Part shown: piece by piece, positions 1-64,000 of the stretch
Numbering within the stretch: the stretch's first letter is position 1
Layout: each line of letters begins with the position of its first letter
Program-made: the position numbers and the translations under genes
Notes under the pieces: generated by a model
Database searches by the model: none
Told to the model about the DNA's origin: nothing
What the model saw: only the letters and a program-made list of their open reading frames with translations
Source of the DNA: Dillenia suffruticosa
Taxonomy: Eukaryota > Streptophyta > Magnoliopsida > Dilleniales > Dilleniaceae
Assembly (NCBI GenBank): GCA_033439265.1
Contig: JAVTVX010000016.1
Coordinates: 1,679,001-1,743,000, forward strand
Direction of reading: 5' to 3'
DNA length: 64,000 nt

Positions 1-2275
1 TCCCAGGTGCCACCACATTTGTATGGAATACCTCAGACTAGGATGCCGTTACCCCTTGAAATGGAGGAGGAGCCTGTTTATGTTAACGCAAAGCAGTATC
101 ATGGAATTTTAAGACGAAGACAGATTCGTGCCAAAGCTGAGATGGAGAAGAAACTGACTAAAGTTAGAAAGGTAAAATTTCTCTGCGATTATTAGTTTTG
201 TTTGAACAGTATATAGATTATTAAAAACAGGTACTGAAGTTCAGCTTGCATCGTCTGCCTTGATTTTTGTTAGTTGTTTTTGTCACCCTCAGGAATCAAT
301 GTTAGGCCTTCTATCTAGTGGTAGACTATGATCAAATGGTTGGTGATTTTTCATTCTTTCTAGGATGAAGCTGTCTGCTGTAGGTTTCTGCTCCTTGCTT
401 GATTCGATACCTCTGCCTTTAATTTTGATCACTCTGCTTATAGTCTTAGTTTTTATCATGCCATGTATGGCAATACGATCATTATATTCTACCAAATGGT
501 TGGTTCATATCATTTTCCAAACCGTTTTTATCATTGTTGGCTTTAATTTTGTGCCTAAAAGGATGACAGTAAATATATTGCGAGAAAAAATCATATTAGT
601 GTTTGCTGTATGAGATTTAGTGTAATTATTATCTGAGTAGCTGTGCATGCTATTCATAGACTGATGCAGAAACAGCACATGTGCTGTTTTCCAGATGCAC
701 AGGTGGGCTAGGATAACGACATAGGCAGCTTTCATGGGCTTTGACCAAACTATATATTTTCCCAAATGTAATTCTGTGAAATATTGGTTTCTTGGTCGAA
801 ATCTTCCTGGCATGTGGCTGGTCATTTGTATTTTTTTTTACTAATGTCAAGGATACCTATGTGGTACTGGTAGATAAATGTAAGCGTAGCAGCATAGTTT
901 TCATCTTTGATGGCTGGTAAAAGGGGCACAAGGGCACAACTTACTTGATTTCCATGATCTTTTGTCAAAATCGTTGGGTTGGTTGCATTTTCTTGAAATG
1001 GTGAAACCTTGCATGATAATATGTGCTTCCAGATGCCATGTCCTAAACTATACCTGTATCATTAGTATTGATATTTTCTAGCTATGCGTAGTCTTGTGGA
1101 GGTTTCTCGAGCTACAATGCATCACAATATCACTGGGAAATCCTCTCCCAGAATTTGGCTGTCTGTTGGAAATTATGAAGCAGCAGCAAGAATTTTTGGT
1201 GCTTGTAAAATTGAAAGAGATCAGAAATCTACAGTTGTATTTGCTATTTTCTTTGGAGTCATTCCTACTGATTGAACCATGTTTTTGTGGATCATTTATG
1301 CATAACGCCATATGCTTTCATTGACCACTTGGTTGCTTTGTTCTTTTACATGATTGTTGAACTTTCAAGCTAAGGGCTAACTTCATTAACATTTTGTTTG
1401 AATGGGATAGATTGATTGCTAAATTTCAAACTACCTTTCTATACACGGATGAACACTTGGGGTATGGATGGAATGTATATCTACCACATGAGAAAGAAAT
1501 CTGAAGTTTTGACTTCCTCCAAAGTCTTCATGGCAGAGATAGAGCCCTTTGGATATGAAGTTTCGTAGTGGTCAGGCCTAATTATGGTGATGAGTACTTC
1601 AGCGTTTAACTTCATTACAATAAACTACTTTATTGTGTTTTTATTGTTTTGTATTTTTGTCTTTGTAGTGGTATATGCATATGTGCTTCATGTGCTAGTC
1701 CATGCATTGGTGTAGACTGATTTGCTACAGTAGTGCTTGTTCCCATGTTTCCTCCAAATAGAAATTGGGCATGCATCCTCACACTTGTAGATGTCTGCTT
1801 GCTGGTGCCATCTTAAATTCTTGATGAGGTCAAAGACTTTTGCCCAGCTCAGGTGAAAGTTTTGACAAATAACATGAAATTCCTTTGTCTATTTGTCCAG
1901 CCATATCTTCATGAATCTCGACACTTGCATGCTATGAGAAGGGCAAGGGGTTGTGGTGGTCGATTTCTTAATACAAAAAAGAGTGATGGTAATTCTGCAA
2001 ATTCCGCATCCGAGAAGGGTACAAATTCAATGCAAGTGGGTGGGACATCAGCTTCTGAGTACTCTTTAGCTCACTCCGGTGCAACTTTCGCCTCTTCTGG
2101 TAATCATCAGATAGGAAATGCACCCTGGTTTCAAGATACTCGCACTTCCATTAATGGATCTTCAAATCATCAATCAACTTCTAGTGATGATGAAGAGGAA
2201 GATGATTGCTACAATCAGCAAAGTGGAAGCGTTTCTGTGAATGGGGGCTCAAGGCAGGCCCCACCAAACATTTGA
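1..2275 (+). CDS. NF-YA: NF-YA (CCAAT-box binding factor subunit A), 3' two exons, partial
   Basis: This is the 3' end of a gene for the sequence-specific subunit of the NF-Y trimer, a nuclear factor that binds CCAAT boxes together with NF-YB and NF-YC. The exon at 1-171 is cut by the window edge (or begins at 7 after a cag) and encodes the A1 helix, with [18 protein letters not shown], which contacts NF-YB/NF-YC. A phase-0 intron (172-1900, gtaaaa...tccag) separates it from the exon at 1901-2275, which starts [17 protein letters not shown] and continues GGRFLNTKK, the A2 DNA-binding segment. A Ser/Gly/Asn-rich tail follows, including a short acidic run (DDEEEDD), and ends in TGA at 2273-2275. 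All conserved A1 and A2 residues look normal, so the gene is probably functional. The upstream Gln/Ser-rich part lies outside the window. Confidence 0.95.
172..1900 (+). other. Intron of NF-YA
   Basis: This intron of about 1.73 kb lies between the A1 and A2 coding segments. The flanking codons join in frame (KVRK then PYLH). It is T-rich, and I see no gene or transposon in it; the short ORFs here have no recognisable product. Confidence 0.9.
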
Positions 2276-3110
2276 GAAATTCTACTCCTTTGGGAGTTTG
2301 TCCCTTGAACATTGCTTGGCTGCTGTGGTGTTACTTGTGATTATCATCACATGGTCCTTGTTTCAGTGTTTTTGCAGGGTTACACATGATATGCAGGCAA
2401 CACTGGAGTGCTGATGCATACAGTTTAAGGGCACAAACTCTCCCATTCTCTGGCATTGCCCAGGCAATTCATTCTTGGCTTTGGTTATTGGTTCTTGGGG
2501 TGACGCGATGGAGGATAAAATATGGCATATTCAAGTGTTCTCAAAAATCTGTTGCTGCTTTAGCTTCTCTTATTCATCCCTGTAAAATTAGGATGAAGTT
2601 ATGTGAATGGCAAGATTTTAGATCATGAAACATCTCAAGGTTACAGGTGTGGAAACCTTGTTTCTAACAAGATTTAAGTTCCCCCAACTGTATTGTCATC
2701 CATTTTACCAGTGTCTTAAATTTTTTGGTTATTGACAGGTACGGTTCATCCACTATTGCGCGTTTTGATGTGTTGTAACCAGTGGTTTATATTACGAAGT
2801 GTTTCTGCATTGTACTATAGGTGTAACCGAGCTGCTTGTTTTCAACCTCCTGTGATTTCTTACTTGGAGGACAGAATGCCATCAGCGTTCTTGATTTCTC
2901 TGGAGTGCACCCAGAACAGCTTGAGTTATTAGTTTTTCTTTTGCATGAATGGGTTCCTAATAAGGGAAATGATTTTAGCATATTAATTTTTGTGACAAAC
3001 ACTTCCAGATTGTAGCTCTACATGGATGTGTAAGAATCATGTCTGTGATGGATCTGTGGCCTCCATGTTTCCTGTCAGACCCCAGAGTTCCTTTAATGAA
3101 CAAAGACTTT
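2276..3110 (+). other. NF-YA 3' UTR and downstream spacer
   Basis: This is non-coding sequence after the NF-YA stop. It contains the probable miR169 site listed separately. I could not fix the polyadenylation site. No other gene is visible. Confidence 0.6.
2461..2481 (+). promoter_or_regulatory. Probable miR169 target site in NF-YA 3' UTR
   Basis: The segment reads CAGGCAATTC then ATTCTTGGCTT, about 185 nt after the NF-YA stop codon. Against the reverse complement of plant miR169 family members (AGCCAAGGATGACTTGCC core) it shows one internal mismatch and one G:U, plus an end mismatch. The CTTGGCT seed-side match is complete. NF-YA mRNAs are the established miR169 targets and carry the site in the 3' UTR, so position and sequence agree. 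Confidence 0.8.
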
Positions 3111-3111
3111 G

Positions 3112-3215
3112 TTGAGAGAGAGAGAGAGAGAGAGAGAGGTGGAAGATCAAACCTATATATCATCTTAGTTGAGAGAGAGAGAGAGGGAAAGGTGGAAGAT
3201 CAAACCTATATATCA
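3112..3215. repeat. (GA)n microsatellite within a short tandem duplication
   Basis: A GA run at about 3114-3138 and a shorter one at about 3171-3185 are each followed by the same GGTGGAAGATCAAACC segment and its continuation. The two copies are a direct duplication of about 55-60 bp. Confidence 0.85.
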
Positions 3216-3220
3216 TCATC

Positions 3221-3960
3221 TTAAGAACTTTGTCTGCACAAACCAAAATCATCAGCGACCAAAATATGATCATAGAAGCCTAGGCCTTTTGTTTGCTGAA
3301 GCTTCTTTTGTGCACCTTTTAGTCGCCTTTGAATCTGCTTCTGTCTCGGTTCTTCTGCCATATCCATGCATCACACAAGAAAGCTTATCTTTTCTAGTTT
3401 CGGCATTGCAGAACTGCAATGACTAGTAGCAATTTTAGTCTTACCGTCCTCGTAAGCATTTCTCATGCTCCTCCACTGAAGGCGGAGACATGAAGATGAA
3501 GACTGCTTCTATGGTGCTACCTCTCACTGACCTTGTTCCTTGAACATCAATGCCAAGAATGCATCTCTACCACAATTTCAGACACATCAGTTCTGAAACA
3601 AGAGGAAAAATATAGTGAAAATAATAAATGGGTCAATGCCATTTTACATTTCCAGCATTGGCTACTGCCTAAGTGCAGGAATGCTGGTTCCATAGAGATT
3701 GTCATGAACAGAGTTATATTCAAGAAACTTCCCTTCTTTTATTCCCTAGTCCATGTTTGTATCAGGAAAATGGTAGAGATTCTCATCCTCCTTCCTTGGC
3801 GCACGAGTTGTATGGCCAACTGAAAGTTTGAAATCGTACGGAAATTCTTCCATGAGTTTGGATATCAGTCTGCTCTTTCCTACACCTGAGGGACCGCTAA
3901 TGACCACAGGCCGAGAACTTCTCTGTCTAGCCTTGTCCTTGCTCAGTGCATTCATATCGG
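3221..3960 (-). pseudogene. Guanylate kinase pseudogene with introns retained
   Basis: Read on the minus strand, this is a near-complete guanylate kinase domain (GMP + ATP to GDP + ADP). It starts near [18 protein letters not shown], which holds the P-loop [19 protein letters not shown] (the GMP-binding TTR.PR motif) follows. After an in-frame stop it continues GIKEGKFLEYNSVHDNLYGT. A second exon (3592-3445) gives [16 protein letters not shown] and then [10 protein letters not shown] third (3354-3221) gives the C-terminus, including FYDHILVADD, ending in TAA. The segments are separated by short introns of about 85-90 bp with cag acceptors, so this came from a DNA duplication and not from reverse-transcribed mRNA. 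The in-frame stop, a frameshift in the third exon (around TETEA) and a missing N-terminal extension mark it as dead. It lies tail-to-tail with NF-YA. Confidence 0.85.
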
Positions 3961-4015
3961 CAAAAAAAGAAAACAAAATCTTGCCTTGCCCGGTGCATTC
4001 ATATCAGGAAAAATA

Positions 4016-4024
4016 GAAAAAAAA
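4016..4024 (-). terminator. Pol III oligo-T terminator of tRNA-Glu copy 1
   Basis: An uninterrupted A run on the + strand reads as T on the tRNA strand, just beyond the tRNA 3' end. Confidence 0.7.
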
Positions 4025-4034
4025 GGGGCAAAAG

Positions 4035-4107
4035 TTCCGTTGCCGGGAATCGAACCCGGGTCTTTCGGGTGAGAGCCGAATATCCTAACCAACTAGACTA
4101 CAACGGA
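4035..4107 (-). tRNA. tRNA-Glu(CTC): tRNA-Glu (anticodon CTC), copy 1
   Basis: This is a 73-nt minus-strand tRNA. The acceptor TCCGTTG pairs with CAACGGA, the anticodon stem TTCGG/CCGAA encloses the loop CTCTCAC (anticodon CTC), and the T-arm has GGTTCGATTCC (perfect B box). A run of A on the + strand at 4016-4024 supplies an oligo-T Pol III terminator about 10 nt past the 3' end. It is identical to the copy at 6674-6746. Confidence 0.97.
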
Positions 4108-5011
4108 ATGTGCGTGCAGGACAAGAAATTTTTCTCGACAGTCTTAAACTCCTTGTCAATCGACCCAATTTTCCAACCCATGCAAAAATTCCCATAGCTC
4201 GTCTTCTTCTTGTATGCCTCAATTTTGTCCAACAACGTCGTCTAATTTTACCGTTCTTTGTCTTAAATTTGCAACCCCATTATACAGTGGAAATAAAATG
4301 TGTTGTCACAAACTGCTCATTCTCCCAATCCAAACAGACCACCGGTAATATCCCTTTTGTTTTTATCAGTGAATTTGACTCAAATTTAAGCATATGCTGC
4401 ATATCCCTTTACGTGTCTCTCCATAACAATTGTGGTTTGAAGGTTGAAATGAATTGAGGTTTAGTTTATCGTTATTAATATTTTTTCTGGCACACAATAT
4501 CCCTGATCTTTGTTTTTTCTTAGTCTTCTTTATAAATTATTATCTTTTCTTGCTAAAAATTTGAGTTAATTTGGTCCGTATCTGAAACTTTTGTACTGCC
4601 TGCCTCTAAAAGAAAGTAGAATTTCAAGTGGGTATTATTGAGTTTGGAAGATTGATTTTGTGTCTTGCGGTTTTAATTTTATGAGTTAATTTTTTTATCC
4701 CTTCGCTTATAGTTTGTGTGCGCTCTGATTTTCTCCTAATTTGCTTCATATTTGAAGATCCCTATGTGCCTGACATAAGAAGAATTTACAGTTACAAGTG
4801 GGAATTATTGGAAATCATTCAACATTGGCTCTGAAGTCCGAAATCAGCCTCCAAAAATCTGTCAATTCCAGGTTTGTTCTGAGGAAAATCTCTGACTAAG
4901 AGTTTAAAATTTGTTGAGTAAATTATTTTATTTTGACCCACTTTAGCTTCAAACTTGTCGAACATTTACTTTCTATAAACCGAAGGGTCTGCAAAGACAA
5001 AGTTTTTGCTG

Positions 5012-5499
5012 ATGGGTAATTGCTATGCGAAGCCTGTTGTCGTAGATATTGAAAATGGAAAGACAAAGAAAAATCCATTTTACAGTGACATGGTCAATTT
5101 TGGCGGTGGAAATAGGATCCGCGTACTGAAAATCCAACTGGTAATGACATTGCGCCAAGATATGAGCTAGGGCATGAGCTTGGTAGGGGTGAATTTGGGG
5201 TCGCACATCTTTGTATTGACATTTCGATTGGAGAGTTGTTTGCATGTAAATCAATATCAAAGAAGAAGCTGACTGCTGTTGATGTTGAGGATGTTAGGTG
5301 GGAGGTGGAGATCATGAAGCATATGCCCAAGTATCCAAACAATGTGTGCTTAAAGGACACTTATGAAGATGATGATGTGGTTCATCTGGTGATAGAGTTG
5401 TGTGCGGGTGGAGAGTTGTTTGATCAAATTGTTGCAAGAGGTCATTACACAGAAAGGGCAGCTGCAGCTGTTACTCACCCCATTGTCGAAGTCATTCAG
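5012..5499 (+). pseudogene. CDPK exon 1 (N-terminal kinase lobe), frameshifted
   Basis: This is the first exon of a calcium-dependent protein kinase of the CPK7/8/32-like type. It begins MGNCYAKP, a myristoylation and palmitoylation signal. The frame is then lost by a 1-2 base indel at RIRVLK, and resumes [20 protein letters not shown] with the Gly-rich loop GRGEFG and the ATP lysine in [11 protein letters not shown]. It continues through [27 protein letters not shown] and RAAAAV, ending IVEVIQ at 5499 before gtagtc. The exon boundary matches that of CDPK genes. The next exon, which would carry the HRDLKPEN catalytic loop, is absent downstream. With the frameshift and the missing catalytic exons it cannot make an active kinase. 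Confidence 0.85.
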
Positions 5500-6639
5500 G
5501 TAGTCCTATTGTCCATTTTAATTGTGCGTGTTTACTTTGATCATTCCATAAGTCATAAATTTCTTTGCTTTTCTATATGTGTTTATGCTATGTTGTGTTA
5601 GACATTTTTCTTTTATTTTGCCATGCTGTTGCACCTGCGTCTTTGTGGTGTCCTTTATTATGCTGTTGTCCAGGCTTCGTAGATTTAGGTATGCAAATCT
5701 GAAACATAATTGTACATCCAGATTTGTAACACCTACAAGCTTCATGTCTAAATTTGAGCTCTTGTTACATTAATTTTTTGTTTGGTGTCATTATGCACAC
5801 TCAATGTTCTTGTATATACCGAAGTAATTTTTGGACAGATTCAAGATTTGGAGCATCTGGAAGTAAGACTCTCAACTGTGACTTCTGTATTTTGCTGCTG
5901 GTTTTAACCATTCTGATTCTTTAGGCATGCTAAGCCTGCTCACTTTAACTTGGGGAACATTTCTAGCTATTAGCTTTTTTAAAATTTGGAATATTGAAAG
6001 AATAAAATTTGGTGAAAATTATCACAGTTTATTGAAAAATTTTAATTATTGCTATACATTTCATGTATATTTCTTATAAAAAATATGAGAAAGTAAACAT
6101 TAACGCTATCTATTTATATAGTACTATAAAATCTATCTAAAAAATTTTGATGGCATTGATTATGATTAGACTTTATGGATTTCCTCAAAATAAGTCTAAT
6201 ATTAAAGGCATCATTATTTTTAAAAATGATGTGCTTCTTTATTATTATTAAGAATGATTTTCTTAAAAAAGTTACTTTCTCAAACTTTCTTATGTTTGGT
6301 TATTTTAGTAATATTCTTAAAAAGGGTTTGCTTTTTTTTTTTCCCCCAAAGGAAGATAGAGAAATTATTATACATCTCCTAGGAGGAAAAAAAAATTATA
6401 TTTACTTTGGGGTATTTAGTTGATTTAAGTTAGGGCCAAGATTTTAGAAAGGTTGAGCTTACATGAATCATTAGCACACTTAATAATATTAGTAATTAAA
6501 ATTTCTAATCACTTGATTTTGAATTAATAAAAATTAATAAATAGTATAAGCTCAAGATCTGATATTAGTCTTGCTTCTATTAGTAATTATCACATGTAGA
6601 TTGGACTGAGAGACACCACATGAATTAAGATGAGATTCA
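5500..6639. other. AT-rich former CDPK intron, no gene seen
   Basis: The segment starts with the intron donor after exon 1 and becomes very AT-rich from about 5980. I found no kinase exon, RNA gene or clear transposon ends in it. Confidence 0.5.
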
Positions 6640-6673
6640 TATAAGGAAAAAAAGAATAGAAAAGAGGAAGAAA

Positions 6674-6746
6674 TTCCGTTGCCGGGAATCGAACCCGGGT
6701 CTTTCGGGTGAGAGCCGAATATCCTAACCAACTAGACTACAACGGA
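6674..6746 (-). tRNA. tRNA-Glu(CTC): tRNA-Glu (anticodon CTC), copy 2
   Basis: It is identical over all 73 nt to the copy at 4035-4107. Upstream on the minus strand there are CAA-containing A-rich bases (GTGTCAAAAACAAAAT) close to the start, a feature typical of plant tRNA genes. A runs on the + strand around 6645-6651 and 6659-6663 can act as oligo-T terminators. Confidence 0.97.
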
Positions 6747-6826
6747 TTTTGTTTTTGACACAAAATATTTTATTACTCAAAGACTCTTGAAATCTTTCTC
6801 AACCGACCCAAATTTTCTAATCTATG

Positions 6827-6829
<3 letters not shown>

Positions 6830-6871
<42 letters not shown>
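6830..6871. repeat. (TA)n microsatellite
   Basis: An uninterrupted TA repeat of about 20 units lies in the second duplication copy and is missing from the first. Confidence 0.95.
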
Positions 6872-6874
<3 letters not shown>

Positions 6875-7819
6875 ATAGCTCATCTTCTTCTCTACCTCAA
6901 TTTCTCCAACAACGTTGTCTAATTTTACTGTTCCTTTGTCTCAAATTTTCAACCCCATTATACAATGGAAATCAAACGTGTTATCCCAAACAGCTCATTC
7001 TCCCAATCCAAACAGACCACTGGTAATATCCCTTCTGTTTTGAATTTGACTCAAATTTAAGCATATGCTGCATATCCCTTTACTTGTCTCCCCTACCAAT
7101 GGGGGTTTGATGGTTGAAATGAATTGGGGTTTAGTTTATCATTATTTTTTTTTCTGGCGCACACAATCTCCCTAATCTTTGTTTTTTCTTAGTCTTCTTT
7201 ATAACTTATAATGCTTTCTTGCTTAAATTTTGTGTTAATTTGACCCATGGCTGAAACTTTTGTACTGCCTGCCTCCAAAAGAAAATAGAATTTCAAGTGG
7301 TTATTATTGCGTTTTGAAGATCGATTTTGTGTCTTGGAGTTTTAGTTTTATGAGTTAGATTTTTTTATCCCCTTGCTTATAGTTTGGGTGTGCTCTGATT
7401 TTCTCCAAATTTGCTTCATATGTGAAGATCCCTATGTGCCTGACATAAGAAGAATTTACAATTACAAGTGGGAATTATTGGAAATCATTCAAAGTTGGCT
7501 CTGGAGTCTGAAATCAGCCTCCGAAAATCTGTGAATTCCAGGTTTGTAGACAGTTTAAAATTTGTTGAGTAAATTATTTTAGCTTGACCCACTTTAGCTT
7601 CTAACTTGTCGAACATTTACTTTCTATAACCAAAGGGTCTGCAAAGACAGTTTTTGCTGATGGGTACTAATGGCTCAGGACGTGCTTGGTAATTTATTTA
7701 CTTTAATCATTATTATTATTTCTATCTCAGGATATGAATTGAGGAAGCAGATCTCGACAGGTGGTCTTGCTCCACTTGAACATGTTTTCGAAGTTAATCC
7801 TTTAAAACACTTTCTTCTT

Positions 7820-10250
7820 TGGTGAAGATCACCCATGGTTACAGAATGTCGACAAGACTCCAAACGTTTCTCTGGGAGAAGCTGTGAGAGCAAGGCTCAA
7901 CAGTTTGCTGCAACGAATAAGCTCAAGAAAAAAGCTTTAAAGGTAGAAATTTGGGACAATTGTTTTTCTCTTGGAGTCTGTATCCCAGTTGGTTAGCCTA
8001 GGGAAAATAAACCTTTTATTTTTTTCAAGTGCATTTAGTTATTCCTTTCTATAGGTTATGGCTGATCATTTGTCTGTGTAGGAAGCTGCTGGAATTAAGG
8101 AGGCCTTCCAACTGATGGACACTACCAACAAGGGCAAGATCAACCTCGATGATCTAAGTTCTGGGTTGCAAATGCTTGGCCACCATATTGGTGACCATGA
8201 TCTACAAATGCTCATGGAAACTGTAAGTGTTCCGGGCCATGCTTAGGAGTGATTCCAACCAACTTCAAGTATTCCAATAATAAGAAGTTTTTATGATATC
8301 ACTGTTAGAGCAATAATTTGAAGTCCCACCTCTTCGTGCGATCAACACAAGCTCGGATGACAAATTTAAAACCATTGTGAATATGGTTGATGAAGTGCAA
8401 TCAGCAGGAGGCAATTTAACAACACTTCTAATTTGTGCACTTCAAGATGAAGATATCTTTTGATTTAAAAAATTTGAAAGGTGGGAGCATGATGCCATCT
8501 TAAAAGAAGGGGATTTATTATTTTGTTAATAAGAGGGTAATCTTATGTGAGCAGATATAAATTAAAAGAAAAGAAATTACTCAACTGACCAAAGGAGAAA
8601 TTGCTCCATACTTTTCTGTACTACGAATCACGTTGTGTTGGAAGCCTGTGTTGTTAGTCAATATTGGCGGGCGCCCATGATGGGTTGACCCGACCAACCG
8701 ACCCGCTTCCTCCCCACCGCCCCAACATGAAGCTTTCACAATAAACCTCTAGTGCGTGCTTTTGTGGGTGCAGTTGAGAGGAGGCAACAACACACGATAC
8801 ACGATTGAAAAGCAGAGGATAGAGAGAGAAGGCTCGAGCTTGAAACCGAGCCTTCAAGTCTATGTTTTCGGACGTGAAAACAACCTTTGTGATATTGTGA
8901 AATAGCTCTCTGCAAAGAAATCGTCGTAAGGATTTGGATCGAGGAAAAAGTGTGGTTTCCATCCTGTGTGCTGGAAGCCCTGCAGTAAAATCAATGTTTG
9001 TGGGCGCCCATGATGGATCGACCCGACCCGCTTTCATCCACCGCTTTAGGAAGAAGCTTTCAAATTGATCACTCCTTAAATGAAAGTTTTCTACTTGACT
9101 TTGCCATTATGAAATTGGATTTCAAATTGATCACTTCTTCTCCGCCACTTTAAGTTGAATTTTGTACTTGGCTACTTCTCTCTCTATTACCATGAGATAA
9201 AAACTTCCTTAAGAAGTTTCATGCATGCCTATAAACATGTGGCTAGGAGGGAAAGAAACAAACACACAAGAAGTGTGAGAGAACTGAGGAGAGAGAGAGA
9301 AGACTCTGTTTTTTCAAAACCATCATCTGATTTGTGATTTTAGGAGAAAGCTCCATGCAAGGAAATCATCAAAAGAACTTGGATTGTGGCATGTATGTGG
9401 TTTCGACCTGTGATTCCACGCCCGGCCATTGGTGCTTGTGATTCAATCCATTCCGATTCCGAAATCTGCTGCAACAAGCGATATCGGACAAGAGGTATCA
9501 TTTTTTCATATGTTGAATTCCTTGTCTGGTGTGTCTTCCTTACACTGTGATTCCACGCCGACCAGAGCATGTGTTTCAATCGACCGATCCGAATTCCACT
9601 GCATAATTGACGTCGGATGAGAGGTAACTATTTTATGATTGTATTCCTTGTCTGATGCATGTGTTTGTGGTGTCATCCTTCACTGGACATCATCCATCAC
9701 GTTGAACTTTCTTCTTTGATTCTCTCCAAAAGTTCTGATTGCATTACTTTTGCCTTTTGTTTTGAGTGATATACAGACAACTGAATTTTGCAGGCTGATG
9801 AAGACAGGGATGGATACCTTAACTGTGCAGTGTTTGTTGGTTTCTCATTTCACCTCAAAAGGATGGCAAATGACTATCATCTACAACAAGCCTTTGCTTT
9901 TTTGACAAAAACCCCGGAAAATATATTGAAGTGAAGGAATTAAATGTTGCCTTGGCCGATGATATAGGCACCAACCAGGAGGAAGTCATCAATGCCATTA
10001 TGCAGGATGCTGACACTGACAAGGTATGCAATGCATTAACTCATAAACTTTCAAAAACCTCTGCCAATATAACTACGATGAGCATATCAGTATGTAACTA
10101 ATTTTTTAATTCTTTTTTTGAACATTTCAGGATCACTGCATTAGCTATGAAGAGTTTGCTGCAATGATGAAGGCTGGCACAGATTCGAGGAAGGCCTCTC
10201 GACAAAGTTCACGTGTGTGGTTTAAAGATCTTTGCAAGAGACTGATTTAG
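7820..10250 (+). pseudogene. CDPK C-terminal exons (junction domain and EF hands), degraded
   Basis: Four exon remnants of a CDPK lie downstream of the second duplicated 5' end. Exon at about 7820-7942: DHPWLQNVDKTPNVSLGEAV, the end of the kinase domain and start of the autoinhibitory junction; the frame is lost before QFAATNKLKKKALK by a 2-base loss. Exon 8055-8222: VMADHLSV, then TAG (8079-8081) where the family has Glu, then EAAGIKEAF and EF hand 1. Exon 9794-10023: ADEDRDGYLN (EF hand 2), a 1-base deletion in a T run, then DKNPGKYIEVKEL (EF hand 3) and INAIMQDADTDK. Exon 10131-10250: DHCISYEEFAAMMKAG (EF hand 4, with the usual Gly replaced by His), ending in TAG. Splice sites are still GT-AG. 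The catalytic loop, DFG and activation segments are absent. Confidence 0.85.
8223..9793. repeat. CDPK intron enlarged by an unidentified repeat
   Basis: The intron between EF-hand exons is about 1.57 kb. GGGCGCCCATGATGG plus a GACCCGACC-rich stretch occurs at about 8668 and again at about 9002. A CTGCAAAGAAATCG-like motif near 8915 recurs in diverged form near 9355, and a CTGTGATTCCACGCC motif occurs at about 9409 and 9545. This looks like an old LTR-type insertion with internal duplication, but I cannot name the family. Confidence 0.4.
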
Positions 10251-10376
10251 GATGGTTTTGTGTGCACCCATGTTAGGTACTAAGTTTGATGGTTGGCATG
10301 CCACTTGTTTTCTCCATGTATTTTGTTGTATGAAAAGATTTTTTTTTCCTTCTTTTCTTTTCTTTTTAAAGGAGGT

Positions 10377-10458
10377 TTGGACTTGCCGGAGTGGTTATCG
10401 GGCATGACTAGAAATCATGTGGGCTTTGCCCGCGTAGGTTCGAATCTTGCCGTTCACG
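10377..10458 (+). pseudogene. tRNA-Ser(AGA) copy, near-full, acceptor damaged
   Basis: 82 nt. The AGA anticodon loop and GGTTCGAATC are present. The acceptor TTGGACT/CGTTCAC has mismatches at the first and last pairs. Confidence 0.8.
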
Positions 10459-10867
10459 ATTTAATTGTTGACTTTGGGATTAACACTCCGTTTGTTGGAT
10501 TAACACTTAGTTTGTTGTTGTAGCTGAAGCCTTTTTTTTGGGTTGAGCTCTATGAAAAGCTCAAATTGATTATAGGATATATCCACCTGGGGTTGTTCTA
10601 CCATCTTGAGTATCAATACTCATGGAAATGGTGGTCATTGGATCATGGGCAGGACCAATCGTGGCCACCCAGAATTGTTCAAAAGTTTTTTATTTGACGA
10701 TCAAGATTTGTTATGGTCATTGGCCCACCGGCTATTAATAGAGATGCTGGAAAATATCATATGATATTAGCTCGCAAACCCAAGTACTTTGTAATTCCAA
10801 GTGAAATTCTGTATGTAGTGCTTCTGCTTTATTGGAGATGTCAATGAGCAAGCATCAAATGCCAGGT

Positions 10868-10949
10868 ATGGACATGCTGGAGTGGTTATCGAGCATGACT
10901 AAAAATCATGTGGGCTCTGCCCATGCATGTTCGAATCTTGTGGTTCACG
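10868..10949 (+). pseudogene. tRNA-Ser copy with anticodon changed to AAA
   Basis: 82 nt. The anticodon loop reads CTAAAAA instead of CTAGAAA. The acceptor and T stem also have mismatches, so it is probably not functional. Confidence 0.8.
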
Positions 10950-11363
10950 ATTTAATTGTCGACCTTGAGATTAACTCTTTTTGTTGTTGTAGTAAAAGCC
11001 TTTTTATTTTTTATTTTTGGTTGAGCTCTATGAAAAACTCAAATTGATTATAGGATATATCCACATGAGGTTGTTCTACCACACTAAGTATCAATACCCA
11101 TGGAAATTGTGGCTGTTGGAAAGTGGGCATGACAAATCCTGGCCCTCCAGAATTATTCAAAAGTTTTTATTTATTTATTTATTTATTTTTTGAATGATTA
11201 AGATTTGTTATAATCATCAACCACCGGCTATTAATAGAGATGTTAGAAAATATCATATGATATTAGCTTGTGAACCCAAAGACTTTGTAATTCAAAGTGA
11301 AATTTTGTATATAGTACTTCTACTTCACCGGAGATGTCAACGAGTAAGCATCAAACACCAGGT

Positions 11364-11451
11364 GTGAGATGTGTCAGAGTAGTTATCATGCATGACTAGA
11401 AATCATGTGGGCTTTGTCCGCACATATTTGAATCCTATCACTTAGTGTGTC
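11364..11451 (+). pseudogene. tRNA-Ser(AGA) copy split by LTR insertion
   Basis: The 5' part is in place with AGA. The 3' acceptor strand (CCGTTCACG) lies at 21771-21779, on the other side of the nested gypsy sequences. Confidence 0.75.
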
Positions 11452-12510
11452 GTCAAATTATCAAAAATAAATTAACATAGTTCACAAAATACTAGTATTG
11501 AGCGAGTAAGGTCGTCTCCTCAGGGATTAGTGGATTTATTTCTTTTAATGAAATAAAAAAAAAATAGGGTTTGAAAATCTACTAAACTAATAAAGAAACA
11601 ATTAACCAAAAATAAATAACTCGAAACTAAAAGAACAAAATTAATGGAAAATCGATTTCTAGTCAAATGAATTATGTCCACCTTGATTTGGTTTAATTGA
11701 TTATCGATCTATTTAAAAATTTCAACATTCGTAAATAAATTAGTTATAGTCATTCAACAAATAACGAACAATCAATCTTTTCTTATTTTATCAATAATTA
11801 AAAGAAGTTCATTAATTATTTCCTTAATTGAAAGACAACCCTAGAAAATCTCTTAGGATTTAATGTTTCGACAACATAAAGATCTAGAAAAACCAAATTC
11901 TAATCAATAAACACACAACAAATCTATTTAAATTAGATTATTTAATTCAATAATATATATTAAGCTATTAACAAAATCTTATATTTATGTCATTCGTCGC
12001 TATATTAAAACAAATAAACAATTACGAATTTATCGTTTTAATTGGTTGTATATTATTTTAGAATTATTAAATATTGACCACTATTCAATAAATACTATAA
12101 AATCATAATCTATGAAGTATAGGAATTAAATAAATACTTATAAGATGTTGATTTAATATACTCAATTAGATCTCACAATCATGAGAAATCAAGATTTCAA
12201 TAACTATTAACTAGAAAATAAATTTAGAATGAAAATATGGTAAAAGGAGAACTCACAAAGGACTAAAACTTGTGCTGGGATTGAATAAAATTGCTGGAAA
12301 ATAATGACACAAAGTGCTGGGAACCACATGAACGTGACTGCTAGGTTGTTGGAAAAGAATGTGCTGGAAACCCCAATAATACAATCCCTAGACGTGGGTG
12401 GCTGCTGCCCTTTCGGGCTGCTCCCTCCTCCTCCTTGAAACATGACAATGCTCCCTTTATATAAGGTCAAATTTCCTATTTCTAAAAGGTAAAGCTTTTT
12501 AACCGATGGG

Positions 12511-13999
12511 TGTCAAATCAATAAAAATAAAAAAATCTACTTCACAAAAGATAAATTTAGAGTAAATAGGGTTGTATTATCAAGAAAGGGGTGGATATGT
12601 TTCTCTTAAAGATGAAAAGAAAATTTGAGAGCGAGAAATTATCTAAAACTAACAAAATAAATAAATCAATAAAATTAATTAAAATAAGACAATTAAATAA
12701 TATCTATTAAAAGAGAAAATATCGATGAGAATAAACTCTAACCCAAGGAATTATTTATATCTTAATGTATTTGATTGATTATTGGTGTAAAAAATACTAA
12801 ATATTATGTAAATAAATTGGTTATAGTTATTAAGTACCACAAAACGACCAATTCTTTGCTTCTTTGGTAATTAAGATAACATCATTAATTAATTTTCTAA
12901 TTAAAAGATAACTCAAGAGACTCTGGTTGGATTTAGTGTTTCGACAACCTTGAAGTCCTAATTAACAAATTCCAATCTAAATTTATTTAAATTAGGTTAT
13001 TTAATCTCATGATATAAGTTAAACCACTTGAGGCCATAATACCATACCAATTATCATTTTATTAAAAACAAACAACCTTCCCAATTTTAATTGGTTGTAG
13101 AGTATTCTAGGGTTATCAAATATAAATATTTATCCAATAAACCCAAAACGATCATAAATATTAGAGAATATAAATTAAACAAATACTTACAAAATATTGA
13201 GCTAATAATTTCAATTAGATCTCACAATTTTCATTCATCAAGATTTCAACAACTCTTTGAGTAAAAAAGAATTTTAGATCGAAAACATGGAAAAAGAACT
13301 CATAAAAGAAAATAAAATTCTGTTAGAAAAGAAAGAATACAATCAATGTGCAAAGAGGAAGACTCCCCCCAAAACATGTGTTCTTAGGGTTTTTAATGCC
13401 CTCTTTAATAGAAGTAAATCACCTATTTTAAAAGAAAGTTTTCTTAAATTTTCCTAACCACTAAAAAATAGCTAAAATAAAATATCCTAATTAATTTGAA
13501 AAAGAGAAATTTCTTAAAAGATAATAAAGAGATTTCAAATAAAGAAAATTCCTAAAAGATAAAAATTTTGAATATTGAATTTCTAAAATTATCCTTAAAT
13601 ATTAGAAATAAATCAACATCTTGAAAATCTTCAATGCTTCCAAATCAAGTCTCAATTTTCCTTGAAATTTCGTGCAAACATGGAGGGATAATGTTGACTT
13701 GGCCTCCAGAAAATCTTGCAATAGTTCCTGTGATCCATGTGCCCATGTGTTAACGAAAGAGCATTTCTGTCCATTTTTTCCGCTTTTTACATAATTGCTC
13801 CAAATTAACTCCTTTTTCTTCATTTTTCTTCTCAAATCTCCTCCATCAATCATAATATATTAAACATCATAAAACAAAACTACCTTGCAAACCAACCTAT
13901 TTTTCTTCATTCAAAGATAAAACACAACAATTAGCATAATATTCATTCAAAAATTAAGCAAAATAAACTATAATTATTATATCAATTCATACCCTATCA
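12511..13999 (-). repeat. 3' LTR of the Athila-like element
   Basis: 1489 bp, bounded by TGTCAAATC and CCCTATCA on the + strand. It is homologous along its length to 18249-21297 once the nested insertion is removed. Confidence 0.85.
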
Positions 14000-15639
14000 A
14001 ATTTCCCCACACCTAGATAATGCTTGTCTTCAAGCATTACTCATTCAAATAAATCCAAAACTACCTTGCAAACTGACCTATTTTTCTTCCAAACTCCCAA
14101 GGCAACATGTGCTATAAAAATCAAATCAGAAGCTTAATCAAAACAACGAGTACTTCATAGTATTTCGCACGAGAACAATCATTAAATATCCTAAGAGCTC
14201 TTTATGAAATCAAAACTGTAAGATTCGATAATTCTTTCTAAGGTTTCACTCAAATTCACTCAAAATGGGGTGTAAAATATATAAATCGCTCAAATCAACA
14301 CAATGGAATTGGCATTACCATAAGCTTACAAATATATTAAATCTCCACCACTTAAAAGTTTGAATTCCATGCACCAATCTATAGGCATTTCATTTGGTTG
14401 TAATGTGGTTAGATTTAAGGGTAAGATAAAAGGGATATTTGAGAGTTAAATCGTACCAACAGAAATATATATAATTAACCACATAATTCTTTCGTATTAA
14501 ACACTTTTGTGCTAACAAACAACACAAAAGATAAAATGCGTCTTCTTTTGTTGTGTTCTTGCACTCGTGTCAACTTTTTTCCATCATCTTCATGAAAGTA
14601 AATGAATGAAATTTCAACAATATACATCACTTTTGTGCTTTTTTTTATTTTTTTCTTTTCCTTTTTTGTTGCTTTTACCTTTTTTTTTTTAGCTTCTGAC
14701 ACATTCTCGTTATTCCCCCTATATTTTTTTTCTTGTTTCAAGCAACCACCTATAATAGAATAGTGAAGAGAATGATCAAACTTATTTCTTCCTTGCATGA
14801 TCACAAACTTCAATTTCATATTCATGAAAGTATGAGAACCAAAATTTCAATTATCATCTTTTCTTTGAGGCAACCAAATAACCAAAATCATGCAATTAAC
14901 TATATATACCTTTGATACAAAGGTTTGAAATGAAGGCAAAAAATAAGGGGGTAGGTGTTGTATAGAGGTGCTTATAAAGAAGAAAACATCTCAGACTCAA
15001 ATTGGTTATCTAAAGGGTTCATAAATCAAGGTGGAGATTTTTTTTTACGAAAGCCAAAAGGGTGTAAAACTTAGGTATCTTTGTCATTTCAATGAATGAA
15101 ATTCTAAAATGTAGTATTGACATACATAACAGAACAAGTTCTAGAATGTTTAATCTAAGTGTGATATTCACTCATCAAAAAACAATTTTTGAGCATATAA
15201 AATGAATTTACTCAGTTTAGGCTTAAAATCTCACTTTTAAGTAGGGTTTGTGTTAAATTCTGCATGTTTATCCTTCAAAGAAAACCACTAAAGAAATGAA
15301 CAATCATTACAACTACAAAAATCATTAATACGAGCCATTTTTCATAAATTTTCAGCTAACCAAATAAGACACATCAACTTAGAAAGTTCGAAATTTTTCA
15401 TTTTTTTTGTGTGTAGGCTTTATTAAAAAGAAAACTAAAATTTAAAGTAAATGAAAATCAAACACAAGTACCAAACACTCCTCTATACCTATTAAGATTC
15501 GAGCAGATCTGGTCATCAAAGTCTTCCGATTTTTATTCACCTATAAAATACCATCAAAATTAAACCTAAATCAAATCAACAAAAAAAAAAAAGAAAAAAT
15601 CATAAAAATATTGGGTTGTCTCCTAATAAGCACCTTTGT
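14000..15639. other. Non-coding 3' interior of the Athila-like element
   Basis: AT-rich sequence between the residual integrase end and the polypurine tract. No RT or RNase H motif is visible on either strand. Confidence 0.6.
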
Positions 15640-18210
15640 TTATTGTCTTTGGCTCTACATGGTCTCCTTGTTTCAACCTGACTTATAGATTGGTTTGGTC
15701 CATCTAAACTTCAACTTGTTTGGCATAAACTTCAATCTTGAATAGAAATGAGGGACTTTTTGGTCTACCATGAATTGCTTTCGGTATAAGAGTTTGTGAT
15801 AGAGAAATTTGTCCAATTGTGCTTCTTTATCTGTCAAAATTTCTTACAACACAAAATCTAATTTATCATACGCAAAATTATCTTTAAAATTATGTTGCAT
15901 GATGGAGTTAGCCATGCTTACATGAAAAACAGACTCAGAATCATTTGGATACTTTATGCGTTTAGAAATATTAAAAGTAGCAACTTCACCATCAAATTCA
16001 AAAGTTAAAGTACCCAAATCCACATCAATTTTCGTTTTAGCTATTTTCATGAAAGGTCTTCCCAACAATATAAGATCAGGGTTAAGAGAGCATGCATCAT
16101 CCATATCAATAACATAGAAAGTAGCATGAAAATTAAGAACATTCACCCTCACGAAAATATCTTCAATCACACTCTCAGGATATAAATTTAACCTATCAGC
16201 CAATTGAATTATCACTCTTGTCTCTTTCAAAGGTTCTAGATTCAAATCCTTATAAACAAACAAAGGCATAACATTTATCGCTGCTCCTAGATCAATCATA
16301 GCATTTTCTAACAATTTATTGCCAATCATGCAAGGTACAGTAAACATACCGAGGTCTTTGCAATTTTGTGGCAATTTCCTTTGGATGACTGCTGAAACAT
16401 TCTTACCAACTAAGATCTTATCATCATCCTTTAGTTTCAACTTCTTAGTTCACAATTCCTTAAGAAACTTGGCATACCTTGGTGCTTGTCTTATTGCTTC
16501 CAAGAGTGGGATATTGATCTCTACCATTCAGAGAATTTCTAAGATCTCTTTCTCTTCCTCCTCTTTCTTTGATTGTGTCAACCTGCCACGAAAAGGTGAT
16601 GGAATCACTATCTTGGATTTTGAATTAAATTCATTACCTACCTTCTTAGTTGAAGCATCCAAAGTTTTTGATTTTTCTTCACTTTTGGTTGTCCTTTTTG
16701 CTTCAACTTTTGATGTAGTACCTCGTACCTCATTTCCACTTCGAAAAGTCATGGAACTAACGTTTTCCCTTAGATTTATTTCAACTTGAGAGGGCAACTT
16801 TCCATGACTAGCTTCAAGTTTACTCATTGCTACCGCCAATTGTGATGCTAGGGTGCCGAGATTTTGAATATTTGCCATTGTTTCTTGTTAAAATCTTTGA
16901 GTTTCCTATTGAAACAATAAATTACTATTAGCTAAACTTTTAACAATATCTTCCAAGAGTATACCTAAATTCAAAGGGGCTGGTCCTCGATTTTGTGGGG
17001 CTGGTTATGGCTAAAGTGGTGGTCTTCAATAAGATTGTTGTGAAAATTCTTGTGATTTAATCTCGTATCTTAGATTTGGATAGTCTCTCCAACCTTGGTT
17101 ATAAGTATTGAAGTAAGAATTGTATTTTCTTTGAGATTGCCCTAAAAATGCACCTACAATATTCAATTGATCGTTAGGCTCCTCATGAAGCGTAGAACAC
17201 ATGTCGGTTGGATGACTCATATTCAAGCAAATTCCACATGCCTTCACTTTTCTACCTATCCTACAACCAATCTTTCCACAATACAAGTTCAAGCATCTAA
17301 CTTGTGATCAAGGGAAGTAATACTTATCTCATTGACCCTTTTCAGAGCATCTTGCCTTCCTTCAAATTTTGTGCATTTGCTGCTATGTTGAAGATCAAAT
17401 TTCGTGCCTCTTTGGGTGTTTTGTTCATCATCGTACCACCACTTGCTGCATTGATCATATTTCTCTCCGTTGACAAAATCCCTTCGTAAAAGTATTGAAT
17501 AAACAGCTGCTTGAAAATTTGGTGCTGGGGACAACTTGCACATTGTTGCTTGAATCTTTCTCAATATTTGTATAAAGTCTCCCCACTAAATTGTCTTATA
17601 CCACAAATTTCTTTTTGAATGTTTGCTACATGAAAAGCTAAATAAAATTTCTCCAAAAATAATATCTTTAAATCATTCCAATTAGCAATTGAATTAAAAG
17701 ACAAATAAAATAACCAACCTTAGCCTTATCTACTAAAGAGAATGGAAAGACTCTTAGCTTCAATTGCTTCTCGGTTACACCTTGTGGTCGCATTGTAGAG
17801 CACGCGATATGAAACTCCTCAAGATGTTTGTTGGGATCTTCTCCTGCAAGTCCATGAAATTTAGGAAGTAAGTGAATAAGACCCGGTTTTATTTCAAATG
17901 GACTCTAAATTTTTGAAAAATTAATGCACAAAGATTGTTGGTTAACATCGGGTATTGCTAACTTCCTTAAAGTCCTTGGTGCATCCATGTTCTCCTCCTT
18001 GATGTGTTGCTCTTCGCTGTCCCTACTAGCAAGTCGTCATCTAGATCAGGTCCAAGCAATGAAGGTGTGGCCTGTTTTGCTTGCTTCATCTCTTTGGTAA
18101 GTTTTTGGGCTGTTTTCTCAATTTTTGGGTCAAACACTAGCTCACAGCTCGAGAAGATCGAGACATATACCCAAAAACAAGGAGAAAGTGTAAAGAAACA
18201 AATCACTTGA
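15640..18210 (-). pseudogene. Athila-like gag-protease polyprotein remnant with integrase C-terminal stub
   Basis: Read on the minus strand, the order is as follows. Near 17985 comes a Gag start with MDAPRTLRKLA. At about 17880-17730 there is LPKFHGLAGEDPNKHLEEFH followed by STMRPQGVTEKQLKLRVFPF, the gypsy Gag core. At about 17260-17200 there is a CCHC knuckle (CGICLNMSHPTDMC). The protease spans 16440-15844, with CMIGNKLLENAMIDLGAAIN (DLGA catalytic motif, usual in this group), then VIIQLADR and LLGRPF. Directly after the protease stop comes LDKFLYHKLLYRK, then FMVDQKVPHFYSRLKFMPNK, which matches the C-terminal domain of integrase; RT, RNase H and the integrase core are gone. Frameshifts and stops split Gag into pieces. 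The copy would need another element's enzymes to move. Confidence 0.8.
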
Positions 18211-18874
18211 CATTATCTTCCATGAAAATGGTGCCAAAATTTGGTAGGTGTCATACCAACAAAAATAAAAATATCCACTTCACAAAAGATGAGTTTAGGG
18301 TGAATAGGGTCATATCCTTAAGAAATGGGTGGATTCGTTTCTCTTAAAGAGAAAAAGAAAATATGGGGGTTGAGAAATTGTCTTGAACTTAACAACATAA
18401 ATAAATCAATAAAATTAACTAAAACAAGATGATTAAACAATACCTATTAAGAGAGAAAATATCAATAAAAAAAACTCTAGCCAAATGAATTATTTTCACT
18501 TTGATGTATTTGATTAATCATTGATACAAAAATTACTCAATATTATATAAATAAATTGGTTATAACCGTTAAATATCACAAAACCACCAATCTCTCTTTA
18601 TTTTTTCGGTAATTAAGATATCATCATCAATTACTTTTTTAATCAAAGGACAACCTCATAAACTCTCATTGTATTTAGTGTTTCAACAGCCTTAAAATTT
18701 AGAGAAACTGAATTCTAATTAACAAATTCCAATTTGGATTTATTTAAATTAGATAATTTAATCTTATGATATACCACTTGTGAGGCCATAAAACCATGCT
18801 AATTACTACTTCATTAAAAAAAAAAAAATTTATCATTTTTAATCGGTTGTAGAGTGTTCTAGGGTTATCAAATA

Positions 18875-20461
18875 TGTCACGCCCCGATCCTCGGATCGAC
18901 CACGCAACAGCCGCCGCGTTGTCTCGGTACACGGGCAGAACCTCCCCTTATACCGGGACTCTGCAAGGCTACAAATCAGTTCAAAACTCATCCAATACAC
19001 CCTCCATCAGAAATGGAAAAAATCATATGACAATACACATATAAAGGACCCATCCGGTCCATCCCTGTACACACAAGCATGCATCGACACGCGAATGGGG
19101 CGGGGGTTCCTGTACATGCATACATGCAAAATTGGCAATCCCAGCCATTCCAGAATTCTCAGCATAATTAAAACATTTAAAACAAAGAAGTCCCAAATCA
19201 TAATCGCAGGATTTTAGTAACACTCGCATGAAAAAACGAGCTAGTGTCAGTAAAATCCAAGTGGTATGAGATATACAGAACTTCACAAATCCAAAAGAAA
19301 GTATCGAAATTCAGAATTTCAATCCAAATGTCCCATATGAGAGTTTAAAAGAAAATGAACAAGTTCCGTACAAACCATGTAAGGATTCCATCAATACTTG
19401 CTCTTATATATGAAACAAGTATTAATTTAATCCATACCAAAAGAATTATACAAGTTTTTCATTCCATGGACTTCAAAATCAACCAAAATGAACTTGCATT
19501 TCTATGTACCTACACGAGTCAGCGGAATAAATCTTCCCTAACTCCAATTTCTGCAGCAGATCTAAACTTCCTCTGAAAAATGTTAAAGGGAGGGGTGAGT
19601 ATTGGGAAATACTCAGTGAGCAGAGTGCAATGGTATAATTGTGTGATAAATGAGGGGTGAATGTGGGAGTGTCAAAGTATATCTCAAATAACATTTCATA
19701 TATATCGAAACATTTTTCAATAAATCAGATAATTCACAAAGTATGCATCCACATCAAGTATTCTTTCAGAAAATCACAAGGGTCCCATCGAAATTACTTC
19801 CATCTTGCGTTTGGCCGAACCAAGACGAAAGCCCGCCAAGAGGTTTTCCATTTTAGTATTTCAAACACTACCCCCTTCCTTGGCGTTGGCTCGGACCTCC
19901 CCGGGGTGCAATCCAGATAGTCCGACGTGGCAGAGAAGAGGTCGCGTATACCTCTCTCGCAATAAAACCCAACCACGCCACCCCGTCGGGTCGCTCCGTG
20001 GAGGGAATGACTATAGCCATTGACTACTAGCACCATGCATTTCTCAAATATGTCATTTCTCAAGTCATGTGCCATAATTTCTAGCAAACAATCATCAATT
20101 TCAGAGCCTACCCCCCTCGGGCGGGTACCTTCACTCAATGTATTGTCTTTGTAGGCCGGCCATTCGACCCTTCGCATCCCTGCAGGGCCTTGGCGTCGAA
20201 CCCGCAACCTACTCCTTTACACCCCCCTCAGGAGGTCGCCTCTCACCAATTGAGCTGCTCTAGCTTTTTTTGTGAGAGCCTACCCCCCTCGGGCGGGTAC
20301 CTTCACTCAATTGGTGAGAGGCGACCTCCTGAGGGGGGTGTAAAGGAGTAGGTTGCGGGTTCGACGCCAAGGCCCTGCAGGGATGCGAAGGGTCGAATGG
20401 CCGGCCTACAAAGACAATACCTTGAGTGAAGGTACCTGCCCGAGGGGGGTAGGCTCTCACA
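18875..20461 (-). mobile_element. Solo LTR, minus orientation, with perfect 5-bp target duplication
   Basis: On the minus strand it runs from TGTGAGAGCC to GGGGCGTGACA (1587 bp) and is flanked by AAATA at 18870-18874 and 20462-20466. No interior or second LTR is present. Its end and its polyadenylation-like CTCACCCCTC segment resemble the larger solo LTR at 23756-27149. Confidence 0.85.
20104..20460. repeat. Inverted repeat (arms about 150 bp) with tRNA-like boxes
   Basis: The left arm (about 20105-20250) and right arm (about 20308-20459) are near-perfect inverted copies around a short centre. Each arm, read outward from the centre, has an A-box-like AGCTCAATTGGTGAGAGG or its truncated form, then a B-box-like GGGTTCGACGCC about 40 nt later. 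Both are consistent with a tRNA-derived SINE inserted twice or duplicated in inverted orientation. Family not recognised. Confidence 0.6.
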
Positions 20462-22179
20462 AAATATATGTCACTATCCAATAAAACCAAAACAATCATA
20501 AACATTCAAAAATAGAGATTAAATGAATACTTACAAAATATTGATTCAATAATCTCAATTAGATCTCACAATCTTCATTCATCAAGATTTCAGCAACTCT
20601 TAGACTAGAAAAGAATTTTAGAATGAAAACATGAAGAAATAAGAGCTCAGAAAAGAAAAGAAAATTCTGCTGGAAAAGAAAGAATACAAATCAACGTGCA
20701 AAAAAGAAGACTCTCCCCAAAACGTATATTCTTAGGGTTTTTAATGCCCCTTTTAATAGGAGTAGATCTCCTATTTTAAAAGAAAGCCTTCCTAAATTTT
20801 TCTAACCATTAAAAAATAACTAAAATAAAATATCCTAATTGGTTTGAAAACGAGAAACTTTCAAAAAGATAATATTCTAAGATATTTCAAATAAAGGAAA
20901 ATTCCTAAAAGGTAAAAGATTTTGAAAATTGAATTTCTAAAATTATTCCTAAATATTAGGAAAAATCAACATCTTGAAAATCTTCAATACTTCGAAATCA
21001 AGTCTCACTTTTCCTTGAAATTTCGTGCAAACAAGGAGGGATAATGTTGACTTGACCTTGAGAAAATTCTGCAATAGTTCCTATGATCCACATACCCACA
21101 TGTTAACGAAAGAGAATTTCTGTCCATTTTTTACACTCTTTGCAAACTTGTTTTTCTTCCTTTTTCTTCACAAACTTCACCATCAATCATACCATATTAA
21201 ACATCATAAAACACAAAAATTAGTGTAATATTCATTCAAAAATCAAGTAAAATAAACTATAATTAATATAATTATTACACCAATTCATGCCCTATCACTA
21301 ACCTTAGGCAACTACTAAATAAATAAAAAAGAAGTTTTTGATAACAAAATAGCCTAAAGAAATAGACTAAATAAAATAGAAGATTACAAAATTGAAATTT
21401 TCAAAATTTATATTCCTAAATTTCAGGAATAAATCAATATATTGCAAATCTTCATTGCTTCCAATTAAGCTCAATTCTTCCTTCAATTTTCATGCAATGA
21501 GAAAGGAAAACTTGCTACTTCAGCTTCCAAGAAAATCTTGCAATATTTCCGAGATCCGTGTGCCCACATGTTAATAAAGGAGCATTGCGATCCATTTTTT
21601 CATTCTTTGCATCAATGCTTCAAACTGTCTCATTTTTCTACATTTTCCTTCATAGACCTCCTCTATCAATTCTAACATATCAAATACCACAAAACATATA
21701 AATTATTATGATATTTATTCAAAAATAAAATAAAATCAATTATAAATATTAACTAACTTAGACCCTATCACCGTTCACGATTTAATTGTCGACCTTGGGA
21801 TTAACACTTAGTTTGTTATTGTAGTAGAAGCCTTTTTATTTTTATTTTTTTGGTAGAGCTCCATGAAAGGCTCAAATCAATTCTAGGATATATCCAGCTG
21901 GAGTTGTTCTACCATCCTGAGTATCAATACCCAGGGAAATGATGGTCGCTGGATAGTAGGCATGACAAATCCTTGCCATCTAGAATTGTTCTAAAGTTTT
22001 TTATTTTGGATGATAAAGAATTGTTATGATCACATGTCCATCGACTATTAATAGAGATGTTGGAAAATATCATATGATATTAGCTCAAGAACCCAAAGAC
22101 ATTGCAATTCCAAATAAATTTTATATGGAGTGCTTCTCCTTTATTGGATCTGAGAATAAGAAAACATCAAATATCAGGT

Positions 22180-22242
22180 GTGGACGTACCGGAGTGGTTA
22201 TCGGGCATGACTAGAAATCATGTGTGAATCCTGCCATTAACG
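22180..22242 (+). pseudogene. tRNA-Ser(AGA) copy with internal deletion
   Basis: The acceptor, D and anticodon arms are good (GTGGACG, CTAGAAA). About 20 nt covering the variable arm and half the T arm are missing. Confidence 0.75.
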
Positions 22243-22614
22243 ATTTAATTGTCGACCATGGGATTAATACATAGTTTGTTGTTGCAAGAGAAGCCTTCTT
22301 ACTTTTCTTTTTTTGGTTGAGCTCTATGAAAAGCTCAAATTGATTATAGGATATATCTACCGGCAGATGTTCTATCACCCTGAGTATCAATACTTACGGA
22401 ATTGGTGGTCGTTGGATGGAGGGCATGACAAATCCTCGCCGTCAAGAATTGTTCAAAAGTTTTTTATTTGGGATGATCAAGATTTGTTTTGATCACTAGC
22501 CCACTGGCTATTAATAGAGATGTTAAAATATCATATGATATTAGCTTGCAAACCCAAAGACTTTGTAATTCCAAGTGAAATTATGTATATAGTGCTTCTG
22601 CTTCATTGGAGATG

Positions 22615-22675
22615 TCGGGCATGACAAGAAACCATGTGGGCTCTGCCTGTGCAGGTTCGAATCTTGTCGATCACG
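22615..22675 (+). pseudogene. tRNA-Ser copy lacking the 5' half
   Basis: It begins at CGGGCATGAC; the acceptor 5' strand and D arm are deleted. The B box GGTTCGAATC is kept. Confidence 0.7.
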
Positions 22676-23559
22676 ATTTAATTGTCAACCTTGGGAATTA
22701 ACACTCAGCTTGTTGTAATATTAGAAACCTTTTTATTTTTTTTGGTTGAGCTCTAAGAAAAGCTCGAATTGATTATAGGTTATATCCACTTGGGGTTGCT
22801 CTACCATCCTGAGTATCAATATCCATGGAAATGGTGGTACTAGGATAGTGGGCATGACAAATCCTGGCTATCGAGAATTGTTCAGAAGTTTTTTATTTTG
22901 GATGATCAAGATTTGTTATGATCATAGGCCCAACGGCTATTAAGAGAGATATTAGAAAATATCATATGATATTAGCTCGCAAACCCAAAGACTTTGAAAT
23001 TCCAAGTGAAATTCTGCATGTAGTGCTTTTGCTTGATGGGAGCTATCAATGAGTAAGCACCAAATGCCAGGTTTGCACATACTGGAGTGGTTATCAGGCA
23101 TGACTAGAAATCATGTGGGCTCTGCCCGTGCAAGTTTGAATCCTACCATTCATGATTTAATTGTCAACCTCAGGATTAACACTCAGTTTGTTGTTGTAAT
23201 AGAAGCCTTTTTATTTTATTTTATTTTTTTTGTTGAGCTCTATGAAAAACTCAAATTGATAATAGGATATATCCACCTGGGGTTGTTCTACCATCCTCAG
23301 TATCAGTATCCAGAAAAATGGTAGTCGTTGGATGGTGGGCATGACAAATCCCCGCCATCTAGAATTGTTCAAAAGGCTTTTATTTTGGATGATCGAGATT
23401 TGTTAAGATCACGGGCCCACTAGCTATCAAAAGAGAAGTTAGAAAATATCATATGATATAAGCTTGCAAACACAAAGACTTCGTAATTCAAAGTGAAATT
23501 TTGTATGTAGTGCTTCTGCCTTATTGGAGATGTCAGTGAGTAAGCATCGAATACCAGGT

Positions 23560-23641
23560 GTGGATGTGCCAGAGTGGTTATCGGGCACGACTAGAAATCA
23601 TGTGGGCTCTACCCACGTAGGTTCAAATCCTACTGTTCATG
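23560..23641 (+). pseudogene. tRNA-Ser(AGA) A-type copy, mildly degraded
   Basis: 82 nt. Acceptor GTGGATG/TGTTCAT, AGA loop intact, B box changed to GGTTCAAATCC, anticodon stem mismatched (CACGA). Confidence 0.7.
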
Positions 23642-23755
23642 ATTTAATTGTTGACCTCGGGATTAACACTCAGTTTGTTGTTATAGTAAAAGCCTTTTTA
23701 TTTTTTTGGTTGAGCTCAATGAAAAGCTAGAATTGATTATAGGATATATCCACTT

Positions 23756-26700
23756 TGTAATACCGACCCTCAGTGTATTCTTTTGTATATATATGATTTT
23801 TCACGAATTTGCTTATAAATTTCACTAAGAAAATTTTCCGATAAAGCGACCCCAGAAAATTTTGCCCTGATTGGCAGCATGGGTAAATATTTTTGGAAAT
23901 GACTACAAATGGACCTACGATGATAATAATGAATTTGGGGGGTATAGAAATTATTAAATTGAGTAAATCCAAATTGTAGAGTTTAAATCGGCAAACCCCA
24001 GGAAATTGTCGGTAAAACCCTAGTTGGGTCAACTATGACTCAAAAAGGCTCAATGAACTTATTTTTACACTAAATAAATTAAATTAGGCCTAATATAATA
24101 TTTTGGGCCTAGTGTGTAATTATGAAAATTTTTGGGGTCAAACATGAATTTTTGTAAGTTTAGGGACATGTTAGCAATTAACAATAAACTTAGAATTTAA
24201 TTGACAAGTGTATTTCTCTTATTGAGGGAGTTAATCCAAGAGTGGAGAATCAATTGAAGTCACATTGATAATAAGGACCCTTGGATTGAGTTAGTGGGTG
24301 ATGACAAGACTTATGCAATCATTTGAGGTTGGAAACAAATCAAGGGCGGGTATTTTGCATGGAGAGGATCAAGGATTTTGAGCCATAGATCTTGGTTGAG
24401 TGCAATGTGATAAAGCCAAACAAGAGTGTCATTTATTTCCTTACCTTAATCGTGAGAATGCCAAGAGGGGGGGCAGCCAAAGAGAGTTCTTCCATTTCCT
24501 TGCCAAACCAAGAGCTTATGTGAGAAGATCTTGAAATTTCAGCAAGTGATCTTCAATTTTCCATAGGTAAGGCCTTCTTTTGCATCCCAGAATACTATAT
24601 TTTTGTTTTGAAGCTAAAGGGAGACTCTTAACTTGGTGTACATAGGGTGACCGAAGGCTGGGACTAAGTGGAAAGCTTGCTTGAGTTTTGGAAGGCAAAG
24701 AAATTGAGGTAAAAAGATTCTATTCTGCCTTGCTTTAAATTTTATTTCTGTCTGTGACTTCATCTCTATTTTAAGGTATCTTACAGTCAGAATTTCAAAA
24801 TGCTCTAGTTAAGTAAATTGTAGATCTAAGTCTTATCCTTCAAACGAGATAAGAACCACCTTAATCAGATACCTGTGCCAAAAGTTATGACATTTTTCCT
24901 GAAACACGACAGAAAGATGTCATGTTTCAAACCATAACAACAGTGTGTAAAAATGACCCTTTCCAGGCTTAATTGAATAAAACTCAAAACATGAAAGTTG
25001 TAGATCTATGTCTTGGGTATAACATGTTAAAATTTCATTAAGTTTGGATAAGTAGCATAAACGTTGTAGCTTCTGCACAAAACTTGGACAGAAGCTGAAA
25101 TTGGAATGCGACTGAAACAAAGTGAGGATTTCTGGGAATTCTGTGATGTGAATTTGAGAAAGTGTATAAAATGAAAGTTATAGGTCATGAAGTTACCTAC
25201 AACATATCAAAATATCGCTTAAATTGGAGTTGTGTGCAAAGAGTTATTACATTGTTACTAAGACAGGACTGGATGGACATAAAATCTGCTTAGGATAACA
25301 TAATTTAGTGTACTTTTATGTGTTGAAGCCTAGTGTTAAAATGGCTATAAAGGGTGCAGAGATGTGTGGTGAGATTTTGATGTCATGTAGTGGTGTTTGA
25401 GGCCTTAGTTGTGCTGAGGATTTTGGTGCAGGTGCACTGTGCGCATAGACATGGTGTGCTGTGCGTTACGGGTGCATGGGTGCCGAGCAATGAGCGCAGA
25501 ATGCTGGGCCACGGCCTGGCCGGCCCTCGTGCGCGGATGATGAGTTGATTGAGCGCTGTGCGTGCTGGTGGTGGGCCGGCATGGGCACGGTGTGAGCACG
25601 AGGACCGTGCAATGATTTTCGATCGGGCCAAACTTTGGAAAATTTGATATTTTGTTATAAAAACACTTAGAGATAAATTAGAACACCCTAGAACTTGGTC
25701 TTAGACTAAGAAACTGCAAAGATACAATTTATATACATTGTTTTCCATATAGTGACATATATATATATATATGTGATCCTTGTAGTGACACATTTTGGTG
25801 ATTGAGCAAAGGGAACACATTTTCCTACGCGTCGTGATATTTTGGGGAGTGAGCTACCCTCCCCCACATGTGAGTGGGACTTTGATATCTACTATTGATT
25901 GAAAACCTGTTTTAAATATTTTCAATAACATGGTTTGAAATGATGTGATGATTTGAATTTCATATGATTTATGAAATATTTTTTTGTAACCATTGGAGTG
26001 TCCCAACTGTTGATCCTATTGATATGCATCCATAGTTTTGATACTTGACATTGTGCCACTTTTTGATATATCCACATGTTTTAATGCTTCCATTGCATTT
26101 GGCACATGATTTTGACCTGATATGGTTTTAGATTTATGATTGGGTTGAGATGCCCTGTGTTAATACTATGATGATTGTGATATGCTTTCTATGGCATTCC
26201 ATAGCTACGAAGGACATTTGGTAGAGGCGCCCGTTGTGCCCGGATATGCCTCTGCAGGGGGTATTCGCCAAATCGTCATATGTATGGACGCGACCGGTTG
26301 AACCTCATCGGTGAGGATGTGAGAGCTGCCTCTGTCTAGCACTGGTCGGGGCACCATACATGATTCATGATTGATGTCGATGGTTATTAACGGGCTAGCT
26401 GGAGAAGCCTGTGGCCAATGTTGGGATAGAGAGTTTTGTTTTATCAATTGTATTGTGAAAAACCCCCAACGCGCCATCTTTGGCCGAGGTAGGCCCTTGC
26501 CGGGGTATTTTTCAGGCCAGCTCTTTATGACTTGATATATACTAGATGCATATGTTGATTTCGATATGTGTGCTATGAAATGATTTATTGAAACGCCATG
26601 ATTGATTTGCACACTATGGATTTGCTGACCTATCATTTGACACTCCATGTTCACACATGATATTTGTAGTATGATGTCAATCCCCTCACTTGTTGGGTAC

Positions 26701-27149
26701 CATCCCCCTTACGGTACTCACCCCTTACATTCCCATTTTACAGGTATAGTCTTGGATTTAGAGATTTGTTGAGGCTTGCTTAATTGAGCTGACTTTGGAG
26801 ACTTATGGGGCTTGGGTATGGTATTACTTGCTCTTCCGCAAATTATTATTTGATGACACTATTATATATTGGAGATATGTAGTTGACCATTGTATCCAAT
26901 TATTCTGGGTTGATTGTATTATTTTAGATATGTATTCTTGAACGCTCATGTTGATATATGATCATGCAGGCACATTTTGACATTACTATATTTTTATACT
27001 TGGCAATTTATATGAATTGCTAGAATCTGGTTTGGATATATTGTTCTTAGCCTTACAGTATCTCGATCATGTGGGACGTTGTGCTCGTGTATCGAGGTGC
27101 CGCAGCGGTTGCTCACGTGCTCGGCTCGGGGGTGGATCGGGGCGTGACA
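23756..27149 (+). mobile_element. Large solo LTR (3.4 kb) with perfect 5-bp target duplication
   Basis: The segment starts TGTAATACCGACC and ends GGGGCGTGACA. CACTT flanks it at 23751-23755 and 27150-27154; removing it restores the satellite phrase GGATATATCCACTTGGGG. There is no coding capacity and no second LTR. A GC-rich stretch (about 25420-25600) and a GGTACTCACCCC segment near 26714 are present. Size, ends and that segment fit a chromovirus-type gypsy LTR, but the lineage is only inferred. Confidence 0.9.
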
Positions 27150-27916
27150 CACTTGGGGTTGATCTACCATCTTGAGTATCAATATCCACGGAAATGGTGG
27201 TCCTTGGATAGTGGGCATGACAAATCCTAGCCATCTAGAATTTTTCAGAAGTTTTTATATTGGATGATCAAGATTTCTTATGATCACATGCCCAACGGCT
27301 ACTAAGAGAGATATTAGAAAATATCATATGATATTAGCTCGCAAACCCAAAAACTTTGTAATTCCAAGTGAAATTCTGCATGTAGTGGTTTTGCTTGATT
27401 GGAGTTGTCACTGAGTAAGCACCAAATACCAGGTTTGGACGTACCGAAGTGGTTATCATGCATGACTAGAAATCATGTAGGCTTTGCCAACGCAAATTTG
27501 AATCCTGCCATTCACAATTTAATTGTCAACCTCGGGATTAACACTCAATTTAATTTTACTTTATTTATTTGTTTATTTATTTTTTTTTGGTTGAGTTCCA
27601 TGAAAAGCTCAAATTGATTATAGGATATAACAACCTGGGGTTGTTCTACCATCCTGAGTATTAGTATCCAGAAAAAGGATGGTCGTTGGATGGTGGGCAA
27701 GAAAAATCCTCACCATCGAGAATTGTTCAAAAGTTTTTTATTTTGGATGATCAAGATTTGTTATGATCATGGGCCCACTGGCTATCAATAGAGAGGTTAG
27801 AAAATATCATATGATATAAGCTTGCATACGCAAAGACTTTGTAATTCAAAGTGAAATTATGCATGTAGTGCGTCTGCCTCATTGGAGATGTCAATGAGTA
27901 GCATCAAATATCAGAT

Positions 27917-27998
27917 GTGGATATATCGGAGTGGTTATTGAGCATGACTAGAAATCATGTGGACTCTGCCCACGCAGGTTCGAATCCTTCCGTTCATG
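27917..27998 (+). pseudogene. tRNA-Ser(AGA) A-type copy
   Basis: 82 nt with intact B box GGTTCGAATCC and AGA loop. Acceptor GTGGATA/CGTTCAT has one mismatch and wobbles, and the T stem has a mismatch. Confidence 0.7.
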
Positions 27999-28896
27999 AT
28001 TTAATTGTCGACCTAGGGATTAACACTCAGTTTGTTGTTATAGTAGAAGCCTTTTTATTTTTTTTGGTTGAGCTCTATGAAAAGATGGAATTGAGTATAG
28101 GATATACCACTTGGGGATGTAATACCATCCTGAGAATCAATATCCATGGAAACGGTAGTCTTTGGATAGTGGTCATGACAAATCCTGGCCATCTAGAATT
28201 GTTCAGAAGTTTTTTATTTTAGATGAGTATGATTTGTTATGATCATGGGCCCAACGGTTATTAAGAGAGATATTAGAAAATATCATATGATATTAGCTCG
28301 CGAACCCAAAGGATTTGTAATTCCAAGTGAAATTCTGCATGTAGTGCTTCTGCTTGATTGGAGCTATCAATGAGTAAGCATGAAATACCGGGTTTGAACG
28401 AACCAGAGTGGTTATCAGGCATGACTTGAAATCAGGTGGGCTCTGCCCGCACAAGTTTGAATCCTACCATTCACGATTTAATTGTCAACCTCGGGATTAA
28501 CACTCAGTTTGTTATTGTAATAGAAGTTATTTTATTTTATTTTATTTATTTGTTTATTTATTTTTTGGTTGAGCTCTACGAAAAGCACAAATTTATTATT
28601 GAATATGTCCACCTAGGGTTGTTCAACCATCCTGAGTATCAGTATCCAGAAAAATGGTGGTCATTGGATGGTGGGCATGACAAATCCTCGCCATCCAGAA
28701 TTATTCAAAAGTTTTTTTTATTTTGGATGATCAAGATTTGTTATGATCACAAGCCCATTAGCTATCAATATAGATGTTAAAAAATATTGTATGATATGAG
28801 CTTGCAAACGCAAAGACTTTGTAATTCGGAGTGAAATTTTGTATGTAGTGCTTCTGCCTCATTAGAGATGTTAATGAATAACATTAAATACCAGGT

Positions 28897-28978
28897 GTGG
28901 ATGTGCCGGATTGGTTATCGGGCATGACTAGAAATCATGTGGGCTCTGCCCATGCATGTTCGAATCCTACAATTCATG
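28897..28978 (+). pseudogene. tRNA-Ser(AGA) A-type copy
   Basis: 82 nt with AGA loop. The T stem is weakened (GCATG against CCTAC) and the D loop has GGATTGG. Confidence 0.7.
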
Positions 28979-29873
28979 ATTTAATTGTGGACATTGGTAT
29001 TAACACCCAGTTTGTTGTTATAGTAGAAGGCTTTTTATTTTTATTTTTGGTTGAGCTCTATGAAAGGCTAGAATTGAGTATAGGATATATCCACTTGGGG
29101 TTGTTCTACCATCCTGATTATCAATATCCATGAAAATGGTGGTCTTTGGATAGTGGGCATGACAAATCTTGGCCATCTAGAATTGTTCAGAAGTTTTTTA
29201 TTTTAGATGATCAGGATATGTTATGATGACGGGCCCAAGGCTATTAAGAGAGATATTAGAAAATATCATATGATATTCGTGAACCCAAAGGCTTTGTAAT
29301 TCCAAGTGAAATTCTGCATGTAGTGCTTTTGCTTGATTGGAGCTATCAATGAGTAAGCACCAAATACCAGATTTGGACATACCTGAATGGTTAGCATGAC
29401 TAGAAATCATGTGGGCTTTGTCCGGGCAAGTTTGAATCCTGCCATTCATGATTTAATTGTCAACATCGGGATTAATACTTAGTGTGTTATTGTAATAGAA
29501 GCCCTTTTATTTTATTTTATTTATTTGTTTATTTATTTTTTTTTCTTGAGCTTTATGAAAAGCACAAATTGATTATAGAGTATATCCACCTAGGGGTTGT
29601 TCTACCATCCTGAGTATCAGTATCCTGAAGAATGGCGGTCGTTGGATGGTGGGCATGACAAATCCTCGCCATCCAGAATTGTTCAAAAGTTTTTTTATTT
29701 TGGATGATCAAGATTTGTTATGATCACAAGCCCACGGGCTATCAATATAGATGTTAAAAAATATCGTATGATATAAGCTTGTGAATGCAAAGACTTTGTA
29801 ATTCAAAGTGAAATTTTGTATGAAGTGCTTCTGCCTCATCGGAGATGTCAATGAGTAGCATCAAATACCAGGT

Positions 29874-29955
29874 GTGGATGTGTAGAATTGGTTATCGGTC
29901 ATGACTAGAAATCATATGGGCTCTGCCCATGCAGGTTCGAATCCTACAATTCATG
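29874..29955 (+). pseudogene. tRNA-Ser(AGA) A-type copy
   Basis: 82 nt with AGA loop and GGTTCGAATCC. The D stem is damaged (TGTAGAATTGG). Confidence 0.65.
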
Positions 29956-30510
29956 ATTTAATTGTGGACATTGGTATAAACACCCAGTTTGTTGTTATAG
30001 TAGAAGCCTTTTTATTTTTTTTGGTTGAGCTCTATGAAAGGCTAGAATTGAGAATAGGATATATCCTCTTGGGGTTGTTCTACCATCCTGATTATCAATA
30101 CACATGAAAATGGTGGTCTTTGGATAGTGGCCATGACAAATCTTGGCCATCTAGAATTGTTTAGAAGTTTTTTATTTTGGATGATCAGGATATGTTATGA
30201 TGACGGGCCCAAGGCTATTAAGAGAGATATTAGAAAATATCATATGATATTCGCGAACCCAAAGGCTTTGTAATTCCAAGTGAAATTCTGCATGTTGTGT
30301 TTTTGCTTGATTGGAGCTATCAATGAGTAAGCACCAAATACCAGATTTGGACATACCAGAGTGGTTAGCATGACTAGAAATCATGTGGACTCTGTCCGGC
30401 AGGTTTGAATCCTGCCATTCACGATTTAATTGTCAACCTCGGGATTAACACTCAGTGTGTTGTTGTAATAGAAGCCCTTTTTATTTTATTTTATTTTTTT
30501 GTTTATTTAT

Positions 30511-30930
30511 TGAAGGAATTAATGCCCACGTGGGGCACTTTCCATGTTTGGAAAAAGGAAATATTCCCACTTTCCAAAAGTCACAAATGGTAACTAATAG
30601 TTTTGAATAACCTACCATGTGTGGTGACGGAATAATAAGAAAACTAGGGCAAACCCTAGTTACACAACCATTGGCACAAAAATTGTGAGGAGGCACAATT
30701 GAGAGAGGGAGAAAATTCTGTTGCCTCACCGGATTTCGATTGAGGTGTTGTGGCGTTGCGGTGATAGCTCGAGTTTCGTGGTTATCATCCTGACGGTGAG
30801 ATCGTTTGGTCGAGGTTCGTGGTTCCCTAAGCATTTTGCGATCTACTCTTGAGGTATGCCTAAAAACCCAAATATTTTATAATTTTGAAAATTTGCACGC
30901 TTCCGCATGTATGTGCACATAAAACTAACA
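30511..30930 (+). repeat. 5' LTR of copia A
   Basis: 420 bp, TGAAGGAATT to AAACTAACA, directly followed by the primer site. Confidence 0.95.
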
Positions 30931-32026
30931 TTGGTATCAGAGCCAAGTTAGATTTATTTTAAAATATATTTTCAGAATTTAAAAATGAGCATGTACAATT
31001 TGGGGTTCGGATTATGGATGCATTTCCTGAATCTGAAAATACCATGATGTTACCCATATCACGTAGGTCACGAAAATGATTTTTTCGTAATTTTCTGAGC
31101 ACGATTAGGCCATGAAAATTCCGGTCAAACTTCCGGGTCGTGAATAGTGACCACGACAAAGAAACCCCAAATTTGTCAAGATTTAGGAGGAATCTTTGCA
31201 AAAGAATTGTAGATTTAAGTTCCTGGCATCTAGATCTACATTTTGGTATGCATATTGCATGTTGCCGTTGCCGGAAACTGGGATTTTCCAACGAGGCCAC
31301 GGAGGGCCAAAACTTAGATATATATTTCTCCGCGTTCAGGGCGCAAATAACCCAAAGATCAAGTCTCGGATATTTTTGGGATGTCCAAAATAATTTTCCG
31401 GCCATAATCGCGGTGAAAAACAGGCCGAAAATGTATTTTCCAGAAATCGGGTCGGAAAACCCGGTTGCAGACCCATCGGGTGAAGAAGAAGAAGCCCAAC
31501 CCGCAGGTGCATGAAGGACACGCGCACTGACCCGGACCGGTCCGACCCAATCCACCCCGACCCGGTCTGACCAGTCGCGCGCGTGTGAGCGCGTGATACA
31601 TGTGCCCGCGCGTGGCGCGTGTGGTGCACGCTCCCCAGCACGTGTAGGCTCGTGGTCGCGCGTGTAGGCGCTTGCTCACGCGCCAGAACCCTGTCCGGCT
31701 CGTGGAGGCGCGTGGAGGCACGTGAAGGCTCGTGGAGGAGCGTGGAGCCTACCGGTGGCGCGTAGGTTCACCTCAAAATTGGATTTTTCCAATTTTATAA
31801 AGGGTTTCATGATAAAAGTGACTGAATGTGGGTTTTTATGTTCCGAATTCTAGTCCGAACGGTGAGATGCAATCTTGAATTGTGGTATATAGTGTCTGTT
31901 GACTCATATGCTCGTTTTGGGGTCTGTATTCGAGTCGTTTTGGTTTTTATGATTTGTAGGGTACATAAAATTATGAATTAAAGTATCATTTGTCACTAAT
32001 GTCTCTATTTTCTGTGTAACAGAGAC
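30931..32026 (+). other. Copia A primer site and leader
   Basis: TTGGTATCAGAGCCAAG at the start is the minus-strand primer site. The leader holds a strongly GC-rich stretch (about 31500-31765) of CGTG-G-AGGC-like short repeats and CpG-dense sequence. ORFs across it on either strand look like by-products of the composition. Confidence 0.7.
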
Positions 32027-35000
32027 ATGGCTGCTACAAAGACAATAGTTCTGGATCTCGTTAAGGGAGAGAAACTGAATGGTGACAACTATGAAATATG
32101 GCACCGAAAAATTTAGTTTGTCTTCGAGGAACAAGAACTCGGGGAGGTTCTTAGACACGAGATGATGGACCCAGGGGAGGTTCCAACAGAACAAGGAAAA
32201 CGGGATCAAGAAGTGTATCGTGCTTGGAAGAAGAAGGGTGGCCAAGCTAGGGTGATCCTTCTTAGCTATATGCACGATGAGTTAATCCCGGTTTATGAGC
32301 AGTATTCCACTGCGAGATCGATTTGGCTTGCTCTAAAAGAGCACTTTGGCTCCGCGTCAGCTCCTAAGTTGAGGATGCTGACGTATAAGTTTATTACATA
32401 CAAGAAGAGGACTGATCATACTATGAAACAGTATTTGATGCACATGTCGAGTATGATCGCTTCTCTCAAGAGTATGGGGGAGTCAATGTCTGACGAGCTT
32501 CAAGTACTGGGTGTGATTCAGTCTTTACCTGACTCCTGGGATGTGGTTAAGACCTATCTCACACACACTGAGAGTATTCGTACTTTCAGGGATGTGAGTA
32601 GGCATTGTGAGCTCGAGGTGGAGCGCCAGGAGGTTGTGAGGTCCACTTCTACTCATGTTAACATCGCAGAGTCAAGCAAGGGCTCCCGAGGAATCAAGCG
32701 CAAGTGGCGCAAACATGAGAAGAAGCCCAAGGGCCAAAGCAAGAGGAAGCTATCTGCCAAAATCAACAACAAAGGACAGAAAAGCAAGAAGAAGGAGCTC
32801 GACAAGAGCAAGGTCCAATGCTATGTATGTGGCAAGCATGGACATTTCGCACGCGAGTGTGGCAAGCGAAAGGTAAGTCCTTCTTCTTTACATGGTTTGA
32901 GTTATGTGTCATCTAGTGTGATGCTCACTAACTCTTCTCCTTTGTGGATTGTAGACTCAGGAGCCACGGACCATGTAGCTCGTGACAGGAGCGCATTTCT
33001 ATAATTCCGCCGTTTGAGTCCCCAAGCAAGAAGGCTATATGTGGGGAACGGAGCATTTGTGGAAGTAAGAGGGATTGGCACATGCAAGCTGATGCTTCAT
33101 GATGACCAACCCCTGTATCTACATGACGTATTGTATGCTCCTGAGATTCGGCGGAATCTCATTTCTGTTCGATGTTTAGACCAGTTGGAATATTCTGTTT
33201 TGTTGGGAAACTCTAAAGTGTTCATTTACAATAATGACAGTCTTTTGATTTATTCTGGTTTAGTCCGTGAGGGACTTTATGTACTGGATTATATTTCATT
33301 TTATGAAAATGTTCCTTCATCTCCTATTGCCTTTGCATCTGATAGTGTTGTGGATGATGTGTTTGTATGGCATAGCAGACTTGGCCACATAGGGCAAGAG
33401 AGGATGACCCGGTTAGCTTCGAGTGGCTTGTTGGGCCCGCTAACCAAGGTCCAGTTGCCCGTGTGTGAGTTTTGTCTTGCGGGCAAAGCTACTAGAAAAC
33501 CATTTGGGAAAGCAATGAGAGCTGGGACTCCATTGCAATTGGTCAATTCCGATATTTGCGGACCAATGAATGTGAGAGCTAGAAACGGAGCCGTATACTT
33601 TATTACGTTCATTGATGATTACACGCGTTTCAGTTACGTCTACCTGATTTCGCATAAGTCTGAGGCACTAGAGTGCTCTACGAGATTTATAAGCGAGGTG
33701 GAGAATCAGCTAGACTTGAGGGTGAAAACCCTTAGAACCGATCGAGGGCGCGAGTATTTATCAGAACAATTTAAAGAGCTCTGTTTCGATAGAGGTATTA
33801 CGAGACAGCTGACTATTCCTGCCACTCCTTAGCAGAACGGAGTAGCTGAGAGAAGGAATAGGACTCTTTTAGAGATGGTGAGGTCGATGATGGCGCAGGC
33901 CAATTTATCTATCTCCCATTGGGGGGATGCGTTATTGACTGCAGCCTACGTGCTTAACCGTGTCCCAACAAAGTCCGTAGTCAGCACGCCGTACGAGCTT
34001 TGGACTGGGAGACAGCCTGACCTTAGCCATTTGAGACCATGGGGTTGTGCCGTGTATGTTTATGATTTCTCGCACAAATATGGCAAGTTAGGCCCGCGAG
34101 GAAAGAAGTGTATTTTTCTTAGATACTCTGAACACTCCAAGGGACATGTGTTCTTAGGAGAACATACGAACGGCACAGTGACTGAGATAGAGTCTCGTGA
34201 TGCCACGTTTCTCAAAAATGATTTTCCTAAGAGAGGTGAAATCGATCTAGAAATCGCCTTCTATGAGATGGATGAACCTACCGGCTCAGCCGAACCCAGC
34301 GACGAGACTAAAGAACCTATTGTGGATCTTGGTCCTAGTGGGAGTGTTCCATCTGAAGGTGCAGTGGCTCCTCCTCCTCGTAGGAGTAGTCGGGGACACG
34401 TACCACGTCGTCACTTCCCGATTGAGGATGAGATCCTAATTGTTACTCCCGAAGACGATGAGGAGCCAAGCACATTCTATGAGGCTCTTGAGGGTCCTGC
34501 CAAGGACCAATGGTTAGAAGCCAGGAAGGAAGAATTGGAATCAATGAGAGTCAATGGGGTCTGGGATCTAGTTGACCTGCCTGAGAAAAGAAAGGCCATT
34601 GGGAACAAGTGGGTTCTCAAAATCAAGAGGAAGGCTAATGGATCGATCGAGAGGTATAAAGCCCATCTTGTAGCCAAGGGTTACACACAGACAAAGGACA
34701 TTGACTATAAGGAGACTTTCTCCCCAGTAGTCAAGTTTACATCGATCCGTTTGCTTTTGGCAATTGTCGCAAGTATGGATCTGGAATTACACTAGATGGA
34801 CGTTAAGACCGCTTTCCTTAACGGGAATTTGGATGAAGAGGTCTACATGGAACAACCCTCGGGGTTTGTTCTAGTAGGTCAAGAGGACAAGGTTTGTCGA
34901 CTTCGAAAGTCGATATATGGCCTAAAACAGTCATCCAGGCGGTGGTATCTAAGATTTCATGAAGCTGTGATATCTTATGGTTTTAGAATGGTCGAGGAGG

Positions 35001-36028
35001 ATCATTGTGTCTATCTGATATAGGGTGATAATTCATTTGTGATCCTGTCATTGTATGTTGATGACATAATGTTGGCCGGGAACAACATTGAGTATATAAA
35101 GACTATCAAAACATGGTTGTCATCCAACTTTGACATGAAAGACATGGGTGAAGCTGAGTTCATCCTTGGAGTTGAGATCCAGAGGGATCGTTCGAGAAAA
35201 ATATTGGCTCTTTCACAAGAGGCATACGTTAGAAAAATTCTCAAACGTTTTGGGATGAGTGATTGTAATCCCATAGATACTCCGATTGCCAAAGGTGAAG
35301 GCTTGAGTCTGGAAATGTGTCCTAAAACTCAGGATGAAGTGAGGGAAATGAGTAAAGTACCTTACTCCAGTGCAGTGGGAAGTCTAATGTACGCAATGCT
35401 GTGTACAAGACCGAACATAAGTTATGCAGTCGGTCTGGTGAGTAGGTATCAGGCGAATCCTGGAAGAGGTCATTGGAGAGCAGTGAAAAGGATTCTCCGA
35501 TATCTTAAGGGAACTGCAAACCTCTCTCTGTGTTACGGAGGAGGCGATTTACGCCTTGTGGGTTATTCGGATGCCGATTGGGGAGGCGATTTGGATAAGC
35601 GTAAATCGACATCGGGTTTTGCTTTTTTGCTCAATGGTGGTGCCATTTCATGGAGCAGTAAAAAGCAAACCTGTGTTGCTCTATCAACTATGGAAGCTGA
35701 GTTCGTGGCTTGTTCTGTTGCAGTTCAGGAGAGTGTTTGGCTCCGAAAACTATTAGATGACTTAGGGATTATAGCGGATAGTGGGAGGCCCGTAATGATT
35801 TATTGTGATAATCAGGCCGCTATCGCTTATACTCGAGACCCTAAGTTCCATAGTAGGACCAAACACATAGACACCAGATATCATTTTGTTAGAGACATTA
35901 TTGAGAAGGGTAAAGTGACCATCAGGTACATTTCGACACATAGCATGGTAGCTGATCCCTTTACCAAACTCATTACTAGAGACTCATTCTTAGCACATAG
36001 AGAGTCATTGGGTTTGAGGATTTATTGA
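32027..36028 (+). pseudogene. Copia A Gag-Pol polyprotein, one frame with five internal stops
   Basis: From ATG at 32027 (MAATKTIVLDLVKGEKLNGD) to TGA at 36026 the frame never shifts. Domains in order: Gag; CCHC knuckle CYVCGKHGHFAREC (about 32819); protease WIVDSGATDHV (about 32945); integrase HHCC segment around HSRLGHIGQ then CEFCLAGK; catalytic NSDICGP, RTDRGREYLS and VAERRNR; RT with KAIGNKWVLKIKRKANGS, MDVKTAFLNG and LYVDDI; RNase H with YSDADWGGD, MEAEFVA and YCDNQAAI; and the TKHIDTRYHFVRD tail. Internal stops lie at 32114 (TAG), 33002 (TAA), 33830 (TAG), 34793 (TAG) and 35021 (TAG). At 33830 and 34793 family conservation (TPQQNG, HQMDVKTAFL) shows the lost codon was Gln. The catalytic residues themselves are kept. 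Confidence 0.92.
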
Positions 36029-37160
36029 CATTGCTCAGTTTGTACCGACGACATTGATGCTTTATTCCTTTTTTTGTATATATATATATATATGATGCAT
36101 TATTCAGTCACATAAGTATTGCATTTTAATCAATGCGTTCACTTTTATTATCATATATATATAAATATATACTGTGATGTTATTATAGATGTCAGGCAGG
36201 TGAGGTCGACTCTCTCACACAAGTGACCACCTCTAGCTCTGAGCGAGCGGAGATGAGACAGTTTCTAGCTGTAAGAGGCTTTGAGAGTAGCCCCGCTAGA
36301 ACATAAGTCGCCCTGATATGTGTTCAGGATGAGGTCATATGTGATATGACCGACATGGAAGTACCCACATCTATGTTACCTGCTAGAAGCCAGGTTTGAG
36401 ATCTCAGAAAGCACCTGCAATCTGTGAGATTGCCTCTGAAGTACTCTCTCTGAGATCTCTGGGTAAAGTCTTATGCGTAGACTGAGTCCTATACCTGCAC
36501 AGTGTTAGAGTGTGGCACGCGTTTCATAACGCATGTGAAAAAGTCGACTAGGGATAGGGGGAGCTATTTAGTTTGAGGCACTAATTACAAATTTTATCCC
36601 CGAGCCCCACTGTGTAAGACCCGAGATCCACGGGGTGGGATCTCTTGTACCCTTATTACTTTCGGCTGACTCTTGAAGTCTTGATTCAGTGTTTGCTACC
36701 TTAGTCTGTTTACTGATGGCTCGGAATATAAATTGAGGTCTGAGGGACAGGTCTAGAAAAGCAGCTGCGTTAAAACTAATAGATTCAAGTCTGGGAAAAG
36801 GAAGATCAAGTGACGTTACATCGTGATATAGTATTCACCGACCGGTCTCTTGTGTTCTTCCATGTTGGGATTAGAACACAATAGTAAATACATATTCGAG
36901 CGAATTATGGGGAATTATTTTCGTTGAGGAAAGTAGCTCGATAGATGTAACCAGTTTTGGATCTAGGGTGCTGCGAGCTTATTATTGTACTAACATTGAC
37001 TCCTCGAACATCCTAACAGGTGTATCGAGAAGTCTTTATTTGCAGTTGTACTCGCCAGTCGCACGACACCCAATCGAGTATGAAAATCCAGTAAGGTGAG
37101 GTGATCGCATGAGTTGTGATCTCGTGATTGATGAAAATGCCCTCGTGTGCAAGTGGGAGA
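36029..37160 (+). other. Copia A 3' non-coding interior
   Basis: About 1.1 kb between the polyprotein stop and the polypurine tract, with TA-rich stretches near 36078 and 36156. No gene is seen. Confidence 0.6.
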
Positions 37161-37178
37161 TGAAGGAATTAATGCCCA

Positions 37179-37598
37179 TGTTAGTTTTATGTGCACATAC
37201 ATGCGGAAGCGTGCAAATTTTCGGAATTATAAAATATTTGGGTTTTTAGGCATACCTCAAGAGTAGATCGCAAAATGCCTAGGGAACCATGAACCTCGAC
37301 CAAGCGATCTCGCCGTCAAGATGATATCCACGAAACTCGAGCTATCACCGCAGTGCCACAACACCTCAATCGAAATCCGGTGATGCAACAGAATTTTCTC
37401 CCTCTCTCAATTGTGCCTCCTCACAATTTTTGTGCCAATGGTTGTGTAACTAGGGTTTGCCCTAGTTTCCTTATTATTCCGTCACCACACATGGTAGGTT
37501 ATTCAAAACCATCAGTTACCATTTGTGACTTTTGGAAAGTGGGAATATTTCCTTTTTCCAAACATGGAAAGTGCCTCACGTGGGCATTAATTCTTTCA
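37179..37598 (-). repeat. 3' LTR of copia A, inverted
   Basis: 420 bp, TGTTAGTTTT to AATTCTTTCA, the reverse complement of the 5' LTR with scattered differences. It is followed at 37599-37647 by the reverse complement of 37112-37160. Confidence 0.93.
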
Positions 37599-37917
37599 TC
37601 TCCCACTTGCACACGAGGGCATTTTCATCCATCACGAGATCACAATCTACCATCCTGAGTATCAGTATCCTGAAGAATAGTGGTCGTTGGATGGTGGGCA
37701 TGACAAATCCTCACCATCCATAATTGTTCAAAAGTTTTTTTATTTTGGATGATCAAGATTTGTTATGATCACAAGCCCATGGGCTATCGATATAGATGTT
37801 AAAAAATATCGTATGATATGAGCTTGTGAATGCAAAGACTTTGTAATTCAAAGTGAATTTTGTATGCGGTGCTTCTACCTCATTGGAGATGTCAATGAGT
37901 AGCATCAAATACCAGGT

Positions 37918-37995
37918 GTGGATGTGCCGGATTGGTTATCGGGCATGACTAGAAATCGGGCTCTGCCTGCGCAAGTTCGAATCCTACCGTTCATG
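37918..37995 (+). pseudogene. tRNA-Ser A-type copy with 4-nt deletion
   Basis: 78 nt. ATGT after the anticodon loop is missing, destroying the anticodon stem. Confidence 0.7.
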
Positions 37996-38885
37996 ATTTA
38001 ATTGTTGACATTGGTATTAACACTCAGTTTGTTGTGATAGTAAAAGCCTTTTATTTTTTTTATTTTTTTGGTTGAGCTCTATGAAAAGCTGGAATAGAGT
38101 ATAGGATATATGCAGTTGGGGTTGTTGTACGATCCTGAGTATCAATATCCTTGGATAGTGGGCATGACAAATCCTGGCCATCTAGAATTGTTCAGAAGTT
38201 TTTTATTTTGGATGATCTTAATTTGATATGATCACGGGCCCAATGGCAATTAAGAGAGATATTACAAAATATCATATGATATTATTTCGCAAACCCAAAG
38301 ATTTTGTAATTCCAAGTGTTATTATGCATGCAGTGCTTCTACTAGATTTGAACTCTCAATGAGTAAGCACCAAATACCAGGTTTGGACATACCAGAGTGA
38401 TTATCAGGCATGACTAGAAATCATGTGGACTCTACACACGGAAGTTTGGATCCTGCCATTCACGATTTAATTGTCAACCTCAGGATTAACACTCAGTGTG
38501 TTGTGGTAATTGATGCCTTTTTGTTTTATTTTATTTATTTGTTTAATTATTTTTTTGGTTGAGATCTATGAAAAGCTCAAATTGATTATAGGATATATCA
38601 ACCTGGGGTTGTTCTACCATCCTAAGTATCAGTATCCAGAAAATGGTGGTGGTTGGACAGTGGGCATGAAAAATCCTCGCTATCAAAAATTGTTCAAAAA
38701 GTTTTTTTATTTTGGATGATCAAGATTAGTTATGATCACGGGACCACTAGCTATCAATAGAGAGGTTAGAAAATAACATATTATCTAAGCATGCGAACGC
38801 AAAGATTTTGTAATTCAAAGTGAAATTATGTATGTAGTGCTTCTGCCTCATTGGAGATGTCATTGAGTAGCATCAAATACCAGGT

Positions 38886-38967
38886 GTGGATGTCCCGGAG
38901 TGGTTATCGGGCATGACTAGAAATCATGTGGGCTCTGCCTGCGCAGGTTCGAATCCTGCAGTTAATG
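38886..38967 (+). pseudogene. tRNA-Ser(AGA) A-type copy, acceptor damaged
   Basis: 82 nt with perfect B box and good anticodon arm. Acceptor GTGGATG against AGTTAAT loses two pairs. Confidence 0.7.
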
Positions 38968-39924
38968 ATTTAATTGTTGACCTTCGGATTAACACTAAGT
39001 TTGTTGTTGTAGTAGAAGCCTTTATTTTTTGGTTTAGCTCTATGAAAACCTGGAATTGAGTATAGGATATATTCACTTGGGGTTGTTCTACCATTCTGAG
39101 TATCAATATCCATGGAAATGTTGGTCCTTGGATAGTGGGCATGACAAATCCTGGCCATCTATAATTGTTCAGAAGTTTTTTATTTTGGATGATTTTGATT
39201 TGTTCCGATTACAGGCCCAATGGCTATTAAGTGAAATATTAGAAAATAACATATTATATTAGCTCGCGAACCCAAAGACTTTGTAATTCCAAGTGAAATT
39301 CTGCATGTAGTGCATCTACTTGATTGGAACTGTCAATGAGTAAGCACCAAATACCAGGTTTGGATGTACCGGAGTGATTATAAGGCATTATTGGAAATCA
39401 AGTGGGCACCAAATACCAGGTTTGGATGTACCGGAGTGATTATAAGGCATTATTGGAAATCAAGTGGGCTCTGTGCACGCAAGTTTGGATCCTGCCATTC
39501 ATGATTTAATTGCCAACCTCGGGATTAACACTATGTTTGTTGTCGTAATAGAAGCCTTTTTATTTTGTTTTATTTATTTGTTTATTTATTTTTTTGGTTG
39601 AGCTGTATGAAAAGCTCGAATTGATTATAAGATATATCCACCTATGGTTGTTCTACCATCTTGAGTATCAGTATCCAGAAAAATGGTGGTCGTTGGATGG
39701 TGGGCATGACAAATCCTTGCCATCCAAATTTTTCAAAAAGTTTTTTATTTTGGATGATCCAGATTTGTTATGATCACAGGCCCACAGGCTATCAATATAG
39801 AGGTTACAAAATATCATATGTTATGAGCTTGCGAACACAAAGACTTCGTAATTCAAAGTGAAATTATGTATGTTGTGCTTCTCCCACATTGGAGATGTCA
39901 ATGAGTAAGCATCAAATACCAAGT

Positions 39925-40006
39925 GTGGATGTGCCGGAGTGGTTATCGGGCATGACTAGAAATCATGTGGGCTCTGCCCGCGCAGGTTCGAATCCTGCCA
40001 TTCACG
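39925..40006 (+). tRNA. tRNA-Ser(AGA): tRNA-Ser(AGA), structurally intact
   Basis: 82 nt. The acceptor GTGGATG pairs fully with CATTCAC (one G:U). D stem CCG/CGG, anticodon stem CATGA/TCATG around CTAGAAA, long variable arm GGGC/GCCC, T arm GCAGG/CCTGC with TTCGAAT. It differs from the canonical copies by compensating acceptor changes (C6-G to T6-A). A CAA lies just upstream. Confidence 0.88.
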
Positions 40007-40895
40007 ATTTAATTGTTGACCTTCGGATTAACACTGAGTTTGTTGTTGTAGTAGAAGCCTTTTTATTTTATTTTTTGGTTTAGCTCTATGAAAAGCCGGA
40101 GGAACTGAGTATAGGATATATCCACTTGGGGTTGTTCTACCATCCTCAGTATCAATATCCATGGAAATGTTGGTCCTTGGATAGTGGGCATGACAAATCC
40201 AGGCCATCTAGAATTGTTCAGAAGTTTTTTATTTTGGATGATCATGATTTGTTATGATCACGGGCCAACGGCTATTAAAAGAGATATTAGAAAATATCAT
40301 ATGATATTAGCTCGCAAATCCAAAGACTTTGTAATTCCAAGTGAAATTCAGCATGTGGAGCATCTACTTGATTGGAACGTTCAATGAGTAAGCACCAAAT
40401 ACCAGGTTTGGATGTACCGGAGTGATTATCAGGCATGACTAGAAATCATGTGGACTCTATCCATGCAAGTTTGGATCCTGCCATTCGCGATTTAATTGTC
40501 AACCTCAAGATTAACACTTAGTGTGTTGTTGTAATAGAAGCCCTTTTATTTTATTTTATTTATTTGTTTATTTATTTTTTTTCTTGAGCTCTCTGAAAAG
40601 CACAAATAGATTATAGAATATATCCACCGGGGGTTGTTCTACCATCCTGAGTATCAGTATACTGAAAAATGGTGGTCGTTGGATGGTGGGCATAACAAAT
40701 CCTTGCCATCCAGAATGTTCATAAAGTTTTTTTTTTTTTTTTGGATGATCAAGATCTGTTATGATCATGGGCCCACTGGCTATCAATATAGAGGTTAGAA
40801 AATAACATACGATATGAGCTTGCGAACGCAAAGACTTTGTAATTCAAAGTGAAATTTTGTATGTAATGCTTCTGCCTCATTGGAGAATACCAGGT

Positions 40896-40976
40896 GTGGA
40901 TGTGCCGGAGTGGTTATTGGGCATGACTAGAAATCATGTGCGCTCTGCCCGCGAGGTTTGATTCCTGCCATTCACG
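40896..40976 (+). pseudogene. tRNA-Ser(AGA) A-type copy with 1-nt deletion
   Basis: 81 nt. The acceptor is fully paired (GTGGATG/CATTCAC) and the AGA loop is intact. One base is lost before the T arm and the B box is changed to GGTTTGATTCC. Confidence 0.7.
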
Positions 40977-41886
40977 ATTTAATTGTAGACCTTGAGATTA
41001 ACACTCAGTTTGTTGTTATAGTAGAAGCCTTTTTATATTTTTTGGTTGAACTCAATGAAAAGCTCGAATTGATTATAGGATATATGCACTTGGAGATTTT
41101 CTACCATCCTGAGTATCAATATCCAGGGAAATGGTGGTCCTTGGATAGTGGGCATGACAAATCCTGGCCATCTAGACATGTTCAAAAGGTTTTTATTTTG
41201 GATGATCAGGATATGTTATGATCACAGGCCCAAGGCTATTAAGAGAGATATTAGAAAATATCATATGATATTAGCTCGGGAACCCAAATGTTTTGAAATT
41301 CCAAGTGAAATTCTGCATGTAGTGCTTTTGCTTGATTGGAGCTATCATTGAGTAAGCACCAAATACCAGATTTGGACGTACCAGAGTGGTTATCAGGCAT
41401 GACTAGAAATCTTGTGGGCTCTATCCGGGTAGGTTTGATTCCTGCCATTCACGATTTAATTGTCAACTCGGGATTAACACTTAGTGTGTTGTTGTAATAG
41501 AAGCTCTTTTATTTTATTTTATTTATTTTATTTATTTGTTTAATTATTTTTTCTCTTGAACTCTATGATAAGCACAAATTGATTATAGAATATATCCACC
41601 GGGGGTTGTTCTACCATCCTGAGTATCAGTATCCTGAAAAATGGTGGTCGTTGGATGGTGGGCATGACAAATCCTCGCCATCCAAAATTGTTCAAAAGTT
41701 TTTTTTTTTTTTTTGGATGATCAAGATTTGTTATGATCACAAGCCCACGGGCTATAAATATAGATGTTAAAAAATATCATAGGATATGAGCTTGCAAATG
41801 CAAAGACTTTGTAATTCAAAGTGAAATTCTGTATGTAGTGCTTCTGCCTCATTGGAGATGTCAATGAGTAGTATCAAATACCAGGT

Positions 41887-41979
41887 GTGGATGTGTCGGA
41901 TTGGTTATCCGGCATGATTAGAAATCATGTGGGCATCATGTGGGCTCTGCCCGCGCAGGTTCGAATCCTACCGTTCATG
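41887..41979 (+). pseudogene. tRNA-Ser A-type copy with 11-nt duplication
   Basis: 93 nt. ATCATGTGGGC is duplicated between the anticodon stem and variable arm. The T arm is GCAGG/CCTAC with an intact B-box loop. Confidence 0.7.
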
Positions 41980-43337
41980 ATTTAATTGTTGCCATTGTTA
42001 TAAACATTCAGTTTGTTGTTATAGTAGAAGCCTTTTTATTTATTTATTTATTTTTTTGGTTGAGCTCTATGAAAAGCTGGAATTGAGCATAGGATATGTA
42101 CACTTGGGGTTGTTCTCCCATCCTGAGTATCAATTTCCATGGAAATGGTGGTCCTTCGATACTGGGCATTACAAATCCTAGCTTACTAGAATTGTTCAAA
42201 ATTTTTTATTTTGGACGATCATGATTTGTTATGATCACAGGCCCAACAGTTTTTAAGAGAGATATTATAAAATATCATATGATAATAGCTCGCGAACCCA
42301 AAGACTTCGTAATTCCAAGTGAAATTCTGCATGCAGTGCTTCTACTTTATTGGAGCTATCAATGAGTAAGCACCAAACACAAGGTTTGGACGAACGAGAG
42401 TGGTTATCAGGCATGACTAGAAATCATGTGGGCTATGTCCAGGCAGGTTTGAATCCAACCATTCACGATTTAATTGTCAACCTCGGGATTAGCACTCAGT
42501 GTGTTGTTGTAATAGAAGCCCTTTTATTTTATTTTATTTATTTCTTTAATTATTTTTTTCTTGAGCACTATGAAAAGCACAAATTGATTATAGAATATAC
42601 CCACAAGGGGTTGTTCTGCCATCCTGAGTATATCCTGAAAAATGGTGGTGCTTGGATGGTGGGCATGACAAATCCTGGCCATCTAGAATTGATCAAAAGT
42701 TTTATTTTTTTATTTTGGATGATCAAGATTTCTTATGATCACAATCCCACGGGCTATAAATATAGATGTTTATGCATGTAGTGCATCAACTTTATTCGAG
42801 CTATCAATGAGTAAGCACCAAATACCAGGTTTGGATGTACCAGAGTGGTTATTAGGCATGACTAGAAATCATGTGGGCTATGTCCGGACAGGTTTGAATC
42901 CTGCCATTCACAATTTAATTGTCAACCTCGGGATTAGCACTCATTGTGTTGTTGTAATTGAAGCTCTTTTATTTTATTTTATTTTATTTGTTTAATCATT
43001 TTTTTCTTGAGCTCTATGAAGAGCACAAATTGATTATAGAATATACCCCCCTGGGGTCGTCTACCAGACTGAGTATCAGTATCCTGAAAAATGGTGGTGG
43101 TTGGATGGTGGGCATGACAAATCCTCGCCATCCAGAATTGATCGAAAGTTTTTTTTTTTTTTTTTGGATGATCAAGATTTGTTATGATCACAATCCCACG
43201 GGCTATAAATATAGATGTTTAAAAATATCATAGGATATGAGCTTATGAATGCAAAGACTTTGTAATTCAAAGTGAAATTTTGTATGTGGTGATTCTGCCT
43301 CATTGGAGATGTCAATGAGTAGCATCAAATACCAGGT

Positions 43338-43419
43338 GTGGATGTGCCGGATTGGTTATCAGGCATGACTAGAAATCACGTGTGCTCTGCCCGCACAGGT
43401 TCGGATCCTACCGTTCATG
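43338..43419 (+). pseudogene. tRNA-Ser(AGA) A-type copy, first of three sisters
   Basis: 82 nt. B box changed to GGTTCGGATCC, and the T stem (ACAGG against CCTAC) has two mismatches. Near-identical copies lie at 46270 and 49230. Confidence 0.7.
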
Positions 43420-44321
43420 ATTTAACTGTTGACAATTGTATTAACACTCAGTTTGTTGTTATAGCAGAAGCCTTTTTATTTTTTTTTTGGTTGAGCTCTA
43501 TGAAAAGCTGGAATTGAGTATAGGATATATACACTTGGGGTTGTTCTACTATCCGGAGTATCAATATCCATGGAAATGGTGGCCCTTGGATGGTAGGCAT
43601 GACAAATCCTGGCTATCTAGAATTGTTCAGAAGTTTTTTATTTTGGATGATCTTGATTTTTTGTGATCACGGGGCCAACGGCTATTAAGAGAGATATTAC
43701 AAATTATCATATGATATTAGCTCGCTAACCCAAAGACTTTGTAATTCCAAGTGTTATTATGCATGTCGTGCATCTACTCGATTGGAACTCTGAATGAGTA
43801 AGCACCAAATACGAGGTTTGGACGTACCGGAGTGATTTTCAGGCATGACTAGAAATCATGTGGACTCTGCCCACGCAAGTTTGGATCCTGCCATTCACGA
43901 TTTAATTGTCAACCTCAGAATTAACACTCAGTGTGTTGTTGTAATGGAAGCCATTTTATTTTATTTTATTTATTTAAACATTTATATTTTTGGTTCAGAT
44001 CTATGAAAAGCTCAAATTGATTATAATATATATAGACCTGGGGTTGTTCTACCATCCTGAGTATCAGTATCCAGAAAAATGGTGGTCGTTGGATGGTGGG
44101 CATGGCAAATCCTCACCATCCAAAATTGTTCAAAATGTTTTTTATTTTGGATGATCAAGATTTGTTATGTTCACGGGCCCACTGGTTATCAAAAGAGAGG
44201 TTAGAAAATATCATATGATATGAGCTTGCAAACGCAAAGACTTTGTAATTCAAAGTGAACTTATGTTTGTAGTGCTTTTGCCTTATTGGAGATGTCAATG
44301 AGTAAGCATCGAATACCAGGT

Positions 44322-44403
44322 GTGGACGTGCCGGACTGGTTATCGGGCATGACTAGAAATCATGTGGGCTCTGCCCGCGCAGGTTCGAATCCTGCCGTTC
44401 ACG
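44322..44403 (+). tRNA. tRNA-Ser(AGA): tRNA-Ser(AGA), intact except one D-loop base
   Basis: 82 nt. It is identical to the canonical copies at 45293, 48242 and 50214 except GGACTGG instead of GGAGTGG in the D loop and A box. All stems are paired. Confidence 0.85.
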
Positions 44404-45292
44404 ATTTAATTGTCAACCTTGGGATTAACACTCAGTTTGTTGTTATAGTAGAATTCTTTTCACATTTTTTGGTTGAACTCTATGAAAAGCTCGAATTGAT
44501 TATAGGACATATGCACTTGGGGTTGTTCTACCCTCCTTTGTATCAATATCCATGGAAATGGTGGTCCTCGGGTAGTGGGCATGACAAATCCTGGCCATCT
44601 AGAATTGTTCAGAAGTTTTTTATTATGGATGATCAGGATATGTTATGAACACGGGCCCAAGGCTATCAACAGAGATATTAGAAAATATCAAATGATATTC
44701 GCTCACGAACCCAAGGGCTTTGTAACTCCTAGTGAAATTATGCATGTAGTGCTTCTACTTTATTCGAGCTATCAATGCGTAAGCACCAAATACCAGGTTT
44801 GGACGTACCAGAGTGGTTGTTAGGCATGACTAGAAATCATGTGGGCTATGTCCGGGCAGGTTTGAATCCTGCCATTCACGATTTAATTGTCAACCTCGGG
44901 ATTAGCACTCATTGTGTTGTTGCAATTGAAGCTCTTTTATTTTATTCGTTTAATCCTTTTTTTCTTGAGCTCTATGAAGAGCACAAATTGATTATAGAAT
45001 ATACCCACCTGGGGTCGTTCTACCATCCTGAGTATCAGTATCCAGAAAAATGGTGGTCGTTGGATGGTGGGCATGGCAAATCCTCACCATCCAAAATTGT
45101 TCAAAATGTTTTTTATTTTGGATGATCAAGATTTGTTATGTTCACGGGCCCACTGGTTATCAAAAGAGAGGTTAGAAAATATCATATGATATGAGCTTGC
45201 GAACGCAAAGACTTTGTAATTCAAAGTGAAATTATGTATGTAGTGCTTTTGCCTTATTGGAGATGTCAATGAGTAAGCATCGAATACCAGGT

Positions 45293-45374
45293 GTGGACGT
45301 GCCGGAGTGGTTATCGGGCATGACTAGAAATCATGTGGGCTCTGCCCGCGCAGGTTCGAATCCTGCCGTTCACG
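45293..45374 (+). tRNA. tRNA-Ser(AGA): tRNA-Ser(AGA), canonical copy
   Basis: 82 nt. Acceptor GTGGACG/CGTTCAC with discriminator G; D stem CCG/CGG; anticodon stem CATGA/TCATG enclosing CTAGAAA (anticodon AGA); class II variable arm GGGC/GCCC; T arm GCAGG/CCTGC with TTCGAAT. B box GGTTCGAATCC is a perfect Pol III match. No T run lies directly after the gene; the first TTTT is at 45428, about 54 nt downstream, and T6 starts at 45436. Identical copies lie at 48242 and 50214. Confidence 0.95.
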
Positions 45375-45427
45375 ATTTAATTGTCGACCTTGGGATTAAC
45401 ACTCAGTTTGTTGTTATAGTAGAATTC

Positions 45428-45441
45428 TTTTCACATTTTTT
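45428..45441 (+). terminator. First oligo-T runs downstream of a canonical tRNA-Ser
   Basis: TTTT then TTTTTT in TTCTTTTCACATTTTTTGG are the first candidate Pol III stops. The same layout follows the copies at 44322, 48242 and 50214. Most other A units have CTTTTTATT at a comparable distance. Confidence 0.5.
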
Positions 45442-46269
45442 GGTTGAACTCTATGAAAAGCTCGAATTGATTATAGGACATATGCACTTGGGGTTGTTCT
45501 ACCCTCCTTTGTATCAATATCCATGGAAATGGTGGTCCTCGGGTAGTGGGCATAACAAATCCTGGCCATCTAGAATTGTTCAGAAGTTTTTTATTATGGA
45601 TGATCAGGATATGTTATGAACACGGGCCCAAGGCTATCAACAGAGATATTAGAAAATATCAAATGATATTCGCTCACGAACCCAAGGGCTTTGTAATTCC
45701 TAGTGAAATTATGCATGTAGTGCTTCTACTTTATTCGAGCTATCAATGCGTAAGCACCAAATACCAGGTTTGGACGTACCAGAGTGGTTGTTAGGCATGA
45801 CTAGAAATCATGTGGGCTATGTCCGGGCAGGTTTGAATCCTGCCATTCACGATTTAATTGTCAACCTCGGGATTAGCACTCATTGTGTTGTTGTAATTGA
45901 AGCTCTTTTATTTTATTCGTTTAATCCTTTTTTTCTTGAGCTCTATGAAGAGCACAAATTGATTATAGAATATACCCACCTGGGGTCGTTCTACCATACT
46001 GAGTATCAGTATCCTGAAAAATGGTGGTGGTTGGATGGTGGGCATGACAAATCCTCGCCATCCAGAATTGATCGAAAGTTTTTTTTTTTTTTTTTTTGGA
46101 TGATCAAGATTTGTTTTGATCACAATCCCACGGGCTATAAATATAGATGTTTGAAAATATCATAGGATATGAGCTTATGAATGCAAAGACTTTGTAATTC
46201 AAAGTGAAATTTTGTATGTGGTGATTCTGCCTCATTGGAGATGTCAATGAGTAGCATCAAATACCAGGT

Positions 46270-46351
46270 GTGGATGTGCCGGATTGGTTATCAGGCATGA
46301 CTAGAAATCACGTGTGCTCTGCCCGCACAGGTTCGGATCCTACCGTTCATG
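46270..46351 (+). pseudogene. tRNA-Ser(AGA) A-type copy, second sister
   Basis: Same sequence type as 43338-43419, 2932 bp further on: B box GGTTCGGATCC, weakened T stem. Confidence 0.7.
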
Positions 46352-47253
46352 ATTTAACTGTTGACAATTGTATTAACACTCAGTTTGTTGTTATAGCAGA
46401 AGCCTTTTTATTTTTTTTTTGGTTGAGCTCTATGAAAAGCTGGAATTGAGTATAGAATATATACACTTGGGGTTGTTCTACTATCCTGAGTATCAATATC
46501 CATGGAAATGGTGGCCCTTGGATGGTAGGCATGACAAATCCTGGCTATCTAGAATTGTTCAGAAGTTTTTTATTTTGGATGATCTTGATTTTTTGTGATC
46601 ACGGGCCCAACGGCTATTAAGAGAGATATTACAAATTATCATATGATATTAGCTCGCTAACCCAAAGACTTTGTAATTCCAAGTGTTATTATGCATGTCG
46701 TGCATCTACTCGATTGGAACTCTGAATGAGTAAGCACCAAATACGAGGTTTGGACGTACCGGAGTGATTTTCAGGCATGACTAGAAATCATGTGGACTCT
46801 GCCCACGCAAGTTTGGATCCTGCCATTCACGATTTAATTGTCAACCTCAGAATTAACACTCAGTGTGTTGTTGTAATGGAAGCCATTTTATTTTATTTTA
46901 TTTATTTAAACATTTATTTTTTTGGTTCAGATCTATGGAAAGCTCAAATTGATTATAGTATATATAGACCTGGGGTTGTTCTACCATCCTGAGTATCAGT
47001 ATCCAGAAAAATGGTGGTCGTTGGATGGTGGGCATGGCAAATCCTCACCATCCAAAATTGTTCAAAATGTTTTTTATTTTGGATGATCAAGATTTGTTAT
47101 GTTCACGGGCCCACTGGTTATCAAAAGAGAGGTTAGAAAATATCATATGATATGAGCTTGCGAACGCAAAGACTTTGTAATTCAAAGTGAAATTATGTAT
47201 GTAGTGCTTTTGCCTTATTGGAGATGTCAATGAGTAAGCATCGAATACCAGGT

Positions 47254-47335
47254 GTGGACGTGCCGGAGTGGTTATCGGGCATGACTAGAAATCATGTGGG
47301 CTCTGCCCGCACAGGTTCGAATCCTACTGTTCAGG
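47254..47335 (+). pseudogene. Chimeric tRNA-Ser(AGA) copy
   Basis: 82 nt. The first two thirds equal the canonical copies. From the T arm on (ACAGGTTCGAATCCTACTG, then TTCAGG) and through the downstream body it matches the 43338-type sisters. The first acceptor pair becomes G-G. It looks like a recombination product with the breakpoint in the variable/T-arm region. Confidence 0.75.
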
Positions 47336-48241
47336 ATTTAATTGTTGACAATTGTATTAACACTCAGTTTGTTGTTATAGTAGAAGCCTTTTTATTTTTT
47401 TTATTTTTGGTTGAGCTCTATGAAAAGCTGGAATTGAGTATAGGATATATACACTTGGGGTTGTTCTACTATCCTGAATATGAATATCCATGGAAATGGT
47501 CGCCCTTGGATAGTAGGCATGACAAATCCTGGCCATCTAGAATTGTTCACAAGTTTTTTATTTTGGATGATCTTCATTTGTTATGATCACAGGCCCAACG
47601 GCTATTAAGAGAGATATTACAAATTATCATATGATATTATTTCGCGAACCCAATGACTTTGTAATTCCAAGTGTTATTATGCATGTCGTGCATCTATTCG
47701 ATTGGAACTTTCAATGAGTAGGCAACAAATACGAGGTTTGGACGTACCGGAGTGATTTTCAAGCATGACTAGAAATCATGTGGACTCTGCCCACGCAAGT
47801 TTGGATCCTACCATTCACGATTTAGTTGTCAACCTCCGGATTAACACTCAGTGTGTTGTTGTAATTGAAGCCATTTTATTTTATTTTATTTATTAGATTT
47901 TTTATTTTTTTTGTTGAGATCTATGTACAGCTCAAATTCATTAAAGTATATATCGACCTGGGGTTGTTCTACCATCCCGAGTATCAGTATCTAGAAAAAT
48001 GGTGGTCGTTGGATGGTGGGCATGACAAATCCTCGCCATACGAAATTGTTCAAAACATTTTTTATTTTGGATGATCAAGATTTGTTATGATCACGGGCCT
48101 ACTGGTTATCAAAAGAGAGGTTAGAAAATATCATATGATATGAGCTTGCGAACGCAAAGACTTTGTAATTCAAAGTGAAATTATGTATGTAGTGCTTTTG
48201 CCTTATTGGAGATGTCAATGAGTAAGCATCGAATACCAGGT

Positions 48242-48323
48242 GTGGACGTGCCGGAGTGGTTATCGGGCATGACTAGAAATCATGTGGGCTCTGCCCGCGC
48301 AGGTTCGAATCCTGCCGTTCACG
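48242..48323 (+). tRNA. tRNA-Ser(AGA): tRNA-Ser(AGA), canonical copy
   Basis: Identical over 82 nt to 45293-45374, and its flanks are nearly identical too (upstream CATCGAATACCAGGT, downstream GTCGACCTTGGG). Confidence 0.95.
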
Positions 48324-49229
48324 ATTTAATTGTCGACCTTGGGATTAACACTCAGTTTGTTGTTATAGTAGAATTCTTTTCACATTTTTTGGTTGAACTC
48401 TATGAAAAGCTCGAATTGATTATAGGATATATGCACTTGGGGTTGTTCTACCCTCCTTTGTATCAATATCCATGGAAATGGTGGTCCTCGGATAGTGGGC
48501 ATGACAAATCCTGGCCATCTAGAATTGTTCAGAAGTTTTTGATTATGGATGATCAGGATATGTTATGATCACGGGCCCAAGGCTATGAAGAGAGATATTA
48601 GATAATATCATATGATATTAGCTCGCGAACCCAATGGCTTTGTAATTCCTAGTGAAATTCTGCATGTAGTGCTTCTGCTTGATTGGAGCTATCAATGACT
48701 AAGCACCAAATACTAGGTTTGGACATACGAGAGTGGTTATCAGGCATGACTAGAAATCATGTGGCCTCTGTCGGGATAGGTTTGAATCCTGCCATTCACG
48801 ATTTAATTGTCAACCTCGGGATTAACACTCAGTGTGTTGTTGTAAGAGAAGCCCTTTTATTTTATTTTATTTTATTTATTTGTTTAATTATTTTTTTCTT
48901 GAGCTCTATGAAAAGCACAAATTGATTATAAAATATACCCACCGGGGGTTGTTCTACCATCCTGAGTATCAGTATCTTAAAAAATGGTGTTCGTTGGATG
49001 GTGGGCATGACAAATCCTCGCCATCCAGAATTTTTCAAAAGTTTTTTTTTTTATTTTGGATGATCAAGATTTGTTATGATCACAATCCCATGGGCTATAA
49101 CTATAGATGTTAAAAAATATCGTAGGATATGAGCTTACGAATGAAAAGACTTTGTAATTCAAAGTGAAATTTTGTATGTGGTGATTCTGCCTCATTGGAG
49201 ATGTCAATGAGTAGCATCAAATACCAGGT

Positions 49230-49311
49230 GTGGATGTGCCGGATTGGTTATCAGGCATGACTAGAAATCACATGTGCTCTGCCCGCACAGGTTCGGATCC
49301 TACCGTTCATG
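49230..49311 (+). pseudogene. tRNA-Ser(AGA) A-type copy, third sister
   Basis: Same type as 43338 and 46270, 2960 bp after the latter. It has an extra change in the anticodon stem (TCACA). Confidence 0.7.
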
Positions 49312-50213
49312 ATTTAACTGTTGACAATTGTATTAACACTCAGTTTGTTGTTATAGCAGAAGCCTTTTTTTTTTTTTTTTGGTTGAGCTCTATGAAAAGC
49401 TGGGATTGAGTATAGGATATATACACTTGGTGTTGTTCTATTATCCTGACTATCAATATCCATGGAAATGGTGGCCCTTGGATAGTAGGCATGACAAATC
49501 CTGGCCATCTAGAATTGTTCAGAAGTTTTTTATTTTGGATGATCTTGATTTGTTGTGATCACGGGCCCAACGGCTATTACGAGGGATATTACAAATTATC
49601 ATATGATATTAGCTCGCGAACCCAAAGATTTTGTAATTCCCAGTGTTATTATGCATGTCGTGCATCTACTCGATTGGAACTCTCAATGAGTAAGCACCAA
49701 ATACGAGGTTTGGACGTACCGGAGTGATTTTCAGGCATGACTAGAAATCATGTGGACTCTGCCTACGCAAGTTTGGATCCTGCCATTCACGATTTAATTG
49801 TCAACCTCAGAATTAACACTCAGTGTGTTGTTGTAATGGAAGCCATTTTATTTTATTTTATTTATTTAAACATTTATTTTTTTGGTTCAGATCTATGGAA
49901 AGCTCAAATTGATTATAGTATATATAGACCTGGGGTTGTTCTACCATCCTGAGTATCAGTATCCAGAAAAATGGTGGTCGTTGGATGGTGGGCATGGCAA
50001 ATCCTCACCATCCAAAATTGTTCAAAATGTTTTTTATTTTGGATGATCAAGATTTGTTTTGTTCACGGGCCCACTGGTTATCAAAAGAGAGGTTAGAAAA
50101 TATCATATGATATGAGCTTGCGAACGCAAAGACTTTGTAATTCAAAGTGAAATTATGTATGTAGTGCTTTTGCCTTATTGGAGATGTCAATGAGTAAGCA
50201 TCGAATACCAGGT

Positions 50214-50295
50214 GTGGACGTGCCGGAGTGGTTATCGGGCATGACTAGAAATCATGTGGGCTCTGCCCGCGCAGGTTCGAATCCTGCCGTTCACG
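50214..50295 (+). tRNA. tRNA-Ser(AGA): tRNA-Ser(AGA), canonical copy
   Basis: Identical over 82 nt to 45293-45374 and 48242-48323. The body behind it has a small deletion around 50524, making this unit 461 bp. Confidence 0.95.
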
Positions 50296-51185
50296 ATTTA
50301 ATTGTCGACCTTGGGATTAACACTCAGTTTGTTGTTATAGTAGAATTCTTTTCACATTTTTTGGTTGAACTCTATGAAAAGCTCGAATTGATTATAGGAC
50401 ATATGCACTTGGGGTTGTTCTACCCTCCTTTGTATCAATATCCATGGAAATGGTGGTCCTCGGGTAGTGGGCATGACAAATCCTGGCCATCTAGAATTGT
50501 TCAGAAGTTTTTTATTATGGATGATCACGGGCCCAAGGCTATGAAGAGAGATATTAGATGATATCATATGATATTAGCTCGCGAACCCAATGGCTTTGTA
50601 ATTCCTAGTGAAATTCTGCATGTAGTGCTTCTGCTTGATTGGAGCTATCAATGACTAAGCACCAAATACTAGGTTTGGACGTACGAGAGTGGTTATCAGG
50701 CATGACTAGAAATCATGTGGCCTCTGTCGGGGTAGGTTTGAATCCTGCCATTCATGATTTAATTGTCAACCTCGGGATTAACACTCAGTGTGTTGTTGTA
50801 AGAGAAGCCCTTTTATTTTATTTTATTTTATTTATTTGTTTAATTATTTTTTTCTTGAGCTCTATGAAAAGCACAAATTGATTATAAAATATACCCACCG
50901 GGGGTTGTTCTAACATCCTGAGTACCAGTATCTTAAAAAACGGTGTTTGTTGGATGGTGGGCATGACAAATCCTCGCCATCCAGAATTTTTCAAAAGTTT
51001 TTTTTTTTTATTTTGGATGATCAAGATTTGTTATGATCACAATCCCACGGGCTATAACTATAGATGTTAAAAAATATCGTAGGATATGAGCTTACGAATG
51101 AAAAGACTTTGTAATTCAAAGTGAAATTTTGTAAGTAGTCCTTCTACCTCATTGGAGATGTCATGAGTAGCATCAAATACCAGTT

Positions 51186-51267
51186 GTGGATGTGCCGAAT
51201 TGGTTATCGGGCATGACTAGAAATCACGTGGGCTCTGCACGCATAGGTTCGAATCCTACCGCTCATG
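51186..51267 (+). pseudogene. tRNA-Ser(AGA) A-type copy, degraded
   Basis: 82 nt. B box GGTTCGAATCC is kept. D stem (CCGAATTGG), variable arm and acceptor (CGCTCAT) are altered. Confidence 0.65.
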
Positions 51268-52050
51268 ATTTAATTGTTGACAATTGTATTAATTGTTGTA
51301 GTAGAAGCCTTTTTTTTTTTTTTTGGTTGAGCTCTATGAAAAGCTGGAATTGAGTATAGGATATATACACTTGGTGTTGTTCTATTATCCTGACTATCAA
51401 TATCCATGGAAATGGTGGCCCTTGGATAGTAGGCATGACAAATCCTGGCCATCTAGAATTGTGCAGAAGTTTTTTATTTTGGATGATCTTGATTTGTTGT
51501 GATCACGGGCCCAACGGCTATTACGAGGGATATTACAAATTATCATATGATATTAGCTCGCGAACCCAAAGACTTTGTAATTCCCAGTGTTATTATGCAT
51601 GTCGTGCATCTACTCGATTGGAACTCTCAATGAGTAAGCACCAAATACGCTGTTTGGACATACCGGAGTGATTTTCAGGCATGTCTAGAAATCATGTGGA
51701 CTTTGCCAACGCAAGTTTGGATCTTGCCATTCACGATTTAATTGTCAACCTCAGGATTAACACTCAATGTGTTGTTCTACCATCGTGAGTATCAGTATCC
51801 TGAAAAATGGTGGTCGTTGGATGGTGGGCATGACAAATCCTCACCATCCAAAATTTTTTCAAAAAGTTTTTTATTTAGCATGATCAAGATTTGTTATGAT
51901 CACGGGCCCACTGACTATCATTATAGAGGTCAGAAAATATCATATGATATGAGCTTGCGAACGCAAAGACTTTGTAATTCAAAGTGAAATTATGTATGTT
52001 GTGCTTCTCCCACATTGGAGATGTCAATGAGTAAGCATCAAATACCAAGT

Positions 52051-52122
52051 ATGGATGTGCCGGAGTGGTTATCGGGCATGACTAGAAATCATGACGCGTT
52101 GGTTTGAATCCTGCCGTTCACG
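52051..52122 (+). pseudogene. tRNA-Ser A-type copy lacking the variable arm
   Basis: About 72 nt. The 5' half including AGA is good; the variable arm is deleted and the B box has become GGTTTGAATCC. Confidence 0.7.
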
Positions 52123-52378
52123 ATTTAATTATTGTCCTTGGGTTTAACACTTAGTTTGTTGTTATAGTAGAAGTTTTTTTAATTTTTTTGGATGAGCTCT
52201 ATGAAAAGCTGGAATTGAGTATAGGATATATCCACTTGGGGTTGTTCTACCATCCTAAGTATCAATTATCCCTGGGAATGGTGGTCCTTGGATAGTGGGC
52301 ATGACAAATCCTGGCCCATCTATAATTGTTCAGAAGTTTTTTATTTTGGATGATCTTGATTTTTTCTGATCACAGGGT

Positions 52379-53506
52379 AGCATGCTCACCCACGCGCCGC
52401 CGAAAGTGGGCTGTCCAAAATGGACACGCTCCCACTCTCCTTGGGTGGCGCATGACATACACGGGACGCCTTTCCAGCGCCGGATGGCTCCGAAATTTTG
52501 GCTACCTCCCTTTTCAATGTCTCTGTGTTCAATGGTACTTTCGGATTTTCAACCGGTGGTCTCTAGCCTGGGGGTTGGATCTCACTTGCCGCTGTCGAGA
52601 GTGGGATTGGCCGGGCACTGTTCATCTTCTTCTCCAATTTTTGGTTTTCGATCTTTGAATGGTCATGTCTCTCTAAATTCTAAACCATTTTTTGCATCTT
52701 TATATGGTTGGAAAACATGTTTCAAGAGGAATCTAATCATATAAATTTCATGTCATGAAACACAATATTTTTACAGATCCGAATATATTAAGTTTCGGCT
52801 AGGGTGTGCTATATCTCATAATGTACTCATCATATGCATGCCAACGTTTGCAGATTTTATCCTCATGCAACAAGCATCCTACTGTGTAAAATTGAGAATA
52901 TTCCATTAAGCCATTTCCAAGTTTCCATTGATGAACCTTGAAAATTATTCTAGGCATTTTCATTTTTATAACCCAACTAAAGAGGTAGGAAACACCCTAA
53001 ATTGCTCTGATACCAATGAAGGTTTTCATATAAACCAGCAAACAATTTTTGCATGCGGAAATTCACAGATTTAATTGGGTTAGAATCACTTACTTTTTTC
53101 CGATGGTTGGGTATTCTCGGTCTAGAAAATGTTACGAAATTGGATCATCTTCTATTTTTCACAATCCAAATGTCGTTTGGTGGTAATGATCAACGCTTCA
53201 AGCCCTTTCTTTGTTTCTCAAATGGGAGATAATCTCAATCTTTCTTACTTGGTCTCAAACACAACAATGGTTTATTCAAATCTTTTATTATTTTTTTTGT
53301 TCTTCCCATCACCCAAAAAGGGAAAATGAGAAAATGTGCATCTCAAAAAAAAAAAAAAACTCAAGAGAGAGAGGGGGAGGTTTCCTTTTTGGGATATGAG
53401 GGAGTTGAGGGGGTGGATTTTCAATAACCACTCCCTCCCTCACAATATTCAAAAAAAGTGTTGGGGCGGGTCTACCCTCATGGGCGGACCCACCCTATTT
53501 CTAACA
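52379..53506 (-). mobile_element. Truncated copia element: 5' LTR, primer site and part of leader
   Basis: On the minus strand it starts with an LTR (53506-53017, TGTTAGAAAT to ACCTTCA), then the initiator-tRNA primer site TTGGTATCAGAGC (53016-53004), then a leader of about 0.63 kb with a GC-rich part (52380-52640). It stops abruptly at 52379 with no coding region or second LTR. About 130 bp of the satellite unit are missing at the site, so a deletion removed the rest of the element together with host sequence. Confidence 0.8.
53017..53506 (-). repeat. LTR of the truncated copia element
   Basis: 490 bp with TG...CA ends, next to the primer site. Confidence 0.85.
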
Positions 53507-54844
53507 ATGAGTAAACACCAAATACCAGGTTTGGATGTGCCGGAGTGATTATTAGGCATCACTAGAAATCGTGTGGACTGTATCCACGCAAGTTTGAATC
53601 CTTTCATTCATGATTTAATTGTCAACCTCGGGATTAACACTCTATTTGTTGTTTTAATAGAAGCCTTTTTATTTTATTTTGTTTATTTATTTTTTTGGTT
53701 GAGCTCTATGAAAAGATCAAATTGATTATAGGATATATCCACCGAGGGTTGTTCTACCATCATGAGTATCGATATCCAGAAAAATGGTGGTTGTTGGATG
53801 GTGGGCTTGACAAATCCTCGCCATCTAGAATTGTTCAAAAAGTTTTTTATTTTGGATGATAAAGATTTGTTATGATCACAAGCCCACTGGTCGCGCAGGT
53901 TCGAATCCTACTGCTCATGATTTAATTGTCGACTTTGCGATTAACACTCAGTTTGTTGCTATAGTAGAAGTCTTTTTATTTTTTTTTTGGTTGAACTCTA
54001 TGAAAAGCTCAAATTGATTATAGGATATATCCACTCGGGGTTGTTCTACCATCCTTAGTATCAATGTCCATGGAAATGGTGTTCTTTGGATAGTGGGCAT
54101 GACAAATCCTGGCCATCTAGAATTGTTCAAAAGTTTTTTATTTTGGATGATCACGATTTGTTATGATCACGGACCCAATGGCTATTAAGAGAGATATTAA
54201 AAAATATCATATGATATTTGCCCACGAAACAACTTTGTAATTCCAAGTGAAATTCTACATGTGGTGCTTCTACTTGATTGGAGCTGTCAATGAGAAATCA
54301 TCAAATACTAGGTTTGGACGTACGGAGTGGTTATCAGGCATGACTAGAAATCATGTGGTCTCTGTCCGTGCAAGTTTGAATCCTGCCATTCACGATTTAA
54401 TTGTCAACCTTGGGATTAACACCCAGTTTGTTGTTGTAATAGAAGCCTTTTTTATTTTATTTATTCATTTTTTTTTTGTTGAGCTCTATGAAAAGCTTAA
54501 ATTGATTATAGGATATATCCACCAAGGGTTCTACCATCCTGAGTCTCAGTATCCATAAAAATGGTGGTTGTTCTACCATCCTGAGTATCAATACCCATGG
54601 AAATGGTGGTCATAGGATAGTGGGCTTGACAAATCTTGACCATCTAGAATTGTTCAATAGTTTTTTATTTTGGATGATCAAAATTTGTTATGATCACAAG
54701 CCCACCAGCTATTAATAGATATGATGGAAAATGCCATATGATATTAGCTCGCCAACCCAAAGACTTTGTAAGTCTAAGTGAAATTATGTATGTAGTGCTT
54801 CTGCTTCATTGGAGCTGTCATTGAGTAAGCATTGGATACCGGGT

Positions 54845-54922
54845 GTGGACGTGCTGGAGTGATTATTAGCCATGACTAAAAATCAAGTGGGCCCCGCATA
54901 GGTTTGAATCCTGCTATTCATT
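54845..54922 (+). pseudogene. tRNA-Ser A-type copy, degraded
   Basis: About 78 nt. GTGGACG acceptor 5' strand kept; anticodon loop CTAAAAA (AAA); variable arm shortened; 3' acceptor lost. Confidence 0.65.
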
Positions 54923-55061
54923 GTTTAATTGTTGACCTAGGAATTAACACTCAATTTGTTGTTGTAGTAGAAGTCTTTTTATTTTTTTTTTGATTGAGCT
55001 CTATGAAAAGCTCAAATTGATTATAGGATATATCCACCTGTTGTTGTTCTACCATCCTGAG

Positions 55062-55580
55062 CAATGTTATTAAAACCGAACCGAACCGCCGATTCAACCG
55101 GTTCAACCGGTTCAATCGGTTTAACCGGTTCAACCCTTCTTTTAACAATTTTGCGATTTGGTTGAATAAAAATACCGTTTTACAATTGAATCGGACTGAA
55201 CCAGCGGTTCAACCATGGTTCAACCATGAACCAAGGTTGAACCGCCGGTTTTAAAAAATCGCGGTCTAGGGTTAAAACCTAAAAAAATATTTTTTTAAAG
55301 ATTTTTTTAATTTTTTTTAATTTCTATGAGATGTGAGACTATCAATTTTTGATATTATGATTTTAATTTATATTTTATATGACTTTATAATTTAGTTATT
55401 TAGTTCTTAATTATCAATATGAGTTTTAAAAATAATTATTGATTATATATATATATATATATATATATTTAATTATTATTAAAAAATCAGCGGTTCGACC
55501 ATATTGATCCACGGTCCAATCGGTTCAACTATATTTTTGAATTTTACGGGTCAATATACAGTACGGTTCTGATAACATTG
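55062..55580. mobile_element. hAT-type MITE with 8-bp target duplication
   Basis: 519 bp. The ends CAATGTTATTAAAACCG and CGGTTCTGATAACATTG are imperfect inverted repeats (15 of 17). ATCCTGAG is duplicated exactly at 55054-55061 and 55581-55588, within the satellite phrase ACCATCCTGAGTAT. The left part carries repeated CCGGTTCAA motifs. No coding sequence. Confidence 0.93.
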
Positions 55581-55847
55581 ATCCTGAGTATTAATATCCT
55601 TGGAAATTGCGATCGTTGGATGGTGGGAATGAGAAATCCTTGCCATCCAGAATTGTTCAAAAGTTTTTTATTTTGGATCATCAAGATTTATTATGATCAC
55701 TGGCCTACCGGCTATTAATAGAGATGTTAGAAAATATCATATGATTTTAGCTCACAAACCCAAAAATTTTGTAATTCCAAGTGAAATTCTGTATGTAGTG
55801 CTTCTGCTGCATTGAAGATGTCAATGAGTAAGCATCAAATACCAGGT

Positions 55848-55906
55848 GTGGGCGTGCTCGAGTGGTTATCGGGCATTACTAGAAATCATGTGGGCTCTAC
55901 CCGCAC
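55848..55906 (+). pseudogene. tRNA-Ser A-type copy lacking the T arm
   Basis: The 5' part including AGA is present. The T arm and 3' acceptor are deleted between CCGCAC and ATTTAATTG. Confidence 0.65.
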
Positions 55907-56290
55907 ATTTAATTGTAAACCTTAGGATTAACACTCAATTTGTTGTTGCAGTAGAAGCCTTTTTTTTTTAGCTCTATGAAAAGCTCAAATTGATTATAGG
56001 ATATATCCACGTGGGATTGTTCTACCATCCTTCATATCAATACCCATGGAAGTGGTGGTCATTGGACAGTGGGCATGACAAATTCTGGCCACCCAAAATT
56101 GTTCAAAAGTTCTTAATTTTGGGTGATCAAGATTTGTTATGATTACTGGCCCACTGGCTATTAATAGAGATGTTGAAAATATCATATGATATTAGCTCAC
56201 GAACCCAAAGACTTTGTAATTCCAAGTCAAATTCTATATCTACTGCTTCTACTTCAGTGGAGCTATCAATGTAAGCATCAAATACCAGAC

Positions 56291-56353
56291 GTGGACGTGC
56301 CGGAGTGATTATCGGGCATGACTAGAAATCATGTGGGCTTCCTGTAGTTCACA
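56291..56353 (+). pseudogene. tRNA-Ser A-type copy with variable/T-arm deletion
   Basis: GTGGACG, the D arm and the AGA arm are good. About 20 nt are missing, and the 3' end reads AGTTCACA. Confidence 0.65.
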
Positions 56354-56768
56354 ATTTAATTGCCGACCTTGGGATTAATACTCAGTTTGTTGTTGTAACA
56401 GAAGCCTTTTTCTTTTTTATTTATTCATTTATTTATTTTTGGTTGAGATCTATGAAAAACTCAAATTGATTATAGAATATAACCACCTGGGGTTGTTCTA
56501 CCATCCGAGTATCAATACCCATGGAAATGGTGGTCGTTGGATGGTGGGCTTGACAAATCCTCGCCTTCCAAAATTGTTCAAAAGTTTTTGATTTTGGATG
56601 ATCAAGATCTGTTATGATCACCGGCCCACGGGCCATTAATAGAGATGTTGGAAAATATCATATGATATTTGCTCGCGAACCCAAAAACTTTGTAATTCCA
56701 AGTGAAATTTTATATGTAGCGCTTCTGCTTCATTGGAGATGCCAATGAGTATGCATCAAATACTAGGT

Positions 56769-56850
56769 GTGGATGTGTCGGAGTGGTTATCGGGCATGAC
56801 TTGAAATCATGTGGGCTTTGCCTGTGTAGGTTCGAATCCTGTCATTCACG
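56769..56850 (+). tRNA. tRNA-Ser-like, anticodon TGA
   Basis: 82 nt. The anticodon loop is CTTGAAA, so the anticodon is TGA, still a serine anticodon. Acceptor GTGGATG/CATTCAC pairs fully. The D stem (TCG/CGG), variable arm and T stem (GTAGG/CCTGT) pair with G:U wobbles. B box GGTTCGAATCC is perfect. It may be a functional gene with altered anticodon, or a copy that has just begun to decay. Confidence 0.6.
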
Positions 56851-57265
56851 AGTTAATTGTCGACCTTGGGATTACAACTTTGTTTGTTGTTGTACCGGAA
56901 GCCTTTTATTTTTTATGTTTTATTTTTTTATTTTTGGTTGAGCTCTATGAAGGGCTCAGATTGATTTTAGGATATATCCACCTGGGATTGTTCTACCATC
57001 CTGAATATCAATACCCGTGGAAATGGTGGTCATTAGATGGTGGGCATAACAAATCCTTCCCATCTAGAATTGTTAAAAAGCTTTTTTATTTTGGATGATC
57101 AAGATTTGTTATGATCATTGGCCCACCGGCTATTAATAGAGATGTTGGAAAATATCATATGATACTAACTCGCCAACCCAAAGACTTTGTAATTCCAAGT
57201 GAAATTCTATGTTTTGTGCTTCTGCTTGATTGGAGATGTCAATGAGTAAGCATTAAATTCCAAGT

Positions 57266-57347
57266 GTAGACATGCCAGAGTGGTTATCGGGTATGACTAG
57301 AAATCATGTGGGCTCTGCCCATGCGAGTTTGAATGCTGTCGTTCACG
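57266..57347 (+). pseudogene. tRNA-Ser A-type copy with triplicated 3' tail
   Basis: 82 nt with AGA. The 3' segment CCTGTCGTTCA recurs twice more in the following 35 bp. T stem and B box (GAGTTTGAATGC) are damaged. Confidence 0.65.
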
Positions 57348-58415
57348 GAACCTGTCGTTCATGAAACCTGTCGTTCAATTTAGGTGTCGACTTTGGGATT
57401 AACACTCAGTTTATTGTTGTAATAGAATCCTTTTTATTTTTTTTGGTTGAGCTCAATGAAAAACTCAAATTGATTATAGGATATATTCACCTGAGGTTGT
57501 TCTACCATATCAACACCCGTGGAAATGGTGGTCGTTGGATAGTCGGCATGACAAATCCTTGCCATCCAAAATTGTTCAAAATTTTTTTATTTTGGATGAT
57601 CAAGGTTTGTTATGATCATCGGCCCACCTGCTATTAGTAGAGATATTGAAAAATTTCATGTGATATTAACTCGCTAACCCAAATACTTTGTAATTGCAAG
57701 TGAAATTCTGTATGTTGTGCTAAGGATGGCAATTGGGCGGGTACAACGGGTTTCTGTCAAAGTCTACCCACCCCTCCACCTTAAAACTCTATACTCACCC
57801 CCGACCCTCCACCCGTGGTGGGTAAGATATTTTATACGCTACCCTCTGCCTGCCCCTACCTGCCCCTATCTGCGGGTTTATCCACCAGACAGTAAGTCAA
57901 TTAAGGTATTGAACACAACTAAATCATTAAAGCCTCCATCAAATCGCAAAATCCATTATAAAATACAATTAAATCATAAAATTTTCAATTACTAAGAATT
58001 AACAAGAGCAAGAAACACAACTAAATCATAAAAGCTTCAATGATACCCCTAATAATTAGGAACAAGGCTTCTGTAATTCAAATTATAAATTATGCAAAAG
58101 TTTTGAACAAGGCCTATGAAATACTAATTAGATTAAGGTCTAGACTTTGTAATCGATTCATATCAAAATGAATGGGAGCAAACAAAAACTTAGAGTTTGA
58201 ACAAAATTTTACATAAAAATAAAAATGAAAATGAAAAAAGACAACGGAGGAGATGAACCTTTTGACAGAGAGAGAGAGACTTGTTTGCACTTCAAGTTGA
58301 CTCTTTTACGGTTCCAAGTTGAGTCGATTTATGTGTGTGTATATACATATGGAGGGTTGGGTAAGGTATACGGTGGGTACAAGATTTATACCTGCACCTT
58401 ATCCGACCTTTAACG

Positions 58416-58902
58416 TGTTAAAATAAATTCAAATAATATTGATTGATTTAGTCAATCATTATGATTGATTTAGTCAATCATTATGATTGACCTAATCAAT
58501 TATCAACCATTCAACCATAATAATTGATTTAATCAATTATTATGATTGAACTAATCATTACAATTAATTTGGCCAATGATATATATTTGGTTAGCTTAAT
58601 CAATTATTCAGATTGATTTACTCAATCATTATATATTTAGTTGATTTATTTAATGATTGATTTATTCAATCACTATAAATTTAGAATATTGACTTTATTT
58701 TCCCCTTTACCAATTTTATTGTGATTCTTTTCCTTTTTCTTTAATGGTTAGTTTCTTGTATAAATAGAACTCATTTCCACACTTTATAAAAAAAGCAAGC
58801 AGAGACAATCTTCTCTCTTGTACTTAGTTTTCTCTCTTCTCTTGTAATGTTCTTTAGTAATCTATATTATTTTCTTCATTCTTCTCTTATAGTTTTTCAA
58901 CA
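58416..58902 (+). repeat. 5' LTR of copia B
   Basis: 487 bp. Its left third is built from diverged GATTGATTTARTCAATCATTAT subrepeats, each nearly palindromic. A TATAAATAGAACTC promoter-like motif (TATA box) lies near 58759, then CT-rich leader sequence. Confidence 0.93.
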
Positions 58903-61900
58903 TGGTATCAGAGCAAATTTCGAATCCTTCCTCTTTGAGGTCAGGAGATCATTCTTTTCAAATGAATTCTTTTTCACAATCATTCTCTTCCATTCTTTTT
59001 ACCTCTTCAAATTATTTTCAATGGGCTGCTCATATTAAGAGATCTTTAAACTCAAGAAATCTCTTGAGTCATATTATAAAGAACCCTCTTGATGAGTCAG
59101 ATCCAATATTTGAAGAATAGAAAATGAGGGATGACCAAGTGTTCATCCTACTCACAAGTTCTATGGATCAAATTCATAGAACTATGGTCATTTGCTCTCC
59201 AAACTCTAAAGCTCTTTGGGATCAAATGTACAATCTTTATGGGCAAGAGTCGAATTTAGGAAGAGTGTTCGAGGTAAAGAGGTGAATTGCCAATATCAAG
59301 AAAGATGAGAAGACGCTCTCTCAACTATTTGGCGAATATGAAGATCTTTGGAATGAATTCAAAATTTTGAGCCCGTTCACAACCGACCTCAAAATTTTAC
59401 AAAAAAGAGAGGATGAAAACAAGTCCTTTGGACTCCTCATTTCTCTTGGAGAGCAATTCGCACATGTTCGTCAAGAAATCCTTCGAATGAAGGATTTTCC
59501 TTCCTACCAAGAAGTGAGATCCATGATCCAACGAGCAGAAGCAAGTATGACCCTTGAGAATGTTTGCCAATCCAAAGTAGAAGGGTATGGTTTCAATTCA
59601 ATTACAGAAGGGCACGTGGCCAACAAGGTGCAACACATGGCCAAAAAGGTATGTGGTTACTGCAAAAAGCCTAATCATTCACAAGAAAAATGTTGGTTTC
59701 TCCATCCTCACCTGAAACCTGAGCACTTTAAAAGAAAGGGACAAGTCTCCTCAAACATGGCCCAAAATGCAGCACTTGAGTCAACAATTGAAAATATCGT
59801 TTCAAAAATGCTGCTCAAGTAAGTAACGATTAATCCAGGTATTTGCTTATACTCAACTTTAAATTTTCAAGATTGGTTAGTAAATTCTGATTGCGATCAT
59901 CATATGGTTAGGGACAAAAGGAAATTTAAAAAACTAAAATTTCTTCCACATCATAAGACAGTCAAGGTCGCTAATGGAAATAATTTCAATGTAAGAGAAT
60001 TCGGAGAAGTTAATATTTTTGGAAAAAACTCTAATGCTTTATATGTTCCCGAATTTTCATCTAATCTTATGTCTATTAGTCAAATTACTAAAGATCAACA
60101 TTGTAAAGTTATATTTGATCCTGATACTGTTGTTTTTCAGGATCTCAAAACAAACCAAGTGATTGGTAGGGGATTCAGAAGAAACAACCTATATTTTTTG
60201 AATCAAGATAATCATGTACACACGGCATATCAAGAAGAAAATTACATTTTGTGGCATGCTAGATTAGGACATCCTAATAAACAAGTTTTGAAATACCTAT
60301 TTCCAATAAAAAATTGTGAAGATAGATATTGTGAAGCTTGTATTTTTGGAAAAGAAACTCGAACGCATTATCCGATTTCGGAAACAATTTATAAAAATGC
60401 TTTTAATCTTGTACATTCTGATATTTGGACATCTCCTGTAGTATCTAGACGAGATTTTAAATATTTCATATCTTTTATTGATCACAAGACTAGATACACA
60501 TGGGTATATATGCTTACTTCAAAAGCACAAACATTCGAAGCATTTAAAAATTTTTACAATTATATCACTAAACAATATAATGCAAATATAAAAATATTTA
60601 GGACCGACAATGGGGGGGAATATATGAATCATGCATTCACAACTTTTCTAGAAGAAAATGGAACAATCCACCAAACCTCATGTCCATATACCCCCCAACA
60701 AAATGGAATAGCCGAAAGGAAAAATCGACATTTACTTGAGATAGCAAGAACAATCATGTTCTATGCTAACATGCCTAAAATTTTTTGGAGCGATGCAATT
60801 AGTACTGTCGCTCACCTAATTAATCGCTTACCCACTAGGATACTCTAGGAAAAATCTCCCTTAGAAGTCCTCACTAAGACTAAACCAAATATTACTCACT
60901 TAAAAGTGTTTGGATGCAAATGTTATGTCATATACCAGAACAATTTAGAAATAAATTGGATAAAAAGGGGAGACGGTGTGTTTTCATAGGATATGGGTCA
61001 TTTCAAAAGGGTTATATATGTTATGATCCTACGACTAACAAAATATACACATCAAAAGATGTGATTTTTGTAGAAAATGAGTTCTATTTTGCAGATATAA
61101 GCAAAACAAGAATACCACAAAAAGAAGATCTACAAGTTTTCTTGTTAACTCCAAAAGAAATTAGCAATCCCTCTTGCCAATCTAATGAAGAGGAAAATCC
61201 AGAACAAGAGCAAGAGAGAGGATCACCAGAAAATTCTGAGCAAAAGGAAGATAGAAGCTCCTTCAAAACTGAAGAAAGTAGGGAGCAAGGGGGAGACAAA
61301 ACCCAAGAAGACTTACTTCCTTCAGAAGTAAATGAAGAGTCCAATAATTCGCCATCATCTCCACCACCACTCAGAAGATCAACAAGACTAAGATTTCCTC
61401 TATCAAGATGGGAACACTACATCTCTAAGGTCACATCTTATCCTATTGCTGACTATTATACTACCACTAATGTTTCCTCAAGTCACCAAGCATTCTTGAG
61501 TGGCATTGATCAAATACAGGAGCCTAGAAATTTCAATGAGGCCAATGATCACCCAGAATGGAGGAAAGCAATGAAAGAAGAGCTAGATGCTCTCACAAAG
61601 AACAAAACTTGGGAAATAACGACTCTCCCAAGAGAAAAGAAAGCAGTCGGATGCAAATGGGTTTATAAGATTAATTATAAAAGTGACGGTTCAATTGACC
61701 GTTATAAGGCTAGACTTGTAGTTAAAGGGTTTACCCAGACTTACGGAGTGGATTATACGGAGACCTTTGCACCTGTAGCAAAAATGAACACTATAAGGGT
61801 TCTCTTGTCTCTTGCCACCAATAGGAGTTGGCCAATGTATCAGATGGACATAAAAAATGCCTTCTTACAAGGGGAGTTAGAAGAGGAGGTCTACATGCAT

Positions 61901-63090
61901 CTACCTCAAGGGCTTAATCAAAGTCATGAAGGACGAGTGTGCAGACTGAAGAAAGCTATCTACGGTCTCAAACAATCTCCTCGGGCCTGGTATGCAAAAC
62001 TAAGCTCTGTGCTTCTCAGTTACAACTTTAAAAAATGTAATAGTGATTCCTCCTTATTTACTAAATTTGATAATGAAAGAATCACTATTGTGCTCATATA
62101 CGTTATGATATCATTGTTACCGGAAGTGATATCAGTCAAATTGATCAAGTTAGAAATTTTCTTAAATCTAATTTTGAAGTTAAAGATTTAGGGCTACTAA
62201 AGTACTTTTTAGGAATAGAACTTACCTACTCTCATAAGGGGCTTGTCCTATCCCAAAGAAAGTATACTCTTGACCTTTTGCAGGAGACAGGTAAATTGGG
62301 AGCAAAACCAGCGATTAGCCCTATCTCAACCTCTGATGAAGAAAAAGATGTCGATCAACCTTTCACAGATATACAAAGGTACCAGAGACTTGTTGGGAAG
62401 CTCATTTACCTAACTATCACCAGACCCGACATTGCATATGCTGTGAGTCAAATCAGTCGGTACATGCATGCTCCTAAAGTATGTCATTGGAAGGCAGTTG
62501 AAAGGATTCTTAGGTATCTTAAAGGGTCTCCCAAGAGAGGAATCTGCATGAAGAATAATCAAAGTTCAGAAATAGTGGGCTATTGTGATGCGGATTGGGC
62601 CGGAGATTCAATGGATAGAAGATCCACCACAGGTTATTGCATATTTGTTGGTGGGAATATCGTATCTTGGAAAAGTAAGAAACAATCTGTAGTTTCAAGA
62701 TCAAGTGCAGAATCTGAGTACCGAGCCATGGTAGCAACAACCAGCGAGATCATTTGGCTAAAAGCTCTAGTTGAAGAATTGGGATTTCTAGTCACTTCCC
62801 CTATCAAACTCTTTTGCGACAATCAATCTGCTATTCATATTGCGTCTAATCCTGTCTTTCATGAGAGAACAAAACATATTGAAGTCGATTGTCATTTCGT
62901 TCGTCAAAAGGTTGAAGATAAGACCATAGTCACTCCTCACGTGAAGAGCAATGAACAGCTTGCTGATATTTTTACCAAAGGAACTACGGTAAGTCACATG
63001 CAAAATATTCTCAGCAAGTTAGGCTCCATAGATATCTATTCGCCAAACTTGAGGGGGAGTATTAAAATAAATTCAAATAATATTGATTGA
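58902..63090 (+). pseudogene. Copia B Gag-Pol polyprotein, inactivated
   Basis: The frame starts MVSEQISNPSSLRSGD, overlapping the LTR end. Gag carries the knuckle CGYCKKPNHSQEKC (about 59662). The protease site reads LVNSDCDHHM where copia proteases have a DSG-type motif, so both the catalytic Asp and the Gly are changed. Integrase follows (WHARLGHPN, CEACIFGK, HSDIW, RTDNGGEY, IAERKNR), then RT (KAVGCKWVYKINYKSDGS, MDIKNAFLQG) and RNase H (YCDADWAGD, AESEYRAM, FCDNQSAI). Internal stops are at 59118, 59283, 59820 and 60846. One-base deletions break the frame near 60928 (in GCKCYV) and near 62105, exactly at the YVDD catalytic motif of RT. It cannot mobilise itself. Confidence 0.92.
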
Positions 63091-63545
63091 TTTAGTCAAT
63101 CATTATGATTGATTTAATCAATCATTATGATTGACCTAATCAATTATCAACCATTCAACCATAATAATTGATTTAATCAATTATTTGATTGAACTAATCA
63201 TTACAATTAATTTGGTCAATGATATATATTTGGTTGGCTTAATCAATTATTCAGATTGATTTACTCAATCATTATATATTTAGTTGATTTATTTAATGAT
63301 TGATTTATTCAATCACTATAAATTTAGAATATTGACTTTATTTTCCCATTTACCAATTTTATTATGATTCTTTTCCTTTTTCTTTAATGGTTAGTTTTTT
63401 GTATAAATAGGACTCATTTCCACATTTTATAAAAAAAACAAGCAGAGACAATCTTCTCTCTTGTACTTAGTTTTCTCTCTTCTCTTGTAATGTTCTTTAG
63501 TAATCTATATTATTTTCTTCATTCTTCTCTTATAGTTTTTCAACA
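63060..63545 (+). repeat. 3' LTR of copia B
   Basis: 486 bp, starting TATTAAAATAAATTC (TG changed to TA at the first dinucleotide) and ending TTTTTCAACA. It differs from the 5' LTR at roughly a dozen positions by eye. Confidence 0.93.
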
Positions 63546-63657
63546 TAACGGGTTTGAAATTTTCATATCCTCACCCACCCTCATCCGCCCCTTACCCACC
63601 TCCACTGGGTAGGGTAGGGCGGGTATCCACTAGGTTGGGTACAAATTGTCATCCCTA

Positions 63658-64000
63658 TATAGTGCTTCTGCTTCAATGGAGATGTGAATGAATAAGCATC
63701 AAATACCAAGTGGGGGAACGTCGGGGTGGTTATTGGGCATCACTAGAAATCATGTAAGCTTTGCTTGTGTAGATTCGAATCCTACAGTTCACGTTGTTGT
63801 AGTAGAAGTTTTTTTATTTTTTTGGTTGAGCTCTATGAAAAGCTCAAATTGATTATAGGATCTATTCATCTGAGGTTGTTCTACCATCCAGAGTATCAAT
63901 ACCCATGGAAATGCTGGTTGTTGGATAGTAGACATGACAAATCCTGGCCATCCAGAGTTATTCAAAAGTTTTTTAATTTGGATGATCAAGATTTGTTATA
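63658..64000 (+). repeat. tRNA-Ser satellite array, continuing to the window edge
   Basis: One more A-type unit with a degraded tRNA head at 63713-63793 (AGA loop kept, acceptor and B box lost: AGATTCGAATCC). The body follows to 64000, so the array probably extends beyond the window. Confidence 0.85.
63713..63793 (+). pseudogene. tRNA-Ser A-type copy, degraded
   Basis: About 81 nt. CTAGAAA is intact. The 5' acceptor (GGGGAACG) and variable arm are mutated. The sequence after it lacks the usual ATTTAATTG linker. Confidence 0.6.

Follow-up and report, generated by a model that had tools for sequence, protein, structure and literature searches.

A small satellite-like array of mostly decayed tRNA-Ser(AGA) genes that probably grew in place beside a CDPK gene of Dillenia suffruticosa

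Several tandem arrangements of tRNA genes (tDNAs) have been described, here summarized from the accessible parts of the cited papers. The SYY cluster (tRNA-Ser/tRNA-Tyr/tRNA-Tyr) of Arabidopsis and other Brassicaceae arose by tandem duplication; it comprises a core of major genes, which favour one position in the unit, and variable flanks richer in pseudogenes (PMC12308677, PMC11700998). A tRNA-Cys cluster on Arabidopsis chromosome 5 consists of 0.4-kb units with one tRNA gene each, with a pseudogene at its head and putative transposable elements (PMC10701932). Single-isotype tandem clusters are represented by a tRNA-Ile run in maize and by tRNA-Pro runs in eudicots and monocots (PMC11700998). 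Almost all tRNA genes of Entamoeba are arrayed (PMC2652664), and squamate satellites, which remain below typical satellite abundance, stem from dispersed SINEs (PMC10702118).

We analysed a window of 64,000 nucleotides of D. suffruticosa (contig C16) harboring an array of tRNA-Ser-derived heads. Our favoured reading, to which we assign a probability of about 85%, is that of an old tDNA cluster which was duplicated in situ, homogenised as A/B dimers, mostly silenced and decaying, and is now a small satellite. Like SYY, the array is a tandem plant tDNA cluster with a core, pseudogene-rich edges and better genes at one unit position; unlike SYY, it holds tRNA-Ser only, has one head per ~480-bp unit and an A/B dimer, is far more strongly decayed, contains transposons and belongs to the Dilleniales lineage. 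The tRNA-Tyr genes that define SYY were not detected in the window by ARAGORN, which intron-bearing genes could escape. One gene per short unit, along with pseudogenes and transposable elements, is shared with the Arabidopsis tRNA-Cys cluster, and a single isotype with the maize tRNA-Ile and the tRNA-Pro runs; the tRNA-Cys cluster has four copies as compared to at least 51 here, and the accessible text of PMC10701932 does not mention higher-order repeats for it. Squamate satellites are likewise tandem repeats of low abundance from a short repeat family, whereas the present array goes back to a tRNA gene together with native flanking DNA. Tandem organisation is shared with Entamoeba, but in Dillenia dispersed tRNA genes coexist with a decaying array. 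No paper listed by literature searches dealt with tRNA arrays in Dilleniaceae, and no title among the literature matches listed concerned a tRNA-derived plant satellite with higher-order repeats. The survey of PMC11700998 admitted only high-confidence genes, with a threshold of three tDNAs per kb (accessible text); our array, with about two heads per kb and mostly pseudogenes, would fail these criteria, and surveys with such density cut-offs and filters would probably overlook arrays of this kind. The locus bears on the origin of plant tRNA gene clusters and on the reasons for their persistence in a mostly silent state.

A search with one head as query (nhmmer) returned 54 rows of tRNA-Ser-derived heads, all on the + strand. 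Three partial heads (39359, ~53837 and 63711) were left out, and 51 clean heads were analysed. The array begins at 10376, ~3 bp ahead of the first tRNA head and directly downstream of the CDPK gene, runs through the window end and stops at C16:1743144, 144 bp beyond it, as determined with a unit profile (matching from 10377 on); within 30 kb to the right, this profile detected no additional unit. Every head is followed by a common body of ~400 bp, and head-to-head distances in uninterrupted stretches are mostly 461-515 bp. Units abut head to tail on a single strand, as in plant tandem tDNA clusters; the closing (A)ATACCAGG, or a similar sequence, borders immediately on the following head. Junction sequences contained neither a poly-A tail at unit ends nor a target duplication between units. 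The first-pass annotation had claimed more than 50 tRNA-Ser copies in one orientation, spaced 460-510 bp, each with the same body and without tail or per-copy duplication, all of which is borne out. About half of its span of 10370..64000, however, is inserted DNA: 25,167 bp are array and 28,457 bp belong to six insertions (Table 1). The 10.3-kb insertion carries a retropepsin-like ORF at 15844-16449 (-) recognised by eye, a Pfam match being absent. Within the 5.9-kb insertion, the Copia element occupies 58415-63546, with LTRs 97.8% identical and the target site duplication TAACG.

Table 1. Features of the array and its surroundings (window coordinates).
Feature	Position	Strand	Basis
CDPK (calcium-dependent protein kinase) gene pieces	4979..10247	+	Pfam (kinase and EF-hand exons); remaining exons by eye
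Left array edge, two complete units plus one interrupted in its tRNA head	10376..11442	+	unit HMM, junction sequence
10.3-kb insertion into tRNA head, CCTATCA at both junctions	11443..21769		unit HMM, junction sequence
Array segment, heads 22179, 22593, 23072, 23559	21770..23764	+	unit HMM, head spacing
3.4-kb LTR-type insertion	23765..27147		TG...CA ends, 5-bp CACTT duplication, by eye
Array segment, B/A units alternating	27148..30502	+	unit HMM, offset identities
Copia retrotransposon insertion	30503..37645	+	
Homogenised core, A/B dimers of ~984 bp	37646..52376	+	unit HMM, offset identities
tRNA-Ser(AGA), C6T and G76A, pair kept	39924..40007	+	
tRNA-Ser(AGA), single change G15C, tested stem pairs all kept	44321..44404	+	
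Example body hairpin, stem up to 40 bp	44556..44677	+	unit alignment
Example B unit, head a tRNA pseudogene	44798..45291	+	stem-pair test
Perfect tRNA-Ser(AGA) gene, tRNA 45293-45374	45292..45375	+	ARAGORN; Rfam 56.3 bits
Mosaic head	47253..47336	+	informative-site comparison
1.2-kb insertion or rearrangement	52377..53530		
Right-edge segment, degraded	53531..55063	+	unit HMM
0.5-kb MITE-like insertion, 8-bp duplication ATCCTGAG	55064..55580		junction sequence
Right-edge segment, A-like monomers, A/B alternation absent	55581..57721	+	head spacing, identities, unit HMM, tree
tRNA-Ser, TGA anticodon, 9 changes, tested stem pairs all kept	56768..56851	+	ARAGORN, stem-pair test
5.9-kb insertion containing Copia element	57722..63654		
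Rightmost unit, continues to C16:1743144	63655..64000	+	unit HMM, tree

The core alternates between two unit types, A and B, and the edges consist mostly of older monomers. Between 37.9 and 51.7 kb, mean identity at unit offsets 1, 2, 3 and 4 was 0.802, 0.878, 0.809 and 0.881 (27, 27, 26 and 25 pairs), so that the satellite-like higher-order structure proposed earlier is real. Core copies reach an identity of 99.6%; one B-B neighbour pair (42385/42830) interrupts the alternation. The tree supported a B clade and an A clade including u22593, both at 100/99, and placed seven of eight edge units outside both; in a body-only tree, B unit 42385 stood beside the A clade. At head 47253, the 5' part and the upstream body resemble canonical units, whereas the 3' part and the downstream body resemble 46269; among nine informative sites, one disagrees and one matches neither. 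This pattern points to an exchange within a tRNA head. Head-to-tail arrangement, homogenisation and higher-order repeats are thus those of a satellite, but the high abundance or several loci of a satellite were not found (one locus of ~25 kb among the genome matches listed).

Of the 22 tRNAs that ARAGORN called in the array, 20 were Ser-AGA, one was Ser-TGA and one was called Phe, and 15 Rfam tRNA matches lay above the Rfam cut-off; with a permissive Rfam threshold, no tRNA was detected in the bodies of 44321-46300. All tested stem pairs were kept in six of the 51 heads, three of them perfect, and the other 45 have broken stem pairs; unlike those of a plant tandem tDNA cluster, the genes are therefore not mostly able to make tRNA. 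The heads are tRNA-derived, as had been annotated, but the B heads are pseudogenes: that of the example B unit has broken acceptor and D-stem pairs and the B box GGTTTGAATCC. Heads 48241-48324 and 50213-50296 are identical to 45292-45375, and these three match a dispersed gene on C5 at 82/82 positions. The first 35 nt of this C5-type (A5/T77) subtype have exact matches only at C5 (one) and in the array (four, including mosaic head 47253). Selection at head 56768 is not claimed: the chance under random C/G transitions is 0.08, before correction for 51 heads.

Decay was further examined as transitions from the type consensus. Rates at CG, CHG, CHH and A+T sites were 0.108, 0.040, 0.035 and 0.024 in A units and 0.178, 0.127, 0.039 and 0.023 in B units; A units lacked a CHG transition excess but had a high CHG transversion rate (0.074). 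This bias is consistent with CG > CHG > CHH methylation and resembles the methylation order of SYY in the accessible text of PMC12308677 and PMC11700998. Against a methylation reading, the core is not CG-depleted relative to its surroundings (CG observed/expected 0.60, as compared to 0.44 in the left flank and 0.42 and 0.80 in two Copia elements). A heads showed 40 distinct variants where 56.6 were expected from the bodies, B heads 52 where 54.9 were expected. No contiguous body window gave so low a count as the A heads, and 0.56% of random column sets did. The A heads thus appear to be under mild constraint, which is visible only after A/B splitting and context correction, with units that are not independent; over all units, heads (diversity 0.171) are no less diverse than bodies (0.163).

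The constraint and the six intact heads would fit a functional tRNA-Ser(AGA) reservoir whose size is under selection and which is activated in particular cells, as SYY is in root-tip cells despite methylation (PMC12308677, accessible text). A reservoir had also been suggested by the first-pass annotation; the mild constraint on A heads speaks for it, but it is weakened by the broken stem pairs, and we regard it as unlikely. A CAA motif lies at -5 of head 39924, but in four of the six intact heads CAA occurs only at -26, and no TATA-like element was found within 50 bp upstream of the six. Moreover, the B-box CG is lost in core B heads, and tRNA-Ser arrays on C2 and C29 are better preserved.

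A Pol III/TFIIIC-bound chromatin domain was another suggestion of the first-pass annotation. A structural role of this kind, in which arrayed A and B boxes bind TFIIIC and act as an insulator or boundary next to the NF-YA and CDPK genes, appears very improbable. For a tandem repeat of human tRNA genes, a boundary function has been proposed (PMC4041453, accessible text), and the B box GGTTCGAATCC is retained in 12 of the 51 heads; most B boxes are mutated, however, and TTTG replaces TTCG in 18/18 core B heads, which argues against uniform TFIIIC binding. The array is also absent from a paralogous locus on C34.

This locus contains the same kinase gene and right flank without array or tRNA gene and with one unit match. 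Blockwise alignment of 5.5 kb of C34 to C16 gave identities of 84.4% over 973 bp and 83.4% over 651 bp in window 7666-10337, 81.6% over 206 bp in body positions 268-473, and 78.5% over 326 bp where the last unit passes into the right-hand flank of the array (L037 15-339), in which collinearity continues in further blocks to L037:2345. The C34 sequence groups with the rightmost unit in the tree (88/76, below the tool's starred level), and both array ends adjoin native flank. Comparison with this collinear, unamplified locus indicates that the unit body is the native 3' flank of the CDPK gene and that the array expanded on the spot, a gene and its flank having been duplicated in tandem as in a tDNA cluster. 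C34 also lacks much of the body 5' half; either the tRNA gene predates the C16/C34 split and was lost at C34, or it was gained at C16. With an uncopied paralogue in one genome, the duplicated segment, its breakpoints and an approximate relative age can be read directly.

The search of the 596-Mb genome scored only top-ranking candidates (39 out of 139 at first look; 173 matches, listed in part), so that rare dispersed body fragments might escape it. Among the matches listed, the body occurred in the C16 array and as one single copy of ~200 bp at C34, and all matches past query position 96 lay in the array, bar one body fragment at C34. The first-pass annotation had asked whether the unit occupies many loci or one, and had named dispersed single copies with target duplications as the finding that would make it a SINE family; the matches listed give one locus and no such copies. 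A protein search for dispersed copies yielded 85 matches naming several plants, with a query coverage of 18-44% in 79 of them and 51-80% in six, from which no conclusion on the body follows, and a pattern scan of viral contigs gave no match. That a tRNA-Ser-derived SINE family clustered here by chance is hardly credible: a tRNA head joined to a tRNA-unrelated body and a left array end within ~3 bp of the tRNA 5' end would suit it, but among the matches listed the body is confined to the array and collinear native DNA, units lack tails and target duplications, and a T run (>=4) starts 51-60 nt past 41 of the 51 heads and lies within 118 nt of all 51, so that Pol III is expected to terminate long before the unit end.

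For the in-situ cluster we propose the following course. A single tRNA-Ser(AGA) gene would originally have stood just downstream of the CDPK gene, and a stretch of ~480 bp, which reached from ~3 bp upstream of the tRNA to ~395 bp downstream, was duplicated in place, as the C34 paralogue and the native flanks on both sides show. Unequal exchange would have lengthened the row. A single event would then have produced the A/B dimer, its B head already losing tRNA function; as identities and trees show, the dimer spread and homogenised the centre, old monomers remaining at the edges. Judging from the mutation spectrum, the array probably carried DNA methylation and was silent for the most part, with head decay highest at CG and, in B units, CHG. 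Transposons entered the array, as seen directly in the insertions. A few perfect A heads may still yield tRNA-Ser(AGA), either because purifying selection acts weakly on them or because good copies have spread recently; the residual capacity would be about six genes at most. In-place duplication, dimeric repeats, a homogenised core and decayed edges agree with the earlier suggestion of a satellite derived from a tRNA cluster.

A body hairpin was alignable in 44 units, unit 50448 lacking part of the 3' arm. An RNA function was rejected: over 42 distinct rows, 90.5% of cells retain the 40-pair stem, as compared to 90.6% in shuffles, covariation was not above control, RNAalifold found no consensus hairpin of this kind in the body, and Rfam miRNA matches to the body were sub-threshold only.

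Besides C16, the genome contains two or more further tRNA-Ser arrays whose bodies differ from the present one: one on C2 (1.03-kb unit) and one on C29 (2.48-kb higher-order repeat of 12 monomers). The C2 row is mostly intact; C4 holds an unamplified counterpart locus with one gene, and C34 a counterpart without tRNA. In most copies of the C29 repeat, a perfect Ser(AGA) is accompanied by a single Ser(CGA) that usually differs from it only at the anticodon. Furthermore, C1 and C13 carry tRNA-Ile rows, and C11 carries a tRNA-Cys cluster. We lean towards the view that tRNA genes repeatedly seed satellites in D. suffruticosa, that the arrays represent successive stages, and that satellite higher-order repeats preserve a small number of live Pol III genes amid dead copies and are able to give rise to a new anticodon. 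The series would run from unamplified (C34, C4) through young (C2) and higher-order (C29) to transposon-ridden and mostly dead (C16), so that birth, spread and death of arrays could be compared within one genome. Parallel arrays with mostly unrelated flanks suggest that the tRNA gene itself, rather than its neighbourhood, is prone to tandem growth. Full unrelatedness of all array bodies is not claimed, owing to a stretch of 50 bp just 3' of the C16 head that is weakly similar to the C11 tRNA-Cys cluster.

The DNA of the window is plant nuclear and belongs to a 596-Mb genome of 37 contigs, in which it occupies C16:1679001-1743000. A search with nhmmer gave 54 rows of tRNA-Ser-derived heads on the + strand from position 10376 onward; three partial ones were left out and 51 were analyzed. 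According to the unit profile, the array consists of seven segments (25,167 bp) with six insertions between them (28,457 bp), and its last unit stops 144 bp past the right end of the window. The consensus unit of 481 bp, composed of an 84-bp head and a body of about 397 bp, was built from 44 units; for the remaining 7, the following head did not lie at a distance of 380-560 bp. One insertion, a Copia element at window positions 30511-37645, carries two end repeats (427 bp, 95.8%) which are inverted, unlike ordinary LTRs.

In the core of the array (27.4-51.7 kb), 17 A and 18 B units alternate and form a dimer of about 984 bp; the sole pair of neighboring B units starts at 42385 and 42830. Mean unit identity rose from 0.802 at offset 1 to 0.878 at offset 2, with up to 0.996 between recent copies. 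In the unit tree, the B units formed one clade (100/99) and the A units together with unit u22593 another (100/99), and seven of eight edge units fell outside both. A tree of the bodies only (about 200 columns) kept the A units with u22593 (100/93) and 18 of 19 B units together (96/95), and placed u42385 beside A. We read this as monomers having come first and a dimer that would have arisen once and spread in the center, with units exchanging. Furthermore, two unit classes form a mosaic in head 47253. Among its nine informative sites, the first five are canonical, 59 and 74 belong to the other class, 68 is canonical again and 82 is neither. The body preceding this head and the one following it are of different class (92.6 vs 83.6% and 93.5 vs 83.0%).

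Left of the array lie NF-YA exons, a tandem tRNA-Glu(CTC) pair and parts of a gene for a calcium-dependent protein kinase (CDPK). The two-exon NF-YA translation from the left end of the window matched two Dillenia turbinata proteins over its own full length with 89% and 82% identity; the next named match by E-value, from Morus notabilis, showed 56% identity at 98% coverage. This makes the plant a Dillenia relative (lineage Dilleniales). Judged by eye at window 4979-5601 and around 7806, the CDPK gene seems to carry a frame break close to its start and to lack part of the kinase domain between exons; it may be a pseudogene.

A genome search with the unit yielded 173 matches, and 39 of 139 first-look candidates were scored. 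Among the matches listed, any extending past query position 96 falls in the C16 array, except for C34:23380060-23380258. The 5.5 kb fetched there represent a paralogous locus, whose alignment to the C16 region consists of several blocks. The first ones match the CDPK region at window 7666-10337 (973 bp at 84.4%, 31 bp at 93.5% and 651 bp at 83.4%), and about 1.1 kb of the window is missing between them. Next come body positions 268-473 (206 bp at 81.6%), followed by the end of the last unit and the DNA right of the array, in blocks reaching position 2345 of the stretch fetched there (L037). The C34 locus has a single match to the unit, and no tRNA gene was found in the 5.5 kb. Besides C16 itself, a search of the genome with the CDPK end and flank found C34 (84%); five further matches were short. 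Over shared body bases, C34 and the eight edge units were on average 82.3% identical, the edge units among themselves 84.7%; C34 grouped with the rightmost unit with moderate support (88/76). The unit body is thus the native 3' flank of the CDPK gene, and the array grew in place. We infer that its growth began shortly after the C16 and C34 loci diverged. The first unit is preceded by AAAGGAGG and internal units typically by ATACCAGG; therefore, the segment that was duplicated started about 3 bp upstream of the tRNA, which may have been lost at C34 or gained at C16.

Compared with the perfect head, 6/51 heads retained, gap-free, every one of the 23 base pairs tested across the five stems; one of these heads (56768) has the anticodon TGA. 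The B box GGTTCGAATCC was intact in 12/51 heads. Core B heads start with TTTGG in place of TGTGG, so that the first acceptor pair is broken, and all 18 carry TTTG in place of TTCG in the B box. None of the six intact heads has a TATA-like element within 50 bp upstream; CAA was present at -26 in all six, additionally at -12 and -5 (39924) and at -12 (56768). Stretches of at least four T start 51-60 nt past 41/51 heads and at most 118 nt past all 51; they could plausibly serve as a Pol III stop and as a bar to reading of the whole unit. The body contains a hairpin; of the two strands, the + strand gives the more stable fold. Since no covariation was found in this hairpin across the aligned units, it is perhaps a fossil foldback element.

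Location of features in the window and elsewhere in the genome
Feature	Location	Details
Heads with all tested pairs	window 39924, 44321, 45292, 48241, 50213, 56768	+ strand
Body hairpin	window 44556-44677	stem up to 40 bp; corresponding position in 43 further aligned units
1-kb duplication	window 3997-5018 and 6635-7666	83% identity; one tRNA-Glu(CTC) gene per copy
H/ACA snoRNA snoR109	L037:2723-2819 = C16:1745723-1745819	61.7 bits; 2.6 kb right of array end
tRNA-Ser(AGA) array	C2:14958001-14988000 (14.96-14.99 Mb)	1.03-kb unit; 22 heads in 30 kb fetched
tRNA-Ser higher-order repeat	C29:8318001-8388000 (70 kb)	2.48 kb, 12 monomers; 321 tRNA-Ser-like heads
Tandem tRNA-Ile(TAT)	L040 = C1:4326001-4332000	819-bp unit; 6 kb fetched
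tRNA-Ile cluster	L041 = C13:16693001-16699000	6 kb fetched
tRNA-Cys cluster	L042 = C11:12579001-12585000	some members called as other isotypes; 6 kb fetched

Transitions relative to the type consensus at CG, CHG, CHH and A/T sites amounted to 0.108, 0.040, 0.035 and 0.024 in A units and to 0.178, 0.127, 0.039 and 0.023 in B units; the order was unchanged when each variant was counted once. This bias would be the expected trace of long-standing CG methylation, plus CHG methylation in B units. However, at CHG sites of A units transversions (0.074) were more frequent than transitions, and the core, with a CG observed/expected ratio of 0.60, is no lower than the left flank (0.44) or one of the two Copia elements (0.42, against 0.80 in the second).

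The two tRNA-Glu genes, identical in 73/73 bases within a duplication of 83% identity, serve as a local yardstick. Across all units, heads (0.171) and bodies (0.163) were equally variable; by type, head and body diversity was 0.102 and 0.115 for A, 0.139 and 0.112 for B. A heads contained 40 distinct variants vs 56.6 expected (context-corrected), a count never as low in contiguous body windows and reached by 0.56% of random column sets, a figure which is not a clean probability because the units are related. B heads contained 52 vs 54.9 expected. The variant counts suggest mild constraint on A heads. A tRNA reservoir selected at this locus, like the SYY cluster of Arabidopsis, appears unlikely; it overlaps with the decayed-array reading, because a few genes may be live. 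We favor the latter, an array duplicated in place, homogenized, mostly decayed and presumably silent with residual tRNA-Ser capacity, at a probability of roughly 0.85. The data show that the array was duplicated in place, formed dimers and was homogenized, that most heads have decayed and that transposons have invaded it. Unequal exchange was probably the engine of change, the array is probably methylated and silent, and about six heads may keep some ability to make tRNA-Ser.

The SYY cluster, the nearest known parallel, has a core of major genes, variable flanks richer in pseudogenes, and CG > CHG > CHH methylation (PMC12308677). A survey of 69 angiosperms (PMC11700998) describes Pro, Tyr-Ser and Ile clusters at a density threshold of three tDNAs per kb, which the C16 array would fail. 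Plant tDNA clusters are already known; as judged from listings of open-licence PMC papers, an array of the present form is new: it is dimeric and satellite-like, holds Ser heads only, has a paralogous locus that was not copied, and shares its genome with several other tRNA arrays.

A 35-nt tRNA-Ser core matched the genome 325 times at ≤3 mismatches (reversed control, 0). In the C2 array, 17 of 22 heads were intact, 15 of them exact; over 19 units mean identity was 97.3% for heads and 95.5% for bodies. This array runs on past the fetched 30 kb (C2:14988815 also matches), and its unit flank resembles that of a dispersed gene at C4:15718512 (70.9% over 450 bp). Monomers of the C29 repeat are 57-87% alike, and 13 aligned 2.48-kb copies showed a mean identity of 99.4%. 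Intact heads numbered 39/321 (22 AGA, 17 CGA); twenty heads are exact Ser(AGA), 14 of the 17 intact Ser(CGA) heads differ from it only at the anticodon base, and in some copies the Ser(AGA) or Ser(CGA) head is damaged. BLAST of the C16 unit against the C2, C29 and C1 units and single genes found only chance-level short matches beyond the head region. A 50-bp stretch directly behind the head (C16 unit about 99-148) is weakly similar to C11 DNA (76%, E 1e-5; best reversed control 0.08), where it occurs in several copies about 28-80 nt past several tRNA-Cys-like heads in L042. The first 35 nt of the C16 array subtype (A5) matched exactly only on C5 and four times in the C16 array; with one mismatch A5 was found at C29:8395176, and the other one-mismatch matches outside C16 are of the G5 subtype. 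The C5 gene is identical to the perfect heads (82/82).
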